A DNA stretch of 64,000 nt from Coptis chinensis (Eukaryota; Streptophyta; Magnoliopsida; Ranunculales; Ranunculaceae), in the NCBI GenBank assembly GCA_015680905.1, contig CM027379.1:30460501-30524500 (forward strand), written 5' to 3'. Of this stretch, positions 1 to 64,000 are shown in pieces. The number at the start of each line of letters is the position of its first letter. Positions within the stretch are counted from its first letter, which is position 1. The notes beneath the pieces are model-generated. The model worked only from the letters and a program-made list of their open reading frames with translations, was not told the origin of the DNA and ran no database searches. A program made the translations under genes and the position numbers.

Positions 1-1938
1 GGAAATCTACAACGACCTGCCCTTTTTGAGAAGTGCGTGGGACAAACTCGATGTGGTGCTCTCCGAGTTCTTCAGCCCATACTGCCATGCGAGTGGTCTT
101 GTTCTCCTTGTGAAGGATTTTTTTCAGTGGGAGGTCGGTGAGTATTTTAATTGGATGCGCTTGAAAGTAAGGCCTGAACTTTCGTGCAGAATATAACAAT
201 GCAAGTACTGCTATTTCTATGTAAAAGTAATTATTTTCAGCTAGAGTTAGTGTCTTACTCGTAAAGTAGATCGGTTTCTCTGAGTTGTTTTCTTCTTTGA
301 AGAGAACCGAACTGATGGCAAAGTCCGATATTGTGAGATAGAGCCCCAGTGTTTCGCCATCTGTTGGTTTTGCCAGGACGGGAGGTGTAGTCAAGTAGTC
401 TTTAAGGGTAGAGAACCCTTGGTGGCATTAGTCGTTCCACGAGAACTGCTCACCTTTTTTAAGAAGTTGCAGGAACGGTCGGCATTTGTCTGACGCTCTG
501 GATATGAATCGGTTAAGTGCTGTGACCATTCCTGATAGCTTATGTATTTGCTTCTTTGTCTGTGGATCAGGCATGTCCAAGAACGCTCGGATTTGGTCTG
601 GGTTAGCCTCAATCCCCCTCTGTGAGACTTGGTACCCCAGAAACTTCCCTGAGGACGCTCTAAAAAGGCACTTTTCTGGATTCAGCTTCGTCCGAGTTCG
701 GCATAACCTAGAGGATGCTTGCTCAAGGTGAGTGAGGTGATCACCTGCTTTCTTGCTCTTGACGACCATGTCATCGATATAGACCTCCATGGTATCCCCT
801 AACATGTCCTGAAACATGTCAGTTACCAGTCGTTGATAAATCGCTCCAGCGTTCTTGAGGCCAAACGGGAGAACGTTGTAGCAGTAAATTCCTTGTTCGG
901 TTATGAATGACGTTTTCTCTTGGTCTTCTTCAGCGAGTGGGATCTGGTTGTATCCACTATATGCATCCATGAAGGATAGGAGCTCGTGGGCACAAGTCTG
1001 GTCCACGAGTCGGTCGATTCTAGGTAAAGGAAAGCTGTCCCTAGGTGTTTCTTGGTTGACATTGGTGAAGTCCACGCAAAGGCAAACTGTGCCATCTTCT
1101 TTGGAATTGCTACTATGTTAGCGATCCATTCGGGGTAATCGACCTTGTGAATGAAACCTACTTGTTTGAATTTGTCGACTTCGTCGTTGATTGCTTTTTG
1201 AAACCGCAGTGATAGTTTCCTAGGTCGCTGTCGAACTGGATAAGCATTAGGGTTAACGTTTAGTCTATGACATGCAACATTAGGATCTATACCCGGTATA
1301 TCAATATATGACCAAGCGAAAACATCTTTATTCATGGACAAAAAGTTTACAAGCTGGGCCTTGAGTGTAGGATCAAGGTTAGCCCCTACATATACGAACT
1401 TAGGATAGTCTTCCGTTCCTAAGTTCACTCGCTGCCTTTCTTCAGCTTATACCGTGGCTTGTGGTGGTGGAGCGTCCTCTGGGGGACTGCGTTCTAGAGT
1501 TGTTTTGTCGATCTGATGAATAATGGGAGTGGCCGCCTGAACTGGAGCGTCTTCTATGGTTATGACAACAGGGTGGTGTGACTTATGTGGTCATGACAAC
1601 AGAGGCTGGAATGATTTTCTGAAGCTAAATTGGTTGTATGAGACATGGTGGGGAGATCTCTGGGGTCTTGATAGGTGGATCGGAAACTGTTGGAGCTACT
1701 TTTGGAGTCCTTACTGGTGGGTCAACAACTGCTTTAGCGACCTTTGGGGTCTGTACAGACGAATAGACATTCTTGTTGGAGCCCCCAACGTTCTACTTTG
1801 GTGGTTTTGCTCTGACTTCAGCGACCAAGTCTTTGGCCATTGTGTAGCTGGTGGGATCGTTTCGTGTGCTGACAAGTGAGTCGGCGGTCTTGTTCCCTGA
1901 GAGGATTTGTTTACAATGATAGGCTTCTAGCTGGTTGC
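1..1938 (-). pseudogene. gypsy A pol: reverse transcriptase and RNase H start, with upstream linker
   Basis: Minus-strand reading gives a clear Ty3/gypsy reverse transcriptase at about 1430-430. It shows the finger motif SFMDAYSGYNQI, the palm motif LPFGLKNAGAIYQR and the catalytic block VYIDDMVVKS. RNase H begins below about 430 and leaves the window. Upstream of the RT (about 1440-1938) lies a low-complexity linker between protease and RT, in which I recognise no domain. The same order occurs in gypsy B (47,579-48,400). The region is broken and is a fossil of the element's pol gene. Confidence 0.88.
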
Positions 1939-3170
1939 TGATAGGGTTATATACTAAAAGCATTACTTTTGTATTAACTTTAATTCTTTATATTTTGAAT
2001 GAGAATCATATGGGCAAATGTTATGCATACTATATATGTTATTAGTTATATACATGTGTCTAATACTTTATGTTGTAGATGATATGGTGTGGACACACAG
2101 AAGATCATATTATCAGTACCTTATAAAGTATAACTAATCGTTTATAACCTAGATGGATTTGGACAAACCATTGGTACGGTTGTAGTATAATCTGGTATTA
2201 GTCTATCTTGACCATAGGATTACACTAGTACACTTTGTGTGTATTAAACAGGACCAAGTGAGGTTGTTTCTCTTTATACTGACTATATAAGAGAACAAAC
2301 GCCTCTGTTATTATGGATGCTTGTCCTCCTAATCCGGATATAATAACGGGCACTTACATGTATTGTACATTGCTTTAAATCATCAATGAGTAAGATTCAT
2401 TTGTGAATCAACAAACTCGATGGATTGGGTAATGACATTTTATGTAAGGTGTGCTGTTGATTATAGAAGAAATCCGTGTCCCACAAGAAGACGTGTTGAT
2501 GATGTCCCCTTGAGGAGCTCAAAAAGATTGTCATGTAAACCCTGCAGGTGGATTTATTCCGACATGACAATGAGGTTGAGTGGTACTACTCAAGGACATA
2601 AGAAGTTGATTAATGTAGTTGTCAGTAACTTGACTTAATCAACGAACATTCGATATCTTAAACACGGGGAGATCAACGAGCATATAATATGGAGCCCATA
2701 AACGCAACAATGGCCTTTAGTGGAATAAGCCATTTGTTGACGGACTTGGGCCGTGTGTTCTAGGCGAACATGGGAAGCCCAAGCCTGTCGGGAGGCCCAA
2801 CCCTAATTTGTCCTCATGGTCCCTGTTGTAGCCTATAAATAGAATAATCTCTCTCTGGCCGAAATTGACTATTCATCTGAACAGAAAAAGAGGCAAGGAA
2901 AGATAGAATCAAAATTGGATCTAGCTTTGTGAGAAAGAAGGGGATTGGTAGATCGTTGTCCACACAACGTCCAATCTATTCTAAAGGAATACAACAGAAG
3001 ATCAAGGGGTTGATTGTTGATTCGGATTCATAAAGCTTGGATTCTCAGAGTTATCAAAACCAGATCTATAAGGTATGTTCTCTATCCAAATTGTGAGAAC
3101 CCATTGATTCCGCTGCGTGTGGTTCTCGCGGTTTGTAGAAATATTGATTCTGAAAATAACGGTTCCTACA
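1939..3170 (+). repeat. solo LTR of the copia-2 family inside gypsy A
   Basis: This 1,232-bp block begins TGATAGGG and ends CCTACA. It matches, in the opposite orientation, the LTRs of copia-2 at 37,773-39,008 and 43,223-44,454. The flanks are gttgc (1934-1938) and attgc (3171-3175), a 5-bp target duplication with one change. Gypsy B keeps the unoccupied site at about 48,430, where the sequence runs straight through ggttgcttc. No internal domain is present, so this is a solo LTR left by LTR-LTR recombination. The plus-strand reading frames inside it are not genes. Confidence 0.92.
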
Positions 3171-4840
3171 ATTGCTTCGAAGCTCCATCATGCCCCTAGG
3201 GCCTGGAAAGCGGAGAACTTGATGCAGTGTTGACGGTATGGCTTGCATTTGATGAATCCATCATCGTCCTAGGATGGTGTTGTAGGATGACTTGATATCC
3301 AGGATGCTGAAATGCGTATTGAAGCTGACTTTGTCCTCTCTAGATTCCACAGAGACTGGGAGTATGATGTCACCAATTGGGTCGGCTCTGGAGCCGTTGA
3401 ATCCGTAGAGAGGAGTGATTGGGTCTATGAAGACCGACTTGGGCAAGTACATTTCTTGAATGGTATGGTAGAACAAAATGTCGTATGAACTACCAGGATC
3501 TATCAGAATACGCTTGACAGTCTAGTCGCTGATTTTGACATGGACTACTAGAGCGTCATTGTGAGATGTTACTGAATCCCCTAGTGCGTCATTGTTGAGG
3601 TCGGCTTCTGTAAAAGTGATATTACCTGAACTGCGACCAGAACTGCGTGGAGCAGGTGATGCCTGAGAAGAGAAATGGTAACTTCTTGAAGGGCGCCAAC
3701 ACGCCTTTTTTTCTCTCTGGACGATGTTACTGAATTGTCTGGAAACATGATCATATGAATGGTTCTGTCATTGTCGCGATCTGATGAGTGCTGACGTCGA
3801 TCATGGTGTGAATGGTCTCTAGGACGTCCTCTGCTGCGAGAGCGAGTTTGAGCGTTGTGGCGATCATGGCGGGGTGGAGTTCTACTACGCACCCTGCAAG
3901 CCATAAGTTTATTGCGCAAGTTGCCATCGGCGATGTTGGTGTACTATTTGATATGCCTTGCTTCGATGAGGTCTTGAAGGTAATGCTTTAGGCCCCAGCA
4001 TACATCGGTCTCATGACATTTTGCTCGGTGGAAATCGCAATAAGGCTTGTCAGGTCGATCTGCTGGTTGCTGCACATCAGGTCGGTAGTATGCAGCTCGC
4101 TTGATCTTTTCCAGTATGTAACTGGGAGATCGTGTGAGGACAACGAACTCACGGTTGTTGTTTGTTCTGTTCCCCGCCTTCTATTCCTGCGGTCTGGACC
4201 ACTTTTTGGTTGGTGAAGCGTCGTCAGAGATCGCTGCTACTTCCTGGTCTTCTGTTAGGCCGTGACGTCTCAGGCTTTCTTGTAGCTTAATGTACTTGTC
4301 TACTCGAGCGTATAGTTCGGACAGCATTTCTAGACACTCTTTCATCAGCAACCTGGAGAGATACGTGTTGCGCACTCGATAGGCGTTGGAGAATGCCAGT
4401 GTGGCAAAGGACTCTTTGAGACCGCTCTCCATGCACAACAGTTCAGCTTTGAGCCGACCTAGGAACTGGCGAATGGTTTCATCTTCACCAAATGATAACT
4501 GGAAGAATGAATCAAGATTAGCTTTCTTACGTTTATTATGGACGTACTGACTAGCAAACAAATCGGTGAGTTGCTCGAAGGTATTTATCGAGTCTAGCTC
4601 GAGTGAAAAGAACCAATCGAGTGCGCCATTTTGAGACTGGCGGGAAACAAATGACAATGAAGATGATCTAACTCCGGTGCACTATAGAGTGCCAGGCTTT
4701 GAATGTAGCGAGCTACGTGCTGACCAGGACACGCGTTGCCATCATACATCAGAAAACGTGGTTGGATGAAATATGGAGGAGAAGCTCTACTAAGTACCTC
4801 AGCAATAAATGGGGACGTGCGGTATGTCTTCAGCATTTTT
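3171..4840 (-). pseudogene. gypsy A gag and protease region
   Basis: Minus-strand reading from 4836 shows a Retrotrans_gag-like capsid region. It includes DWFFSLELDSINTFEQLTDL and the block around QLSFGEDETIRQFLGRLKAE. An arginine/histidine-rich stretch follows (3919-3581), then an aspartic protease region (3476-3261) with LYGFNGSRADPIGDIILPVS. Gypsy B has the same order and similar residues at 49,998-48,409. The region is broken in a few places. Its left part was separated from the rest of pol by the solo LTR insertion. Confidence 0.85.
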
Positions 4841-5153
4841 TAGACGATCTAGGTGGCGTCTTTCTTAACTGCACTTTGGTTGATCCCAGCCGGTTCGTTA
4901 ATCCTTTGATTAACCGTTGATGTCGCCCCTCGCTAAGGTAGGATGTGGATTCTGCGTGTCTACTTGCTTGCGAAGTAGGACGTTCTCCTGCCTAAGCAGG
5001 GTGATTTGCTCATTCATCGTTCCTAGCTGACCTGCCAAACTCTGGATTTGAGTTTCGAGGCTTGCCATGCTTCGTGGGCTTGAGTACAGTTCTTTTTGGT
5101 TTAAAGATTTGTGAAGTGGTTTCTCAAGAAATCGAGACCACAGACGACGCCAA

Positions 5154-5647
5154 TGTAAAGGAGTGTTTTAATTCACATTTACATACAAGGTAAGAAAGAG
5201 GATGGGTTCGAAGGTGGGAAAGACCGAGTTTATTGATGAGCGAACTACCTACGTATCTTACTCTCGATTTTGGGGGGAGAGAAGAATCACGTCTGGCGTA
5301 GTTCATATGGGAAGTATTTATAGGTGATGAAAGAGAATCTTAATCCAACACGTGTAAAAATCAACAGAAATGTAAGGTAGAGATTGCGAAGGCGTGTGAG
5401 AACTGTGCTAGTAGGTCTACTGTAATGATAGGGATTAGTAGCAGGGGCTAGTAGCTTGGCGGCAGTGGTCAGTAGCTGGCGGCAGTGATTTGTGTACGTG
5501 CAACTTTAGTCATGATTGCTTCTAGAAGGTGGTCTGAGTCATGATATAGAACGATTTGTGTAGTGATACGAACTATTCTAAAGCGATCTCTTAGCTCGTG
5601 GATGCGACCTGGTGACGTAGGTCGGAGAAGTAAGTCGGAGGTCGGTG
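5154..5647 (-). repeat. gypsy A 5' LTR and adjoining primer site
   Basis: The LTR begins (plus strand) with tgtaaagg at 5154, right after the primer-binding segment at about 5138-5153 and the gag leader (4841-5137). A TATTTATAGG block at about 5315 is a likely TATA/start region, read on the minus strand. The far edge meets the copia-1 LTR at about 5647. The minus-strand reading frame here is LTR sequence and does not encode a protein. Confidence 0.75.
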
Positions 5648-6056
5648 TTCGGCAATTTGCCTACGTCCACACTGCGAGTTCCAAGCTTTACTAGATGTCC
5701 GAAGTAACAGATTACAAGCCTCTTAATTCACTTACAAAGAATGAACACTCAACTCACACAGAATTACTCTCTTATAATCTCTCTCTTTCATGGTTTTGGT
5801 TAAGTTAGGTTTCTACAGAAAAAACCTATATTTATACTGTTTTAGAAAAAACTTCTGAAACAGTATTTTCATGCTAAAATATGATGGAGCGCAGGGCGCA
5901 CCCTCGACCAGGCAAAGTCGAGCGCGGGTCGCAGAAAAAGTACTGGAGTTTGCCAAAGGCATGTGCGTGGGTTGCGCCTTGTCCAGGCATAAATAGAGCG
6001 CGGGTCGCGCCCTTCACGCCAGAGAGAAAAATACGTCTTTTTCTCTACATTCTTCA
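5648..6056 (-). repeat. copia-1 left (3') LTR
   Basis: The block from about 5648 (ttcggcaatttgcctacg) to 6056 matches 10,495-10,872. It includes the TATATTTATACTG box and the GC-rich stretch gagcgcgggtcgcg. It is shorter than the right LTR and borders gypsy A's LTR directly. Confidence 0.85.
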
Positions 6057-6167
6057 CCTCGGTGAGGTTTTAACGCATAAAACCGAGCCGAATACATCCA
6101 GCAAGAACACATCCATCCAGAACTCGCAGTCAACCGCCCTGAAGGGCCATGCCCACAAAGGACTCAT

Positions 6168-9100
6168 TCAAGCAAGTAGGATTTGGAGCAAGTCCAAACA
6201 ATGTTGGAGCTTAACTCTGGTGACAACCTTTGTCAACATATCATCAGGATTGTCATGGGTGTCCAATTTCTCAAGTGCTACATCACCATCCTCAACAACA
6301 TCCCGTATAAAGTGATAACAGACATCAATATGCTTGGTCCGAGCATGATGAACTTGGTTCTTCGCTAAATGAATAGCACTTTGACTATCACAATACAAAT
6401 CAACACTGTTCTGCTCAATACCCATATCATCCAGAAGACCTCGAAGCCATATTGCCTCTTTAACTGCCTCTGCCACTGCCGTATACTCTACCTCAGTGGT
6501 AAATAGAGCAACTGTAGCATGTAGCATAGACCTCCAACTAACCGGTGCACCATGCATCATAAACACATAACCAGTAGTCAATCATCGTCTATCTAGATTA
6601 CTTGCATAATCTGAATCCACATATCCATTGACATAACAAGTGCCTCCACCATAAACTAATCCTACATCCAAGGTACCCTTCAAGTACCTTAGTACCCATT
6701 TCACTGCCTCCCGATGCTGCTTCCCAGAATTTACCATATACCTACTTACAACACTAACTGCCTGTGAAATGCCTGGGCGTGTGCACACCATAGCATACAT
6801 CAAACTTCCCACGACATTTGCATAAGGAATATTAGCCATATGCTTTTGTTCCTCCACCGAACTAGGAGAGAACTTAGCTGAAAGCCTAAAATGCCCAGCT
6901 AAAGGTGTAGAAACCGACTTTGCATTCGCCATACCAAATCGTGAAATTACTTTCTGAAGGTATTTCTTCTGAGATACAACTATCCGTCGTTTCTTCCTAT
7001 CTCTGTCAATCTCCATGCCCAATATCTTCTTGGCTCCACCTAAGCCTTTCATCTCAAACTCAGAGCTAAGTTGAGATTTCAACTTGTCTATCTCCACCAT
7101 GCTTTTGGAAGCAATAAGCATGTCATCCACATAAAGCAGGAGATAAATGAAGTCATTACCATGAAGCCTACGAAAGTAAACACAACAGTCATACTTACTT
7201 CGGGTGTACTCATGTTGCATCATGAATGTGTCAAAGTGCTTGTACCATTGCTTGGGCGATTGTTTTAATCCATACAGTGACCAATTCAATTTGCGTTCAT
7301 GATATTCTTTCTCAGCAATAACAAACCCTTCCAGTTGTCTCATATAGATCTCTTCCTCTTAATCTCAATGCAAGAAAGCATTTTTCACATCAAGTTGCTC
7401 TAACTCCAAGTCAAAGTGAGCAACTAAACTCAATAACACACGAATGGAAGTATGTTTTACCACCGGGGAAAATACCTCATTGTAGTCGACTCCTTCTTTC
7501 TGTGAGAAACCCTTTGCTACCACTCTTGCTTTGTACCCAGTACTGTCGGACTCAGGAATGACCTCTTTCTTTCTAAACACCCATTTACTGCCAATAGTCC
7601 TTTTGCCCTTTGGCAATAAAACTAAGTCCCATGTATGATTTTTATCAAGAGACTCCATCTCTTCTTGCATAGCAACCAACCAATCTCTGTAATGAGCATC
7701 TCTAATAGCTTCCTTGAAACTATCTGGCTCATCATCTTCGATATTCAGTGCATATGCCACTAAATCCACCTGACCATAGTGTTTCACCGGCTTCTCGTGC
7801 CCATACTTGTGCACTTCTTTAACTTGTCTCTTTGGCCTAGGGTCAGCTATTACAAGTTGCGGATGCTCTTGCTCTTCTTCCTATTGCTGTATGGTTCCAT
7901 GATTTGGTACCTCATCATGAACCAACCAGTCATCTGCTGCATCAAACAACTCAAGCTCAGTGGCTTGAACTTTTATAGACTCACCATTCTGCCCAGCTCT
8001 TTTCGGCTTATTGAAAGATAATACGGAAGTCTCATCAAAGGTAACGTCTCTGCTGACTAGGAACTTGTGGTCTTCTAGACACTACAATTTGTATCCCTTT
8101 ACTCCATTTGCGAAGCCTAAGAATATGGCTTTCTTAGCTCTAGGATCCAGCTTGCTCTCCCTCACATGGTAGTAAGCAGTCGATATAAATACTCGCAAAA
8201 TACTATAATCAGCTAGATTACCTGACCACACCTCATAAGGTGTCTTGCAATCTATAGTTGGAATTGGTGACCTATTATACAGGTAACACGCTATGGACAC
8301 TGCATCTACCCAAAACTCTTTGCCTAGACTGGCATTAGACAACAAACATCTCGCTCTTCCAAGCAAGGTTCTATTCATCCTCTCTGCCATCCCATTTTTT
8401 CGAGGCCCACTCGATCGATTAATGTGTCTGGCAATTCCATGTTGCGCACAAAACTCTTGGAAAGGCCTATAGGTATACTCAGTACCATTATCAGACTGTA
8501 GTGTCTTTACCTTCCTATCTATGCGATTCTCAACCCTCGCCTTCTACTTCTTAAATGTCTCAAACACTTCATCTTTCGTTTTCATCATATACACCTACAC
8601 ATAGTGGGCATGATCATCAATGAATGAGACATAATAGTAGTTACCTCCCTTTGAAGCCACTCTGGAGGGTCCCCAAACATCCATATGCACATAGTCAAGG
8701 ATGCCTGTTGTTGTGTGCTTGCTTGACTTGAACTTGACTCTCCATTACTTCCCATAGATGCAATGCTCACAGAACCCCATACTTGGCTTCTTCAAGTCCT
8801 TTAAGAACCCTCGCTTGCACAACTCAGACAAACCCTTTTCACTCATATGCCTTAGTCGCATATGCCACATCTTAGTGCAGTTAGAATCATCACTACATAC
8901 AACCACTGCTACATCGCCTATCACCGTACTACCCATCAAAGTATACAAGGTTCCATGTCTTTGACCCTTCATAATAGTTAAAGAGCCACTGACAATCTTT
9001 AGGACTCCACCTTCGCCCACAAACTTGTGGCCTTTGGAATCCAAGGTACCAAGAGAAATAAGGTTTTTCTTTAGCTCAGGAATATGCCTCACATCAATTA

Positions 9101-10130
9101 AAGTCCTCACTATACTATCATGCATCTTGACCCGTATAGTTTCAATTCTTACCGTCTTATAAGCAACGTCATTACCCATCAAAACGGAATCACCATTAAT
9201 GCTCTCATAAGAAGTAAACCACTTTCTATTCGGGCATATATGGTAGGAACATCTGGAATCAAGAATCCACCTTTCGGCCATATAGTCTTGTGTGGACACA
9301 TAGAGACTCAACTCGTCTCCTTCAGAGCCTGAAGCATAACTTGCCTCAATTTTTGCCTTACCTTTCTTCTTACCATCTCTTTTGTTCTCTTTCTTCGAGT
9401 GAGGAGAATTACTTGCGTAATGTCCCTTTTCATCGCAATTGTAGCACTTCACATGTGTCAAAGGCTTCTTTGACTTGGACCTAGACTTCTCATTGCTTGT
9501 AGAAGCCTTTTCATACGACCTTCCTCTTGCCACTAGCCCCTGACATGCATCAATGCTATTCTCTACACGTGTCTTCATCATCAACTCATAAGAAAAAAAT
9601 GCACTCTGAACTTTATCAAGATCAACGTCTTCTCTGTTTATAAATGTAGTCATTAGATGCTCATAGCTTTCTGGCAAGAAGAATATTAAACATGCTGCTT
9701 GATCCTTGTCATCCATCTTCATGCCAACATTCACATAATCCGCTAGACGTCGACGAAACTCACTAATATGCTCTTGCATCGTTGAACCATCGACCATCAT
9801 GTACCGATAAAGACGCTTCTTAAGGTACATTTTGTTCGTCATGCTCTTGGTCATATACATAGACTCTAGCTTGAGCCAAATACCGGCAGTGGTATTTTCT
9901 CCCATCACACTATACATGACCTCATTAGCAAGACACAATCGGATTGATGAACAAGCCTGAAGATTGAACTCTTCCCAATCATCATTACTCATACTCGCAG
10001 CCTTTGAGTTAATCCCTTTTAAAGCCTTATGCAAACCTTGTTGGATGAGGATGTCCCTAACTTGGATCATCAAAATCCCTAAATTATTATTCCCATTAAA
10101 ATTTTCTACTTCAAACTTAGCATTTGACAT
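6168..10130 (-). pseudogene. copia-1 gag-pol coding region
   Basis: Reading the minus strand from 10,130, a gag region comes first, including a CCHC zinc knuckle (CYNCDEKGHYASNSPH). The protease and GAG-pre-integrase region follows (MWHMRLRHMSEKGLSELCKR). Next come the integrase (MAERMNRTLLGRARCLLSNA, 8390-8082) and reverse transcriptase in two blocks (7814-7365 and 7343-6582), with YGLKQSPKQWYKHFDTFM and LLLYVDDMLIASKS. RNase H closes the region (6581-6168; TEVEYTAVAEAVKEAIWLRG and YCDSQSAIHLAKNQVHHART). All expected copia domains can be recognised, but the frame is interrupted, so this is a fossil. Confidence 0.93.
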
Positions 10131-10287
10131 CTTGGGAGCTATCTTTCAAGTTACACACAATAACCTAAAAAATAATTTCACTTCGAAATTTTATCGAACA
10201 CCTTTTCTACACAAATTTCGAGCACTATGGTTCTTCACCAAAAATTTAAAATCCTAAGTCGTAAACCTACGCTCTGATACAAATTAT

Positions 10288-10872
10288 TGTGAATAGGACA
10301 ATGCGGAAACAACGTTATTCATAACAAATAGATCAATCTTACACAAAGATCGATCCTTCTCACTAGACAATACTTCAACACCCTCCAAAGTAATCCCACC
10401 ACTTCTCAATATTAAATAAACAAGTATCTAAAGTAAAACAATTAATATAAAAGAAAAACAAACCACAAGACGATATATATTGTGGTTCGGCAATTTGCCT
10501 ACGTCCATACTGCGAGTTCCAAGCTTTCCTTGATGTTTAGAGTAACAGATTACAAGTCTCTCAATTCGTTCACAAAGAATGAACACTCAACTCATACAGA
10601 ATTGCTCTCTTATAATCTATCTATTTCTTGGTTTTGATTAAGTTAGATTTCTACAGAAAAAATCTATATTTATACTGTTTTAGAAAAAACTTTCGAAACA
10701 GTCTTTTCATGTTGAAATACGGTGGAGCGCGAGGCGCGCCTTCGACTAGGCAAAGTCGAGCGCGGGTCACGCCTTGGTCGTGGAAAAAGTACTGGAGTTT
10801 GCCAAAGGCATGAGCGCGGGTCGCACCCTTCACACCAGATAGAAAAATACGTATTTTTCTCTACACACTCCA
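10288..10872 (-). repeat. copia-1 right (5') LTR
   Basis: The LTR starts TGTGAATAGG at 10,288, next to the primer site, and ends near ctacacactcca at 10,872 (585 bp). It contains the same TATATTTATACTG and GC-rich box (10,724-10,830) as the left copy. Confidence 0.85.
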
Positions 10873-11020
10873 TAGGAAGTTTGAGAACGTACAATCTATA
10901 ATCATGTGGGCAGCAATAGGTAAAGTGTACGTACTGGCGTTGCTTCGAGCCTACGATCAGTTCATTACACCTACATGATACATTAGTATTAAACTATATA
11001 TATATATATATATATATATG
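10873..11020. other. short unassigned spacer ending in (TA)n
   Basis: About 120 bp of sequence that I cannot place in any element is followed by a (TA) run at about 10,995-11,019. It may be the oldest, pre-insertion DNA in the window. No gene is visible. Confidence 0.5.
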
Positions 11021-11190
11021 GCCGGCTAGTTAGACAGCAGAATTTCGGACAACATCCAAACAGCAGAATATCGGCCGTTGGATCACCAAAAGAAATCCCA
11101 CAGATCTAAACACCGAAAAATCAAACTACGAAGGGTTTTCTCTAACTCTCTTTCTCTCTCCTATTCCTCTCTCCAATCTCTCTTGGGTTC
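11021..11190 (+). repeat. Pack-MULE left terminal inverted repeat
   Basis: It starts gccggctagttagacagcag and ends near tcttgggttc. The reverse complement of 14,381-14,552 aligns along its full length, including the shared ggccgttggatcaccaaaag and ctacgaagggttttctct blocks. Divergence is around 10 % by eye. Confidence 0.85.
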
Positions 11191-12130
11191 CTCTTCTCTC
11201 TATTTCTCATCTAATCAAATTTCCGCACATTAGAATGTGGTTATAAATCGAGATTCGACCCAAGTGACTTTGGAGTTTTTTTTTCTCCAGATTTGTTTCT
11301 CATGGTTAATGATTTGGGACCTCAGCAGGTAGGTCACTCTGCCTATGTCATGATGGTCGTTCAAGATTTGAGACCTGTAGTTGTTTCATTTTAAGAAATT
11401 GATATTGTGATTATTAAGAAGTTTCCTGCTGTCTATTTTGATGTAGTTATTTGATGTAGACATAATAGAACTTATATATACAAAACTATCGAAACCTCCC
11501 GTGTAAGGATAAGTTTGATGCCAACAGATTTAAACATCATGGGTCCACTGTAGTTTCATTATGAAATATTGTACATTCGGTAAATGTAGCCACTGCCACT
11601 AGTTCAGTTGGTAAACTCTTGGATTTGCTACTGCTATTGTTTTCATTATGCTAGCATGTCTTTAGAAAAGGGTTGAGGAATCGATCGATAAGAAATACGA
11701 ATCTCTTTTATCGTTAAAAATTAGAATATATTGTTTTTCTTTGGTTTTCGATATCTTGGTAAATAGGGATTTTGCCGAACATGCACTGAGTAATTGAACA
11801 CATCAGTAGTGATGTTAGTGCTGTTGGTAAATAAGTGAATATCTAAGTAAGTATGAAAACTAGAAAGGAAGAGGAAAAGGCTTGAATGAGTGAATATCTG
11901 AATAAGTGATTGATTCTTGACTGGGAATACGAAATTGAGGGGGTAGGATAGGCCTTCATTCTGTGAAGTTTCTCTTTCATTTACATTAGGGCAGTATTAC
12001 ATTTCCCAGTTCCCACACACACACACACAACTGGCGACAGACTACTTAGAACACCGAGGAGTTAATGTGTTGGTCAAACTTTTGCACTCTACCATTTTCG
12101 TTATTTGGATATTTTTGGTACTGTGTGTTA

Positions 12131-12222
12131 TGGAGTTTAGCTCAAACGGTAGAGCGCTTGAGAATGCTAGTGGATCTCCACTACATCTTAAGAGATGGTG
12201 GTTCGAGTCCACCCAATATCCA
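12131..12222 (+). other. tRNA-like segment with Pol III A and B boxes
   Basis: An A-box-like TAGCTCAAACGG (12,138-12,149, continuing TAGAGC) and a perfect B box GGTTCGAGTCC (12,200-12,210) are present. The B box sits in a T-arm with a 5-bp stem, GGTGG/CCACC. The acceptor and anticodon stems do not pair convincingly, so this is not a functional tRNA gene as read. It could be a tRNA pseudogene or the head of a tRNA-derived SINE, and I cannot decide between them. Confidence 0.5.
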
Positions 12223-12596
12223 TTAGTGCTAGTGGGTTGTTGCGGATGCAATGTGATGATTGTGTTGTTAACGTTAGGATCATATGATAAGTGTTAAGTT
12301 TTGCATCATATTGCATATTTGATTGTGGGATGGTAGTTTATGTCCTTATTTTACTTGAAGAAAATTTATTTTTCTTTCACGTTTAATGAGTAGTTAATTT
12401 GCTTTCAGAGTAAGTCGTATACCTGTATTATTAAGTTCTGCTGATAGTACAATTTATGGGGCTCTAAGTTTGGTTGGTGTGTTAAGTTTCTAGGAAATCT
12501 TGGTTAGTTAGCTTTCACTTGAAATTTTATAGATGGGTTTTCAAATAATGAATTGAAACAAATTTTATATGAGGCAGCATAGCTCTGCCCGTTGCA

Positions 12597-12810
12597 ATGA
12601 ATCCATTTTGGTGGCTTTTAGCATTATCAATACTCTCATTTGGGGAGTTCTCAAATGGGGCTTCAAGACCTGCTGTTGTTAACATTGGAGCTATTTCTAT
12701 GGAAGCTGCTGTTAATGATGTAAATTCTGATCCCAGTTTTCTTGGTGGAAGCAAGCTAAATATTACAGTTCATGACTCCAACTTCAATGGATTTCTCAGC
12801 ATAATTGGAG
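12597..12810 (+). pseudogene. captured 5' exon of a glutamate receptor-like (GLR3-type) gene
   Basis: An ATG at 12,597 opens a frame with a hydrophobic signal peptide (MNPFWWLLALSILSFGEFSNG) and then RPAVVNIGAI. The segment that follows, EAAVNDVNSDPSFLGG and KLNITVHDSNFNGFL, is typical of the start of the amino-terminal ligand-binding (ANF-receptor) domain of plant GLR3 channels. Compared with family members that I recall, a stretch of about a dozen residues is absent between GAI and SMEAAV. The frame runs into a good splice donor, GAG|GTAATT at 12,811, and then stops. The rest of the receptor (pore and transmembrane helices) is missing. It is a gene fragment carried by the surrounding TIR element and not a working receptor. 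Confidence 0.8.
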
Positions 12811-14380
12811 GTAATTTGGTTTGAGTAACTCTTTGTCTTCTCTTTGTTGGTTTCTCCTACGGGAAAATATGGTATTGGACTGAATATAGTAATAGAGCAG
12901 GTTCCTTTCAGGGAGTTCCAGTAAACTTCGGGATATGTGGTCTTTATATTGTTTGTTATAATGTTCAGGGAGTTCCAAGATGCCTCACTTCTGAAGAATG
13001 GCTATCAAACTTTGTCGACGAGTCCTTGTCTCCTCTACATTTGTTATCTGCTTCTTCTTTAATGTATAAGAGAGAGAAACTGAGTGTTGTTTAGTCCAAG
13101 GAATGAGACTTTCCATGTGAAGCAGTGCAGACTGCAGAGAATACTCTTTATTGTAAGCATTTTAGAAGGGACTAGAACATTTTTATTAACTCAATATATA
13201 TATACGGAGGTGAAGCTGAAGTTCTACCATGCTACTTAGAGCCAACCTACCTGTGAAAGTTCTGTGCAAGGTGCCTTGAATTTAACTTTCGTTTTTTCAT
13301 AAACTTCAAGTTCAGCATGTGAAAATTGCAATGGGAAATGGTAGTGGAGAGGACAAGAATTTCGATCACCCAAGTATGAATTGCTCGTTCACACAAGACC
13401 ATCACATTGATGGTCACGTTTCTTGATTGAATGGTTTGTCACGAGTGGAATACATTATACATTGGCATATATATGTCCTTAAATCCTTAATGCAAACTTG
13501 GCAAGAACATCCAAATATGGTAAGAACTAATTCAGGCTTACTCATCTCTACACTATATGATAGCCTGGTTTGTAGGAACCACACTTCTCAACCGAACAGT
13601 GTATTTCTAATATCTCAATTTTAAGATTTTAGAACCACCTCCCTATATTTATTTAAATTATATCTCTCCTATTTATTAATTACAATTGGCTCTCTAATCT
13701 CTATTAAAATTGAACCACCTCCTTCTTCAATAATTTTAGGATAGTCTTCTTAATTTAAAAGCTAAAATTTATGTATAGGAATTGTATATCTTTCCCATTT
13801 TTAGAAAATTGTTTCTCTTTTTTTAGTGAGAGATTTACAAAAAATTGTTTCTCTTTAGTTTTTTTTAACAATTTTAATTTTAGTTCTTTACAACTTGGCA
13901 AATTGGTGCGTAGCACAGGACACATGCTAGTCAATCATCATGGCTCTGATTACAAAATATGTCGAACTAAAATGTGGTTTAAATTATATTTTCTTGTACT
14001 TATGATCGCTCTGACATTGAGATAATACAATCGCTTATGTACAAGAAAGGCTGAGGGTTTTCCATTTTGGTTATATAACTGGTCTAGTCTAGGAAGACTA
14101 ATATATGCATACTGCTCTTAATTCACTTATTTGTTACAGACTGGGAGGATGACGACCTCTCCTTACACGGTACATCGGTCAGTTGTAAAATCAAAATCCA
14201 ATGCACAAGGAAACAAAATTGAGTTGGGCAAAGAATTATCATATCGATATTCCATAGTTGATGATTTTTGAGACATCTTTATTTCGAACGTTTCTTTCTT
14301 GCTTTGCCTCGGATGCAAGATTGGATACCTGCCGATTGAAAGAGTAAGCAAGTTTAATTGCCCAAACAACTCACTTGTAG

Positions 14381-14552
14381 AACCCATGAGAGATTGGAGA
14401 GAGGAATATGAGAGAGACGGAGCGAGTTAGAGAAAACCCTTCGTAGTTTGATTTTTCGGTGTTTAGATTTGTGGGATTTCTTTTGGTGATCCAACGGCCG
14501 AAATTCTGCTGTTTTGGATGCTGTTTGAAAATCTGTTGTCTACCTTGCCGGT
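14381..14552 (-). repeat. Pack-MULE right terminal inverted repeat
   Basis: This is the inverted counterpart of 11,021-11,190. It ends ccttgccggt at 14,552, directly before a (TA) run. Confidence 0.85.
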
Positions 14553-14836
14553 ATATATATAATCCATGAAGAGTAGATTATATCTACAAAAAATCATATA
14601 CTAATTCATTGTTGAAATGCACTTTTTGATAGGATGTACAATAAAGATGTCACAGTTAGGATGTCACCCTAGCCAAACCGATATATATATATATACGTCT
14701 TGGCTAGAGTGACATCCTTATAATGACATCTTTATTGTACATCCTATCAAAAAGTGCATTTCAACAATGAATTAGTGGCTGATTTTTTGTAGATATATTC
14801 TACCCACCATGGATTATATCTCTATATATATATATA
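14553..14836. repeat. fold-back element (large imperfect palindrome)
   Basis: Two arms of about 120 bp (14,568-14,688 and 14,694-14,820) are inverted copies of each other. They share aatgcactttttgatagg and ctaattcattgttgaaat. The centre is a (TA) run flanked by ccctagccaaaccg on the left and acgtcttggctag on the right, and both resemble the ends of MULE-1 (cggtttggctagg). The outer ends are ataatccatg and catggattat. There is no coding capacity. Confidence 0.75.
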
Positions 14837-15118
14837 CGGTTTGGCTAGGAAGACATGAGTTTCCAAAACAGCCAAAAAAAACTTCCAAAAATAGCTGTTG
14901 GATCCAAACCATCCTGAATCAAAATTAAAAAACAAAATTTCAGAATTAACCTCACAAAATACGAAACAAAATTTCAAAAATTTGAAATTTTCGTACACTC
15001 ACAAAAACAAACTCACGAAGGGTTTTGAATTGGGCGTTTTCATATCACCGAAAATTAAATCACCAAAAATTAAAACGTTTTCATATCACAGAAAATTAAA
15101 CAAACAACAAACAAACTC
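14837..15118 (+). repeat. MULE-1 left TIR
   Basis: The left TIR matches the reverse complement of 21,335-21,621 over its length, including ggatccaaaccatcctgaat and gggcgttttcatatcacc. Short internal repeats (tcaccaaaaattaaa, tcacagaaaattaaa) occur at the inner edge in both copies. Confidence 0.9.
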
Positions 15119-17469
15119 ATGAGGGTTTTGAATTCTTTCCTCTCTGCCGACGAAGAAGGATTCAAACAAGGTATGCTTTCTCTCTCCCTCTCTTGATCTA
15201 TTTTCTTTCTCTCTCTCTCTCTTGAATTTCCAAGCCTTTTGTTTTAATTGTGGTCCTTGAAATGTTCAAGTTAGGTTAATTTGGTTGCATTGCAGAAAAA
15301 ATTGGGGAAATGAAGTTTGTGTGGGAGGTGTAACAGTGGAATCTAAATTTATGCTCCCAAATCCCAATTGGGATAATTTCGTTTATTTGGGGTTTGGTTA
15401 CCTGATAAAAAATCAATAGAATTTCGGTCTTAATTAAATAGTTTCAGAGCTAAGCTTCAATTTGATTTGCTTTTGTTTTATCAATTGGTTTTTGTTGTTC
15501 CTGAGTTCTTCTTTTGCGTTTGATAAGTTTAGGGTCATTTCTTGTTCAGTGTAGTTTTAGAGATTTCTTGGTTTTTACTTATTGTTCTTCTTTGTGCAGC
15601 TACTGAGAAAGTTGGTGTTATGCCAAAAGTATGAAAAATATTTGTATGAAAACAATCACAGTTGGGGTGCCTGGCTTAGATCTGCCGAAGAGCTATTTTA
15701 CATTCATAGATCGTGATTGATCTTGACGTTCAAATTTACACGGGATAGTGATAACCAATACAATGAAGGTCTCTTCCCATTTCTGCTATATAAAGAGAAG
15801 GTGAATTGTGGGAAAAATCTTTAGAGAGTAGAAGGTTTTGTGTGCTAGTTTGCAAGACAGCTCCAGCTCCTAGTCAGCTAACTAGTATTTAGTCTTTTGC
15901 AAGCTTAGCAAGTGGATTTGAATCAGCTAACTAGAATTTAGTCAGGTTTTGTGTGCTAGTTTGCAAGCTTATCAAGTGGTTCGAATAGTGTTAGTTACCG
16001 AAGAACCAGGGGCTGTTAAGTTCACGCAATATTTCAAGAACAGACTTTGGCAAACCTTCAGCATCCCCTAGACAAAGACTGAAAATGTATAGTGTTAACT
16101 GATCAGGCTTGAGAGATTTGAATGGACAGTGTTTGAATCAAATTGTGTGTTTTCTTCCCATTTGGTGAAATTGGCTAGTGAGGTTGGTTAGTCATCGCCT
16201 CTTCACGGCAAGTCATTTGGCTATTGTGCATAGATCTTTTTGGGACTTCAACTAATTTATACTTCTGATGGAGCAAGAAGTCTAGCTTGTTTAGAAAGGA
16301 AAGTTGTACTGATCTTTGTTCCCTTGTACTTTTTGGCATGGTGTTACTTGGGATGTGTATACCATTTTGCGATGGCAATGTAGAGTTTCTTATATATTGA
16401 CCATCATACTCCATTTCTATTTTAAAGGTTTTCAGAAGATCAACCAATGAGTTTTTTGTTCTCTTTTGTTCCCCAACAATGTTTCAAATATGGTACTCAG
16501 TGATACACTAGCAGTGTAGTGTCACATTGCACATGCCTCTGGTACTTTCTGCAAAAAAATTCTTCCCTTGAAGGGAGGTGAATTTCATAGTATTTTACTC
16601 AAGGATTGAGTGCGACATGGGTAATTATACATGGTTTAATAGAAGATCAGGCTATAGTTCTGGTGCGAGTGCAATAACACATTTCAGAGTTCAAAGTAAC
16701 AATGCCAACAGAAGTGCCAATTGCCAAGTCTTGAAATGTGCCAACTGCTGAAAGTACAAAAATGAAAATATCTGCCGATTATTTTGATCTTACAGAGTGT
16801 ATCAGTGTATGGATTATTAATTAATTCTTCAAACTTCGGCAAATATGGCGATACATAGGGCCGTGTTCATTGTGTAGATGAAATGTAAGGCCAAACAAAA
16901 ATTAAAACGTCAGGCCATGTTCATTGTGGAGCTAAAACTAACTATGCCAAAAGTTGCACCAAAACTCAGACAACCAAAACTTTGACAGCCTAGCCCAAAA
17001 CTCTGACAAGAAGTATGTTACAATGAAGTTTAGAAATTCTTATTAGTTCTTAGATGTAATAGTATGGTCATCAATACAAAATTCGAAATTAGATTTGCTA
17101 TTACACACCTTTAACTCTGACAGAACTGAAATTGAAAACTTTGACATAACTGAAATTAAAAACTCTGACAGAACACACCCTTAACTCTGACAGAACTCAA
17201 CTTGCATCAATAACCAATCCTTCACAACACTAGCTACATTTATCGTAAGTGCCAAAGTCTTCGCAACAAGTAAAAACATCGCAAGATTCAATCCAAATAA
17301 GCTACTGCAAAACTGTAGGTATGCAAGTAATGCCATCTCTAACAAACTAGAAGCTCTGATACTCTTTGAGCGAGTTAAAACCTAAATAATTCATAAGCAA
17401 CGGATCAGTTTACAAAAAATGGAAAAGAATAAATTCTTCAGAAGCATTGAAGGATCACAACCACAGCAT

Positions 17470-18754
17470 AATCACTTTCATATATCAAGTAGAGGGTCAG
17501 ACATAAGTTTGTGATAAATTCTTTACATATCTTCTTTAGCAATAAGGCAAAAACTATCACAATAATGAAATACAATCTAAAAAGTAAAAAAGATATGTAA
17601 AAGTGAGACTGCAAAAACGCTATACATTGTCCACCCGAGTCGACCATTGCATGAGTTTCCGAAATAGTGTCCGAAAATTATATAGTGTCGTGCACAGCTT
17701 ATACATTGTCGTGCATAGCTTATGCATTGCGTATATAAGCTTATACATTGTTGTATATAAACTTTCTCTGTTATATAGTGTTGTGCACAACTTATACAGT
17801 GAGGTATGAACATTGATTGTTCATACCTATTTGGTGTATGAATAATCAATGTTCATACATATGAACAATGATTGTTGTTCATACTCTAATAAGTGTTCAT
17901 ATTGTTCATACATCACATAATGTATAATAAGTAAGAACAATTGATGTAGGGAAGAACTTATAAGTTGTAGATTTTCACAACCTACACTAAAGCCTGTTGA
18001 TTTCTTGTGAAATACCAGGGATTAATGGCTTCAAGGTTTGTTGATTCACACACAAGGAATACCCTAATACAGACTACCAGCATTTATATAGGTGAAATGC
18101 CCTAATTACCATCAAACTTGAAAATTTCCAAATATGAAAAGTTTTGGAATAACCACATATTAAGAAACTACTAATCAAAATAGAACTAACTCAACTGACC
18201 AAATTGAAAACGGACTCCCATATTAAAAGATATAGCAAAAACAATACTTTCCTAAAACGGCAAAAACGTGATTTTGAAGGCCTAAACGATAGATTTAGGG
18301 CCCAAGAGGGTGGTGCCCACAACGCTGTGGGTTATGCTTATTTTGACGTTTCCAATTAAATATGGCCACATCCATGTCTTTCCGACTTTATTGCCTGCTT
18401 TTCCAGTTCATTGACATATGCCAAGTTCATTGACATATGCATTGGCAACCTGTACTGCATCACATATGCCAAGTTCATTGACATATGCATTGGCTACTGC
18501 ATCATCAATAATTGTTTATATGAACAATGAGTGTTCATAGCTCATGTTAAGATATGAACAATAATTATTCATACTCTAATATGTGTTCTTACTGATCATA
18601 TATTATATTGTGGTATGAACATTGATTGCTCATACCCCAAATAGATATGAACAATAATTGTTCATATAAACAATGAGTGTTCATAGCTCATATTGGGGTA
18701 TGAACAGTGATTGTTCATACCCCAAATCACTTTCATATATCAAGTAGAGGGTCA
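17470..18754. repeat. 1.26-kb segment bounded by an exact 30-bp direct repeat
   Basis: Positions 17,470-17,499 and 18,725-18,754 are identical over 30 bp (both contain ctttcatatatcaagtag). The enclosed DNA has no coding capacity. Its edges are rich in short palindromes, and its middle (18,000-18,370) is plain AT-rich sequence. Confidence 0.8.
17800..18725. repeat. dispersed palindromic motif tatgaacaAT..TTGTTCata
   Basis: About ten copies of a dyad-symmetric motif, GAACAATNATTGTTC with variants, occur in two clusters (17,800-17,940 and 18,500-18,725). They often read tatgaacaatgattgttc or its partner gaacattgattgttcatacc. The spacing is irregular. I do not know a role. Confidence 0.7.
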
Positions 18755-18864
18755 AAAAAATACCAAAATGCATAAAGCATATGCACCCCTCTAACATATC
18801 ATAGATTATGTATTAACTAACAAACCAAGCAACCTAGCAACCAAAAATACTTATATTTCACAAA

Positions 18865-21181
18865 TTACGTCTTATTTTTCTCCGGACAATTTCTCGAGTC
18901 ATGGTTAGCAATTTTTCCACAATTTCTACACATTCTTCCTGGATTGTTTAGGGCTATCTCTCTGGGGGATTTCCATCTCTCCGTTTTCTTCTTCCTCCCT
19001 TTTGTTTGAGAAATGTTGGGATTCAAAATCAATATCTGAAATAAAGATTTGGAAGTCAAAATAAAAAAAAAAAAATTAAATTAAACATTATAATAAATCA
19101 AATAACATTAAACACTAAACCTATATTAAATTAAACATTAATCTCACAATCATAACATGTGAGGTATCAACGAAAGACTCTTTAACTAGATCAGTTTCAT
19201 TATCTTCATCTCCTTCGTTCGAAGCTATATTCAACGTTGAGACATGCTTAGCCATTTCATCCATCTTTCCTATAAAATATGAATAAGCCTCAACGCTACT
19301 CCTCGCATCGTAAGCCACTTGAGAAGCAACTTTGATACAATGAGCCACCCTCAAAAGTTCATGGTTTTCATGGTCGGCCACTAATCCAGTATGAAACACC
19401 GCTCTATACGTGTTTGCCTTTTGCATCCACCGCTTAAAAAGAAAATGCCTTGGAATCTCTTCGATTTCGTAACGCTGAAAAATCTTTAACATGTGACCAC
19501 AAAATAACCCCATAAACTGAAAATACTTACATTCACAGTCTCCCTCTAAGTTTCCTCTATTGAAACTCACTTTCCAAACGGACTTCTTCTGTAGGTCTCT
19601 GAATTTCACCATGTAGCTTCCGGTTCCATTGTTGACAATCTCATCCCCATCAATTTTGTACTCCATATTTGCCTTCTCTAATTGCTTCTTAAATTTATTG
19701 AATGCATTAATCGTATAGACCTTCGCAGCAAACATAAGGAGGAAAGCATCTTTAGCCACAATTCGCGAACTATGCTCAGTGCGGTAATCATCATCTTTTT
19801 TATTCCTAGCAATCAAAGCCAAAGATCTCTCATTACCATGTACAAACTCCATCAGCATAGTGCTCGAATTTACGAATTGGTCGTAATGAGAATTCATCGA
19901 TTCACTCCTCCCAGTCGTATGCATACTAGCAAAAAATGTGTCACTAAGATAACAAAGAACCCATTTCTCCTGCATATTATATATTTCCGTTAACCAAGGA
20001 TTTGCAGACAGCTCATTCTTCTCTATTATTGTACACCATCTTCTTTCAAAAGTAGCAATCTTATACGAGTAAGAAATAGTGTTTTTCAGGTAAGTTACCA
20101 GTGTCTCAATTTTAGTAAAGGATAGCTTCTCTTGAAATTTTTGCATAATATGCCAAAGATAGTAACGATGACGAGTATCAGGGAACACTTTTGTAATGGC
20201 TGCAGTCATTGCTCTATCCTAGTCAGTGATGATTGAAGTTGGCGCACGACCACCCATAGCTATAAGCTAGGCCTTAAACAACCATATGAATGTATCTTCC
20301 GTCTCATCAAGTAACAACGTGCAACCAAACTGAATTGAATGCATATGATGATTGACTCTAGTAAAAAGGGCAAAAGGCATAGAGTATGCATTCGTATGAT
20401 ATGTGGTATCAAAAGAGACAACATCCCCGAAATACTCATATTGCACTCAAGAACTCCCATCAACCTAGGAAAAGTTTATTGCAGTTCCATTTTGATCTAG
20501 ATCAATAGCGTAGTAAAACTGGGGATTCTCAACACTCTTCTGTATAAAATATTTAAGCACGGCAGTTGTATCACCTTTTTTAGGCATCTTTCTAGTCAAA
20601 CTATAATGATGGTTCCAGCAATCCTTATTTGTAAACCCAACTTTTTCCCAACTAAAAATAGCTGCAACTTTACCGACAGGTAAACCATGTTCACGAAACG
20701 TCTTAGTCAACTTCTTCGCCGCTTCAGGCATATTTTTGTTAGATCTTATGCAATTTCTCTTTGTTGGACTAACCAAACCGTGGCTATGGTCATTATCAGT
20801 GTAGCTTACATAGTATATATCTTCGTGTTTTCTTTTTGTAACACGCATTCTAGTGGGGTAACTACACTTGGCAGTGCTAGTGTTTCTAGAAACACCCACT
20901 TCTCCCACTTCTCTCTTGTTATGTACCCCTTCATGTGAACAAACTATTAAACATCCCGTAACAAAATCCACACCGCCTTTTTTCCATTCTGTCGACTGAA
21001 CACGAGTCTCAAATCCCTCTTGTTGACCATATTGTTTGTAGTAAGTCTTTGCATCGTCAACACTACTAAAAACCACACCTACAAACGGAGCAACTAGTCT
21101 ATCTAGGGATTTATTCGACGAAGACCCAACAATTACGTCCTTGTCGATACTGATTCTTACAATATCTCCCATTGACTCCAT
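18865..21181 (-). pseudogene. MULE-1 transposase, FAR1/FHY3-like, two exons, four premature stops
   Basis: One frame runs on the minus strand from an ATG at 21,181 to a splice donor at 19,156 (CAT|GTTATG). A 121-bp GT-AG intron follows, then exon 2 (19,035-18,865) in phase 0. In order I see an N-terminal FAR1 DNA-binding domain (VVFSSVDDAKTYYKQYGQQE through NDHSHGLVSP), the MULE transposase core (DVVSFDTTYHTNAYSMPF, DRAMTAAITKVFPDTRHRYY), a SWIM zinc finger (CECKYFQFMGLFCGHMLKIF) and a C-terminal CCHC knuckle (CRNCGKIANHDSRNC). The full frame would be about 730 codons, usual for the family. Four in-frame stops lie at 20,467-20,465, 20,449-20,447, 20,269-20,267 and 20,221-20,219. By comparison with the family they replace Trp, Arg, Trp and Gln, all explicable as C-to-T or G-to-A changes. 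The role was DNA transposition in the nucleus. The start was chosen because it precedes the FAR1 domain and matches the start of the MULE-2 gene (MESM). Confidence 0.9.
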
Positions 21182-21334
21182 TTCTAAATTTTAGGTTCGA
21201 GTTCAAATGCTAGCTAGCAAGGGAAAACTCAAACTTAATCAAAGTTATAAACTTAATCTAAATTACCTTCAATTTTGGAAAAAAAACTCGTGATTAGCTT
21301 CGTCCTTCCTTCTTTTGTTGAGTTTGTTTGTTGT

Positions 21335-21617
21335 TTTGTTGAGTTTGTTTGTTATTTGTTTAATTTTCGGTGATATGAAAACGGTTTAATTTTTAGTGGT
21401 TTAATTTTTGGTGATATGAAAACGCCCAATTCAAAACCCTTCGTGAGTTTGTTTCTGTGAGTTTATGAAAATTTCGAGTTTTTGAAATTTTGTTTCGTAT
21501 TTTGTGAGGTTAATTCTGAAATTTTGTTTTTTAATCTTTATTCAGGATGGTTTGGATCCAATGACTATTTTTGGCAGTTTTTTTGGTTGTTTCGGAAACT
21601 CATGTCTCCCTAGCTAA

Positions 21618-21621
<4 letters not shown>
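21335..21621 (-). repeat. MULE-1 right TIR
   Basis: This is the inverted partner of 14,837-15,118. It lies upstream of the transposase start and presumably holds that gene's promoter. Confidence 0.9.

Positions 21622-21705
<84 letters not shown>
21622..21705. repeat. (TA)n microsatellite between MULE-1 and MULE-2
   Basis: An uninterrupted AT dinucleotide run of about 84 bp joins the two elements. The Ile-Tyr reading frames across it are artefacts of the repeat. It hides the target duplications of both elements. Confidence 0.97.
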
Positions 21706-21707
<2 letters not shown>

Positions 21708-22275
21708 GAGGGATACACCCACTCCCATTTCGCCCACATCCAGCCCACTCCCAATCTCTATACTCAACTCGCGAGATGATCTCAAGATCTCATGGCCGAA
21801 ATTAAAACAAAACAAAAGAACAAAATAAAAGAAAACAAAACAAAGAAAAACCCTTTGTCTCTAACAACCCCAGCAAAAATGAAAACGGAACAAACAAATA
21901 TAACCACTCGATCCAAATTGAACCAAATTATCATATTTTCATTTTTATCAACTTCTGAAATAGATACTACTTCCGACCTTCTCAAACCAAATTCTCTACT
22001 TCTCAAATAGAGTTCAAGCTGCACTGTATTGCTCTCATCAGGCTTCAGGCAAGTAAAAAAAATTTGGTTTCTACAATGTTGATATTTTTGTTGTTTTTTC
22101 TGCATTGCTCTAGTTTTTGTTGTTTTGATTATGTAAATGTATTTGATATTAGAGTAAATTCAGACCTATTCATTGATAAAGTTATTATTGTTTGGAGAGT
22201 GTTGAAATCTGGACCTGGACTGGGAGTTTATTACAGATTGAATTGGTGTTTGGATGGGAGGAAATTGTATATGAT
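21706..22275 (+). repeat. MULE-2 left TIR
   Basis: This 570-bp arm pairs with 63,054-63,617 reversed, sharing cccacatccagcccactccc, gtagagaatttggtttgaga (inverted) and ggactgggagtttattac. Identity is roughly 85-90 % by eye. The arm contains a splice-donor-like site, CAGGCAAGTAA (about 22,045), also present in the right arm. There it sits upstream of the PMD gene. Confidence 0.9.
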
Positions 22276-22468
22276 TGATTGTATTAGCATTTGATTTGGT
22301 TAAGCTATTGGAAAATATATATGTCAGAACTAAAAGTGGCATGCAGTGGCCTATCAGTGTATTGGGAGTTTATTCAAATACTCAGCTGGTGAGTTTTGTC
22401 ATTTCATAATTATAGTTCCGCTCTTTTAAAACTGTAAATACTAAATTAGTTTTGCATTTTTTTTACAG

Positions 22469-22624
22469 AGAAATGTCCTCGACGAAACTACTTTCATGCT
22501 GGAGAAAGGTCGCAAATTGGGTGGGCCTGTGATTCCTGAGGAAGCAAGGAGATCGTTCAACGAAGCGAAAAACTTGACCCGGAGCAAGTTTATTGGTGGG
22601 CGTTACCATTGTGATCGTGTCTAA
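22469..22624 (+). pseudogene. orphan copy of the last exon of a PMD gene
   Basis: After a good acceptor (TTTTTTTTACAG) a frame of 51 codons reads RNVLDETTFMLEKGRKLGG, then PVIPEEARRSFNEAKNLTRS, then KFIGGRYHCDRV and a stop. The minus-strand PMD gene at the other end of MULE-2 ends with the same exon (59,623-59,467; NVLDETTLILEQGLQLGG to KFIGGRYRRDRV). The remainder of the gene is absent here, because sequence directly upstream (22,276-22,468) passes almost at once into TIR sequence. It lies in the left arm in mirror orientation and is unlikely to be expressed as a protein. Confidence 0.8.
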
Positions 22625-23030
22625 AGTTAGAGCTTTGAAGTTGGATTAGGGTTTTATATATATATTAAGGTTTCGTTCTTATGGATTAGGATTTGGTTAT
22701 GGATTAGGGTTTGAACTTGGAATTTGAAGTTTGAAGTTGAAATTTTTATGTTTGAAGCTATTTTATATGAATTTTGAATTTGAAGTTATGTATATGAGTT
22801 TGAATATGAATTTGAACGTGAGTTTGAGTTTGAGTTTGAATTTGAATATGGATTGATGTATATGAATATGAGTTAAGTTTGAGTTTGAATTTGAATATGG
22901 ATTGATGTATATGAATATGAATTTGAACGTGAATTTGAATATGGTTTGATGTATATGAATATGAATTTGAAGTTCTGTATATGAAGTGAGTTATGTGAAT
23001 TTGATCCGGTGTTTGGATATGAAATGCAGG
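22625..23030 (+). repeat. AT-rich minisatellite-like tract (gaatttgaatatg units)
   Basis: The tract repeats short units such as gaatttgaatatggattgat and gtatatgaatatgaatttga, with two tandem units of about 60 bp at about 22,825-22,950. Similar tracts occur at 57,590-57,760, 58,620-58,890 and, inverted, at 59,150-59,460. There is no coding potential. Confidence 0.75.
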
Positions 23031-23290
23031 AAAAAAAAATTGCAAGTTTTCAGGCCAAACGACCCAGTCAGGTCGCATAGAAGTGCTCAAAATGATCTGA
23101 GTAAATTGTTGCCCGAGAGATTTGCCCTTGACGACCCATGCAGACCGGTTGGCTTTTGACCTAAACGACACCATCTGATCGTGTAGGTATGCAGCCAAGC
23201 GACCCAGCCATGCCGTCCAAGAATTCCTTGCTCGAGAGATTTGCCCTTGATGACCCATGCAGACCTCTTAAAACAAAACAAAGCAAAGAA
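23031..23290. repeat. degenerate copy of the ccaaacgacc/ggtcg repeat
   Basis: The segment contains two ccaaacgaccc-type motifs with a duplicated block (gagagatttgcccttgacg at about 23,116 and gagagatttgcccttgatg at about 23,234). It resembles the MITE-like units at 57,767 and 58,898 but is more scrambled. Confidence 0.6.
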
Positions 23291-23551
23291 ATAAGGGGAG
23301 AAATAAAACAAGGGGAAACAAAACAAAACAAAAGAACTAAAACAAAACAGAAGAAACCTTTTGCTAGTTTGAACTGAACTAAAAACGAGCGCCAAACCAT
23401 ATTGTATTCATCTAAAACCCTTAACTAAAAACTAAGAATAAACTCTCTCCACTAAACCAGCAAACCAATTCTTACTAATTCTCTTCTCCAATAAACCTTT
23501 AAACTCTATCCAGTTTCACTATGTCCAGTTTCCTGCCAACCAAAAAGAGAA

Positions 23552-23582
23552 ATGGAATCGATGCCAACATTGAATGATTCAG
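23552..23582 (+). pseudogene. MULE-2 transposase exon 1
   Basis: ATG at 23,552 opens a 31-nt exon (MESMPTLNDS plus one base) ending in a strong donor, CAG|GTGAGC, at 23,583. The first residues resemble the MULE-1 start (MESMG). Phase and text fit an acceptor TTTTCTGTAG at 55,051, about 31.5 kb downstream, where the frame continues ESIDNVFLYTGVYEKNENEA. A second possible acceptor lies at 54,972 (TTGGCAG). This interpretation is inferred from phase, motif quality and similarity. Confidence 0.65.
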
Positions 23583-23717
23583 GTGAGCAAACATTGATTT
23601 TTGCATACTTATATGGGGTATTGAACTGATAGGGTTGTTTGCACCCTATTTATATTGCCAAGTTATATTTCGAAATTAGTTGATGTTGATTTTGAACTTG
23701 TTTTGATGTTGGGGGTT

Positions 23718-23990
23718 TTCTATTAAAAAAATAGATTTTTTATCTCGGTTTCAAATTTTGCGTTATCTCAGTTGTACTAAAAACTGAGGTAATAAGTTCC
23801 ATAAATCAATTTTTAGCTTTGAACAAATATATATTGCCTCGATTTTTATTGGCCAAGATTAAAAAACATAGATTTTACCGCACTCGTATATAACCATTGT
23901 AATTGTTGATTTAATTATCTCACTTCATCTGAGATAATTCGGGTTTCCATTAAATCTTGGACCTGATAATCGATATCTCGGTGAAAAAAA
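23718..23990 (+). repeat. CACTA left subterminal repeat region
   Basis: Variants of ttatctcgg occur at about 23,739, 23,763, 23,791 (inverted gaggtaat), 23,918, 23,931 (inverted gagataatt) and 23,970. In related elements such repeats bind transposase. The rest of the left arm (23,991-24,329) has a short plus-strand reading frame (24,045-24,242) that I do not recognise. Confidence 0.65.
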
Positions 23991-24329
23991 TAGAAAAAAA
24001 AACAGAAAAGAAAGAAGGCACGATCTCTGATTCTCTTCGAATTCTTGCACTCACTCCACGACCTGCACGAAAGACCATTATGCAAACTTCCTGAAGAACA
24101 GAATTTCGTTCACACTCATATTCTTCAAAGAATTTCGTTCACTATTGCGCTGCTCTTCTACCCTGGTTACTTCATTTTCTTCTTAGCCCTTCCAACTATT
24201 TTCCTTAGGGTTTCGGTAAATTTCTTCTATTGTTATGCTTAGTGTTTGAGAGGTAACATTCTATCAAATTCAGTTCTTTAATTGTTTCGTTGGGTTCATA
24301 AATTATTATTTGGTTTTTTAATTGGTTCA

Positions 24330-26288
24330 TGTAGATGTGTGGTTTTCTACCTACGACCTGATGTTAAGTGATAAAAGTGAAATTGATAGTCTTACCTACG
24401 AAATAAAGCGATGAAACTCTAAACGTAAGTAAAACTAAAATTAGATTATGCGTGTCTATTTTATCAAAGTTTCAACTCTCAATTCTATCGAAATAGAGTG
24501 GAGTAACAAATTCGTTCCTCTCCTAGTGCTCTAGCATGGATGTTTTCTAATCTAATTAGTCGGTCTTAAGTCTATGAGAGCTTTACGAAGGTGATATACT
24601 ACGATACTTACTAAAAAGAGTCTACGTTGAATTTAACTACGAATACTATGGAAATACGATTGTTTGAATCTAGATAAAGAAATTAGAGGGGAATTGAATC
24701 CACCTCGAATCCAACTTAACAACCTAGCGAAGAATGTTGTATCTCAATTCTCACGTTCTTACGGCGAGAATTTCGAGTTCTAATCCCTAGTGTTCGTGGC
24801 ATTTCTACTGAATACTAACTAGCATGTGAGGTCGTCCACCCATTCTCATGGCGAAACACGACCTTCTAGAGTGGAATAGATTCTACAACCAATTCTATAC
24901 TACCCACTAAGTTTTCATCAAGGCTTCATCAACCCCTCTAATGGAGGTTTTAGCCTTGAGTCATCAAACTAACATTTCCCATTGAATCTAAACTAAACAT
25001 AATTTAAGAAATTGAAATTTACTTACTTAAACAATAATGATTAAAATCTAATTAACAACTAAGAAATGGTAACCAACAATAATTAAAATAGATCTAATAG
25101 ATTGAAATACACAATTCGAAATTGATAAAATAACTATTTTATTTATCTAAATCAATCAAGAACAATGATTCAAATATTTAATCTAAACAAGAATTGAAAA
25201 TGGAACTAAACTTAATTTAATTAATAAAACTAGATCTAGAATTCTATATATTAATTTAGGTCTAACTAGCTAGATTTAACAAAGAGCTAAGCTTTGGTTT
25301 TTATATGTTTAGATCCAAAAATCGTGCATGGGCTTGGAGCCATGTTTTGGGCCAGAGAATCAGGCCCAAAACCCAATTCTTTCAGTCCAAAAAGGCCTCT
25401 TCAGCTGCAGTTGACTTTTATAGACTTTTCGTCTACTTCTACTCCTCTGATGGGGTCAAGACTTAGACCATTGGAAAGCTCTTTCCAAGCCGGTCGTTTT
25501 GACATAAGGTAGGCCCCATTCCGAGGTCTGAGTCCAAAGATACGGCCTTTGGAAGTTCTCACGACTTTGAGTCTTTGTTTTACGCCCACGTTGACTTTGA
25601 CTTTTCAGCTTTGACCGGGCTTTAGAAAGGCTTTGTCTTCTTGAATCTTGGCCTTTAATCATAGAACTCCTTAGCAACCAACCATTGCTCCTTTATCTCG
25701 ATAAAGTGGCACATTTCTGCACATAATGGACTTTGCAACGAAATGCATAAAACACGTAATGTCGATGCTAACTCTTAATTATTACTCACATAATTGGTCT
25801 AAAAGTATGTCTGTTACAGGGTTAAAACTACAGTTTTGGGCTCTTATCATTAAGGTTGATAAGGAATGGCTGCACTCTTTGCTTGGGATAAAAGTTGCCT
25901 ATGTATCAAGTTTCTTGGGTGAATTTGAACCAAACCTTACGTAGTTCATCTATCTCTATTTATAGGTGTTTGATATGACTATCCTTATTTGTTTCAGGCC
26001 GTTGTCAAGTGTAGATCCATATTTTATGCTCTCTTGATGATTTGTCATTAATCCTACTGTTACAAAGTAAATATCTCTTTTATTGGTGCATTGAATGAGC
26101 TTCAGGATTGCAGTAGATCATTTGTTTCCATGTATGGCTGTATTTGATATTTGGGACGATCTGAGTTTGGGTCGTGGTTACGTCATAGTGGCGTAGTTTG
26201 ACCTAGGGATATACGAGCTGTGAAGATACGACTTGGTGTGTGTACACGTGTGATGTAGTGATATGTTTGAGAATGGAGGGTACTTATA
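24330..26288 (-). repeat. gypsy B 3' LTR, split by a solo LTR
   Basis: The pieces 24,330-24,368 and 25,850-26,288 match the 5' LTR at 50,419-50,924. A polypurine stretch AAAGGAGGCTA (minus strand) lies just inside at 26,289-26,300. Confidence 0.9.
24369..25849. repeat. solo LTR of an unassigned LTR element
   Basis: This 1,481-bp block begins TGATAA and ends TTATCA. It is flanked by a perfect 5-bp duplication, ttaag (24,364-24,368 and 25,850-25,854). It interrupts the gypsy B LTR exactly where the other LTR is continuous. TG...CA ends, a 5-bp duplication and no coding suggest a solo LTR. No second copy is in the window, so family and strand are open. It must be younger than gypsy B. Confidence 0.85.
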
Positions 26289-26544
26289 TAGCCTCCTTTA
26301 TTTATTATTTTTTTATTTTTTTGGACAGCTGTGGTGTGAAAGAAAAGATAAAAGAAAGCTCTTTACACATGTCATACAGCTGGTATGTTTGAACAATTTT
26401 GGAAAATGTGCGGGAACTATTTGGATTTGATCTATGGGCCCAACTCACGTTGGATTTGTGGGCGAGGTAAGTTGGTTATGATTGTGTTTTGTGAGGAATG
26501 CAAAACGTTTTGGCTCTTTTCGAGATTTGTGCTGCTAAAGGGTT

Positions 26545-28910
26545 TTGTGTCTGAAGATCTTTCATCTCCTCATTTTATCAAAACAAAAGAAGAAGAAAAA
26601 GAAAAGCAAAAACTTTCCAACTTTTTGTCTCCAGGTGCGTTTCTCTTTGATACACAAAGTTAGATCTTTTTGTTTCCTTTTTGCTTTTGTCATGTCGATT
26701 ACTAGTGGTAGTTTGAGTGGGGAAGTTGCATTGAATAAGTGGAGGGAGACAACTGTGAGTGATAGAGATGGTGGTGTTAGGATGTGTAGTAGAGATGAAG
26801 CGTCATCGTCTTCATCATTGGAGACGATGGTTGAGGAGGCGGTACCTAGGTCGGTAGATTGTACTATTGATTTGAGGGAGGTGTTTGGTTGGGTGGACTC
26901 CAATCTGACTATATACGACCTGAGTGGAGAGAGGAATGTGTTTGGCTTAGATTATGTTCCTCAAGATGGGGGTTTTATGGTTTGTTATGGACAATTGAAG
27001 GCTGGGATGAGGTTGCCGTTCTCACGTCTTAGTGTGGAGGTTTTGAACTTTTATGGGAAAGCCCTTTATCAGTTCGTGGGGAATAGTTGGAGAGTTTTTC
27101 ATGTGCTGGATTTTTTGAATATTAGGGGTTATAACATCTGTTTATCGGATGTGCTTGAGCATTTTTCTGTGAAGCGGTTGTCTGCTATGAATTTTAGTTT
27201 GCAGGTGGTGAAGGGTAAACTTGCTGTGATTGTGGGTGTGAGTAAGGAGGATTAGGGGCGTTGGCCTTTACTGGTTGTAGGTAATTATTGTCCTTCTCAT
27301 TAGGAGTTGGTGAATCGTACTATAAAATGGGATGATAGGTCATTATGTTATAGGTCGTGGTGTATGTAGGGTAGTTGATAATTAGAATGTTCTGACAACT
27401 TTATTTTGTTTTGCAGAGGTTGTTATTCATGGGCGTACGAACACCAGAGATATAGAAGAGTTTGATCGTTTGAGTTGGGAGGAGAAACGATCTATCTTGG
27501 GAGAGGTTGCACATTACTTCAAGAAGCGCGGAGGGGAGAAAATCAACAAGAAGAAGGTTGAGCATAAGAAAAGGTCCCAAAGTTAGTATTTGACATCTAT
27601 GACTCTAGCTCGTATACTGAAATGGATCGAGAGGATAAAAAAAAAGGGGCCTATTTCTGGTGCTATGACGGTTGCAGGAAGCTCTAGTAGCTGTCCTGTG
27701 TCTAGACGACCTGCGTAGGTGGGTGAGAGTGATATGGGAGGTCATGGAGGTGGGAGTGTTGGGGGAGGTGGTGATGCTCCCACTCCATTTCGTAGGCCTC
27801 AGTTGAAGAGGCGAGCTGAGGGTGGCGAGCCTGAGGTAGTTAAGAGGACGCGCCCTGAGTCTGAGGAACTACCTGTTATGGTGGAAGGTTGTTCTTCTTC
27901 AAGTCGAGTTCCTATGAAAAGGATGAACCTGAAGGAGCTGGCCGTTGATGTTGGTGTGGCTGATGCTAGGGGCAAGAAGAAGGCTAGTGACACTGAGCCA
28001 ACTGCCCAAAAATGCAAAGGATCTGGAAGTGGTTTCCAAGGTGGTAAGGCTGGCAAATCTGACATTCTGGATAGGACAGTCACCTATTACGACCCAGTGA
28101 GTGGGCTGACGCGGCTGGTGAAGAATAGAGACTGTAGTTTCAAGTCCTCACTAGTTGCGAATGGACTGCTGGGAAGAAGTCCTTGATGGGGATAGGAGAG
28201 CCCTAGAGACTGGGAAGGATCTAGAGGCGAATCTGAAAGACATGGATCGTTCGATCTATTTTGTAAGTATGCTTCCAATTTGAGTTTTGTTTTGTGCTTT
28301 GAGTTATTGCTTTTTGACTTATTTTATTGGTTTGTCAGGTTCTGGATATGTATAGAAAGTTGAGAGAGATGGCGGCTATTTCTGATTTGTACAAGAAGGA
28401 GTTGGAGATTGCCAAGGAGGTTTATGATAAACTGGTGGCTGTGCAAGAGGTTAAACGAGCTGAAGTTGTGGGGCTGAGGGCTCAGGTTGGAGATTTGGCT
28501 GGGAGGTGGCTTTATTGCAGCCATCTCTTGACTCTTCAATAGTGGAGGTAGCGCATTGGATTGCTTAGAGCAAACAATCGCAGGTCGTTGCTGAACGAGC
28601 CCAGAAGGAGTAGAACTACCTGGTTGATTTGGTGGAGAGTGACGATGTCTATGTTCTAGTGGATGATTATATGGAACTAGAATGTAAGTACAAAACCCTG
28701 AAAAGGTCTGTTGAAAGTGGGGCTGCAACAGTAACTGTAAAAAGTACTGTTGTAGATGTTAGTAGACGATCTGATCTATCAACCGACTTGAGTGTTGCAC
28801 CAGTGCCAAACCAACTGAGGATGCTGCCACTAAAGTGCCTAATGCAAGTGGTGATCTGGCTAGTGGCTTTGTTAGTGAAGAGGGCTGCAATCTGGACCCC
28901 TTGAATATGG
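26545..28910 (+). pseudogene. antisense reading frame in the gypsy B 3' region, Transposase_28-like
   Basis: On the strand opposite gag-pol, 26,692-27,255 encodes a Ser/Glu-rich start and then GFMVCYGQLKAGMRLPFSRL, SVEVLNFYGKALYQF and NSWRVFHVLDFLN. This matches the pattern of the family annotated as putative gypsy-type transposon proteins (Transposase_28). A basic Ser/Gly-rich block (27,719-28,186) and a coiled-coil-like block (28,327-28,540, MYRKLREMAAISDLYKKELE) follow on the same strand. GT-AG-like boundaries lie between the blocks, for example GTAAGTATG at about 28,264 and TTTGTCAG ending at about 28,339. Extra antisense frames downstream of pol are known in Tat-lineage elements. Their function is unknown. 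This copy appears interrupted. Confidence 0.7.
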
Positions 28911-29789
28911 AGAATCCGTCTCGTGTCAACTAATTTTGTTCTTCTTGTGATATGTTTGATTATGGATGAAGTTTTTGAATTATATTTTCTTTTGTTATTG
29001 ATACTGATAACTTCTATTTTTGATGGGGATACTGAGGTCGTTTTCCCAGGATAATTTGGGGGCCTCTAGTATCTAACAACCGACTTTGTCGTAAGTAAAG
29101 TATTTAAATTACTTACTTGTTTTGAAATGAGATTGTTTGTGAATTATGTATGAATGTGATTGCTTCTCTTGCTCTTTGTTTTGTTATTTAACGACTTGTG
29201 CTGCATAGTAGTAGACTCGACAACCTGTCATATTTTGGTAGATCGCCTGATGTTTTTAGGTCGTAAGTATTTTTGCACGACCTGATTAATGTGCGTAGTT
29301 GGCACCTAGGTTTCTTCGTATCCTTAGGTGTGTGTGGATTGATTAAGTGGTTCCTTTTGGGGGAACTTCTTATTGATATTTGGCTGATAATTAGCCTTTG
29401 AGTGGTAGTTATAGTTGAGTCAAACTTAACCCTTTCAAAGGCCTTAAGCTGACTTGTGGTCCTTTTGGGGATACCTTGGATTGGGTTTGACTAATAATTA
29501 GCCTTTGCATGGCGTTGGTGTTAAGTTGATTTGCCGTCCTTTTGGGGGACCGTGGATTGGATTTGATTGATAATTAACCTTTGCGTGGTAATTATAGTTG
29601 AGTCATGCTTAACCCTGGCGTTAATGTTAGGTCGGTTATTTTGATATCCCAAATCGGGCAGCGAGTGCAAGATGCGTGGTACTTATGTAATGTAAGGGGA
29701 ACACTTATACGCGAAATGCTGATGAAATTTTATTCATATTGATTGATATATCTGGAGAAAATTTATTGGTAAAAGCGCTTAAGTAGAGT
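28911..29789 (-). repeat. gypsy B 3' non-coding region with about 95-bp tandem repeats
   Basis: From about 29,340 to 29,640 three degenerate units repeat, each with a ccttttggggg block, a gataattagcctttg block and a gttgagtcaa-like block. The same units occur inverted in gypsy C at about 46,690-46,960. No gene is visible in the rest. Confidence 0.75.
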
Positions 29790-32090
29790 TGTATTCCAAG
29801 GTCAGGAAAACATATCACCGAGCTAAGTTTTGATCCAGTAAGCTCAATTTCCAATGACTTTATGAACTATGTATGGGCCTTCCTAAGTTGGGTCAAGCTT
29901 GGCTGGTGCTAAGGTCCTTTTAAGGACTAGGTCGCCAGCTTGGAAAGATCTTGGGGCGATCTTCTTGTTGTAAGATCATTGGATGGTTTGGTGGTACCGA
30001 GCTAGGGATATTGCAGCAATTTCCCTTCGCTCTTCTAGGAGGTCGACTTCTTTGGATAATATGTTGTCATTTTCTCCTGATTCGACGATGTCAGAATGTG
30101 TAGTTGTGATTGTAAGTTCTTATAGTATTACTGCTTCTATTCCAAAGCAAAGTGTGAAAGTAGACTCGTTGGTACTGGCTCGGGTTGTGGTTTTGTATGC
30201 CTATAAAATGTTCTCGAGTTGTTCTGGCCATTGGATTTTCTTGCTCTCTAACTTATTTTGGAGATTCTCTTTGATGGATTTGTTTGTGGCCTCTGCTTGG
30301 CCATTGCTTTGTGCGTATCTAGGTGTAGAAAATGCTTGAGTGATACGCCACTTTTGTAGGAATGCCTTGACTTATGTGCCGACAAATTAGGTTCTGTTGT
30401 CCATGATGAGGGCATGGGGTAGACCAAACCTTGTGATGATATTGGTCCATATGAAGTTGATGACATGAACTTCCTTGACTTGAACAAGTGGGATTGCCTC
30501 AATCCATTTGGTGAAGTAATATGTGGCTGCAGGTACGTATTTGAGTTATGTTTTCTTTTGAGGGATAAATGATCCCATAATGTCTAGCCCCCACATATGA
30601 AAAGGCCACGGGTTGCCAATGTTGATCAACTCCCGTGCTGGACTTAGGTGGTTGTGACCAAATGCTTGACATTGGTGGCATTTTAGAACATGCTTTTTTG
30701 CCTTGATGTGCATGCCTGGCCAATAATACCCTTGGGCGATTGCTTTATGAACCAGAGATCTTGCTCCTGCATGGTTGCCACATTTGCCTTTGTGAATTTC
30801 GTCAAAGATAAGTTGGCCTTCACGTAGAGTTATGCACCTTAAGAGGGGTCCTCCTATGGATTTACGGAACAATCGTCCGTTGATTACGATATATCTGGGA
30901 GCTCAAAATTGTATAGCACGAGCATTCCTTGCCTTTGCTGGGAGCTCGCCATGTAAGATAAATTTCAGAAATGGGCCTATCCTAGATTGAGTGATCTCTT
31001 CTTCGGATGAGGGCTGAAAGTCCGTGAGGATGTTGACACTTTCATGTTGGTAGGCAGGCCTCTCTAGGATGTCAATGCAAACTGTTCTAGGATATGCATC
31101 TTGGGTTTTTTAGGCTATGAAAGCCAGGCTATCTGCATGTCTGTTATCCTCTCGGGGAATGTGTTCCAAGGAGAATGTTGTGAATAAGCTGATGTTATCA
31201 TTGACGACCTGAACGTACCTTGGCTAAGTTTGCTCCATTTGTCACATACTCTTTGGTGATCTGTTTGACGATTAGTTGTGTCACTGTACGCTTTGAGCTT
31301 TCGTAGTTGTAATTGTTGTGCCATGCGGAGGCCTATGATTAACGCTTCATATTCCGCTTCATTGTTGGATGTTGCAAAATCGATCTTTATTGACTTTTGT
31401 AGCTGGGTTCCTTCTGGTGAAGTTAACACAGCCTTCAGTCCACTACCGCTGTTGTTGCAAGCTTCATCTACGTAGAGGTGCCATGTGTCTGGGGTGGTTG
31501 GTTGATGGAGTGAAGTAATGGGCTTGGGTTCCCAGTTGATATCTTCGACGGGGAAGTCAGCAAGGAAGTCGGCAATGACCTGACCTTTGTGAGACATTCT
31601 GGGAAAAAATTTGATGTGATGTTCTCCGAGTTCTTCAGCCAATTTGGCCATATGAGCTGTTTTGTTGGTGGAACTCATAACCTGCTTGATGGGTACATCT
31701 GTTAAGACCTTGATGTCGTGAGCCTGGAAGTATGGTCGAAACTTGCGAGCAAAGTATAACAAAGATAACATTGTTTTCTCAATTGGAGAGTAATACTTTT
31801 CTAAATCTGCCAATGTCTTGCTGGTGAAATAGACTGGTTTTTCGATTCCCTCGCTTTCGCGAAAGATGACCGAGCTGATGGTGAAATCGGTAGTCACAAG
31901 GTAAAGCCCCAGTGTTTCTCCTTCATTTGCTTTAGATAGGACGGGCGGAGTTGATAGGTAAGCCTTCAAGTCATTGAAAGCTTTGTGGCATTCGTCTGTC
32001 CATGTGAATGTTGTGCCCTTCTTTAATATTTGTAGGAATGGTCTGCATTTGTCAGATGCACGCGAGATGAATCTGTTGAGGGCTGAAACC
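29790..32090 (-). pseudogene. gypsy B pol 3' part: RNase H, second RNase H, integrase
   Basis: Reading leftward from 32,090, an RT-associated RNase H comes first (LGLYLVTTDFTISSVIFRES, PVYFTSKTLADLEKYYSPIE). A second RNase H fold follows (WHLYVDEACNNSGSGLKAVL, SNNEAEYEALIIGLRMA). The integrase begins at about 30,872 with a zinc-binding HHCC region (HKGKCGNHAGARSLVHKAI, CHQCQAF) and the start of the core (GLDIMGSF). The second, archaeal-type RNase H distinguishes the Tat lineage. The sequence is interrupted and fossil. Confidence 0.88.
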
Positions 32091-32675
32091 TGTTGGGGTT
32101 AATACCAATACCAATCGATCCCCACTACACAGATAATTTGTATTTGAACTCACTTCAACTCCAGACAAATTCTAAATATCAACTACAACCTATCTAACAT
32201 GCCCAACTCTCTAAACAACAAACATATAATAATATAAGGAGAAAAACAAGCATACCACAACACAAAGATATACCGTGGTTTGGCCAATGGTGCCTACTTC
32301 CACAAGAGCTAATCCTTTTATAAAGTGGGAAGAAAGATTACAATCACTCCTTTTAGTCACTCACCTTACTAGATCACTCCTCTCTATTTACATGTTTGTT
32401 TCTCTGTATATGTTATCTCTCAATCTTGATTGCTTTCAAGATTGAGTTTTCTCTCTGTTGTCTTATCTTGGTTCGTGTGTTAGGTTTTGCCAAAATCCCC
32501 AACATATATTGCAAACTCGCGGTTTCACAAAAATAGAATTCTGCCGAAAATAGGCATGGGCGCATAGCGCAGCCTCAATAAAGGCCAATGTCGAAGTGGC
32601 CCCAAAGTCTTGTAAGTTGTCCACGGCATGTCTGTGCTGGCTTTGAGCAAGACTAATAGAATGCTTCTCTAATGC
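32091..32675 (-). repeat. copia-3 left (3') LTR
   Basis: It starts with the same ggggttaataccaatacc block as 36,672 and can be followed to about 32,675, where it borders RNase H sequence. Confidence 0.8.
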
Positions 32676-35600
32676 TTCTCTAATCCAATGATAACACACA
32701 TGTATGTACTTAGATCTAGAATGAAAACTCAGATTCTTGCTCAAATGGATGGCGCTCTGACTATCACATTGAACTACAAACTATTTATGCTTTAGCCCTA
32801 GTTCATTGAAGAACCTCTTCATCCATAACATCTCTTTGCAACACTCAGTGGCTGCAATATACTTGGGTTCTATAGTGGAGAGGGCAACACACTTTTGCAA
32901 CTTAGATTGCCAAGAAACTGTTCTCCCTGCAAAAGTAACCAGATAACCGGAGGTGGACTTCATCGAGTCAACATCACCTACCATGTCTGCATCAATGTAG
33001 CCTTCAAATAAGGGATTACTTCCACCAAAACACAAACATAATTTTGGAAGTGCCCTTGAGATATCTCAATATCCACTTAACACCTTCCCAATGCTCCTTA
33101 CCCGGATTTGACATAAATCGGCTTACAACACCAATGGCGAAAGCAATATCCAGTCTTGTACACACCATTGCATACATCAAGTTTCCCACTGCCGATGCAT
33201 AAGGAATCTTTTCCTTTTGACTCTGCTCATGCTCACCCTTTGGATACATCTCTTTGGTCATGCAAAACTGGCCACCAAGCGGACAACTGACTGGCTTCGT
33301 TTGATCCATGTTGAATCTCTTCAACACCTTCTCAATGTAGCTTTCTTGAGAAAGCCACAACTTCCCACTCTTTCTGTCACGAGTGATCTGCATCCCAAGT
33401 ATCTACTTTGCTTGACCCAAATCCTTCACCTCAAAGGACTTACTCAAGTCTTTCTTCAGCTTGGATATCTTGTTGATGTTCGGGCCAACTATCAACATAT
33501 CATCCACATATAACAAGAGCACTATGAAATCCCCATCTGGAAATTTCTTAACAAACACATAATGATCGGAAGCAAACTTCTTGTATCCTTGCTTCACCAT
33601 AAAGGAATCAAACTTTATGTACCACTGTCTCGGTGCTTGCTTCAACCCATAAAAGCTCTTTATCAGCTTGTATACTAGGTGCTCCTTGCCTTTGAGCCTC
33701 AAACCCCTCTAGCTGGTCTATGTAAATATCTTCTTCAAGGTCTCCATGAAGAAATGCTGTCTTAACATCTAGCTGCTCAACCTTCAGGTTCATACTTGCG
33801 GTCATACCCAATACCATCTGGATAGAAGTCATCTTCACTACAGGAGAGAAAATCTCATCAAAGTCAATCCCTTTCCTTTGACCGAATCCCTTCACAACAA
33901 GGCGAGCTTTGTGCCTTGGGTGTGGATTATTCTCCTCATGTTTGACTTTGTAGATCCACTTATTCTTGAAAAATTTTCTTCCTTCCGGTTTCTCAACTAA
34001 CTCATAAGTGTGATTATTATACAAAGAATCCATCTCATCATGCATGACCTTCAACCATTTCTCTTTGTCTGTACCTTCAAGAGCCTCTTGATAGTACATA
34101 GGTTTTCCACCATCCGATAGTAGAACATACGTATGTGGTGAATACCTGGTTGAAGCTTGTCTCTCTCTGTTTGACCTCCTTGCCCCATCTGCTGGTGCCT
34201 CAAGAGAATGCACTTCTACTTGCTCTGGTGGTGGTTCATGCACTTCATCTGCATCTTCTATATCAATAGGTTCTATCCCATCATGAGCAATAGGATTCTC
34301 ATCATGAGCTTTAAACCCATGGTTCTCTGCATTCTCAATGCCTTATACAGGTTCCACAGTAGGAACTTCTGGTTTTGAATCAACAAGATTATTAGTAAAA
34401 GCTTGTAGCTTCTCACCCTCCTCAAAGTCTGTTATGGTTTGGTCTTCTAAGAACACAACATCTCGACTTCGGATTACCTTCTTGTTAATCAGATCATAGA
34501 GTTTGTAGCCAAACTTCTCATCCCCATAACCCAGAAAAATGTACTGCTTGGATTTGTCATCAAACTTGGATCTCTCATCCTTAGGAATATGCAGAAATGC
34601 CCTGCACCAAAATACCCTCAAGTATCCATAATCAACATCTCTGCCTGACCATACTCTTTCTGGATAATCACTATTCAGAGGCTTTGACGGTGATATGTTG
34701 ATCACATGTACGGCTGTGCACATTGCTTCTACCCAGTAGCTTCTAGGTAGCTTAGAGTGAGACAACATGCATCTCATCCTCTCTACAATGGTATGATTCA
34801 TCCTCTTGGCTATACCATTTTGCTGTGGAGTTTTAGGAACGGTCTGCTCATGACGAATCCCATGACTCTGGCAATACTTTTCAAATGGCCCAATGTACTC
34901 ACTCCCATTATCTGAGCAAATACACTTCAAAAGCTTCCATGTCTCTCTTTCCACCATGCTATGGAATTTCTCAAACACGCCAAGTACTTCATCCTTAGTC
35001 TTCAGACTATATGCCCATACCTTTCTTGACGCATCATCAATGAAGGTCACAAAGTATAAAGCTCCCCCATGGGACTTTACTTTTATAGGACCACATAAAT
35101 TTGTATGCACTAGTTCAAGGACGTTGTCCTTTCTGTGAGACGGGAATCTTTGGAAAGACACCTTGTGTTGCTTTCCTACCAAACAGTGAGTGTATCTATT
35201 TAAATGCGTACCTTTAATGTCTGGCAATGCCTTTTGCTTGGCAAGAACTTCCATTCCTTTTTCACCCATATGACACAGTCTCTTGTGCTACAGTTAGGAG
35301 GAAGCTTCTTCTTCTGCCGCATTTACTTTTGCTTTACACAAACTAGCCTGTGTTTTGTAAAGAGAGCAAGTTGTCCATACCCCGTTACCAAACGAGTTTG
35401 CAAAGCCATCATCATCTAACTTCCCAGCGGAAATTAGGCTTAGTCGAATGTCAGGGACATGTCTTACATCTTTGAGTGTCAAGGTATATCCGACATTGGT
35501 TTCTATGTTAACATCCCCAATGCCTGCAATCTTCGAGACTCCAATGTTGCCCATCTTCACTTTACCATATTCACCACAACTGTAGGTAGTGAAAAATCCC

Positions 35601-36600
35601 CTGTGCGGTGTGACGTGATAGGATGCTCCTGTATCTATCACTTACTCTATATCCTGGCATAAGGGTGCTAAGACAACACTCACCATAATCTGACACAATT
35701 CCCACTAGACCATCATCGACTAGTGCGGTAGTATCTCTGCCTGTGTTTCCGTTCCTCTGTACTATGTCTTCATGTACACAGTTATTCTTCTCATCCCTCT
35801 TTAGTATTCTGCACTCATACCTGAAGTGACCCTTGGTGGCATAGTAGTAATATTGCTTCTCTGCCTTAGGAGTTCTAGCTTCACCCCTAGATTTGCTTAT
35901 GTCATCACTTCTAGAATGAGATGGTTTTCTACTTCTACCTCTCCCCCGTTTCTCTTTGACAAGGATCTCTATGTGAGAGGAGCTACTTCTTGAACTCTTT
36001 CTAGTCTCCTCATTCAACAAACACACGGTAGCCATCTCCATGAAAATGATTCCATCCTTAGCTAATCTGTGTAGAGAAACTGCTAACGTCTCCCAACTTT
36101 CAGGTAGAGAGCCTAATAGAAACAAAGCTTCAACTTCGTCTCCCATATTAATCTTCATCAAATGCAACTGATTGATGGTATTCTGTACTTCATTAAGATG
36201 CTCAGACATTGAAGAACCTTCTTGGTACTTCGTGTTGGCAAACTTCTTAACGAAAGCAAAGACTTTGTTTTCCTCGACTTCCTCTCATAGAGGTCTTCGA
36301 GTTTCTTCCACAAGCCAAAAGATGTAGTCTCTTGGGATACATGGTGAAAGACACTGTCGTCTATCCACTAGCGAATGTACCCAATTGCTTTTCTGTCAAG
36401 CTTGCTCCACTCAGCCGCAGCAACCGATTCCGGTTTTTCTCCTCCATTCTCAATGGGTTGTGCCAAGTCCTTGTAATAGAGCAAGTCTTCCATCTTGGCT
36501 TTCCAAATGGTGTAGTTCTTCCTATTCACACTCGTCATGCGATTGTTCATGGAATGGTCCATCTATACAAGTTATTTAAACTCAAATCTTTTCTCAGGAA
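32676..36600 (-). pseudogene. copia-3 gag-pol coding region
   Basis: From the right, minus strand, a gag start comes first (MTSVNRKNYTIWKAKMEDLL). A basic gag C-terminus and the protease region follow (TGASYHVTPHRGFF, KIAGIGDVNIETNVGY). Integrase comes next (LVHTNLCGPIKVKSHGGALY, SDNGSEYIGPFEKYCQSHGI), then RT (GFGQRKGIDFDEIFSPVVKM, LLLYVDDMLIVGPNINK) and RNase H (TDADM-type GYIDADMVGDVDSMKSTSGY, SKLQKCVALSTIEPKYIAAT). Nearly every block resembles tobacco Tnt1 as I remember it. All domains can be recognised, but the frame is interrupted. Confidence 0.92.
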
Positions 36601-36671
36601 TTTTGTCAAACACCTTCCGACCAAGATTTGCATAACAACCTAGGTTAATCTAACATGGCTCTGATACGACT

Positions 36672-37323
36672 TGTTGGGGTTAATACCAATACCAATCGAT
36701 CCCCATTACACAGATAACTTGTATTTGAACTCACTTCAACTCCAGACAAATTCTAAATATCAACTACAACCTAGCTAACATGCCTAACTCTTTAAACAAC
36801 TATTAACAACAGATAATAATGTAAGGAGAAGAACAAGCATACCACAACACAAAGATATACCTTGATTTAGCCAATAGTGCCTACTTCCACAAGAGCTAAT
36901 CCTTTTATAAAGTGGGAATGAAGATTACAATCACTCCTTTCAGTCTCTCACCTTACTAGATCACTCCTCTCTCTTTACAAGCTCGTTTCTCTGTAAAGGT
37001 TATCTCCCAATCTTGATTGCTTTCAAGATTGGGTTTTTTCTCTGTTGTGTTGTCTTGGTTCGTGTGTTAGGTTTTTCCAAACCCCAATATATATTGCAAA
37101 CTCACGGTTTCACAAAAATAGAATTCTGTCGAAAATAGGCATGGGCGCGGGTGCGCTCTCGGCAAGGCCAATGTCGAGCGCACGCGCCCTCAAAGTACTG
37201 TAAGTTGTCCACGTCATAGGTGCGGGTGCGCCTTGAGCAAGACTAATATAAGCGCATGCGCGCTCAAGCTTCTCCACGCAAATTGAACTCCTTTTTCTCC
37301 TCATGTGAGGGATAACTCCAACA
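36672..37323 (-). repeat. copia-3 right (5') LTR
   Basis: This 652-bp LTR contains a GC-rich block (37,140-37,275, cgcgggtgcgctc, gagcgcacgcgcc) that stands out against the AT-rich surroundings. Confidence 0.88.
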
Positions 37324-37549
37324 AAACTATGCTAGATAGCTTGTGTATTTGTTGTTTGGAAGTTGGTTCTGGCATTTCAAGGAGAGCTCGTATTTGTTCA
37401 GGGTTTGCTTCAATGCGTATTTGTGAAACGAGTTATCCTAAGAAATTCCCTGTGGCTACCCCAAATACACACTTTTCTGGGTTAAGCTTCATTTTGTTTT
37501 GGTGCAATCTTTTAATGGTTTCTTCCAGGTGAGAAATGTGGTCGCCAGC
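37324..37549 (-). pseudogene. gypsy B RT segment between copia-3 and gypsy C
   Basis: This short piece is homologous to gypsy A at about 515-740, the part of RT downstream of the catalytic motif. It links the two halves of gypsy B pol. The plus-strand frame across it is not a gene. Confidence 0.8.
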
Positions 37550-37772
37550 TGTTAGTACCCTCCACTCTCAAACACTCGTAGCAGACCACGTGTCCAGACT
37601 AAAAGCATGTCGTGCATACGACCTAAGGTCAGGTCATCCAAATGACCTAGGAAACGTAACTGCTGCAAACTAGTCAACAACATCATTAATGAGAGATCAT
37701 TACTTCATAACGACAGAAGAAGTAAAAGCAATCATCAAGACCGCACAAAAGAAGGATCTACGCCTATAAAAG
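37550..37772 (+). repeat. gypsy C 5' LTR, first part
   Basis: It starts tgttagtaccctccactc and matches 47,175-47,396. The copia-2 insertion lies directly after it in the cctataaaag TATA-like block. Confidence 0.88.
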
Positions 37773-39008
37773 TGTAGGAACCGTTATTTCAGAATGTAAA
37801 TTTCTACAAACTGCGAACACCCACGCGCAGCAGAATTAATGGGTGTCAACAATTTTGATTGGAAAATACACCTGTAAATTGGCTAAGATAACTCTGAGAA
37901 TATAAGATATATGAATCAGCAACCTCTTGATCTTCTTTTGTATTCATATCCTTAGATTGGACGTTGTATGGGCAACGATCTACCAACAAACCTTTTCTTT
38001 CTCTCTTTCCTTGCCTTTTTTTTTTAACAAATGAATAGCAAATTCGGCCAGGAGAGAAGGGTTTTTTTATTTATAGGCTACAATAGGGACCATGATGAGA
38101 AATTAGGGTTGGGCCTCTTGACGGGCTTGGGCTTCCCATGTTTGCCCAGAACACACAGCCTAAGTCTGTCAACAAATAATTTATTCCACTAAAGGCCATT
38201 GTTGCATTACCGCCCTAATCCCAAATTACGTGTTACGTTTATGGGATCCATATTATATGCTTGTTGATCTCCCCGTGTTTAAGATATCGAATGCCCGTTG
38301 ATTAAGTCAAGTTACTGACAACTACATTAATCAACTTCTTATGTCCTTGAATAGTACCACTGAACCTCATTGTCATGTTGGATTAAATCCACCTGCAGGG
38401 TTTACATGACAATCCTTATGAGCTCCTCAAGGGGACATCATCAACCCGACTTCTTGCGGGTCACAGATTCCTTCTATAATCAACAGCACACCTTACATAC
38501 AATGTCATTACCCAATCCATCGAGTTTGTTGATTCACAAATGAATCTCACTCATTGATGATTTAAAGCAATGTACAATGCACGTAAGTGCTTGTTATTAT
38601 ATCCGGATTAAGAGGACAAGCATCCATAATAACAGAGGTGTTTGTTCTCTTATATAGTCAGTATAAAGATAAACAACCTCACTTGGTCATGTTCAATACA
38701 CACAAAGTGTACTAGTGTAATCCTATATAGTCAAGATAGACTAATACCAGATTATACTACAACCATATCAATGGTTTGTCCAAATCCATTTAGGTTGTGA
38801 ACGTTTACTTAGATTTTATAAGGTACTGATGATATGATCTTCTGTGTGTCAACACACACCATATCATCTACAACATAAAGTATTTAGACACATGCATATA
38901 ACTAATAACATATATAATATGCATAACATTTGCCTATATGATTCTCATTCAAAATATAAAGAATTAGAGTTAATACAAAAGTAATGCTTTTAGTATATAA
39001 CCCTATCA
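37773..39008 (-). repeat. copia-2 3' LTR
   Basis: It is about 1,236 bp, TGTAGGAACC to CCCTATCA on the plus strand. It has the same content as 43,223-44,454 and as the solo LTR at 1,939-3,170. Confidence 0.92.
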
Positions 39009-41577
39009 ATCTCCCACTTATACTCAAAGCATTTCTTTTTAGTATACTACTAACAAATCTCCCACTTATACTTAAAGCTATGCTGCCAAGCATCTGATTC
39101 CCATCCCCTCAACATGCCTGTCAAGGGGTTAGCTAGGTTATCTTCTGATGCTATCTTGGTAACAGTAACATCTCCTCTTATTATGTGGTACTTGCGCTCA
39201 ATGTGTTTACTTGCTTACAAGAAGTTTTGGAGCCAAACTGATTCTTTGGCTGCCACATATTCAGCTTTCATGGTGGAGTCAGACACGCATTTCTGTGTGA
39301 CACTCCTTCATATTATGGCTCCACCTCACAAGGTAAACACACAACCTGAGGTAGACTTACTTTTGTCCCTATCTGACTGAAATTCAGAAACTGTATACCC
39401 TAAGGGAACCAAACTATCTGTATGGTATACTAACATATAATCCATAGTCCTTTTTAGGTACTTCAAAATATGTTTTACCGCAGTCCAGTGCCCTTGTCCT
39501 AGGTTCTTCGGATATCTGCTAACCATGCCAACGACAAAGCAGATGTCTAGCCTCGTGCATAGCATGGCGTACATTAAGCTTTCTACATCCGAAGCATAAG
39601 GAACCGCTTTCATGTCCTCTATCTTTTTTGGTGTCTTGGGACACATATCCTTTGATAGAGGAACTCCATGCTTGAAAGGCAAGAAACCTTTCTTGGAGTT
39701 TTGCATGTTAGAACGAGTCAACATAGTATCAATATAGGTAGCCTGAGATAAGCACAACAACCTTTTCTTACGATCTCTTATAATTTTGATCCCAAGGATG
39801 TGACCCACTTCTCCTAAGTCCTTCATATCAAATTGCTTTGATAACCATACCCTTATGTCTGACAACACTTTCACATTATTTCCAATGAGTAAGATGTCAT
39901 CTACATAAAGCACAAGAAATACCACTACGTTTCCATCAAATTTCTTGTACAAAACAAGATGCTCTTGACCTTTTTCAATGAATCCTTCTGGTTGCTCCAT
40001 ATAGATGGTTTCCTCAAGACTTCCATTAAGGAAAGCTATCTTGACATCCATTTTATAGACCCACTTGCATCCAATGTGTTTTATACCATTGCGTGGCTCT
40101 ACAAGCTCCCAGATCTGATTAGAATCCATAGATTCCATCTCAGAATTCATTGCCTTTTGCCAAGATATTACATCTCTATCTTGGAGTGCTTCATTGTAGG
40201 TCTAGGGATCAGGATCTTGGTTATCAGTGGTTATGTCTAAAGACAATTCCAAACCAATCCACCTATCAGGTTGTCTAACAACCCTCCCACTACGATGAAG
40301 CACCTCTTGTTCTTGTACGTCATTGGTGACACGTTGTGGTTCCTATTTTTGTACAATTGGTACTAAAGTAGTTTAATGTCTCTCCTCTCAATACTTCTAA
40401 AATAATACTACTTGGGGTAAAATTTAATGCACTGTGGATGGAATAAGATTAGTGATATATAAATTGCTTTCTAATGCACCAGAACAGATAAAATGTTTAT
40501 TTTTCTTAATGACGATCTTGTCATTTAAAAGAAACAGGATACCCATCCTTAATTAACATAGAAACTGAAATCAAGTTCTTTCTAAAATTAGGCACATAAA
40601 GACAATTCTTTAACACCATAGTCTTATTTCTACCAAAAGATAAACAAACATCTCCCACTGCAATAGCTACTACTTTCGTAGCATCCTCAAAGATAAGGCA
40701 ATCTCTCCAGCACTAAGTTTTTTGGTTTCCTGGAACCTCTGCAATGAAATGCAGACATGGTTAGTGGCTTTCGTATCTACACACTAGGTACTGGTAGATA
40801 ACACCGCTAAACATGTTAAACGACTAGTGCATGAGACATACCTCCATTATTCTCTTTGTTGAGAAGAGGACAATCTGGCTTCCAGTGTCCTAACTGCTTG
40901 CACTTGAAGCACTTGCTCTTAGGCTTTTGCACAACTCCTTGAGGTCTCATGCCCTTCTTTGCCATGCTCCTATGCTTCTGAACATTATTCTTCTTCTTAC
41001 CGCCATTAGGCGTAGAAGTACAAACCTTCTCAGTAGCATAAACCTGAACATAACTCTGCTTAAAGAGACTCTCAGCTGACTGAAGTTTTGTTATTAGTTC
41101 CGCCAAAGAATACAACCTTTTGTTCATGTTGTAGTTAAGGCAGAACGGTTCAAATCTTTCAGGCAGCGTCATGAGAATGATATCGACCTGCGTTTTCGTA
41201 TCGATATCAACTCCAAGGATTTCTAACTTATTCAGATAAGCCATCATCCTGAGTATATGATCCGCTACGGGGAGTCCCGCCCGGTCCATAGTTGTGGTCA
41301 TCAAGTTTTTCATGGCAGTTTGCCTAGCAGCCCTATTCTGGTGTCCGAAGAGTTCCGTGAGATTGAGTATCATATCATAAGCCGTGGTCATGGCCTGATG
41401 CTGATGTTGCAACACACCTGACATAGATGCCAGAATGTAACACCGCGACATCTCATCTGCCTTGTTCCACTTCTTATATGCTACTTTCTCGTCTTCTCCA
41501 GCAATATCGTCAGGCTTAGGTGGGCATTCTTCATTGAGTACAAATTTGTACTCTTCAGTAGTCAACACGATATCCAA
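39009..41577 (-). pseudogene. copia-2 gag and reverse transcriptase/RNase H remnants
   Basis: The gag frame (41,577-40,816) has a UBN2/copia-type text, YILASMSGVLQHQHQAM and LGVDIDTKTQVDIILMTLPE. A CCHC knuckle, CFKCKQLGHWKPDCP, follows. Reverse transcriptase remnants (40,150-39,326) include FLVLYVDDILLIGNNVKVLS and YASDVESLMYAMLCTRLDIC. RNase H traces lie between 39,325 and 39,110. I do not see integrase. The lineage within copia is left open. Confidence 0.85.
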
Positions 41578-42689
41578 GTCTTGGCCCTATGTAATTAGGG
41601 CCAAGAAGTTTGTTTTCCTTAAGAATAGTTGCTAGTGGGTTGAAAGTAACCATTTTGAAAACATGAGAATCACATAAAATAACTATTATGTAGGGCAAAA
41701 ACTTCTTGAGTTAATAACAAAAATTAATTAATTAATCAACCCATCACTTGCACCCTCCACACCGAGAAGTAGTAAGCCACGATAGTGTGGACGTTTACCA
41801 TTCTACATTCGTGGAAATACTTTTGGAGTTAACTTAAAAAATTAATTAATTAACCCGTCAGCACCCTACACACCGAGATGTAGTAAGCCACGATAGTGTG
41901 GAAGTTTACCATATCTACATTCGTGTAGAGAGGTTTTTCCTATTAGTTCTACTTCTCATCAACTTAACAGCACACCACTCATTAGAGTGGACACATGCCA
42001 TCTAGACAAGTAAAACTAAAATGCTGACCTTTCTTTGGTCCTACAAATAATAGCAGTGACTCTGATGGGGAGGATACCATTACTTTCATCTAAGTGTATA
42101 CCATTACTCAACACTAAGTCCATTATTTGTAATGAATCCCTTTAGATGGAGAAGTGAATCCATTCATTTAATAATTTCATATAGTTGTCCTTTAGAAGTT
42201 TGTTCTGGTGATTCGTAATTAGACTCATCCGATATGGAGGATGGCACTAAAACCGACGTGCAAGTATAATTACATCACTAACAAACCAGTAATGGAGACC
42301 GTGGGATTTATACGAAACTAAATTCCCGCTCCCACTTAGTTATTTAGAACTGAGAATCTTTCAGTTTACTGGTCAGGCCTATGTCCATGTTATCTATTAT
42401 TCATGTGGGCTTAGTTTTTAACAAACATCCACAAATAAAAACATGCATATAGAATAAGCAAATATGAACAATAAAATGGAAAATAAATTCCCAACTGTTA
42501 TGGCCCATATTCATTGCTCCATCCTGTTCGCTGAACTCTTTTAGTTGCCTTTGCAAAATCCGGCGGGATTCGGGGCAGCGCCCCGATTTTTTATTTATTT
42601 ATTTATTTTTTAGAAATCGTGGCCTGTTTCCTTCATTGGAAACCTCATGAAATCACTGCATAGACCCCCGAACAGCAAACAAATTTCAT

Positions 42690-42960
42690 CTCATTATAGA
42701 GAAAAAAAATTCTCTTTCTGTCGTGAAAGGCGCGACCCGCGCTCTTTTGTGCCTGTATAAGGCGCATGGTGCGTTCATGCTCCAGGCGTATCAGCGTGAC
42801 CTGCGCACCTTCCTTTTTCGACTTCCAGGCGCTTGAGCGCGACCTACGCTCCTGCCTTTTACGACTTCCAAAGCTTTGAACGCGATCTGGCTCTGCGCTT
42901 TTTGCGACTTCGGGCACTTGAGAGCGACTGGCGCCCAAAGATAAAAACTTCGGTTTCAAA
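42690..42960. repeat. GC-rich repeats in the copia-2 leader
   Basis: Four to five imperfect units of about 45-50 bp each contain a gcgcgacc(t/c)gcgct-like core and a cgacttccag-like spacer. They lie between the 5' LTR and gag. One 16-mer, ggcgcgacccgcgctc (42,729-42,744), is the exact reverse complement of 5,996-6,011 in the copia-1 LTR. The segment 41,578-42,690 is leader sequence without a gene. Confidence 0.75.
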
Positions 42961-43222
42961 TCTGAACCAATCCAATTCTTGATCTTTTGATCTTACAATA
43001 GATTACATCAATGAAAAAAAACAACAACATGATACATACTGTGATTTAAATTACATCCATCAATAATAAAAAACTGTAAAACCGATCAATTTTTCATAAA
43101 ATCAAAATCAATCCATTTCTTTCCAGAAATCATTCTGACCATAACAATTGGTCTAGATGCCTGCAAAACCAAGTTAGAATAGTTCTACATCTACCAACAA
43201 ATCTACATGCTATGATACCAAT

Positions 43223-44454
43223 TGTAAGAACCGTTATTTCAGAATGTAAATTTCTATAAACCGCGAACACCCACACGCAGCGGAATTAATGGGTTTTCAC
43301 GATTTTGATTGGAAAACATACATGTAAATCGGCTAAGATAACTCTGAGAATATAAGATATATGAATCAACAACCTCTTGATCTTCTGTTGTATTCCTATC
43401 CTTAGATTGGACGTTGTGTGGGCAACGATCTACCAACAAACCCTTTCTTTCTCTCTTTCCTTGCCTTTTTTTTAAACAAATGAATAGTGAATTCGGCCAG
43501 GAGAGAAGGGTTTCTTATTTATAGGCTACAACAGGGACCATGAGGATAAATTAGGGTTGGGCCTCCTGACGGGCTTGGGCTTCTCATGTTCGCCCAGAAC
43601 ACACAGCCCAAGTCCGTAAACAAATGGCTTATTCCACTAAAAGCCATTGTTGCACTACCGCCTTCATCCCAAATTACGTGTTACGTTTATGGGCTCTATA
43701 TTATATGCTTGTTGATCTCCCCGTCTTTAAGATATCGAATGCCCGTTGATTAAGTCAAGTTACTGACAACTATATTAATCAACTTCTTATGTCCTTGAGT
43801 AGTACCACTCAACCTCATTGTCATATCGGATTAAATCCACCTGCAGAGTTTACATGACAATCCTTATGAGCTCCTCAAGGGGACATCATCAACCCGACTT
43901 CTTACGGGTCACGAATTCCTTCTATAATCAACAACACACCTTACATACAATGTCATTACCCAATCCATCGAGTTTGTTGATTCACAAATGAATCTCACTC
44001 ATTGATGATTTAAAGCAATGTACAATGCACGTAAGTGCCCATTATTATATCCGGATTAAGAAGACAAACATCTGTAATAACAGAGGTGTTTGTTCTCTTA
44101 TATAGTCAGCATAAAGATACACAACCTCACTTGGTCCTGTTCAATACACACAAAGTATACTAATGTAATCCTATAGTCAAGATAGACTAATACCAGATTA
44201 TACTACAACCATACCAATGGTCTGTCCAAATCCATTTAGGTTATGAACGTTTACTTATACTTTATAAGGTACTGATGATATGATCTTCTGTGTGTCAACA
44301 CACACCATATCATCTATAACATAAAATATTTAGACAGATGTATATAATTAATAACATATATAATATGTATAACATTTGCCCATATGATTCTCATTCAAAA
44401 TATAAAGAATTAGAGTTAATACAAAAGTAATGCTTTTAGTATATAACTCTATCA
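43223..44454 (-). repeat. copia-2 5' LTR
   Basis: This 1,232-bp LTR is adjacent to the primer-binding site and pairs with 37,773-39,008. Confidence 0.92.
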
Positions 44455-44644
44455 ACAAGGAGGCATCTTCTCCATTTTCAAGGGATGCCAATTCTCCATC
44501 TTCTCGATCATCTATCTCTATCTCCCCTCCAATCAACCAATCAAAACCTCGAACTACGTTCGACTTGATTCGAGTTCACTAAAGAACTCGATACTTAGGT
44601 AGCTTAATATAATCGAGTTCAGTCGAAGAAATACTACCTCTACA
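44455..44644 (+). repeat. gypsy C 5' LTR, second part
   Basis: It resumes with the duplicated target acaag, then gaggcatcttctcc. It ends cctctaca at 44,644, just before the primer site, and matches 47,392-47,578. Confidence 0.88.
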
Positions 44645-47174
44645 TAGGCGCCGTCTGCCGGATCATCTTCTTGAGAAAAATCATTCAAACCATTTTCTCA
44701 AACCCACGAAACTTGGTAAAACCACCATGGAAGGACAGCTCAAAGCTTTAGCCAATCAAATGAAAACTCCCCAAGATTCTTTTATGGCAAACACATCATT
44801 GAAGTTTCCATAACGCTGGTGTGGATTATCAATGGCGACAAGCGAAAATTCGGATAATCTGAGCACACTTCTATGTTGTAAGATATACTTCTTACTTACA
44901 TATCACTTGCAGTCGATCCAGTACCAACCTGAGGGCTGCAACTACCACTATGTCACACGTTCCTTTATGGCAAATCGGTGACAATACAGATCCAGGAATC
45001 CAACTTACAGGTCGCTCCTTACCAGGTCAACTAAGGTGTTGGTTCAACCAATCTCAAACAAAAATTTTAGAGCATGTTAATCTATGGACCTATATCAATG
45101 AGGAGAAGTACATACTAGCATAACTCATCATAGAGCTATATCAAAACCTCAGCCAGATCTCATGCAAAGACCTCCACCAGGTCGTCCATCAGCCTTCCAT
45201 CAACCAGGTCGACATCAGTCATGTCGTCCTTAGCCAGGTCATCCTCCGCCAGGTCGTCCATTAGATCAGCGCCTCATTAGTTCAAGTCGGACAAAAACAA
45301 AAAAAATGTGAATTTGCATGAGAAAATAGTGGATTTTGACCTCGAAAATGGCCACCACAGAGCAAAGCTCGATGGTAACAACGTGGGCGCCACCGAGATC
45401 TTTCCGAATTGGGATCACATGTGTGATTCTGACAATTATAGCTAAAATTATGGCCAAAATACCAAAACGCATCCAAACTTACTTTAATTAGCTAAAGATC
45501 ACGATTACTTGCCATCTTTGCGCTTATCCGCCAACTCATGATACTTTATTACCATCAATGTGCAATCTGACAACTCAACATCATCTGACTTAGATCCTCC
45601 TACATCATTAGCCAGGTTATCCATCAGATCAGCGCATTATCAAGTCAGGTCGCCCTCAGATCAGATCATCCTCAGATGAGCTTATCCTCAGATCAGCTCA
45701 TCATCAAGTCAGGTCATCCTCATATTAGCTCATCCTAAAGTCAGGTCGTCCTCAGATCAAGTCATCCTTAGATCAGCTCATCTTCAAGTCAGGTCATCCT
45801 CAGATAAACTCATCTTCAAGTCAGGTCGCCTTCAGATCAGCTAATCCTACGATCAGGTCATTCTCAGCTTAGGTCATCCTTAGATCAGCTCATCCTCAAG
45901 TCAGGTTGTCCTCAGATCAGGTCATCCACAGATCAGCTCATCTTCTGATCAGGTCGTCTTCAACTCAGGTCATCCTCAGATCAAGTCATCCTCAAGTCAG
46001 GTCAGAGTAGGTCTACAACCTGGAAGAAGCAACCAATATTCCAACTATCAGTTTAACTCGAACACAATCACTGTCAGTTCAGCTTGTACACAGGTTGTCA
46101 TAAGTTCAATGGAGCTTGAACGAACATCAATATTCTAGGTCGTCCCAGACTTACCGCACCTTAAAGCTCACATCGATGATATCAATAATCAATCTAAAAA
46201 GCTCGCTCGCCAAGGAGTTATACCACACACAAAAGGTTGCCAGCATATTCATCATCAATTGAAATAACAAATCAAGGGGAAACAATACTTTGTCGAATCG
46301 AGGAATCAACAATTCCAAACCGAGAAGCATCTAAGTGTTCTCGAATTAGATATAACAATTCAAAGCACGCAGTTCCCTCCTCGACAGTTCGTATATACTA
46401 CAAACCAGTGAGTCGCTCGAATTACAAAATGAAAGTTCACTCCCTTGCAGTTTATTGCAAGCCAATCAAGCTGGGGGGCTAGCCATAGCCATCTCCGAAC
46501 TAGGACAAGTTATTACCATCTAAACATGTCAATCAAGATCCAACACTGGAGCTAAACAACATTAACACCCACAAGGGGCTGATTCTACTACGAGCTGGGG
46601 ACTAGCTATAACCATCTCCAACCTGGTCGCTCAAAGCTCCAAAACTAGGCCTAGCAACATACAATCAATTCAAGACTAATAACCATAGTGACGCCCTCAA
46701 AATGTTAGCTATCAACCATAATGATGCTTCCAAAAGGCTAACTATCAACAAAAATGCCCCCAAAAGGCATACAAATCAACTTAACACCAACACCAGGGTT
46801 AAGCTTGATTGAACTATAATTACCACTCAAAGGCTAATTATCAGTTAAATCCAATCTACGTTACCCCCAAAAGGACCACAAATCGACTTAAGGCCTCTGA
46901 TAGGGTTAAGCTTGTTTCAACTGTAATTACCACTCAAAGGCTAATTATCAGTCAAATCTAATCTATGCACTACGAGCTACGATTTGCGCACTACAATATA
47001 GGACCTACCACATCAACTCACAACAAAACTCTAAGCAACAAACAACATCTAGTCTACAAACACAGAAAATTTAATTCGTAACAATCTCCATTTTTAACCA
47101 AGTAAGACACGCGGTCTCCTTTATTATCTTTCTTTACACCACTATTCTAACAGTGATATAAAGAAAAGGGGCTA
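44645..47174 (+). other. gypsy C internal region, no gag or pol
   Basis: I find no capsid, protease, RT, RNase H or integrase text on either strand. The region holds a primer site, a tract of short direct repeats (45,160-46,010), and degenerate units near the 3' end (46,690-46,960). Those units match, inverted, the gypsy B 3' region at 29,340-29,640. It is consistent with a large non-autonomous derivative that borrows proteins from relatives. Confidence 0.75.
45600..46010 (+). repeat. short tandem repeats, tcaggtcatcctcagatcag
   Basis: About twenty imperfect copies of a roughly 16-20-bp unit are present, such as aggtcatcctcagatcag, agctcatcctcaagtc and aggtcgtcctcagatca. A sparser set of related motifs runs back to 45,160. 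Confidence 0.85.
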
Positions 47175-47578
47175 TGTCAGTACCCTCCACTCTCAAACAC
47201 TCATGACAGACCACGTGTCCAGACTACAAGTAGGTCATGCATACAACCTAAGGTCAGGTCGTCCAAACGACCTAGGAAACGTAACCACTGCATGCTAGTC
47301 AACAACATCATTAATGATAGATCATTACTTTTTAATGGAAGGAGTAAAAGCAATCATCAAGACAGTGCAAAAGGGTATCTACGCCTATAAAAGGAGGCGT
47401 CTTCTCCATTCTCAAGGGAGGCCAATTCTCTATCTTCTCGATCATCTATCTCCATCTCCCCTCCAATCAACTAATCAAAAGCTTGAACTATGTCCGACTT
47501 GATTCGAGTTCACTAAAGAACTTGATACGTAGGCAGCTCGACATAACCAAGTTCAGTCGAACAAATCTTACCTCTACA
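47175..47578 (+). repeat. gypsy C 3' LTR
   Basis: It runs 404 bp from TGTCAGTACC to CCTCTACA and is uninterrupted. It is preceded by the polypurine tract. Confidence 0.92.
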
Positions 47579-50418
47579 CCAGCCTTTGCACTTTTGACTA
47601 CCATGTTATCTATGTAGACTTCCATAGTGTCGCCCAGCAAGTCTTTGAATATTTTTGTGACAAGTCTCTGGTAGGTCGCGCTGGCGTTCTTCAAGCCGAA
47701 TGGTAAGACGTTATAGCAGAACGTTTCTTGGTCGGTTATGAAGGACGTCTTTTCCTAGTCTTCTTCTGCAAGTGGTATCTAATTGTATCTGCTATATGCG
47801 TCCATAAATGATAAAAGTTTATGACTGCAAGTTTGGTCTACTAGTATATCAATCCTGGGTAGGGGGAAGCTGTATTTTGGGCAATGCTTGTTGACATTGG
47901 TGAAATCGATGCAGAGTCGAACCTAGCCATTTTTCTTAGGAACGACTACAATGTTAGCTAACCAGGTCGAGTATTTGACCTCTCTGATGAATCCAACCTT
48001 TTTGAGCTTTTCTATCTCTTCATCGATGGCTTTTTGAAATTTGAGTGCTAGTTTCTGAGGTCAATGTTTGATAGGCTTTATAGCTGGATCTACATTTAAT
48101 TTGTGGCAAGCGGCCTGAGGGTCGATGCCTGGCATATCGATATATGACCAAGCAAAAATATCTTTATTGAGAGATAGAAAATTGACAAGTTACTCCTTGA
48201 GCTTGGGGTCTAAATCAGCCTCTACATAAACAAATTTTGGGTCATCATTTGTGCCCAAATTGACTTTCTCTCATAGTTTGACTTGTGCTTGTTTTTCCTT
48301 GAGCTTGTCTGTTGTTGATGCTGGAGGGCTGGAAGCTTGGGGATCTTGCAGCTTTGGGATTTCATTTGTCTGGACGACCTGAGTTTTGTCCTTGGTTGTT
48401 GTGCTTACTTAATTATGTCGATGAGCTTCTAGTTGGTTGCTTCTAAGCTCCATGATGTTATGGGGTCTTAGGAACCGCAGGACTTGGTATAAGATTGATG
48501 GAACTGCTGAGATCTTGTGAATCCACCTGTGTCCTAAGATGGCAGTATATGATGACTTGACATCTATCACACTGAAGCGTATTGAGGTTTTAATGATGTT
48601 CTCTTTTTCTCCAATGGAGACTGGTAGGATGACGTCTCTAATAGCATCTATGCGGTCTCCATTGAATCCATAGAGTGGCGCATTTGACTCTATCATCACT
48701 GAGTCTGGCAGGTACATATCCTTGTATGTTTGGTAAAAGAGGATGTTATAGGAGCTGCCTGGATCGATTAGGACCCGCTTGACTGTCCATCTGTTGATCT
48801 TGACGTGCACTACCAGAGCATCATTATGGGGTAGGCACACTTTATCAAGATCTTCCTCGGTGAACGATATTGTGGTCATAGTTTGAGAGCTGGCAAGAGT
48901 AATCAGTTTAGCTATGTGGGATAGGTGGTAGATTTCTTGCAGTGCTCCTACGCGCCTGTGCTTTTCACGACCGGAGGTCTCATTGCTGGAGGTGTCTATA
49001 ATCATGTGGATTACCTTTTCCTCGTTGTGATCGGAAGAGTGATGTCTTCTGTTATGCCTCGACTGACCGGGAGATTTAGATCGTCGGGCTGTTCTGCTTC
49101 TGCTCCTTCTGCGAGCAGGTCGTTTGTGACTATGTCTCTTGCTTCTGTTGCAGTTTGCATTCAGTTTATGCCTGAGGTCGCTTTCTTGCAAAAACTCTTT
49201 CAGTTTTCCCTCTTCGACTAAGTCTTGGAGGTAGTGCTTGAAGCTTTAACATTCATTGGTGTCATGGTGGTGGAGTTTGTGGAAGTGGCAGTATAGACGT
49301 CCTGGTATAGCTATCACCTTGTTGACGTTTGGTTTGAAGTAAGGTGTTGTATATATCTTCTTCAGGATATGGCCTAGCACCCTGGAGAAGTTGGAGAATT
49401 ATCTTTTGGCGTACGATGGTTTCTGGGAGTTGGTGCCCTTGTTGTTGCTTGAGTACTGATTGCTTTCTTTGGGTCCTCGTTTGTCGCTTACTGCGAGGAC
49501 TTCTTTGCCTTTGCGTTGGGCCATCCATTCTTCGTACTTAATGTACTTGTCAACTCTATGGTATAGGTCATCTAGGCATTCTGGCTTATTGTGCATGAGA
49601 GACCCTGCTAGTACGGTGTCGTCTAGGAAGGCGTTGATAAATGCCGAGGTTGCAAAGTTGTCCTTGAAGCTTGGCTCCATTGAAAGATGTTCCTTTTTGA
49701 GACGTCCTAAGAAAGCGTGAATAGTCTCGTCGTGTGCTTGCTTCAGCTGGAACAACGAGTCTAGGTCGGCTTGCTTCTTCCTGTTGTGGACAAACTCTTC
49801 TGCGAATGTCTCGGCCAACTTGTCGAACTTGTGGATTGAATCAGGGGTTAACGTGTAAAACCAGTCTAATGCTCTGTCCTTCAAGCTGGTTGGAAAGAGT
49901 TTACATTTTAGGTAGTCAAAGTCTGGAACACTGTAGAGCGCCAGGAGTTGGCTGAAACGAACTATGTGCTGGCCTAGGCACGAGCTACCGTTGTACAACG
50001 AGAACTTTGGCTGGATAAAATTAGTGGGAAGCTATTTGTCCCTGACTTCAGTGGTGAGTGGTGACGCCTTGTATGACTGGAGCATTTTTTGGATGATATG
50101 GGCTGCACTGGCTTTTTCGCTTGACTTCTCCAACCGTTGGGCGAAGTCCTCAAGACGTTGATTGGTGGTTGTAGTGAGGGTTGTGACTGCATTGTTTTCA
50201 ATTGCGTCTGGGGCCAGGTTGTTGGTGTTGGAAGTAGTTTATTTGCGAATAGTTTGGTTCTCATGCTGGAGCGTGGTAAATGATTCCTGGATAAACTTTA
50301 CTTTATCTACTAGAGCTTTTAGTTGTTCTTCCATGGTGGTTTTTTTAACCAGTTTAGTAGGCTTGAGAAAATAGTGTGGGCGTTTTTCTCAAGGAAACGA
50401 ATTGGCAGACGGCACCAA
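47579..50418 (-). pseudogene. gypsy B leader, gag, protease and RT start
   Basis: From the primer site (50,418-50,402) leftward there is an untranslated leader, then gag (about 50,264-49,262) with the capsid block DRALDWFYTLTPDSIHKFDK and DETIHAFLGRLKKEHLSMEP. An Arg-rich stretch and an aspartic protease region with VLIDPGSSYNILFYQTYKDM (49,191-48,409) follow. The RT N-terminal part (48,400-47,580) includes DTMEVYIDNMVVKSAKA. It is the right-hand half of gypsy B's coding region, and gypsy C separates it from the rest. Several interruptions are present. Confidence 0.9.
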
Positions 50419-50924
50419 TGTAAATGTGTGGTTTTCTACCTACGACTGTAAATGTGTGGTTTTCTACTTACGACTTGATGTTGAGGTTGATGGGGAATGA
50501 CTGTACTCTTGCTTGGGATAAGAGTTGCCTACGTATCAAGTTTCTTGGGTGAACTTGAATCAAGCCTTACGTAGTTCATCTCTATCTATTTATAGGTGTT
50601 TGATCTGACTTTTTTTATTTGCTTCAGGCCGTTGTCAAGTGTAGATCCATATTTTGTGCTCTTTTGATGATTCGTCATTACTCCTGCTGTTACAAAGTAA
50701 ATGCCTCCTTTATTGGTGTGTTGACTGAGTTTCAGGATCGCGGTAGATCATTTGTTTCCATGTATGTTTGTATTTGATATTTGGGACAACCTGAGTTTGG
50801 ATCGTGGTTACGTCCTGGTGGCATAGTACGACCTAGGGATATACGAGCTATGAAGATACGACCTGGTGTGTGGACACGTGTGCTGTACATGTAGTGATAT
50901 GCTTGAGAACGGAGGGTACTTATA
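50419..50924 (-). repeat. gypsy B 5' LTR
   Basis: This 506-bp LTR starts tgtaaatgtgtgg and ends gggtacttata. A short local duplication of its first 27 or so bases (gtaaatgtgtggttttcta) sits at the left edge. Confidence 0.9.
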
Positions 50925-53900
50925 GTTTATAAATTATTGTTTGGTTTTTTAATTTGGATATCACTTCCTTAACCTGCTATTAGGCTTCAATTAAGACTTT
51001 TTTGGAAATGCAGATTTTAGATTGAAGAAAGTTTGAAGCAATTGCCTAGATTTTGGTGCGCAGGCGAAGGTCAGTCTTTAAACATAATTTCCTGTGTCAA
51101 GAACTCCTAGAATAACCTTAATGCTTTTCTTTAAACATAATTTCATGTGTCAAGAACTCCTGGAATAACGTTATTGCTTTTGTTTACAGGGATATGTTGG
51201 TTTTGGGTTCTTGGCTAGCTTATTGCAATGTTCAAACTTACGACTATCGAGATACGCAATCACTAATTAGGTGATCCCATTTACATAGTTAACCCTAATA
51301 CTTAAGAACATCTACAGCTCCCAAACTTACCAACTTTTGAATAATGGGTCACAATTGTTTAAATCTCATCTGGTTTCAGTGTTGACGCATTTCGAATTGA
51401 ATGACTAGTTAGTGTACTTCTATTGTATAAGATAATCTCAACCCAAAGCTTTACCTTTTGGGTTATATTGAAACTGGTACAGTTTTACTTATGTCCAGTT
51501 CACTGACTTTGTCTAAATTAGAACTGAAGTATTCTTAAATACATACATATATCTAACTACTTTAAAGAAAACGAAGGCTTCAACAGTGAATTCATCACGC
51601 CATTAATTTTTTTTCCAATTTTGCCCCTTTCCAAACACGAATATTACAGCTCATACCATTTTTTTGTTTTATTTTTTTATTTTGTCTTTTTAGGGGTAAA
51701 ATGGTAGTTTCACGTCTAGAAATCTAACTACTTTAAAGAAAACGAAGGCTTCAACAGTGAATTCATTACGCCATTAATTTTTTTTCCAATTTTGCCCCTT
51801 TCCAAACACGAATATTACAGCTCATACCATTTTTTTGTTTTATTTTTTTATTGTCTTTTTCAGGGGTAAAATGGTAGTTTCACGTCTAGAAATTAATGAA
51901 AAATAAAATAAAATCAGAGATTGTTAACATGGCAGAGACACGTACAAAGAGGCTAGTTATATTTTAAAGTGCTAAGTCCCAAGTCCGAGCAAGGGAGAAG
52001 GGAAAAGTCATGTTAGCACACAAACTCGAGTGGACACACATACACAACAGTCAAAGAGCGAGTTAAATTAGATTCATGTCTTCTTGTACAAGAGAGCATA
52101 TCTGCAAGAGCTGAAAGATGGGTCTTCAAATTTTAAGTTTGAGAATGATTAAACAATCGAATTGGGTGGAAATATTTCATATACAAATTTTTAAGCATTT
52201 TGATTGAAAGTCCATTATACCACTCCTTTACTGGGTTTTGTATGATATATACCACCAGAGAGATTCCCACTTCAGTCAGATAGAGATTGGGTTGTTAAGG
52301 CGAAATGTATTTAACGGAGCATAATGCCAGTATGTACATACACCAATGCTTAATTGAGTTAGACATTAAGTTGGACGGTACTCAAAGGCATTATGGAAAA
52401 CTTGTTTATGGTGTTTTCAAGTCCATAGTACAAGTATAGGCGTTTGACACATTGGAGTAAGTTCCTCAATTTAGATAAGGTTCTCCCATTAGAGGAAAGA
52501 AAGGTGTAATATGAAAAGGAATTAGTTAGTTGAAGTGTTTGGAGTGACTTGTCAAGAAGACTAGTTCTTGCTCTTCTTTTTTTGTTTGTTTGTTCCAAAA
52601 CTTGTAGTGCTCGTATCTAATATCTCTGTATACATCAATGCCTCATGATATTTTGTAAGTTTTGGAACAACAAGGGGGAGGGGGGTTTGTATCATATTTA
52701 TCCACATCTTTTAAACCTCATTTTGTTTTACAGGGAAGCCACCTTCATATCCAGACACTTCACATACAGAGGAAGTTTTTCTCATTAATTTCTTTTACTT
52801 AAAACTAGTTAGGAACATTATGGTCCTGGTTAGCAGGCCAGTAGCTATTTTCAAAGGTAGGGGGAAGCGAAGCTTCTAGTCTATAGGTAGCGTGGAGGCT
52901 ACTGCTTCTAGAATGAATGAGGCAGGTTGAAAAGACTACAATACAAGTCATGAGTGATAGCAAAGCCAAGCCTATTGATGAAGGAAGGAAACCAAGCCCA
53001 TACTTGTGCTCATCCAAAGCTACTAGGTCACTATACATTTTCTAATTATTGCTATCTATTTTCATGTTCTCTTAATGTATTTTATACTTGTTACGTGTAG
53101 ATTTGAGATCTCAAAATAGATTGGAATTTACAAGTGAACCAATCTGTTGTTTGAAATTCTTAGTATGTGTATTTTCTTGATATTCTAAATTTATTTTCTT
53201 GTATTGTATCATATTGGAGATTGCTTTTTGATTATTATGTTCTTGATTTGAATGGTGATGGCACCTTGTTTTCATTGCTTGCAGGTGTTATTGCCTTTGG
53301 CATGAATGTTAGATTGTGGAATCTCAATGACGCATATAGACACTGAATGTAATAAGAAATATTAGCGATTGAGCTAGCTAGGTATATATATAATCATTGC
53401 TTCTAACCTAGTCTCATCCAAATGATGCCAAGGTAAATAAATTGTATGAGTAATATTATACTATACCTTACCTAATGTGTTATGTTTTGAATGTCCAAAT
53501 CAAGTTTCGCTTCTAAATGAATGTTGGTAGTCAACAAAGTATTAGACATGGGTATATCCATGTGGTGAACAATGACTACACTCACTAAGGATGTACACCA
53601 TTGGTGGAAGTGCATCTAAAACCATCAACATCCAATGCAACAGATACCTTGGCCTTTCCAATCCTTTGGCAAGAACTTGATTGGTGAACATTTTTTAGAA
53701 GTAACACCTCAGTTCCTTTGTTATGTATATGGTATTGATTATTGAATTTAATGAAGTTCAAATGTAGCTTAGGCAAAGTAATGTGATTGCAAAAATCTGC
53801 TTGCGTGTCTTTTAAATTTTCATGTGGGTAAGAATAAGAAGCTTTAAATCTATCAGTTTGATATATCTTTAAAGTTGAGCTAGGTGGGTAGGACATATAA

Positions 53901-54629
53901 GCAAATAACGTGAGAAATGCACCTTTTTTTATTTGTATGTATATATAGTGTTTGTATATTTTTTTCTTTATAGGTCACAAATGATGTTTTTGCACTTCGG
54001 GGATCACTCTTGAGCTTTCATCAAGTTTTGTTACACCTTGAGTTGTTGTGTTTATGACAACCATATGGATTATCTGATTAATGATATTTTTAGTTATTTC
54101 TTATGATTATACCTTGCACTAGCTTGTCTAAAGTTTTTCATTTGGTTAGTGAGTTAATGAATTCATTGGATATATTCGTTTGTTTATATTATTAAAAAAA
54201 ATTGCTTTGGTTTTTGTAGGGTCTGGAGATTGTATTGGCTTTCATGGATCTAAAGTTTCCTACTGTTTTCTTAGGAAAATGTTATCTAAGTAACTTTATA
54301 GCTAGTTTCTTACTTGATGTAATTTTTACTTTTACTCATATTTGACTTATAAAATGGCTTATGAAATTTAAAAAAATTGTACTGTTGAAAAACTTGTGTA
54401 TGTTATTAGATTGTTTTTGTTAATTAATATTGATTTTTATGGGATACGATGGTGAATGCGATTGTTTGGGAGAGATAATATTTGCATGTTGCCATAATTA
54501 AATTGAAACAACATAGGCATATTTTTTAAATATTGTGTACAAGTAAATATGTCGGCTAATTGCGAAACAAAGATAAGAGATTGGACATATGACACACTGT
54601 TCAGATCATATGCCAAAGTTTTGTGCAAT
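50925..54629. other. CACTA interior, no recognisable gene
   Basis: The segment is AT-rich. Reading frames are short and match nothing I know. A possible small exon pair (around 51,012-51,070) and poly-pyrimidine/AG sites suggest decayed host-like or element exons, but nothing can be assigned. The notable feature is the 171-bp tandem duplication at 51,551. Confidence 0.6.
51551..51892. repeat. tandem duplication of a 171-bp unit
   Basis: The units are 51,551-51,721 and 51,722-51,892, both atctaactactttaaagaaa to tttcacgtctagaa. They differ by about three substitutions and a short indel, so the duplication is recent relative to the surrounding element. Confidence 0.95.
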
Positions 54630-54919
54630 ATTATGTCGGTTTCAGTAACATATCATCTCGGTTTGTTCCTTATTATCTCGGTTTTAATATTATTTTAACT
54701 TTTCAATTTTATTTTCATTTTTAAAACCGAGATAATAGAATTAGATATTATATTAGATGTTTTTTTGGAACTGAGATAATATATCTCCTTCTTATCTCTG
54801 TTGTGGGAACTCTATTATCTCGGTGGATGTTACCTCGGTTTCTTGTGTATGAAAAAAGCGAGATAAAAATGCTATTATCTCATTTTTTTAGCTGAGATGA
54901 TAACCCTTTTTTACTAGTG
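54630..54919 (-). repeat. CACTA right subterminal repeats and terminus
   Basis: About nine copies of ttatctcgg(t) or its reverse ccgagataa occur within 290 bp. The terminus ttttttactagtg closes the element at 54,919. Confidence 0.75.
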
Positions 54920-55051
54920 GTGTTGCATACTTATATGGGGACTTATATTTTCAACTTGTTTTGAATTGGCAGATGAAAATCGTCAAAGATGATTTTTTTT
55001 TTTTTGTTCCTTCTCTAGCTTTCAACTGATTATCTATTGTGTTTTCTGTAG

Positions 55052-57583
55052 AATCAATTGATAACGTCTTTCTTTATACTGGAGTATATGAGAAAAATGA
55101 AAATGAGGCCGCTTTGTCTTCTCGTCCAACTCGAGATGACATAGAAATAGTTGATAGCGAAAAGATTCTGTATTTTGGGATGAATTTTACAAGTCTGGAA
55201 GTTGCGAAATAGTTTTATATAGACTACAGAAAAGCATTTGGATTTAGTGTCGTTACTCAAAGTACCCAAAAAAGAATTCCACATTCAGACTAAGTGAGTA
55301 CTTGTCAAATAACTTGCGAGCGTTTTGGGACTTATGTAGAATGAGTAAAAAAAACATATGAGGGTTCTAAGAAAGAAGTAATAAACAAGAGGAGAAACAC
55401 GAATACGGTGAAATGCGGGTGTTTAGCAACAATGAGAGTGACAAAATAAGACAGTGGATTATGGAAAGTGGTGAAGTATGTTGGTGCGCACAATCACAAC
55501 CTTGTTAGTCCGGCGAAAATGATGTGCATACTTGTTTGTAAAAAATTGCCTGTTGCAGCTAAGATGTTGATTGACTCGTTCCGTGATGAAGGCAAACCTG
55601 TGAATAAAGTTGCTGATATACTTACGGATCACAAAATGGTTTTTTTGACAGAGATTGTTGGAACCACTTAGGTCCGTTGAAGGAGTATAAGAAACCTGTC
55701 AAAGGTGATGCTACCGTAATGCTAGATTTTTTTAAGAAGAAGAGTATATAAGATCCTAATTTCTTCTACGCAATGTAAATGGAGAGCAAAGCACGGGCAA
55801 TCAATTTTTTATGGGTAGATGGTCGTTCACGTATGCAGTTTTAGTATTTTGGTGAGGTTTTTTTCTTTGACACAACATATCACAAGAACGTATATGAAAT
55901 GCCATTTGGCCATTTGCTGGAGTAAACCACCACATGCAGTCAATCCAGTGTGGTTGTGCACTCCTATTGGATGAGACAGAAGAATCTTTTCAGTGGGTTT
56001 TTCAGACTTGGCTTGCAGCCATGGGCGGGCATGCCCCATCTTTAATCATCACAGATCAAGACCGAGCTATGACAGCGGCTGTTGCGAAAGTATTCCCAAA
56101 TACACGACATAGATTTTGCCTATGGCACATTTTGAAGAAATTTCCTGAAAAACTTCCACATGTTTATTTCAAGAGGTCATCTTTCAAAAAAGCTATCAAA
56201 ATGTGTATTCGGGAAACTTATAATCCTAGTGCTTTCGAAACAAAGTGGAAGGGATTGATGTCTACATATGAGTTGGTGGAGAATGAATGGCTCATAGGAC
56301 TATATGAGATTCGAGAAAAATGGGCACCGGTTTATCACTTTGATACTTTCTATGCTGTCACTAATACTACCAGGTGTTATGTAGGCATGAATTCTTTTTA
56401 CAAGAGTTTTTTCCATTCAACTACAACTCTTAGAGAGTTTGTGTTAAAGAATGATAGGTGTTTGAGTAGAATTGTTCAAAGAGAAAAAAGAGAGGATTAT
56501 ACTACAGAACACTCGAATTGCATCGTCGATAGTAATGCCTTTCTCTTGAAGAGTGCATCAAAAGTGTATACGAGGAATGCGTATGATAGGTTCAAAAAAG
56601 AATGTGAGAAAACTCGAGCTGAGTATGTCTTGGATGATGATGAAAAGGGTAGTGATGGCTACACGACCTACACTTACAAGTCTCGAGTGGAAGGTGATTA
56701 GCGTGAGTGGAAGGTGAAGTTCAACTCAGCCACAAAAGAAGGTAACTGTGAATGCAAAATTTTCGAGTTCCTAGGGATACCCTATGGACACCTTGTAAAG
56801 GTTTTTCAGTGTCGTGATATATATAGAGATACCCGATCACTTTATTCTAAAGAGATGGATGAAAGGGGCTAACAAATATAAAGCTGAGTATGATGGTGGA
56901 CTAATAAGTGGTCATGAGAGTTTTGGGGTACTGAGAACTACCCAACTTCAGATGGTTGCCAATCAATTAGTCTATGAAGCGGCTGAAGCAAATGAGACTT
57001 ACCAATTGATGTTGAAAAGATTACAAGCACTATCACTAGAGCTCAAGGAAATAAAGAAAACTAATGACGAGACCAACATTTCAGTTGTCGATTCATGCAC
57101 TGTCAATGAAAACTCACAACCTGCAATTGATGCCTCACAAGTTTTACTTATGAATCCCAACATCTCACAAACTAAAAGAAGGAAAAAGGAAGTGAAGGTT
57201 TACAAAAGTAGTACTAGAATAAAAGGAGGTTTGGAGAAAGACATTGCGAAAGCTAGCAAAGGGAAGACAGGCAGGAGATGTACTAGTTGTAACCAGGTTG
57301 GTGTTAATCACGACAAACGAAATTGTTCACAAAATCCAAATAGGAAGAAGGGGATAAGTAAGTAAAGTGATTTCTGTAGTTTTCATTCATTCCTAGTATA
57401 CTAAATTTTCTTGTTTGGAGTTCACTGTAAAATTGACATTTGTCATCACTTTCTTACTTGACAGTTATTGATGAGGAGATTGAGTATGTGGACGATCATA
57501 GAGATGATGACGACGACAAAGATAGAGATGGTGATGAAGACAACAAATATGGAGATGGGGACAATGTTGAATTTAAAATTTGA
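55052..57583 (+). pseudogene. MULE-2 transposase, FAR1/FHY3-like, main exons, decayed
   Basis: From an acceptor at 55,051 the frame reads ESIDNVFLYTGVYEKNENEA, then a FAR1 domain (ILYFGMNFTSLEVAK to VGAHNHNLVSPAKM). The MULE core follows (DRAMTAAVAKVFPNTRHRFC, LWHILKKFPEKLPHVYF), then a SWIM finger (CECKIFEFLGIPYGHLVKVF, one Cys of the usual set replaced), a linker (FILKRWMKGANKYKAEYDGG) and a CCHC knuckle (CTSCNQVGVNHDKRNC). A GT-AG intron (57,358-57,464) leads to a final acidic exon (57,465-57,583; DDDDDKDRDGDED) with stop TGA. Compared with MULE-1 it has about eight premature stops and at least three frame changes, between about 55,210 and 56,815. Its function would have been transposition. 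It is dead. Confidence 0.88.
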
Positions 57584-57766
57584 AGTTAGAATCATTTGTG
57601 TTTAAATTTGAAGTTATGTATATGAATTTGGAATTTGGTTATGTGCGTTTGAATATGAATATGAATTTGAATATGGTTTTATGTATATGTATATGAATAT
57701 GAATTTGAAGTTATGTATATGAACTCATGTGTATATAAATTTGGTTTAAAATGAAATAAAAAAAAT
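57584..57766. repeat. AT-rich gaatttgaagttatg tract after the transposase
   Basis: This is simple repetitive sequence of the same type as 22,625-23,030. It is probably the transposase 3' untranslated and intergenic region. Confidence 0.6.
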
Positions 57767-58027
57767 TGCTTGGATTTTGGTCCAAACGACCTACCCAGGT
57801 CGCACAAAAGCATCCAAAACGATCCTCAAATAGCGTTCACAGACGAATCTGGCCTTAACAACCTTTGTAGATTGTTGGTCTATAGACCTAAACAATCGGA
57901 TGGGGTCATTTAGAGTGATGCTGAGCGGTCTAAAGAGGTCGTTTAGAGTGATGCTGAGAGGTCTGAAGAGATCGTTTTGAACACTTCTCTGCGACCTCAC
58001 TATGTCGTTTGGACCAAAATCCAAGCA
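57767..58027. repeat. MITE-like unit with about 38-bp inverted ends, copy 1
   Basis: The ends are tgcttggattttggtccaaa and its inverted partner ttggaccaaaatccaagca. The inside repeats ggtcgttt(a/t)gagtgatgctgag twice. No clear target duplication is visible. It is an inverted copy of 58,898-59,129. Confidence 0.75.
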
Positions 58028-58897
58028 TATGCCGATATTTCAGATGTTTTAAAAAATTAAAACTGGATTTCAATTTGTATTTCTCACTTTACTACGAAAA
58101 AAAAAACCCAACTACTCAACGTCTGCTTCTTATAACTTAGAGATCTCCAAATGTGCTTTTGATGTAAATTTGTAATTAGGTATTGGGTGCTTGTACGTAT
58201 TTTGTTGGAGATCTCGAATTTTGTTGCGTAATGTTGACATCGGTAGAGTACCAAAATTAGGGTTGAATGCCCACTCTCTTTTCCCGCTTCTTTCTCTTTT
58301 CCCTCTATTTGCCTATTGCTCCAAGGTCTGCTCCAACATCTCCTTCAAACGTTTGTGCCAACATCTGCTTCAAAGTCTACTTCAACATCTGCACCAACCC
58401 AACATTTGCTTCAATGCACTATCAACGCCTGTGCCAACGTCTGACACCAGCTCATTTTTGACAAGTTGTGCGTGTAACAAATGTTGCTTGTGGTTGTTCA
58501 TAACCAAATATTACAAATCAGATTTCAATTTTGCAATCTTGATTGGTTGTTGAACCCTAAACTCAGTAACCAATAGTTGGACGGCATGACTGAAGATGTG
58601 GACGATTAGGGTTTTGTATATAGATTAGGGTTTGAAGTTGGATTAGGGTTTGGTTAGGGATTAGGGTTTGAAGTTGGAATTTGAAGTTTGAATTTAGGGC
58701 CCATTGAATTTATATGTTTGAAGTTATTTTATATGAATTTCGAATTTGAAGTTATGTATATGAATTTGAATATGAAAATGTGCGTTTGAATTTCACGTTG
58801 AATTTGAATATGAATTTGAACGTGAATTTGAATTTGAATACGGTATGATGTGTATGAATATGAATATGAATTTGAAGAAAGGGATAAAAAAATCAGT
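58028..58897. other. MULE-2 intergenic region, no recognisable gene
   Basis: The plus-strand frame at 58,191-58,553 is low-complexity, with repeated caacatctgcttcaa-type motifs, and resembles no protein I know. From 58,605 an AT-rich tract repeats gattagggtttgaagttgga, as in the left arm. Confidence 0.55.
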
Positions 58898-59129
58898 TTT
58901 GCTTAGATTTTGGTCCAAACGACCCAGTGAGGTCGCAAAGAAGTGTTCAAAACAATCTCTTCAGACCGCTCAGCATCACTCTAAATGATCTCATCAGATT
59001 GTTTAGGTATATAGACCAGCGATCTGCAGAGGTCGTTAAGGTCAGATTCATCTGTGAACGATCCAGTCAGATCGTTTTGGATGCTTTTATGAGACCTGGC
59101 TGGGTCGTCTAGACCAAAATCTAAGCAAA
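58898..59129. repeat. MITE-like unit with inverted ends, copy 2
   Basis: It starts tttgcttagattttggtcc and ends with the inverted agaccaaaatctaagcaaa. The interior aligns with the reverse complement of 57,767-58,027 at roughly 80 % by eye. Confidence 0.75.
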
Positions 59130-59466
59130 TTTTTTATTTGATTTAGTTCATTTCATATCCAAACCAAATTTTCATATACGCACATATCCAACCAAATTCA
59201 AACTCAAATTCATTTAATATCCAACCAAACCCTAATCCAACTTCAAACCAAGTTCATTTCATATCCAACAAAATTCAAACTCAAATTCAACGTGAAATTC
59301 AAACGTACATTTTCATATTCAAATTCATATACATAACTTCAAATTTGAAATTCATATACAATAACTTCAAACTTCAAATTCCAACTTCAAACCCTAATCC
59401 CTAAGCAAACTTTAATCCCTAATCCAACTTCAAACCTTAATCTATATACAAAACCCTAATCCAACT

Positions 59467-61762
59467 TCAGACACGATCACGACGGTAACGCCCACCGATA
59501 AACTTGCACCGGGTCAAGTTTTCCGCTTCGTGGAACAATCTCCTTGCTTCCTCGAGAATTGTAGGCCCACCCAATTGCAAACCTTGCTCAAGTATGAGAG
59601 TAGTTTCGTCGAGAACGTTGCTTTGTAAACAGAAATGCAAAACTAATTTTGCATTTATAGTTTTAAAAGAGCGGAACTACAATTATAAGTGCATAAAACT
59701 CACTAGATGAGTACTGAAAGTAAGAAGTATCTGTAGGGAGAAATGAATAAGAAGCTGAGGATTTATCATTTGAATGTGAGTATTCATTTCATACCATTCC
59801 ATATAGCCAAACTCATATTTCCATAGATAACTTGCTGGGGGTCCTCGATTTTGGGGTTGGATCACGTGATTCTCCCATGTGGTCCAATATGTCGAAGTAA
59901 GATTTTATTTGACCTCGTACCCATGTCCGTTGGTAGTTCTCGTTGCGATATTTGGCTATGCGTGGAGGATTGGCAGGTATAAGCTGCAGGTGACCCAACT
60001 GATGGACCGCCCTACAAACAGTATAAAGCTCCACGACACCAAGAAAGCATATAAAGCCCTCAAAATAAGCAATATCATCCACCGGGCGTAAAGCTCTAAC
60101 ATTATTGTAGGGCCACCATTCAACTTATCATATTAGAAAATCAATCAGTAATCACATACTCAAACCATCAACTAATCAATAAAATATTAAAGAAACCCAT
60201 ATACTTACCATCAAACAAGTTGTATCATCAAGAAATTTTCCATAACACTGCAATGCATGTTTTGGGTTAACATAGTGCAGAGCAGTAATTGAGTGCCTTC
60301 GAGGATGGGCCAACTCATACTCTAAGTTTGGGATTGGCCTGAAGCACGGGAAGAACTCGTAGATCCACACCTAGATTTATATACACACATAATTAAAATA
60401 CAAATAATAAATAGATAAAGGGTTAATATATAAACGAAAATACTAAATATTTACCTGTAAGAGAGTGAAATAGCTTGAAATGCATTTTACTTTGGCGCTT
60501 GTGGCAGCCCCAAGACCGTGGTGTAAGTATGCAAGTATTGCTGCACCCCACACATAGTCTTTGATCTCGCTAAACTTCAACAGCAACCTCAAGTAACAAA
60601 TAGGCACTACAGTCCCAGACTTGTCAGGGAAAAGAGTACATCCAAAGAAGAATAACAAACAACTTAACCTCTGAAGGTATGGTGTACCTCTACCAAAGTC
60701 GACGCCTTCTTCACACGCCCTTTTAGTTTAATCGCACTATCATGCACCTTCCCGGCCATGTGATGCTTCAAGAATTGTAACCTTACTTTTGATATGAAGT
60801 GGCTGGCTTGCAACTCCTCCTTAATCGCTTCTAACGATATATTAAGAGTGAGATTCAACATTTTCTCAGTCTATTCCACTTCATATCAATGTTCCCTTGC
60901 ATAGCTCTTCCTTTTATCGAGACTCCTAGAAGTTGGGAGACATCATCCAAAGTGATAGTCATCTCCCCAAACGACATATGAAATGTGTTGGTCTCCGGAT
61001 TCCACCTCTCCACAAACGCAGAGACCAACACTTAATCCTGATGCTCGTATACTCCCATCATGAGATCATACAAACCCTATCCTTCTAAGCTCGTTTTCAA
61101 ATCTAGGATAGTTTTGAAATTTTGACTTCAGATTCCATTGATTTAACTTGGTTAGGTGCTGACCACACTTCAAAACTCCACGCTCCTAAAACAATAAAGA
61201 CAACAAAGAGTCAATGAATCCATGATTTAATTTCGTAAATTGAAAAAGTTAAAGTACTAATTATTATTAATATTGCCTGCCCCTCCCAAACATCGCGAGC
61301 CACGTGCACAACATAGTCATACAACAACTGGTCTATTGAACGTCCTTGCACTCTAGTCGGCCCACCACTATATATGCCTAGTTGATACTCCTTGTCTTTC
61401 TTCAATTTTCTCATAATATTTTGAACAGGACGTACCACCGGTGCCTCCATTGTTTCCTCCACCGCTTCCTCCTCATCAATTGTCATCCTCCTCCAAATCG
61501 TCATCAGCCTCATCCAGATCGTCATCCTCCTCGTCCCCGGCTCATCGTCATCACTCTCATCTTCCCCTTCCCCTTCCTTTTCCCTTTCTCCTTCCCCTTC
61601 CTCTTCCCATTCATCATCACCATCAGCATCCTCCTCTTCACTATCACCACTATCTAAATTCGTAGGAATCCCCATTTTTACATCAACATCTTCATCCTCA
61701 TCCTCATCAATATCCTCATCTAAATCTAAATCTAAATCTACGTCCTCATTCACAATAGGAGC

Positions 61763-61793
<31 letters not shown>

Positions 61794-62004
61794 GTACTAC
61801 CTCTAAATCACCTACACCTACTATATTACTCGGATCGGTGGCTTGTCAATCCCCTCTATGGGCGGATGCCGACGTTCCCCTTCCTTTTTTTTTCTCAGGT
61901 GGGTCACCACGACCCGAACTACTACTACCACCACTAAGTAATTTCTTAGCACCTGTGTAGATGGTTTTCGCTACACTCTTCACATTCTTTGATCGAGGAC
62001 CCAT
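59467..62004 (-). pseudogene. plant mobile domain (PMD, MAIN/MAIL-like) gene of MULE-2
   Basis: The minus-strand gene starts at ATG 62,004 (MGPRSKNVKSVAKTIYTGAK). An extremely acidic stretch follows (61,753-61,500; VDLDLDLDEDIDEDEDEDVD), then QLLYDYVVHVARDVWEG. The PMD exons follow: RGVLKCGQHLTKLNQWN and VSAFVERWNPETNTFHMSFG then EMTITLDDVSQLLGVSIKGR (about 61,190-60,880), GCTLFPDKSGTVVPICYL with YVWGAAILAYLHHGLGAATS (60,658-60,455), WIYEFFPCFRPIPNLEYEL (60,370-60,176), and CRAVHQLGHLQLIPANPP (60,082-59,830). The final exon ends KFIGGRYRRDRV (59,623-59,467). The GEMTITLDDV and WGAAILAYL motifs are diagnostic of the PMD family, which occurs both as host genes and in MULEs. At least one frame change and two stops lie in the 61,110-61,030 exon. 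Cellular role in the element is unknown. The true exon edges need transcript data. Confidence 0.82.
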
Positions 62005-63053
62005 TATTGCTACAAAAAATAGTAATAAACAAGTATTAGTAACCAAAAGCTTCAATCTAATAAAATGAAAAACAAGCTTCATTGACAAAACGAAAGCGAA
62101 ACATAATCAATTAGAGAGAGTCGTACAATCTAATTTAAAAACCAAAACTACAATGCATCAATAATCTCATTTCTCTTCAAAATTGTTACAATTAATACAT
62201 TGAATATGATCCAATACAATCCATTTGCGACAACAAGAAATCTAGCAACTACTAATCTACTTAATGGATAAAAACATGCATGAATGAGTTTTCTAGTTCA
62301 ATTGATTTTTGTAAACAGTCATGTTAGGGGGCCCTTCATGTCAATGCAACAATGCATACAATGTATTGAATGTTTCTACAAGTTATTTTTTCATACCGTA
62401 TGATAGTGCATAGAAGTGAATGGTTCCGGGTTTTCTCAATATAAGGAAAAACCCGAAAGAACCGAACCTGGTAGGAACCATTCAAAATAGAACCGAACCC
62501 AAAATCGGTAAGCGTGCAAACCATAACCGACCCATGAACACCCCTACTTCTAGCCCATAAATAATACTCAATAAAGGTATTGAATTGAGGCATCCAAGAG
62601 TGGACTAAACTCTCACCCCTTTCATCTAAACCCTCCTCAAGGTAACGTGTAACCTCACACAAGCTAAGCACCATACAGCGTAGCACGTACAAAGATGGCT
62701 ATCTAGAAAAGTAAATTGCAATTCCCGAAATACAACTATCAGTGTATCTCTCTAGAAAAGTGAACAAGGTAATTGTAAATCTTAAAAAGCAGTTGTCATC
62801 TTCGGAAAATGACAATAATTCTTTCTTTGTAGGAATTCAACAGTTCTTTTCTGAGTTTCCCCGTGATATGTATATTCTATTACTAATTCAACTATTAAGC
62901 AACTCAAAACCAAAAATAGGATTGATCATCTTTGGCAAAAGGAACTGGCTATATAACACAAGGAAACCTCATTTTTCATTTGCAAACTTAGTCATGACAA
63001 TGAAATACAACCACCAACGAAAATCAGGTCATGACAATGCACCCACAGAACTA
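62005..63053. other. MULE-2 upstream region of the PMD gene
   Basis: I see no gene. The short frames at 62,336-62,692 (minus) and 62,742-63,053 (plus) have no recognisable motif. It is probably the promoter, 5' untranslated exon and intron of the PMD gene. Confidence 0.5.
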
Positions 63054-63617
63054 AATCATATGCAATTTCCTCCCATCCAAACACCAATTCAATTTGTAAT
63101 AAACTCCCAGTCCAAATTCAGATTTCAACACTCTCTAAATAATAATAGCTTTATCAATGAATGGGTCTGAATTTACTCTAATATCTAATACATTTACATA
63201 ATCAAAACAACAAACTAGAGCAATGCAGATAAAACAACAAAAATGTCAACATTGCAGAAATCAAATTTTTTTTACTTGCCTGAAGCCTGAAGACAGCAAT
63301 GCAATGCAACTTGAACTCTATTTGAGAAGTAGAGAATTTGGTTTGAGAAGGTCGAAAGTAGTATCTATTTCAAAAGTTGATCAAATGAAAATATGATAAT
63401 TTGGTTCGATTTGGAGTGGTTATATTTGTTTGTTCCGTTTTCGTTTTTGCTGGGGTTGCTAGAAACGAAAGGTTTTTTTTGTTCTGTTCTATTTTATTTC
63501 GTTATTTTCTTTTGTTTTAATTTCGACCAAGAGATCTTTAGATCATCTCACGAGTTGAATGGATGAGATTGGGAGTGGGCTGGATGTGGACGAAATGGGA
63601 GTGGATGTTCCTCCCCC
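63054..63617 (-). repeat. MULE-2 right TIR
   Basis: This is the inverted partner of 21,706-22,275. The outermost 60 bp are the best conserved, matching cccacatccagcccactccc in reverse. Confidence 0.9.
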
Positions 63618-63644
63618 ATATATATATATATACACACACACACA
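63618..63644. repeat. (TA)n(CA)n microsatellite
   Basis: About 13 bp of TA followed by about 13 bp of CA lie between MULE-2 and the Helitron-like end. Confidence 0.95.
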
Positions 63645-64000
63645 CTAGGTATAACCCGTGCCTTCGGCACGATTGTGTTTACATTTCTTGGTATGCATTG
63701 TTGTTAGAAAAAAAGAGTTAATATACTCAATATATTCCTATAAGACACATCAATTTTAACATTCAATTTTTTTCTAAATTGAATAATTTTGTATTATATT
63801 ATTTTGAACTCTTGTGGTCAACACATATTTACTACCAGTTGCTCCACTATTACAAAATCTGAAGCAAATTATTACATAATCTTTGCTACACCAGTCCACT
63901 ACCTTAAAGTTTTTTATACATTCACAAATGACTTTTGTAAGTAAATAGAGTAAGCATTATATTAATAATTAGATGAAAAAGAAAATTAAAAAAAAATAAA
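63645..64000 (-). mobile_element. Helitron-like element, 3' terminus (continues right)
   Basis: Read on the minus strand, the sequence ends with a perfect 6-bp-stem hairpin CGTGCCGAAGGCACG (63,671-63,657), an 8-nt spacer GGTTATAC, and CTAG (63,648-63,645). A short GC hairpin just upstream of a CTRR end is the Helitron 3' signature. The base after CTAG is T, as expected. The remaining 330 bp are AT-rich without a gene. The 5' end and any Rep/helicase gene would lie beyond the window, so this rests on the terminus alone. Confidence 0.6.

Follow-up and report, generated by a model that had tools for sequence, protein, structure and literature searches.

The window, a stretch of 64,000 nucleotides of Coptis chinensis DNA, holds the dead remains of a FAR1-type MULE from a family with two genes, in which a plant mobile domain (PMD) gene would probably serve as a selected accessory factor. 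The convergent layout of such elements has already been published for other plant MULEs, and the pairing of a PMD with a FAR1-type transposase is a new variation.

The element in the window

The features of the window copy are the following.

21,622-21,705, no strand: (AT)42 microsatellite, directly outside the left TIR
21,706-22,276, plus strand: left TIR, 571 bp, terminus GGGAGGGATACACCCACTCCC
22,277-22,471, plus strand: rearranged junction of TIR-side spacer, a short inverted piece and the last PMD intron
22,379-22,937, plus strand: repeat of 59,713-59,193 in inverted orientation (78%), which includes the last PMD exon (22,472-22,621)
25,850-50,924, no strand: nested LTR retrotransposons, not MULE, with an outer LTR-like pair at 25,850-26,288 and 50,481-50,924 (88%)
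32,088-32,658 and 36,669-37,248: inner LTR-like pair (88%), inside 25,850-50,924
37,770-39,009 and 43,220-44,455: inner LTR-like pair (93%), inside 25,850-50,924
55,048-57,583, plus strand: FAR1/MULE/SWIM/CCHC-type transposase gene with stops and frameshifts, exon limits by eye
about 55,048-55,623, plus strand: FAR1 region of the transposase, 33% alignment with the FAR1-bearing part of L031
within 55,898-56,698, plus strand: MULE domain of the transposase (PF10551, Pfam E 6.3e-25)
56,799-57,362, plus strand: C-terminal part of the transposase
about 57,464-57,583, plus strand: acidic last exon of the transposase, DDHRDDDDDKDRDGDED
57,759-59,135, no strand: region separating the 3' ends of the two convergent genes, with palindromic MITE-like units and TTTGAA-rich tandem repeats
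57,759-58,027 and 58,900-59,135, no strand: the two palindromic MITE-like units
59,470-62,004, minus strand: PMD gene, broken, exons by eye
about 62,004-61,280, minus strand: acidic N-terminal exon of the PMD gene
61,185-60,446, minus strand: PMD core
about 60,370-60,215, minus strand: further PMD exon
60,124-59,816, minus strand: PMD exon
59,619-59,470, minus strand: last PMD exon
63,054-63,617, minus strand: right TIR, with a (TA)n/(CA)n run outside

A sequence-only reading of this DNA had placed long TIRs at 21,706 and 63,617 around two genes. This was borne out: the left TIR (plus) and the right TIR (minus) were 90.6% identical over 573 columns (E = 0) and 91.7% identical in the family alignment. 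The left end of the window element is more than a TIR, as the inverted copy of the last PMD exon adjoins it. The type of rearranged junction seen at 22,277-22,471 is common to 8 of the 24 examined family ends, over at least 150 bp.

A third family TIR was found at C3:30,443,331, 39 kb further left and oriented as the left TIR of the window. It is unlikely that the right TIR pairs with this third TIR and that the left TIR of the window belongs to another copy. The third TIR is slightly nearer to the right TIR than the left TIR of the window is (93.1 versus 91.7%), but a TIR on another chromosome is nearer still (93.9%, 444 columns), so that identity is no guide to the pairing. In addition, the same layout occurs in complete copies elsewhere, and the left end of the window element is of the standard end type of the family. 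The TIRs at 21,706 and 63,617 are therefore the likely, though not proven, ends of one element, and under either pairing both genes are inside one element. Nested LTR retrotransposons take up about 25 of the 42 kb, so that the MULE proper measures about 17 kb; complete copies elsewhere are similar, at 17.7 and 19.8 kb. When the flanks of the LTR insertion at 25,850-50,924 were inspected, no target duplication was established.

The plus-strand gene had been read as a FAR1/MULE/SWIM/CCHC transposase. The MULE domain was confirmed in the window itself, FAR1 and SWIM were supported through relatives, and the CCHC knuckle was read by eye, with no Pfam hit. FAR1 (PF03101) was significant in sister copies, with E 6.6e-15 at C7:22.02 Mb (read with X) and 4.8e-8 in L020. 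For SWIM, a sister copy gave a borderline score (19.4 bits against a cut-off of 19.6), and the domain was significant in L031 (3.9e-7), an intact transposase from the same genome that served as the reference for the FAR1 region. A search for PDB relatives of L031 gave no meaningful match. From its domains, the protein is a predicted MULE/MURA-type DDE transposase.

The minus-strand multi-exon PMD gene of the same reading was verified by a match to PF10536 in the window piece 60,446-60,727 (E 2.4e-13, 50.4 bits, cut-off 34.9). A clean PMD copy at C2:10,043,800, 2 kb inside the same TIR, matched PF10536 with E 9e-41, and L013 has an intact PMD core with 140.6 bits (cut-off 34.9). No PDB relatives of the PMD were found (best E 0.97). 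The acidic stretches noticed in both proteins are real and lie in the C-terminal exon of the transposase and in the N-terminal exon of the PMD, which reaches up to 60% D/E across 60 residues. Both window genes carry stops and frameshifts, and the window copy is therefore dead. The neighbour at 14,837-21,621 is another FAR1-type MULE, in which no PMD match was found. An RbcS exon was most similar to the spinach PDB entries 1ir1 and 1aa1 (145 and 144 bits, against 140.3 or less for the others), at most a hint of a eudicot near Caryophyllales.

Convergent gene pairs across the genome

The TIR search of the genome gave 51 matches, which were merged by hand into 41 places. From these places, five facing TIR pairs at most 70 kb apart were obtained, and all five hold both genes in convergent orientation. 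The PMD set contained the best 150 of 151 matches and the window's own PMD, split into 57 close and 94 distant PMDs. The transposase set had 145 rows, 41 close (two of them pieces of one place) and 104 distant, and all 145 entered the final count. Among the matches listed, a family transposase was found within 70 kb of 22 of the 57 close PMDs, and the two genes were convergent in 22 of 22 cases. Random placement, run with a first count that used 82 of the 145 transposase rows and with a guessed length for chromosome C9, gave a mean of 0.33 pairs and a maximum of 2 in 1000 draws. As the same facing gene pair occurs in many copies, this is a real two-gene transposon family, and the convergent pairs are one inherited ancestral arrangement, not 22 independent events. 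The MuDR-like layout with a PMD as the second gene, proposed from the window alone, is supported by these pairs. The distinct lineage that had been suspected is supported as well: the family PMDs form one clade (support 100/99, in a tree that leaves out the window PMD) and are kept to one transposase clade. Pack-MULE identity was rejected, the transposase being present alongside the multi-exon PMD gene.

It was also considered that the PMD gene might lie between separate TIRs of its own. This was not seen. Among the matches listed, 14 of the 57 close PMDs have a family TIR within 10 kb behind their 5' end, another five lie within 10 kb of a TIR piece in another orientation, and none of the 94 distant PMDs has a family TIR within 10 kb. 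We conclude that the TIR beside the PMD is the element's own. Nor did the TIRs on the PMD side and those on the transposase side show histories of their own, the end types being intermixed in the TIR tree. L011, where a PMD gene follows inward of the rearranged junction at the same end, is an exception to a rule in which the junction end precedes the transposase and the PMD stands at the other end; this rule was dropped. Some family ends carry only remnants of the last PMD exon.

Whether copies always hold both genes received a mixed answer. The five facing TIR pairs do, but for 18 of the 41 close transposase rows no PMD was detected within 70 kb, with only the best candidates scored. At one of these transposase loci, 3 kb at the likeliest PMD site were checked and contained no PMD. 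The PMD may thus be dispensable.

The family shows a preference for TA microsatellites: 13 of the 24 examined TIR ends have a pure TA run of 10 bp or more within the adjoining 45 bp outside, compared with 0.4% of random 45-mers. Since the flanks are largely TA repeats, any target site duplication of 8-11 bp is indistinguishable from the repeat.

A second lineage with PMD genes

Another MULE lineage of the same genome, FAR1/AFT-like and very different from the first, also has PMDs of its own. Among the matches listed, 24 of the 94 distant PMDs accompany a second-lineage transposase, convergent in 24 of 24 cases, compared with none of the 57 close PMDs. When three distant-PMD neighbourhoods were fetched, all three agreed with a second-lineage partner. 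Across the two lineages the PMDs are 56-67% identical, while the transposases barely align (28-31% over 55-74 amino acids in L032, whereas L033 gave no match), and the PMD therefore looks portable. The acidic PMD N-terminus and the orientation are the same in both lineages. Compared with the family TIR, the second lineage gave short weak matches only, the best inside L032 (E 7e-4); the stretches upstream of its PMDs, at 1.6 kb each short enough to miss a TIR, reached E 0.005. These matches were taken as AT-rich chance, and a likeness to the family TIR was rejected. An OTU-protease label in the second lineage was given by eye, and Pfam otubain was weak (E 0.055).

We tentatively propose that plant MULEs use the PMD as an accessory cassette that is portable and under selection. 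In this genome at least two very different FAR1-type lineages would have acquired it in the same convergent slot, perhaps as an antagonist, encoded by the element, of the PMD-based silencing of the host (MAIN/MAIL1-PP7L). It may also be that the two lineages each captured closely related host PMD genes, and that no PMD was exchanged between elements. Ikeda et al. 2017 inferred that MULEs captured PMD-C twice independently (PMC5418596, in the part consulted). Separate captures would also fit our PMD tree, which is without host PMD genes, and the AU test on the order among the PMD clades, which bears on the direction of PMD transfer and favoured neither order (p 0.53 and 0.43). On the other hand, orientation and acidic N-terminus are alike in both lineages, and the two MULE PMD clades are grouped to the exclusion of five rows from another PMD class (100/100).

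To analyse selection, 11 family PMDs were each compared with L032 and L033. In these 22 comparisons, at dS 0.79-1.15, dN/dS was 0.25-0.38, which points to evolution of the PMD under constraint. The window PMD, whose dN/dS is inflated by a frameshift, is outside this range and inside the within-family mean. Within the family dN/dS was about 0.6 for both genes, the PMD mean including the frameshifted window row, as expected for mostly dead copies. Family transposases compared with L031 gave finite dS in 3 of 7 comparisons. Within the family no mirror topology of PMD and transposase was found in seven elements, and the correlation of the distance matrices (r = -0.17, p = 0.60) is uninformative because of star-like divergence and one badly aligned PMD stretch (C6b, distances 0.21-0.24).

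MULEs capture genes, and the PMD could be a passenger, originally a gene of the host or of a TE, that was captured once and is carried along without function. Many family copies are decayed, and the transposase rows without a detected PMD and the ends with last-exon remnants only would agree with this. However, the PMD is a multi-exon gene that kept its orientation in all 22 pairs, purifying selection is in part already seen between the clades, 9 of the 57 close cores are full-length and stop-free among the matches listed, and the second lineage repeats the association of PMD and transposase. A passenger without function is therefore improbable.

Proposed role of the PMD and related elements

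In the mechanism that we propose for the two-gene element, each TIR would carry a promoter and drive the gene transcribed inward from that end. The transposase, with its FAR1 DNA-binding domain and DDE MULE core, would bind and cut the TIRs. The PMD protein would be a selected accessory that most likely sustains the expression of the element against host silencing, comparable to VANC of VANDAL21, and two or more MULE lineages with very different transposases would have exchanged the PMD or captured it separately. Silencing of TEs is described for MAIN and MAIL1, which are PMD proteins of the host (PMC5418596, PMC7156037, in the parts consulted). It is rather unlikely that the PMD instead assists integration, or the assembly of the complex, in the manner of MURB. 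Such a helper would fit the orientation, which is that of mudrB, and MURB is described as needed for insertion in the consulted part of PMC9168764; PMC7156037 describes binding between MAIN and MAIL1 and of both to PP7L, which makes a scaffold role plausible. However, an interaction of PMD and transposase is a candidate only, the neighbouring FAR1-type MULE is without a PMD match, and a listed PMD lies within 70 kb of only 2 of the 104 more distant FAR1-type transposase rows.

Antisense PMDs are listed in several plant MULE groups (42, 45-50) in Table 1 of Dupeyron et al. 2019 (PMC6446971), where the MUDR entry gives the PMD as antisense 'for most of them'. These groups share with the window element the plant MULE type, the TIRs and a PMD antisense to the transposase, but are entered there with SWIM, CCHC or C2H2 and no FAR1, whereas the window element is FAR1-type. 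The Jittery group 36 of dicots and monocots shares the FAR1 N-terminus and the SWIM or CCHC C-terminus; in the same table it has one ORF, no PMD and TIRs of 39-292 bp, whereas the window element and its family have two convergent genes, with TIRs of about 570 bp in the window. MuTAnT/AutoMuTAnT of Medicago (PMC4486113) is likewise a MULE adjoining TA microsatellites with a FAR1/Jittery-type transposase, but has a single ORF, 4.9 kb and a different TIR. Compared by eye, the family termini (GGGAGGGATACACCC and alike) did not agree with the published MuTAnT mask GGGGTTTGCTAGAACA; the neighbour at 14,837-21,621 looks nearer to MuTAnT than the window element does.

Maize MuDR (mudrA/mudrB) is likened to the window element by layout alone: genes on opposite strands read in from the TIRs, but here the second gene is a PMD (PF10536) and the transposase is FAR1-type. 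VANDAL21/Hiun (VANA, VANB, VANC) is described as a MULE whose accessory genes include an anti-silencing one (PMC6446971, PMC8616336, in the parts consulted). It is likened to the window family by layout and role, not by VANB/VANC sequence, and for the PMD anti-silencing is hypothetical. Abermu of barley is also a MULE and has a reverse-oriented second gene, ORFR, between the transposase and the 3' TIR; ORFR is reported without similarity to MURB, and 'mobile domain' does not appear in the consulted part of the text (PMC9168764).

PMD genes are carried by MULEs even though the PMD proteins of the host silence transposons. The family described here joins the PMD to FAR1-type, TA-microsatellite-seeking MULEs, which were surveyed as single-ORF and PMD-less elements (PMC6446971, Table 1). 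With PMDs in the same slot of two lineages, one genome offers two replicate systems for the question of whether the PMD acts in anti-silencing or in transposition.

The two-gene element and its copies

The two TIRs that the sequence-only reading had proposed were recovered by sequence comparison and are 90.6% identical over 573 columns.

TIRs of the window element
21,706-22,276, left TIR, inverted relative to 63,054-63,617
63,054-63,617, right TIR, inverted relative to 21,706-22,276

The genes between them have the convergent layout of that reading: a FAR1-type transposase is encoded on the plus strand and a plant mobile domain (PMD) protein on the minus strand, with the 3' ends facing. The MULE domain of the transposase was matched with an E value of 6.3e-25; for the PMD core, a 94-aa piece gave 2.4e-13. 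Stops and frameshifts interrupt both genes, and the acidic stretches were present as described. Since an outer LTR-like pair (88%) bounds 25,850-50,924, with more LTR-like pairs within, the 42-kb span is inflated and the MULE proper measures about 17 kb. This nested retrotransposon stretch also holds a 16/32/48-bp repeat array (45,613-46,004). Two palindromic MITE-like units (57,759-58,027 and 58,900-59,135; TIR GCTTGGATTTTGGTCCAAACGACC) stand between the convergent 3' ends; by eye, a similar unit follows the PMD at L013, a locus with a clean PMD core.

The left TIR had at least 51 matches across the 116 contigs (935.6 Mb) of the host genome, a lower bound from 40 scored of 192 candidates. These were merged by hand into 41 places, two of which may be one interrupted TIR. 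In at least five cases, two TIRs point towards each other no more than 70 kb apart.

Facing TIR pairs (C2 to C7, chromosomes)
Window, 21,706-63,617
C2:81.69-81.71 Mb, 19.8 kb
C7:22.02-22.04 Mb, 17.7 kb
C6:23.79-23.83 Mb, 36 kb
C4:28.45-28.51 Mb, 62 kb

The earlier question whether TIR-bounded copies hold both genes was answered positively: all five pairs enclose a transposase and a PMD of the family, convergently arranged.

Pairing of PMDs with two transposase types

The 245-aa PMD core of L013 gave at least 151 matches in the host genome, 150 of them listed (150 scored of 3,308 candidates). PMD is a very large family there; PF10536 had 3,773 first-look candidates and at least 139 matches from 117 scored. 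A cut at 71% identity divided the matches into 57 close PMDs, a count that includes the window's own PMD as a manual addition to 56, and 94 distant PMDs, the latter 56-67% identical to the L013 core among the matches listed. Transposases were called close at 74% identity or more (41 of 145 rows). Among the matches listed, a close transposase lay within 70 kb of 22 of the 57 close PMDs, convergent in all 22, whereas 1000 random placements averaged 0.33 pairs and never gave more than 2. Close PMDs were found near 23 of the 41 close transposase rows, always convergent, and no PMD was detected at the other 18, again among the matches listed; these counts describe one arrangement by inheritance, not independent events. 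At one of the 18 (C7:66.93 Mb), PMD was absent from 3 kb of the likeliest location. Among the 104 transposase rows of lower identity, 2 had any listed PMD within 70 kb.

As far as seen, the 94 distant PMDs reside in other elements. In all three neighbourhoods fetched (loci L032, L033 and L058), a different MULE transposase is convergent to the PMD. Its domain matches were weak and some were missed: an AFT/FAR1-like domain was found in L033 and L058 (FAR1 at or slightly below the cut-off) with no match in the L032 piece, and the MULE domain in L032 and L058 with no match in the tested L033 piece. An OTU-like C-terminal part was seen by eye only. A 149-aa piece of this transposase had at least 150 matches listed in the host genome (1,456 first-look candidates). 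Among the matches listed, it lay within 25 kb of 24 of the 94 distant PMDs, convergent in all 24 (random placement: mean 0.76, maximum 4), versus none of the 57 close PMDs. In what our searches show, among the matches listed, each of the two PMD sets therefore stays with its own transposase type.

The transposases of the two lineages barely align (28-31% over 55-74 residues in L032, no alignment at all in L033), yet PMDs across the two types are 56-67% identical. PMDs across lineages had a dS of 0.79-1.15 and a dN/dS of 0.25-0.38 (22 comparisons). Family transposases compared with L031, an intact paralogue, had a dN/dS of 0.13-0.15, with a finite, near-saturated dS in only three of seven comparisons. 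If anything, the transposase seems the more constrained gene. Since it nevertheless barely aligns, common descent of the gene pair fails to explain the PMD likeness. Either an exchange of PMD from element to element or a double capture of related host genes would account for it. In a PMD tree of 33 rows, which left out the window row and the host MAIN/MAIL genes, the 13 family PMDs formed one clade (100/99); AU testing favoured no single branching order among clades.

Ends, junctions and target sites

At 13 of 24 examined ends, taken from the 41 TIR places, pure TA of at least 10 bp occurred within 45 bp outside the TIR, compared with 0.4% of random stretches. The family resembles in this respect MuTAnT of Medicago, likewise described beside TA microsatellites (PMC4486113). 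Another FAR1-type MULE, in which a single gene was seen, occupies 14,837-21,621, with TIRs of about 298 bp (92%), TA runs at both ends and a minus-strand transposase that shares about 54% identity with the family. By eye, the start of its TIR, CGGTTTGGCTAGG, is similar to the MuTAnT mask. An (AT)42 tract lies between this MULE and the PMD-MULE, so one microsatellite is common to the two.

A rearranged junction, in the order TIR, short inverted piece and last PMD intron, is common to 8 of the 24 examined ends, including the window's left end, and most run on into the last PMD exon. We read the junction end as a probable copy of a PMD-bearing end after loss of most of the PMD gene. Locus L011, where the junction and a PMD gene occur on the same side, is not easily fitted to this reading. 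In a tree, the two end types do not separate by their TIRs, which are therefore either kept alike or too close to resolve. A third family TIR end on C3 (L009, C3:30,443,331) lies 39 kb left of the window's left TIR, in the same direction and with the same junction. Near PMD genes at C7:91,618,797, C3:15,783,958 and C3:96,057,812, the outer half of a TIR (query 1-225 or 1-204) faces the wrong way, perhaps as a head-to-head or rearranged end.

Known systems and the possible role of the PMD

A convergent PMD gene is already known, since Dupeyron et al. 2019 enter PMD in plant MULE groups 42 and 45-50, often antisense (PMC6446971, Table 1), and Ikeda et al. 2017 report that PMD-C and MULE transposases are fused in grasses and Amborella, infer that PMD-C was captured twice and suggest an anti-silencing use (PMC5418596). 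In that Table 1 the FAR1-bearing plant groups 35 and 36 have no PMD entered, whereas the window family joins a FAR1-type transposase to a PMD. No paper listed in searches of open-licence PMC articles described this combination in its title, which does not prove its absence from print.

We observed the anatomy of the element, its recurrence, its target preference and constraint between the clades. In the mechanism we propose, the TIRs would hold inward promoters, the FAR1 domain would recognise the TIR, and the PMD would serve as an anti-silencing factor or helper. That the PMD is a passenger appears improbable; other roles have a small share, and a helper of transposition is a somewhat better but still unlikely candidate. 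Tentatively, we favour anti-silencing, at a little below even chances, as what the PMD may do for these elements.
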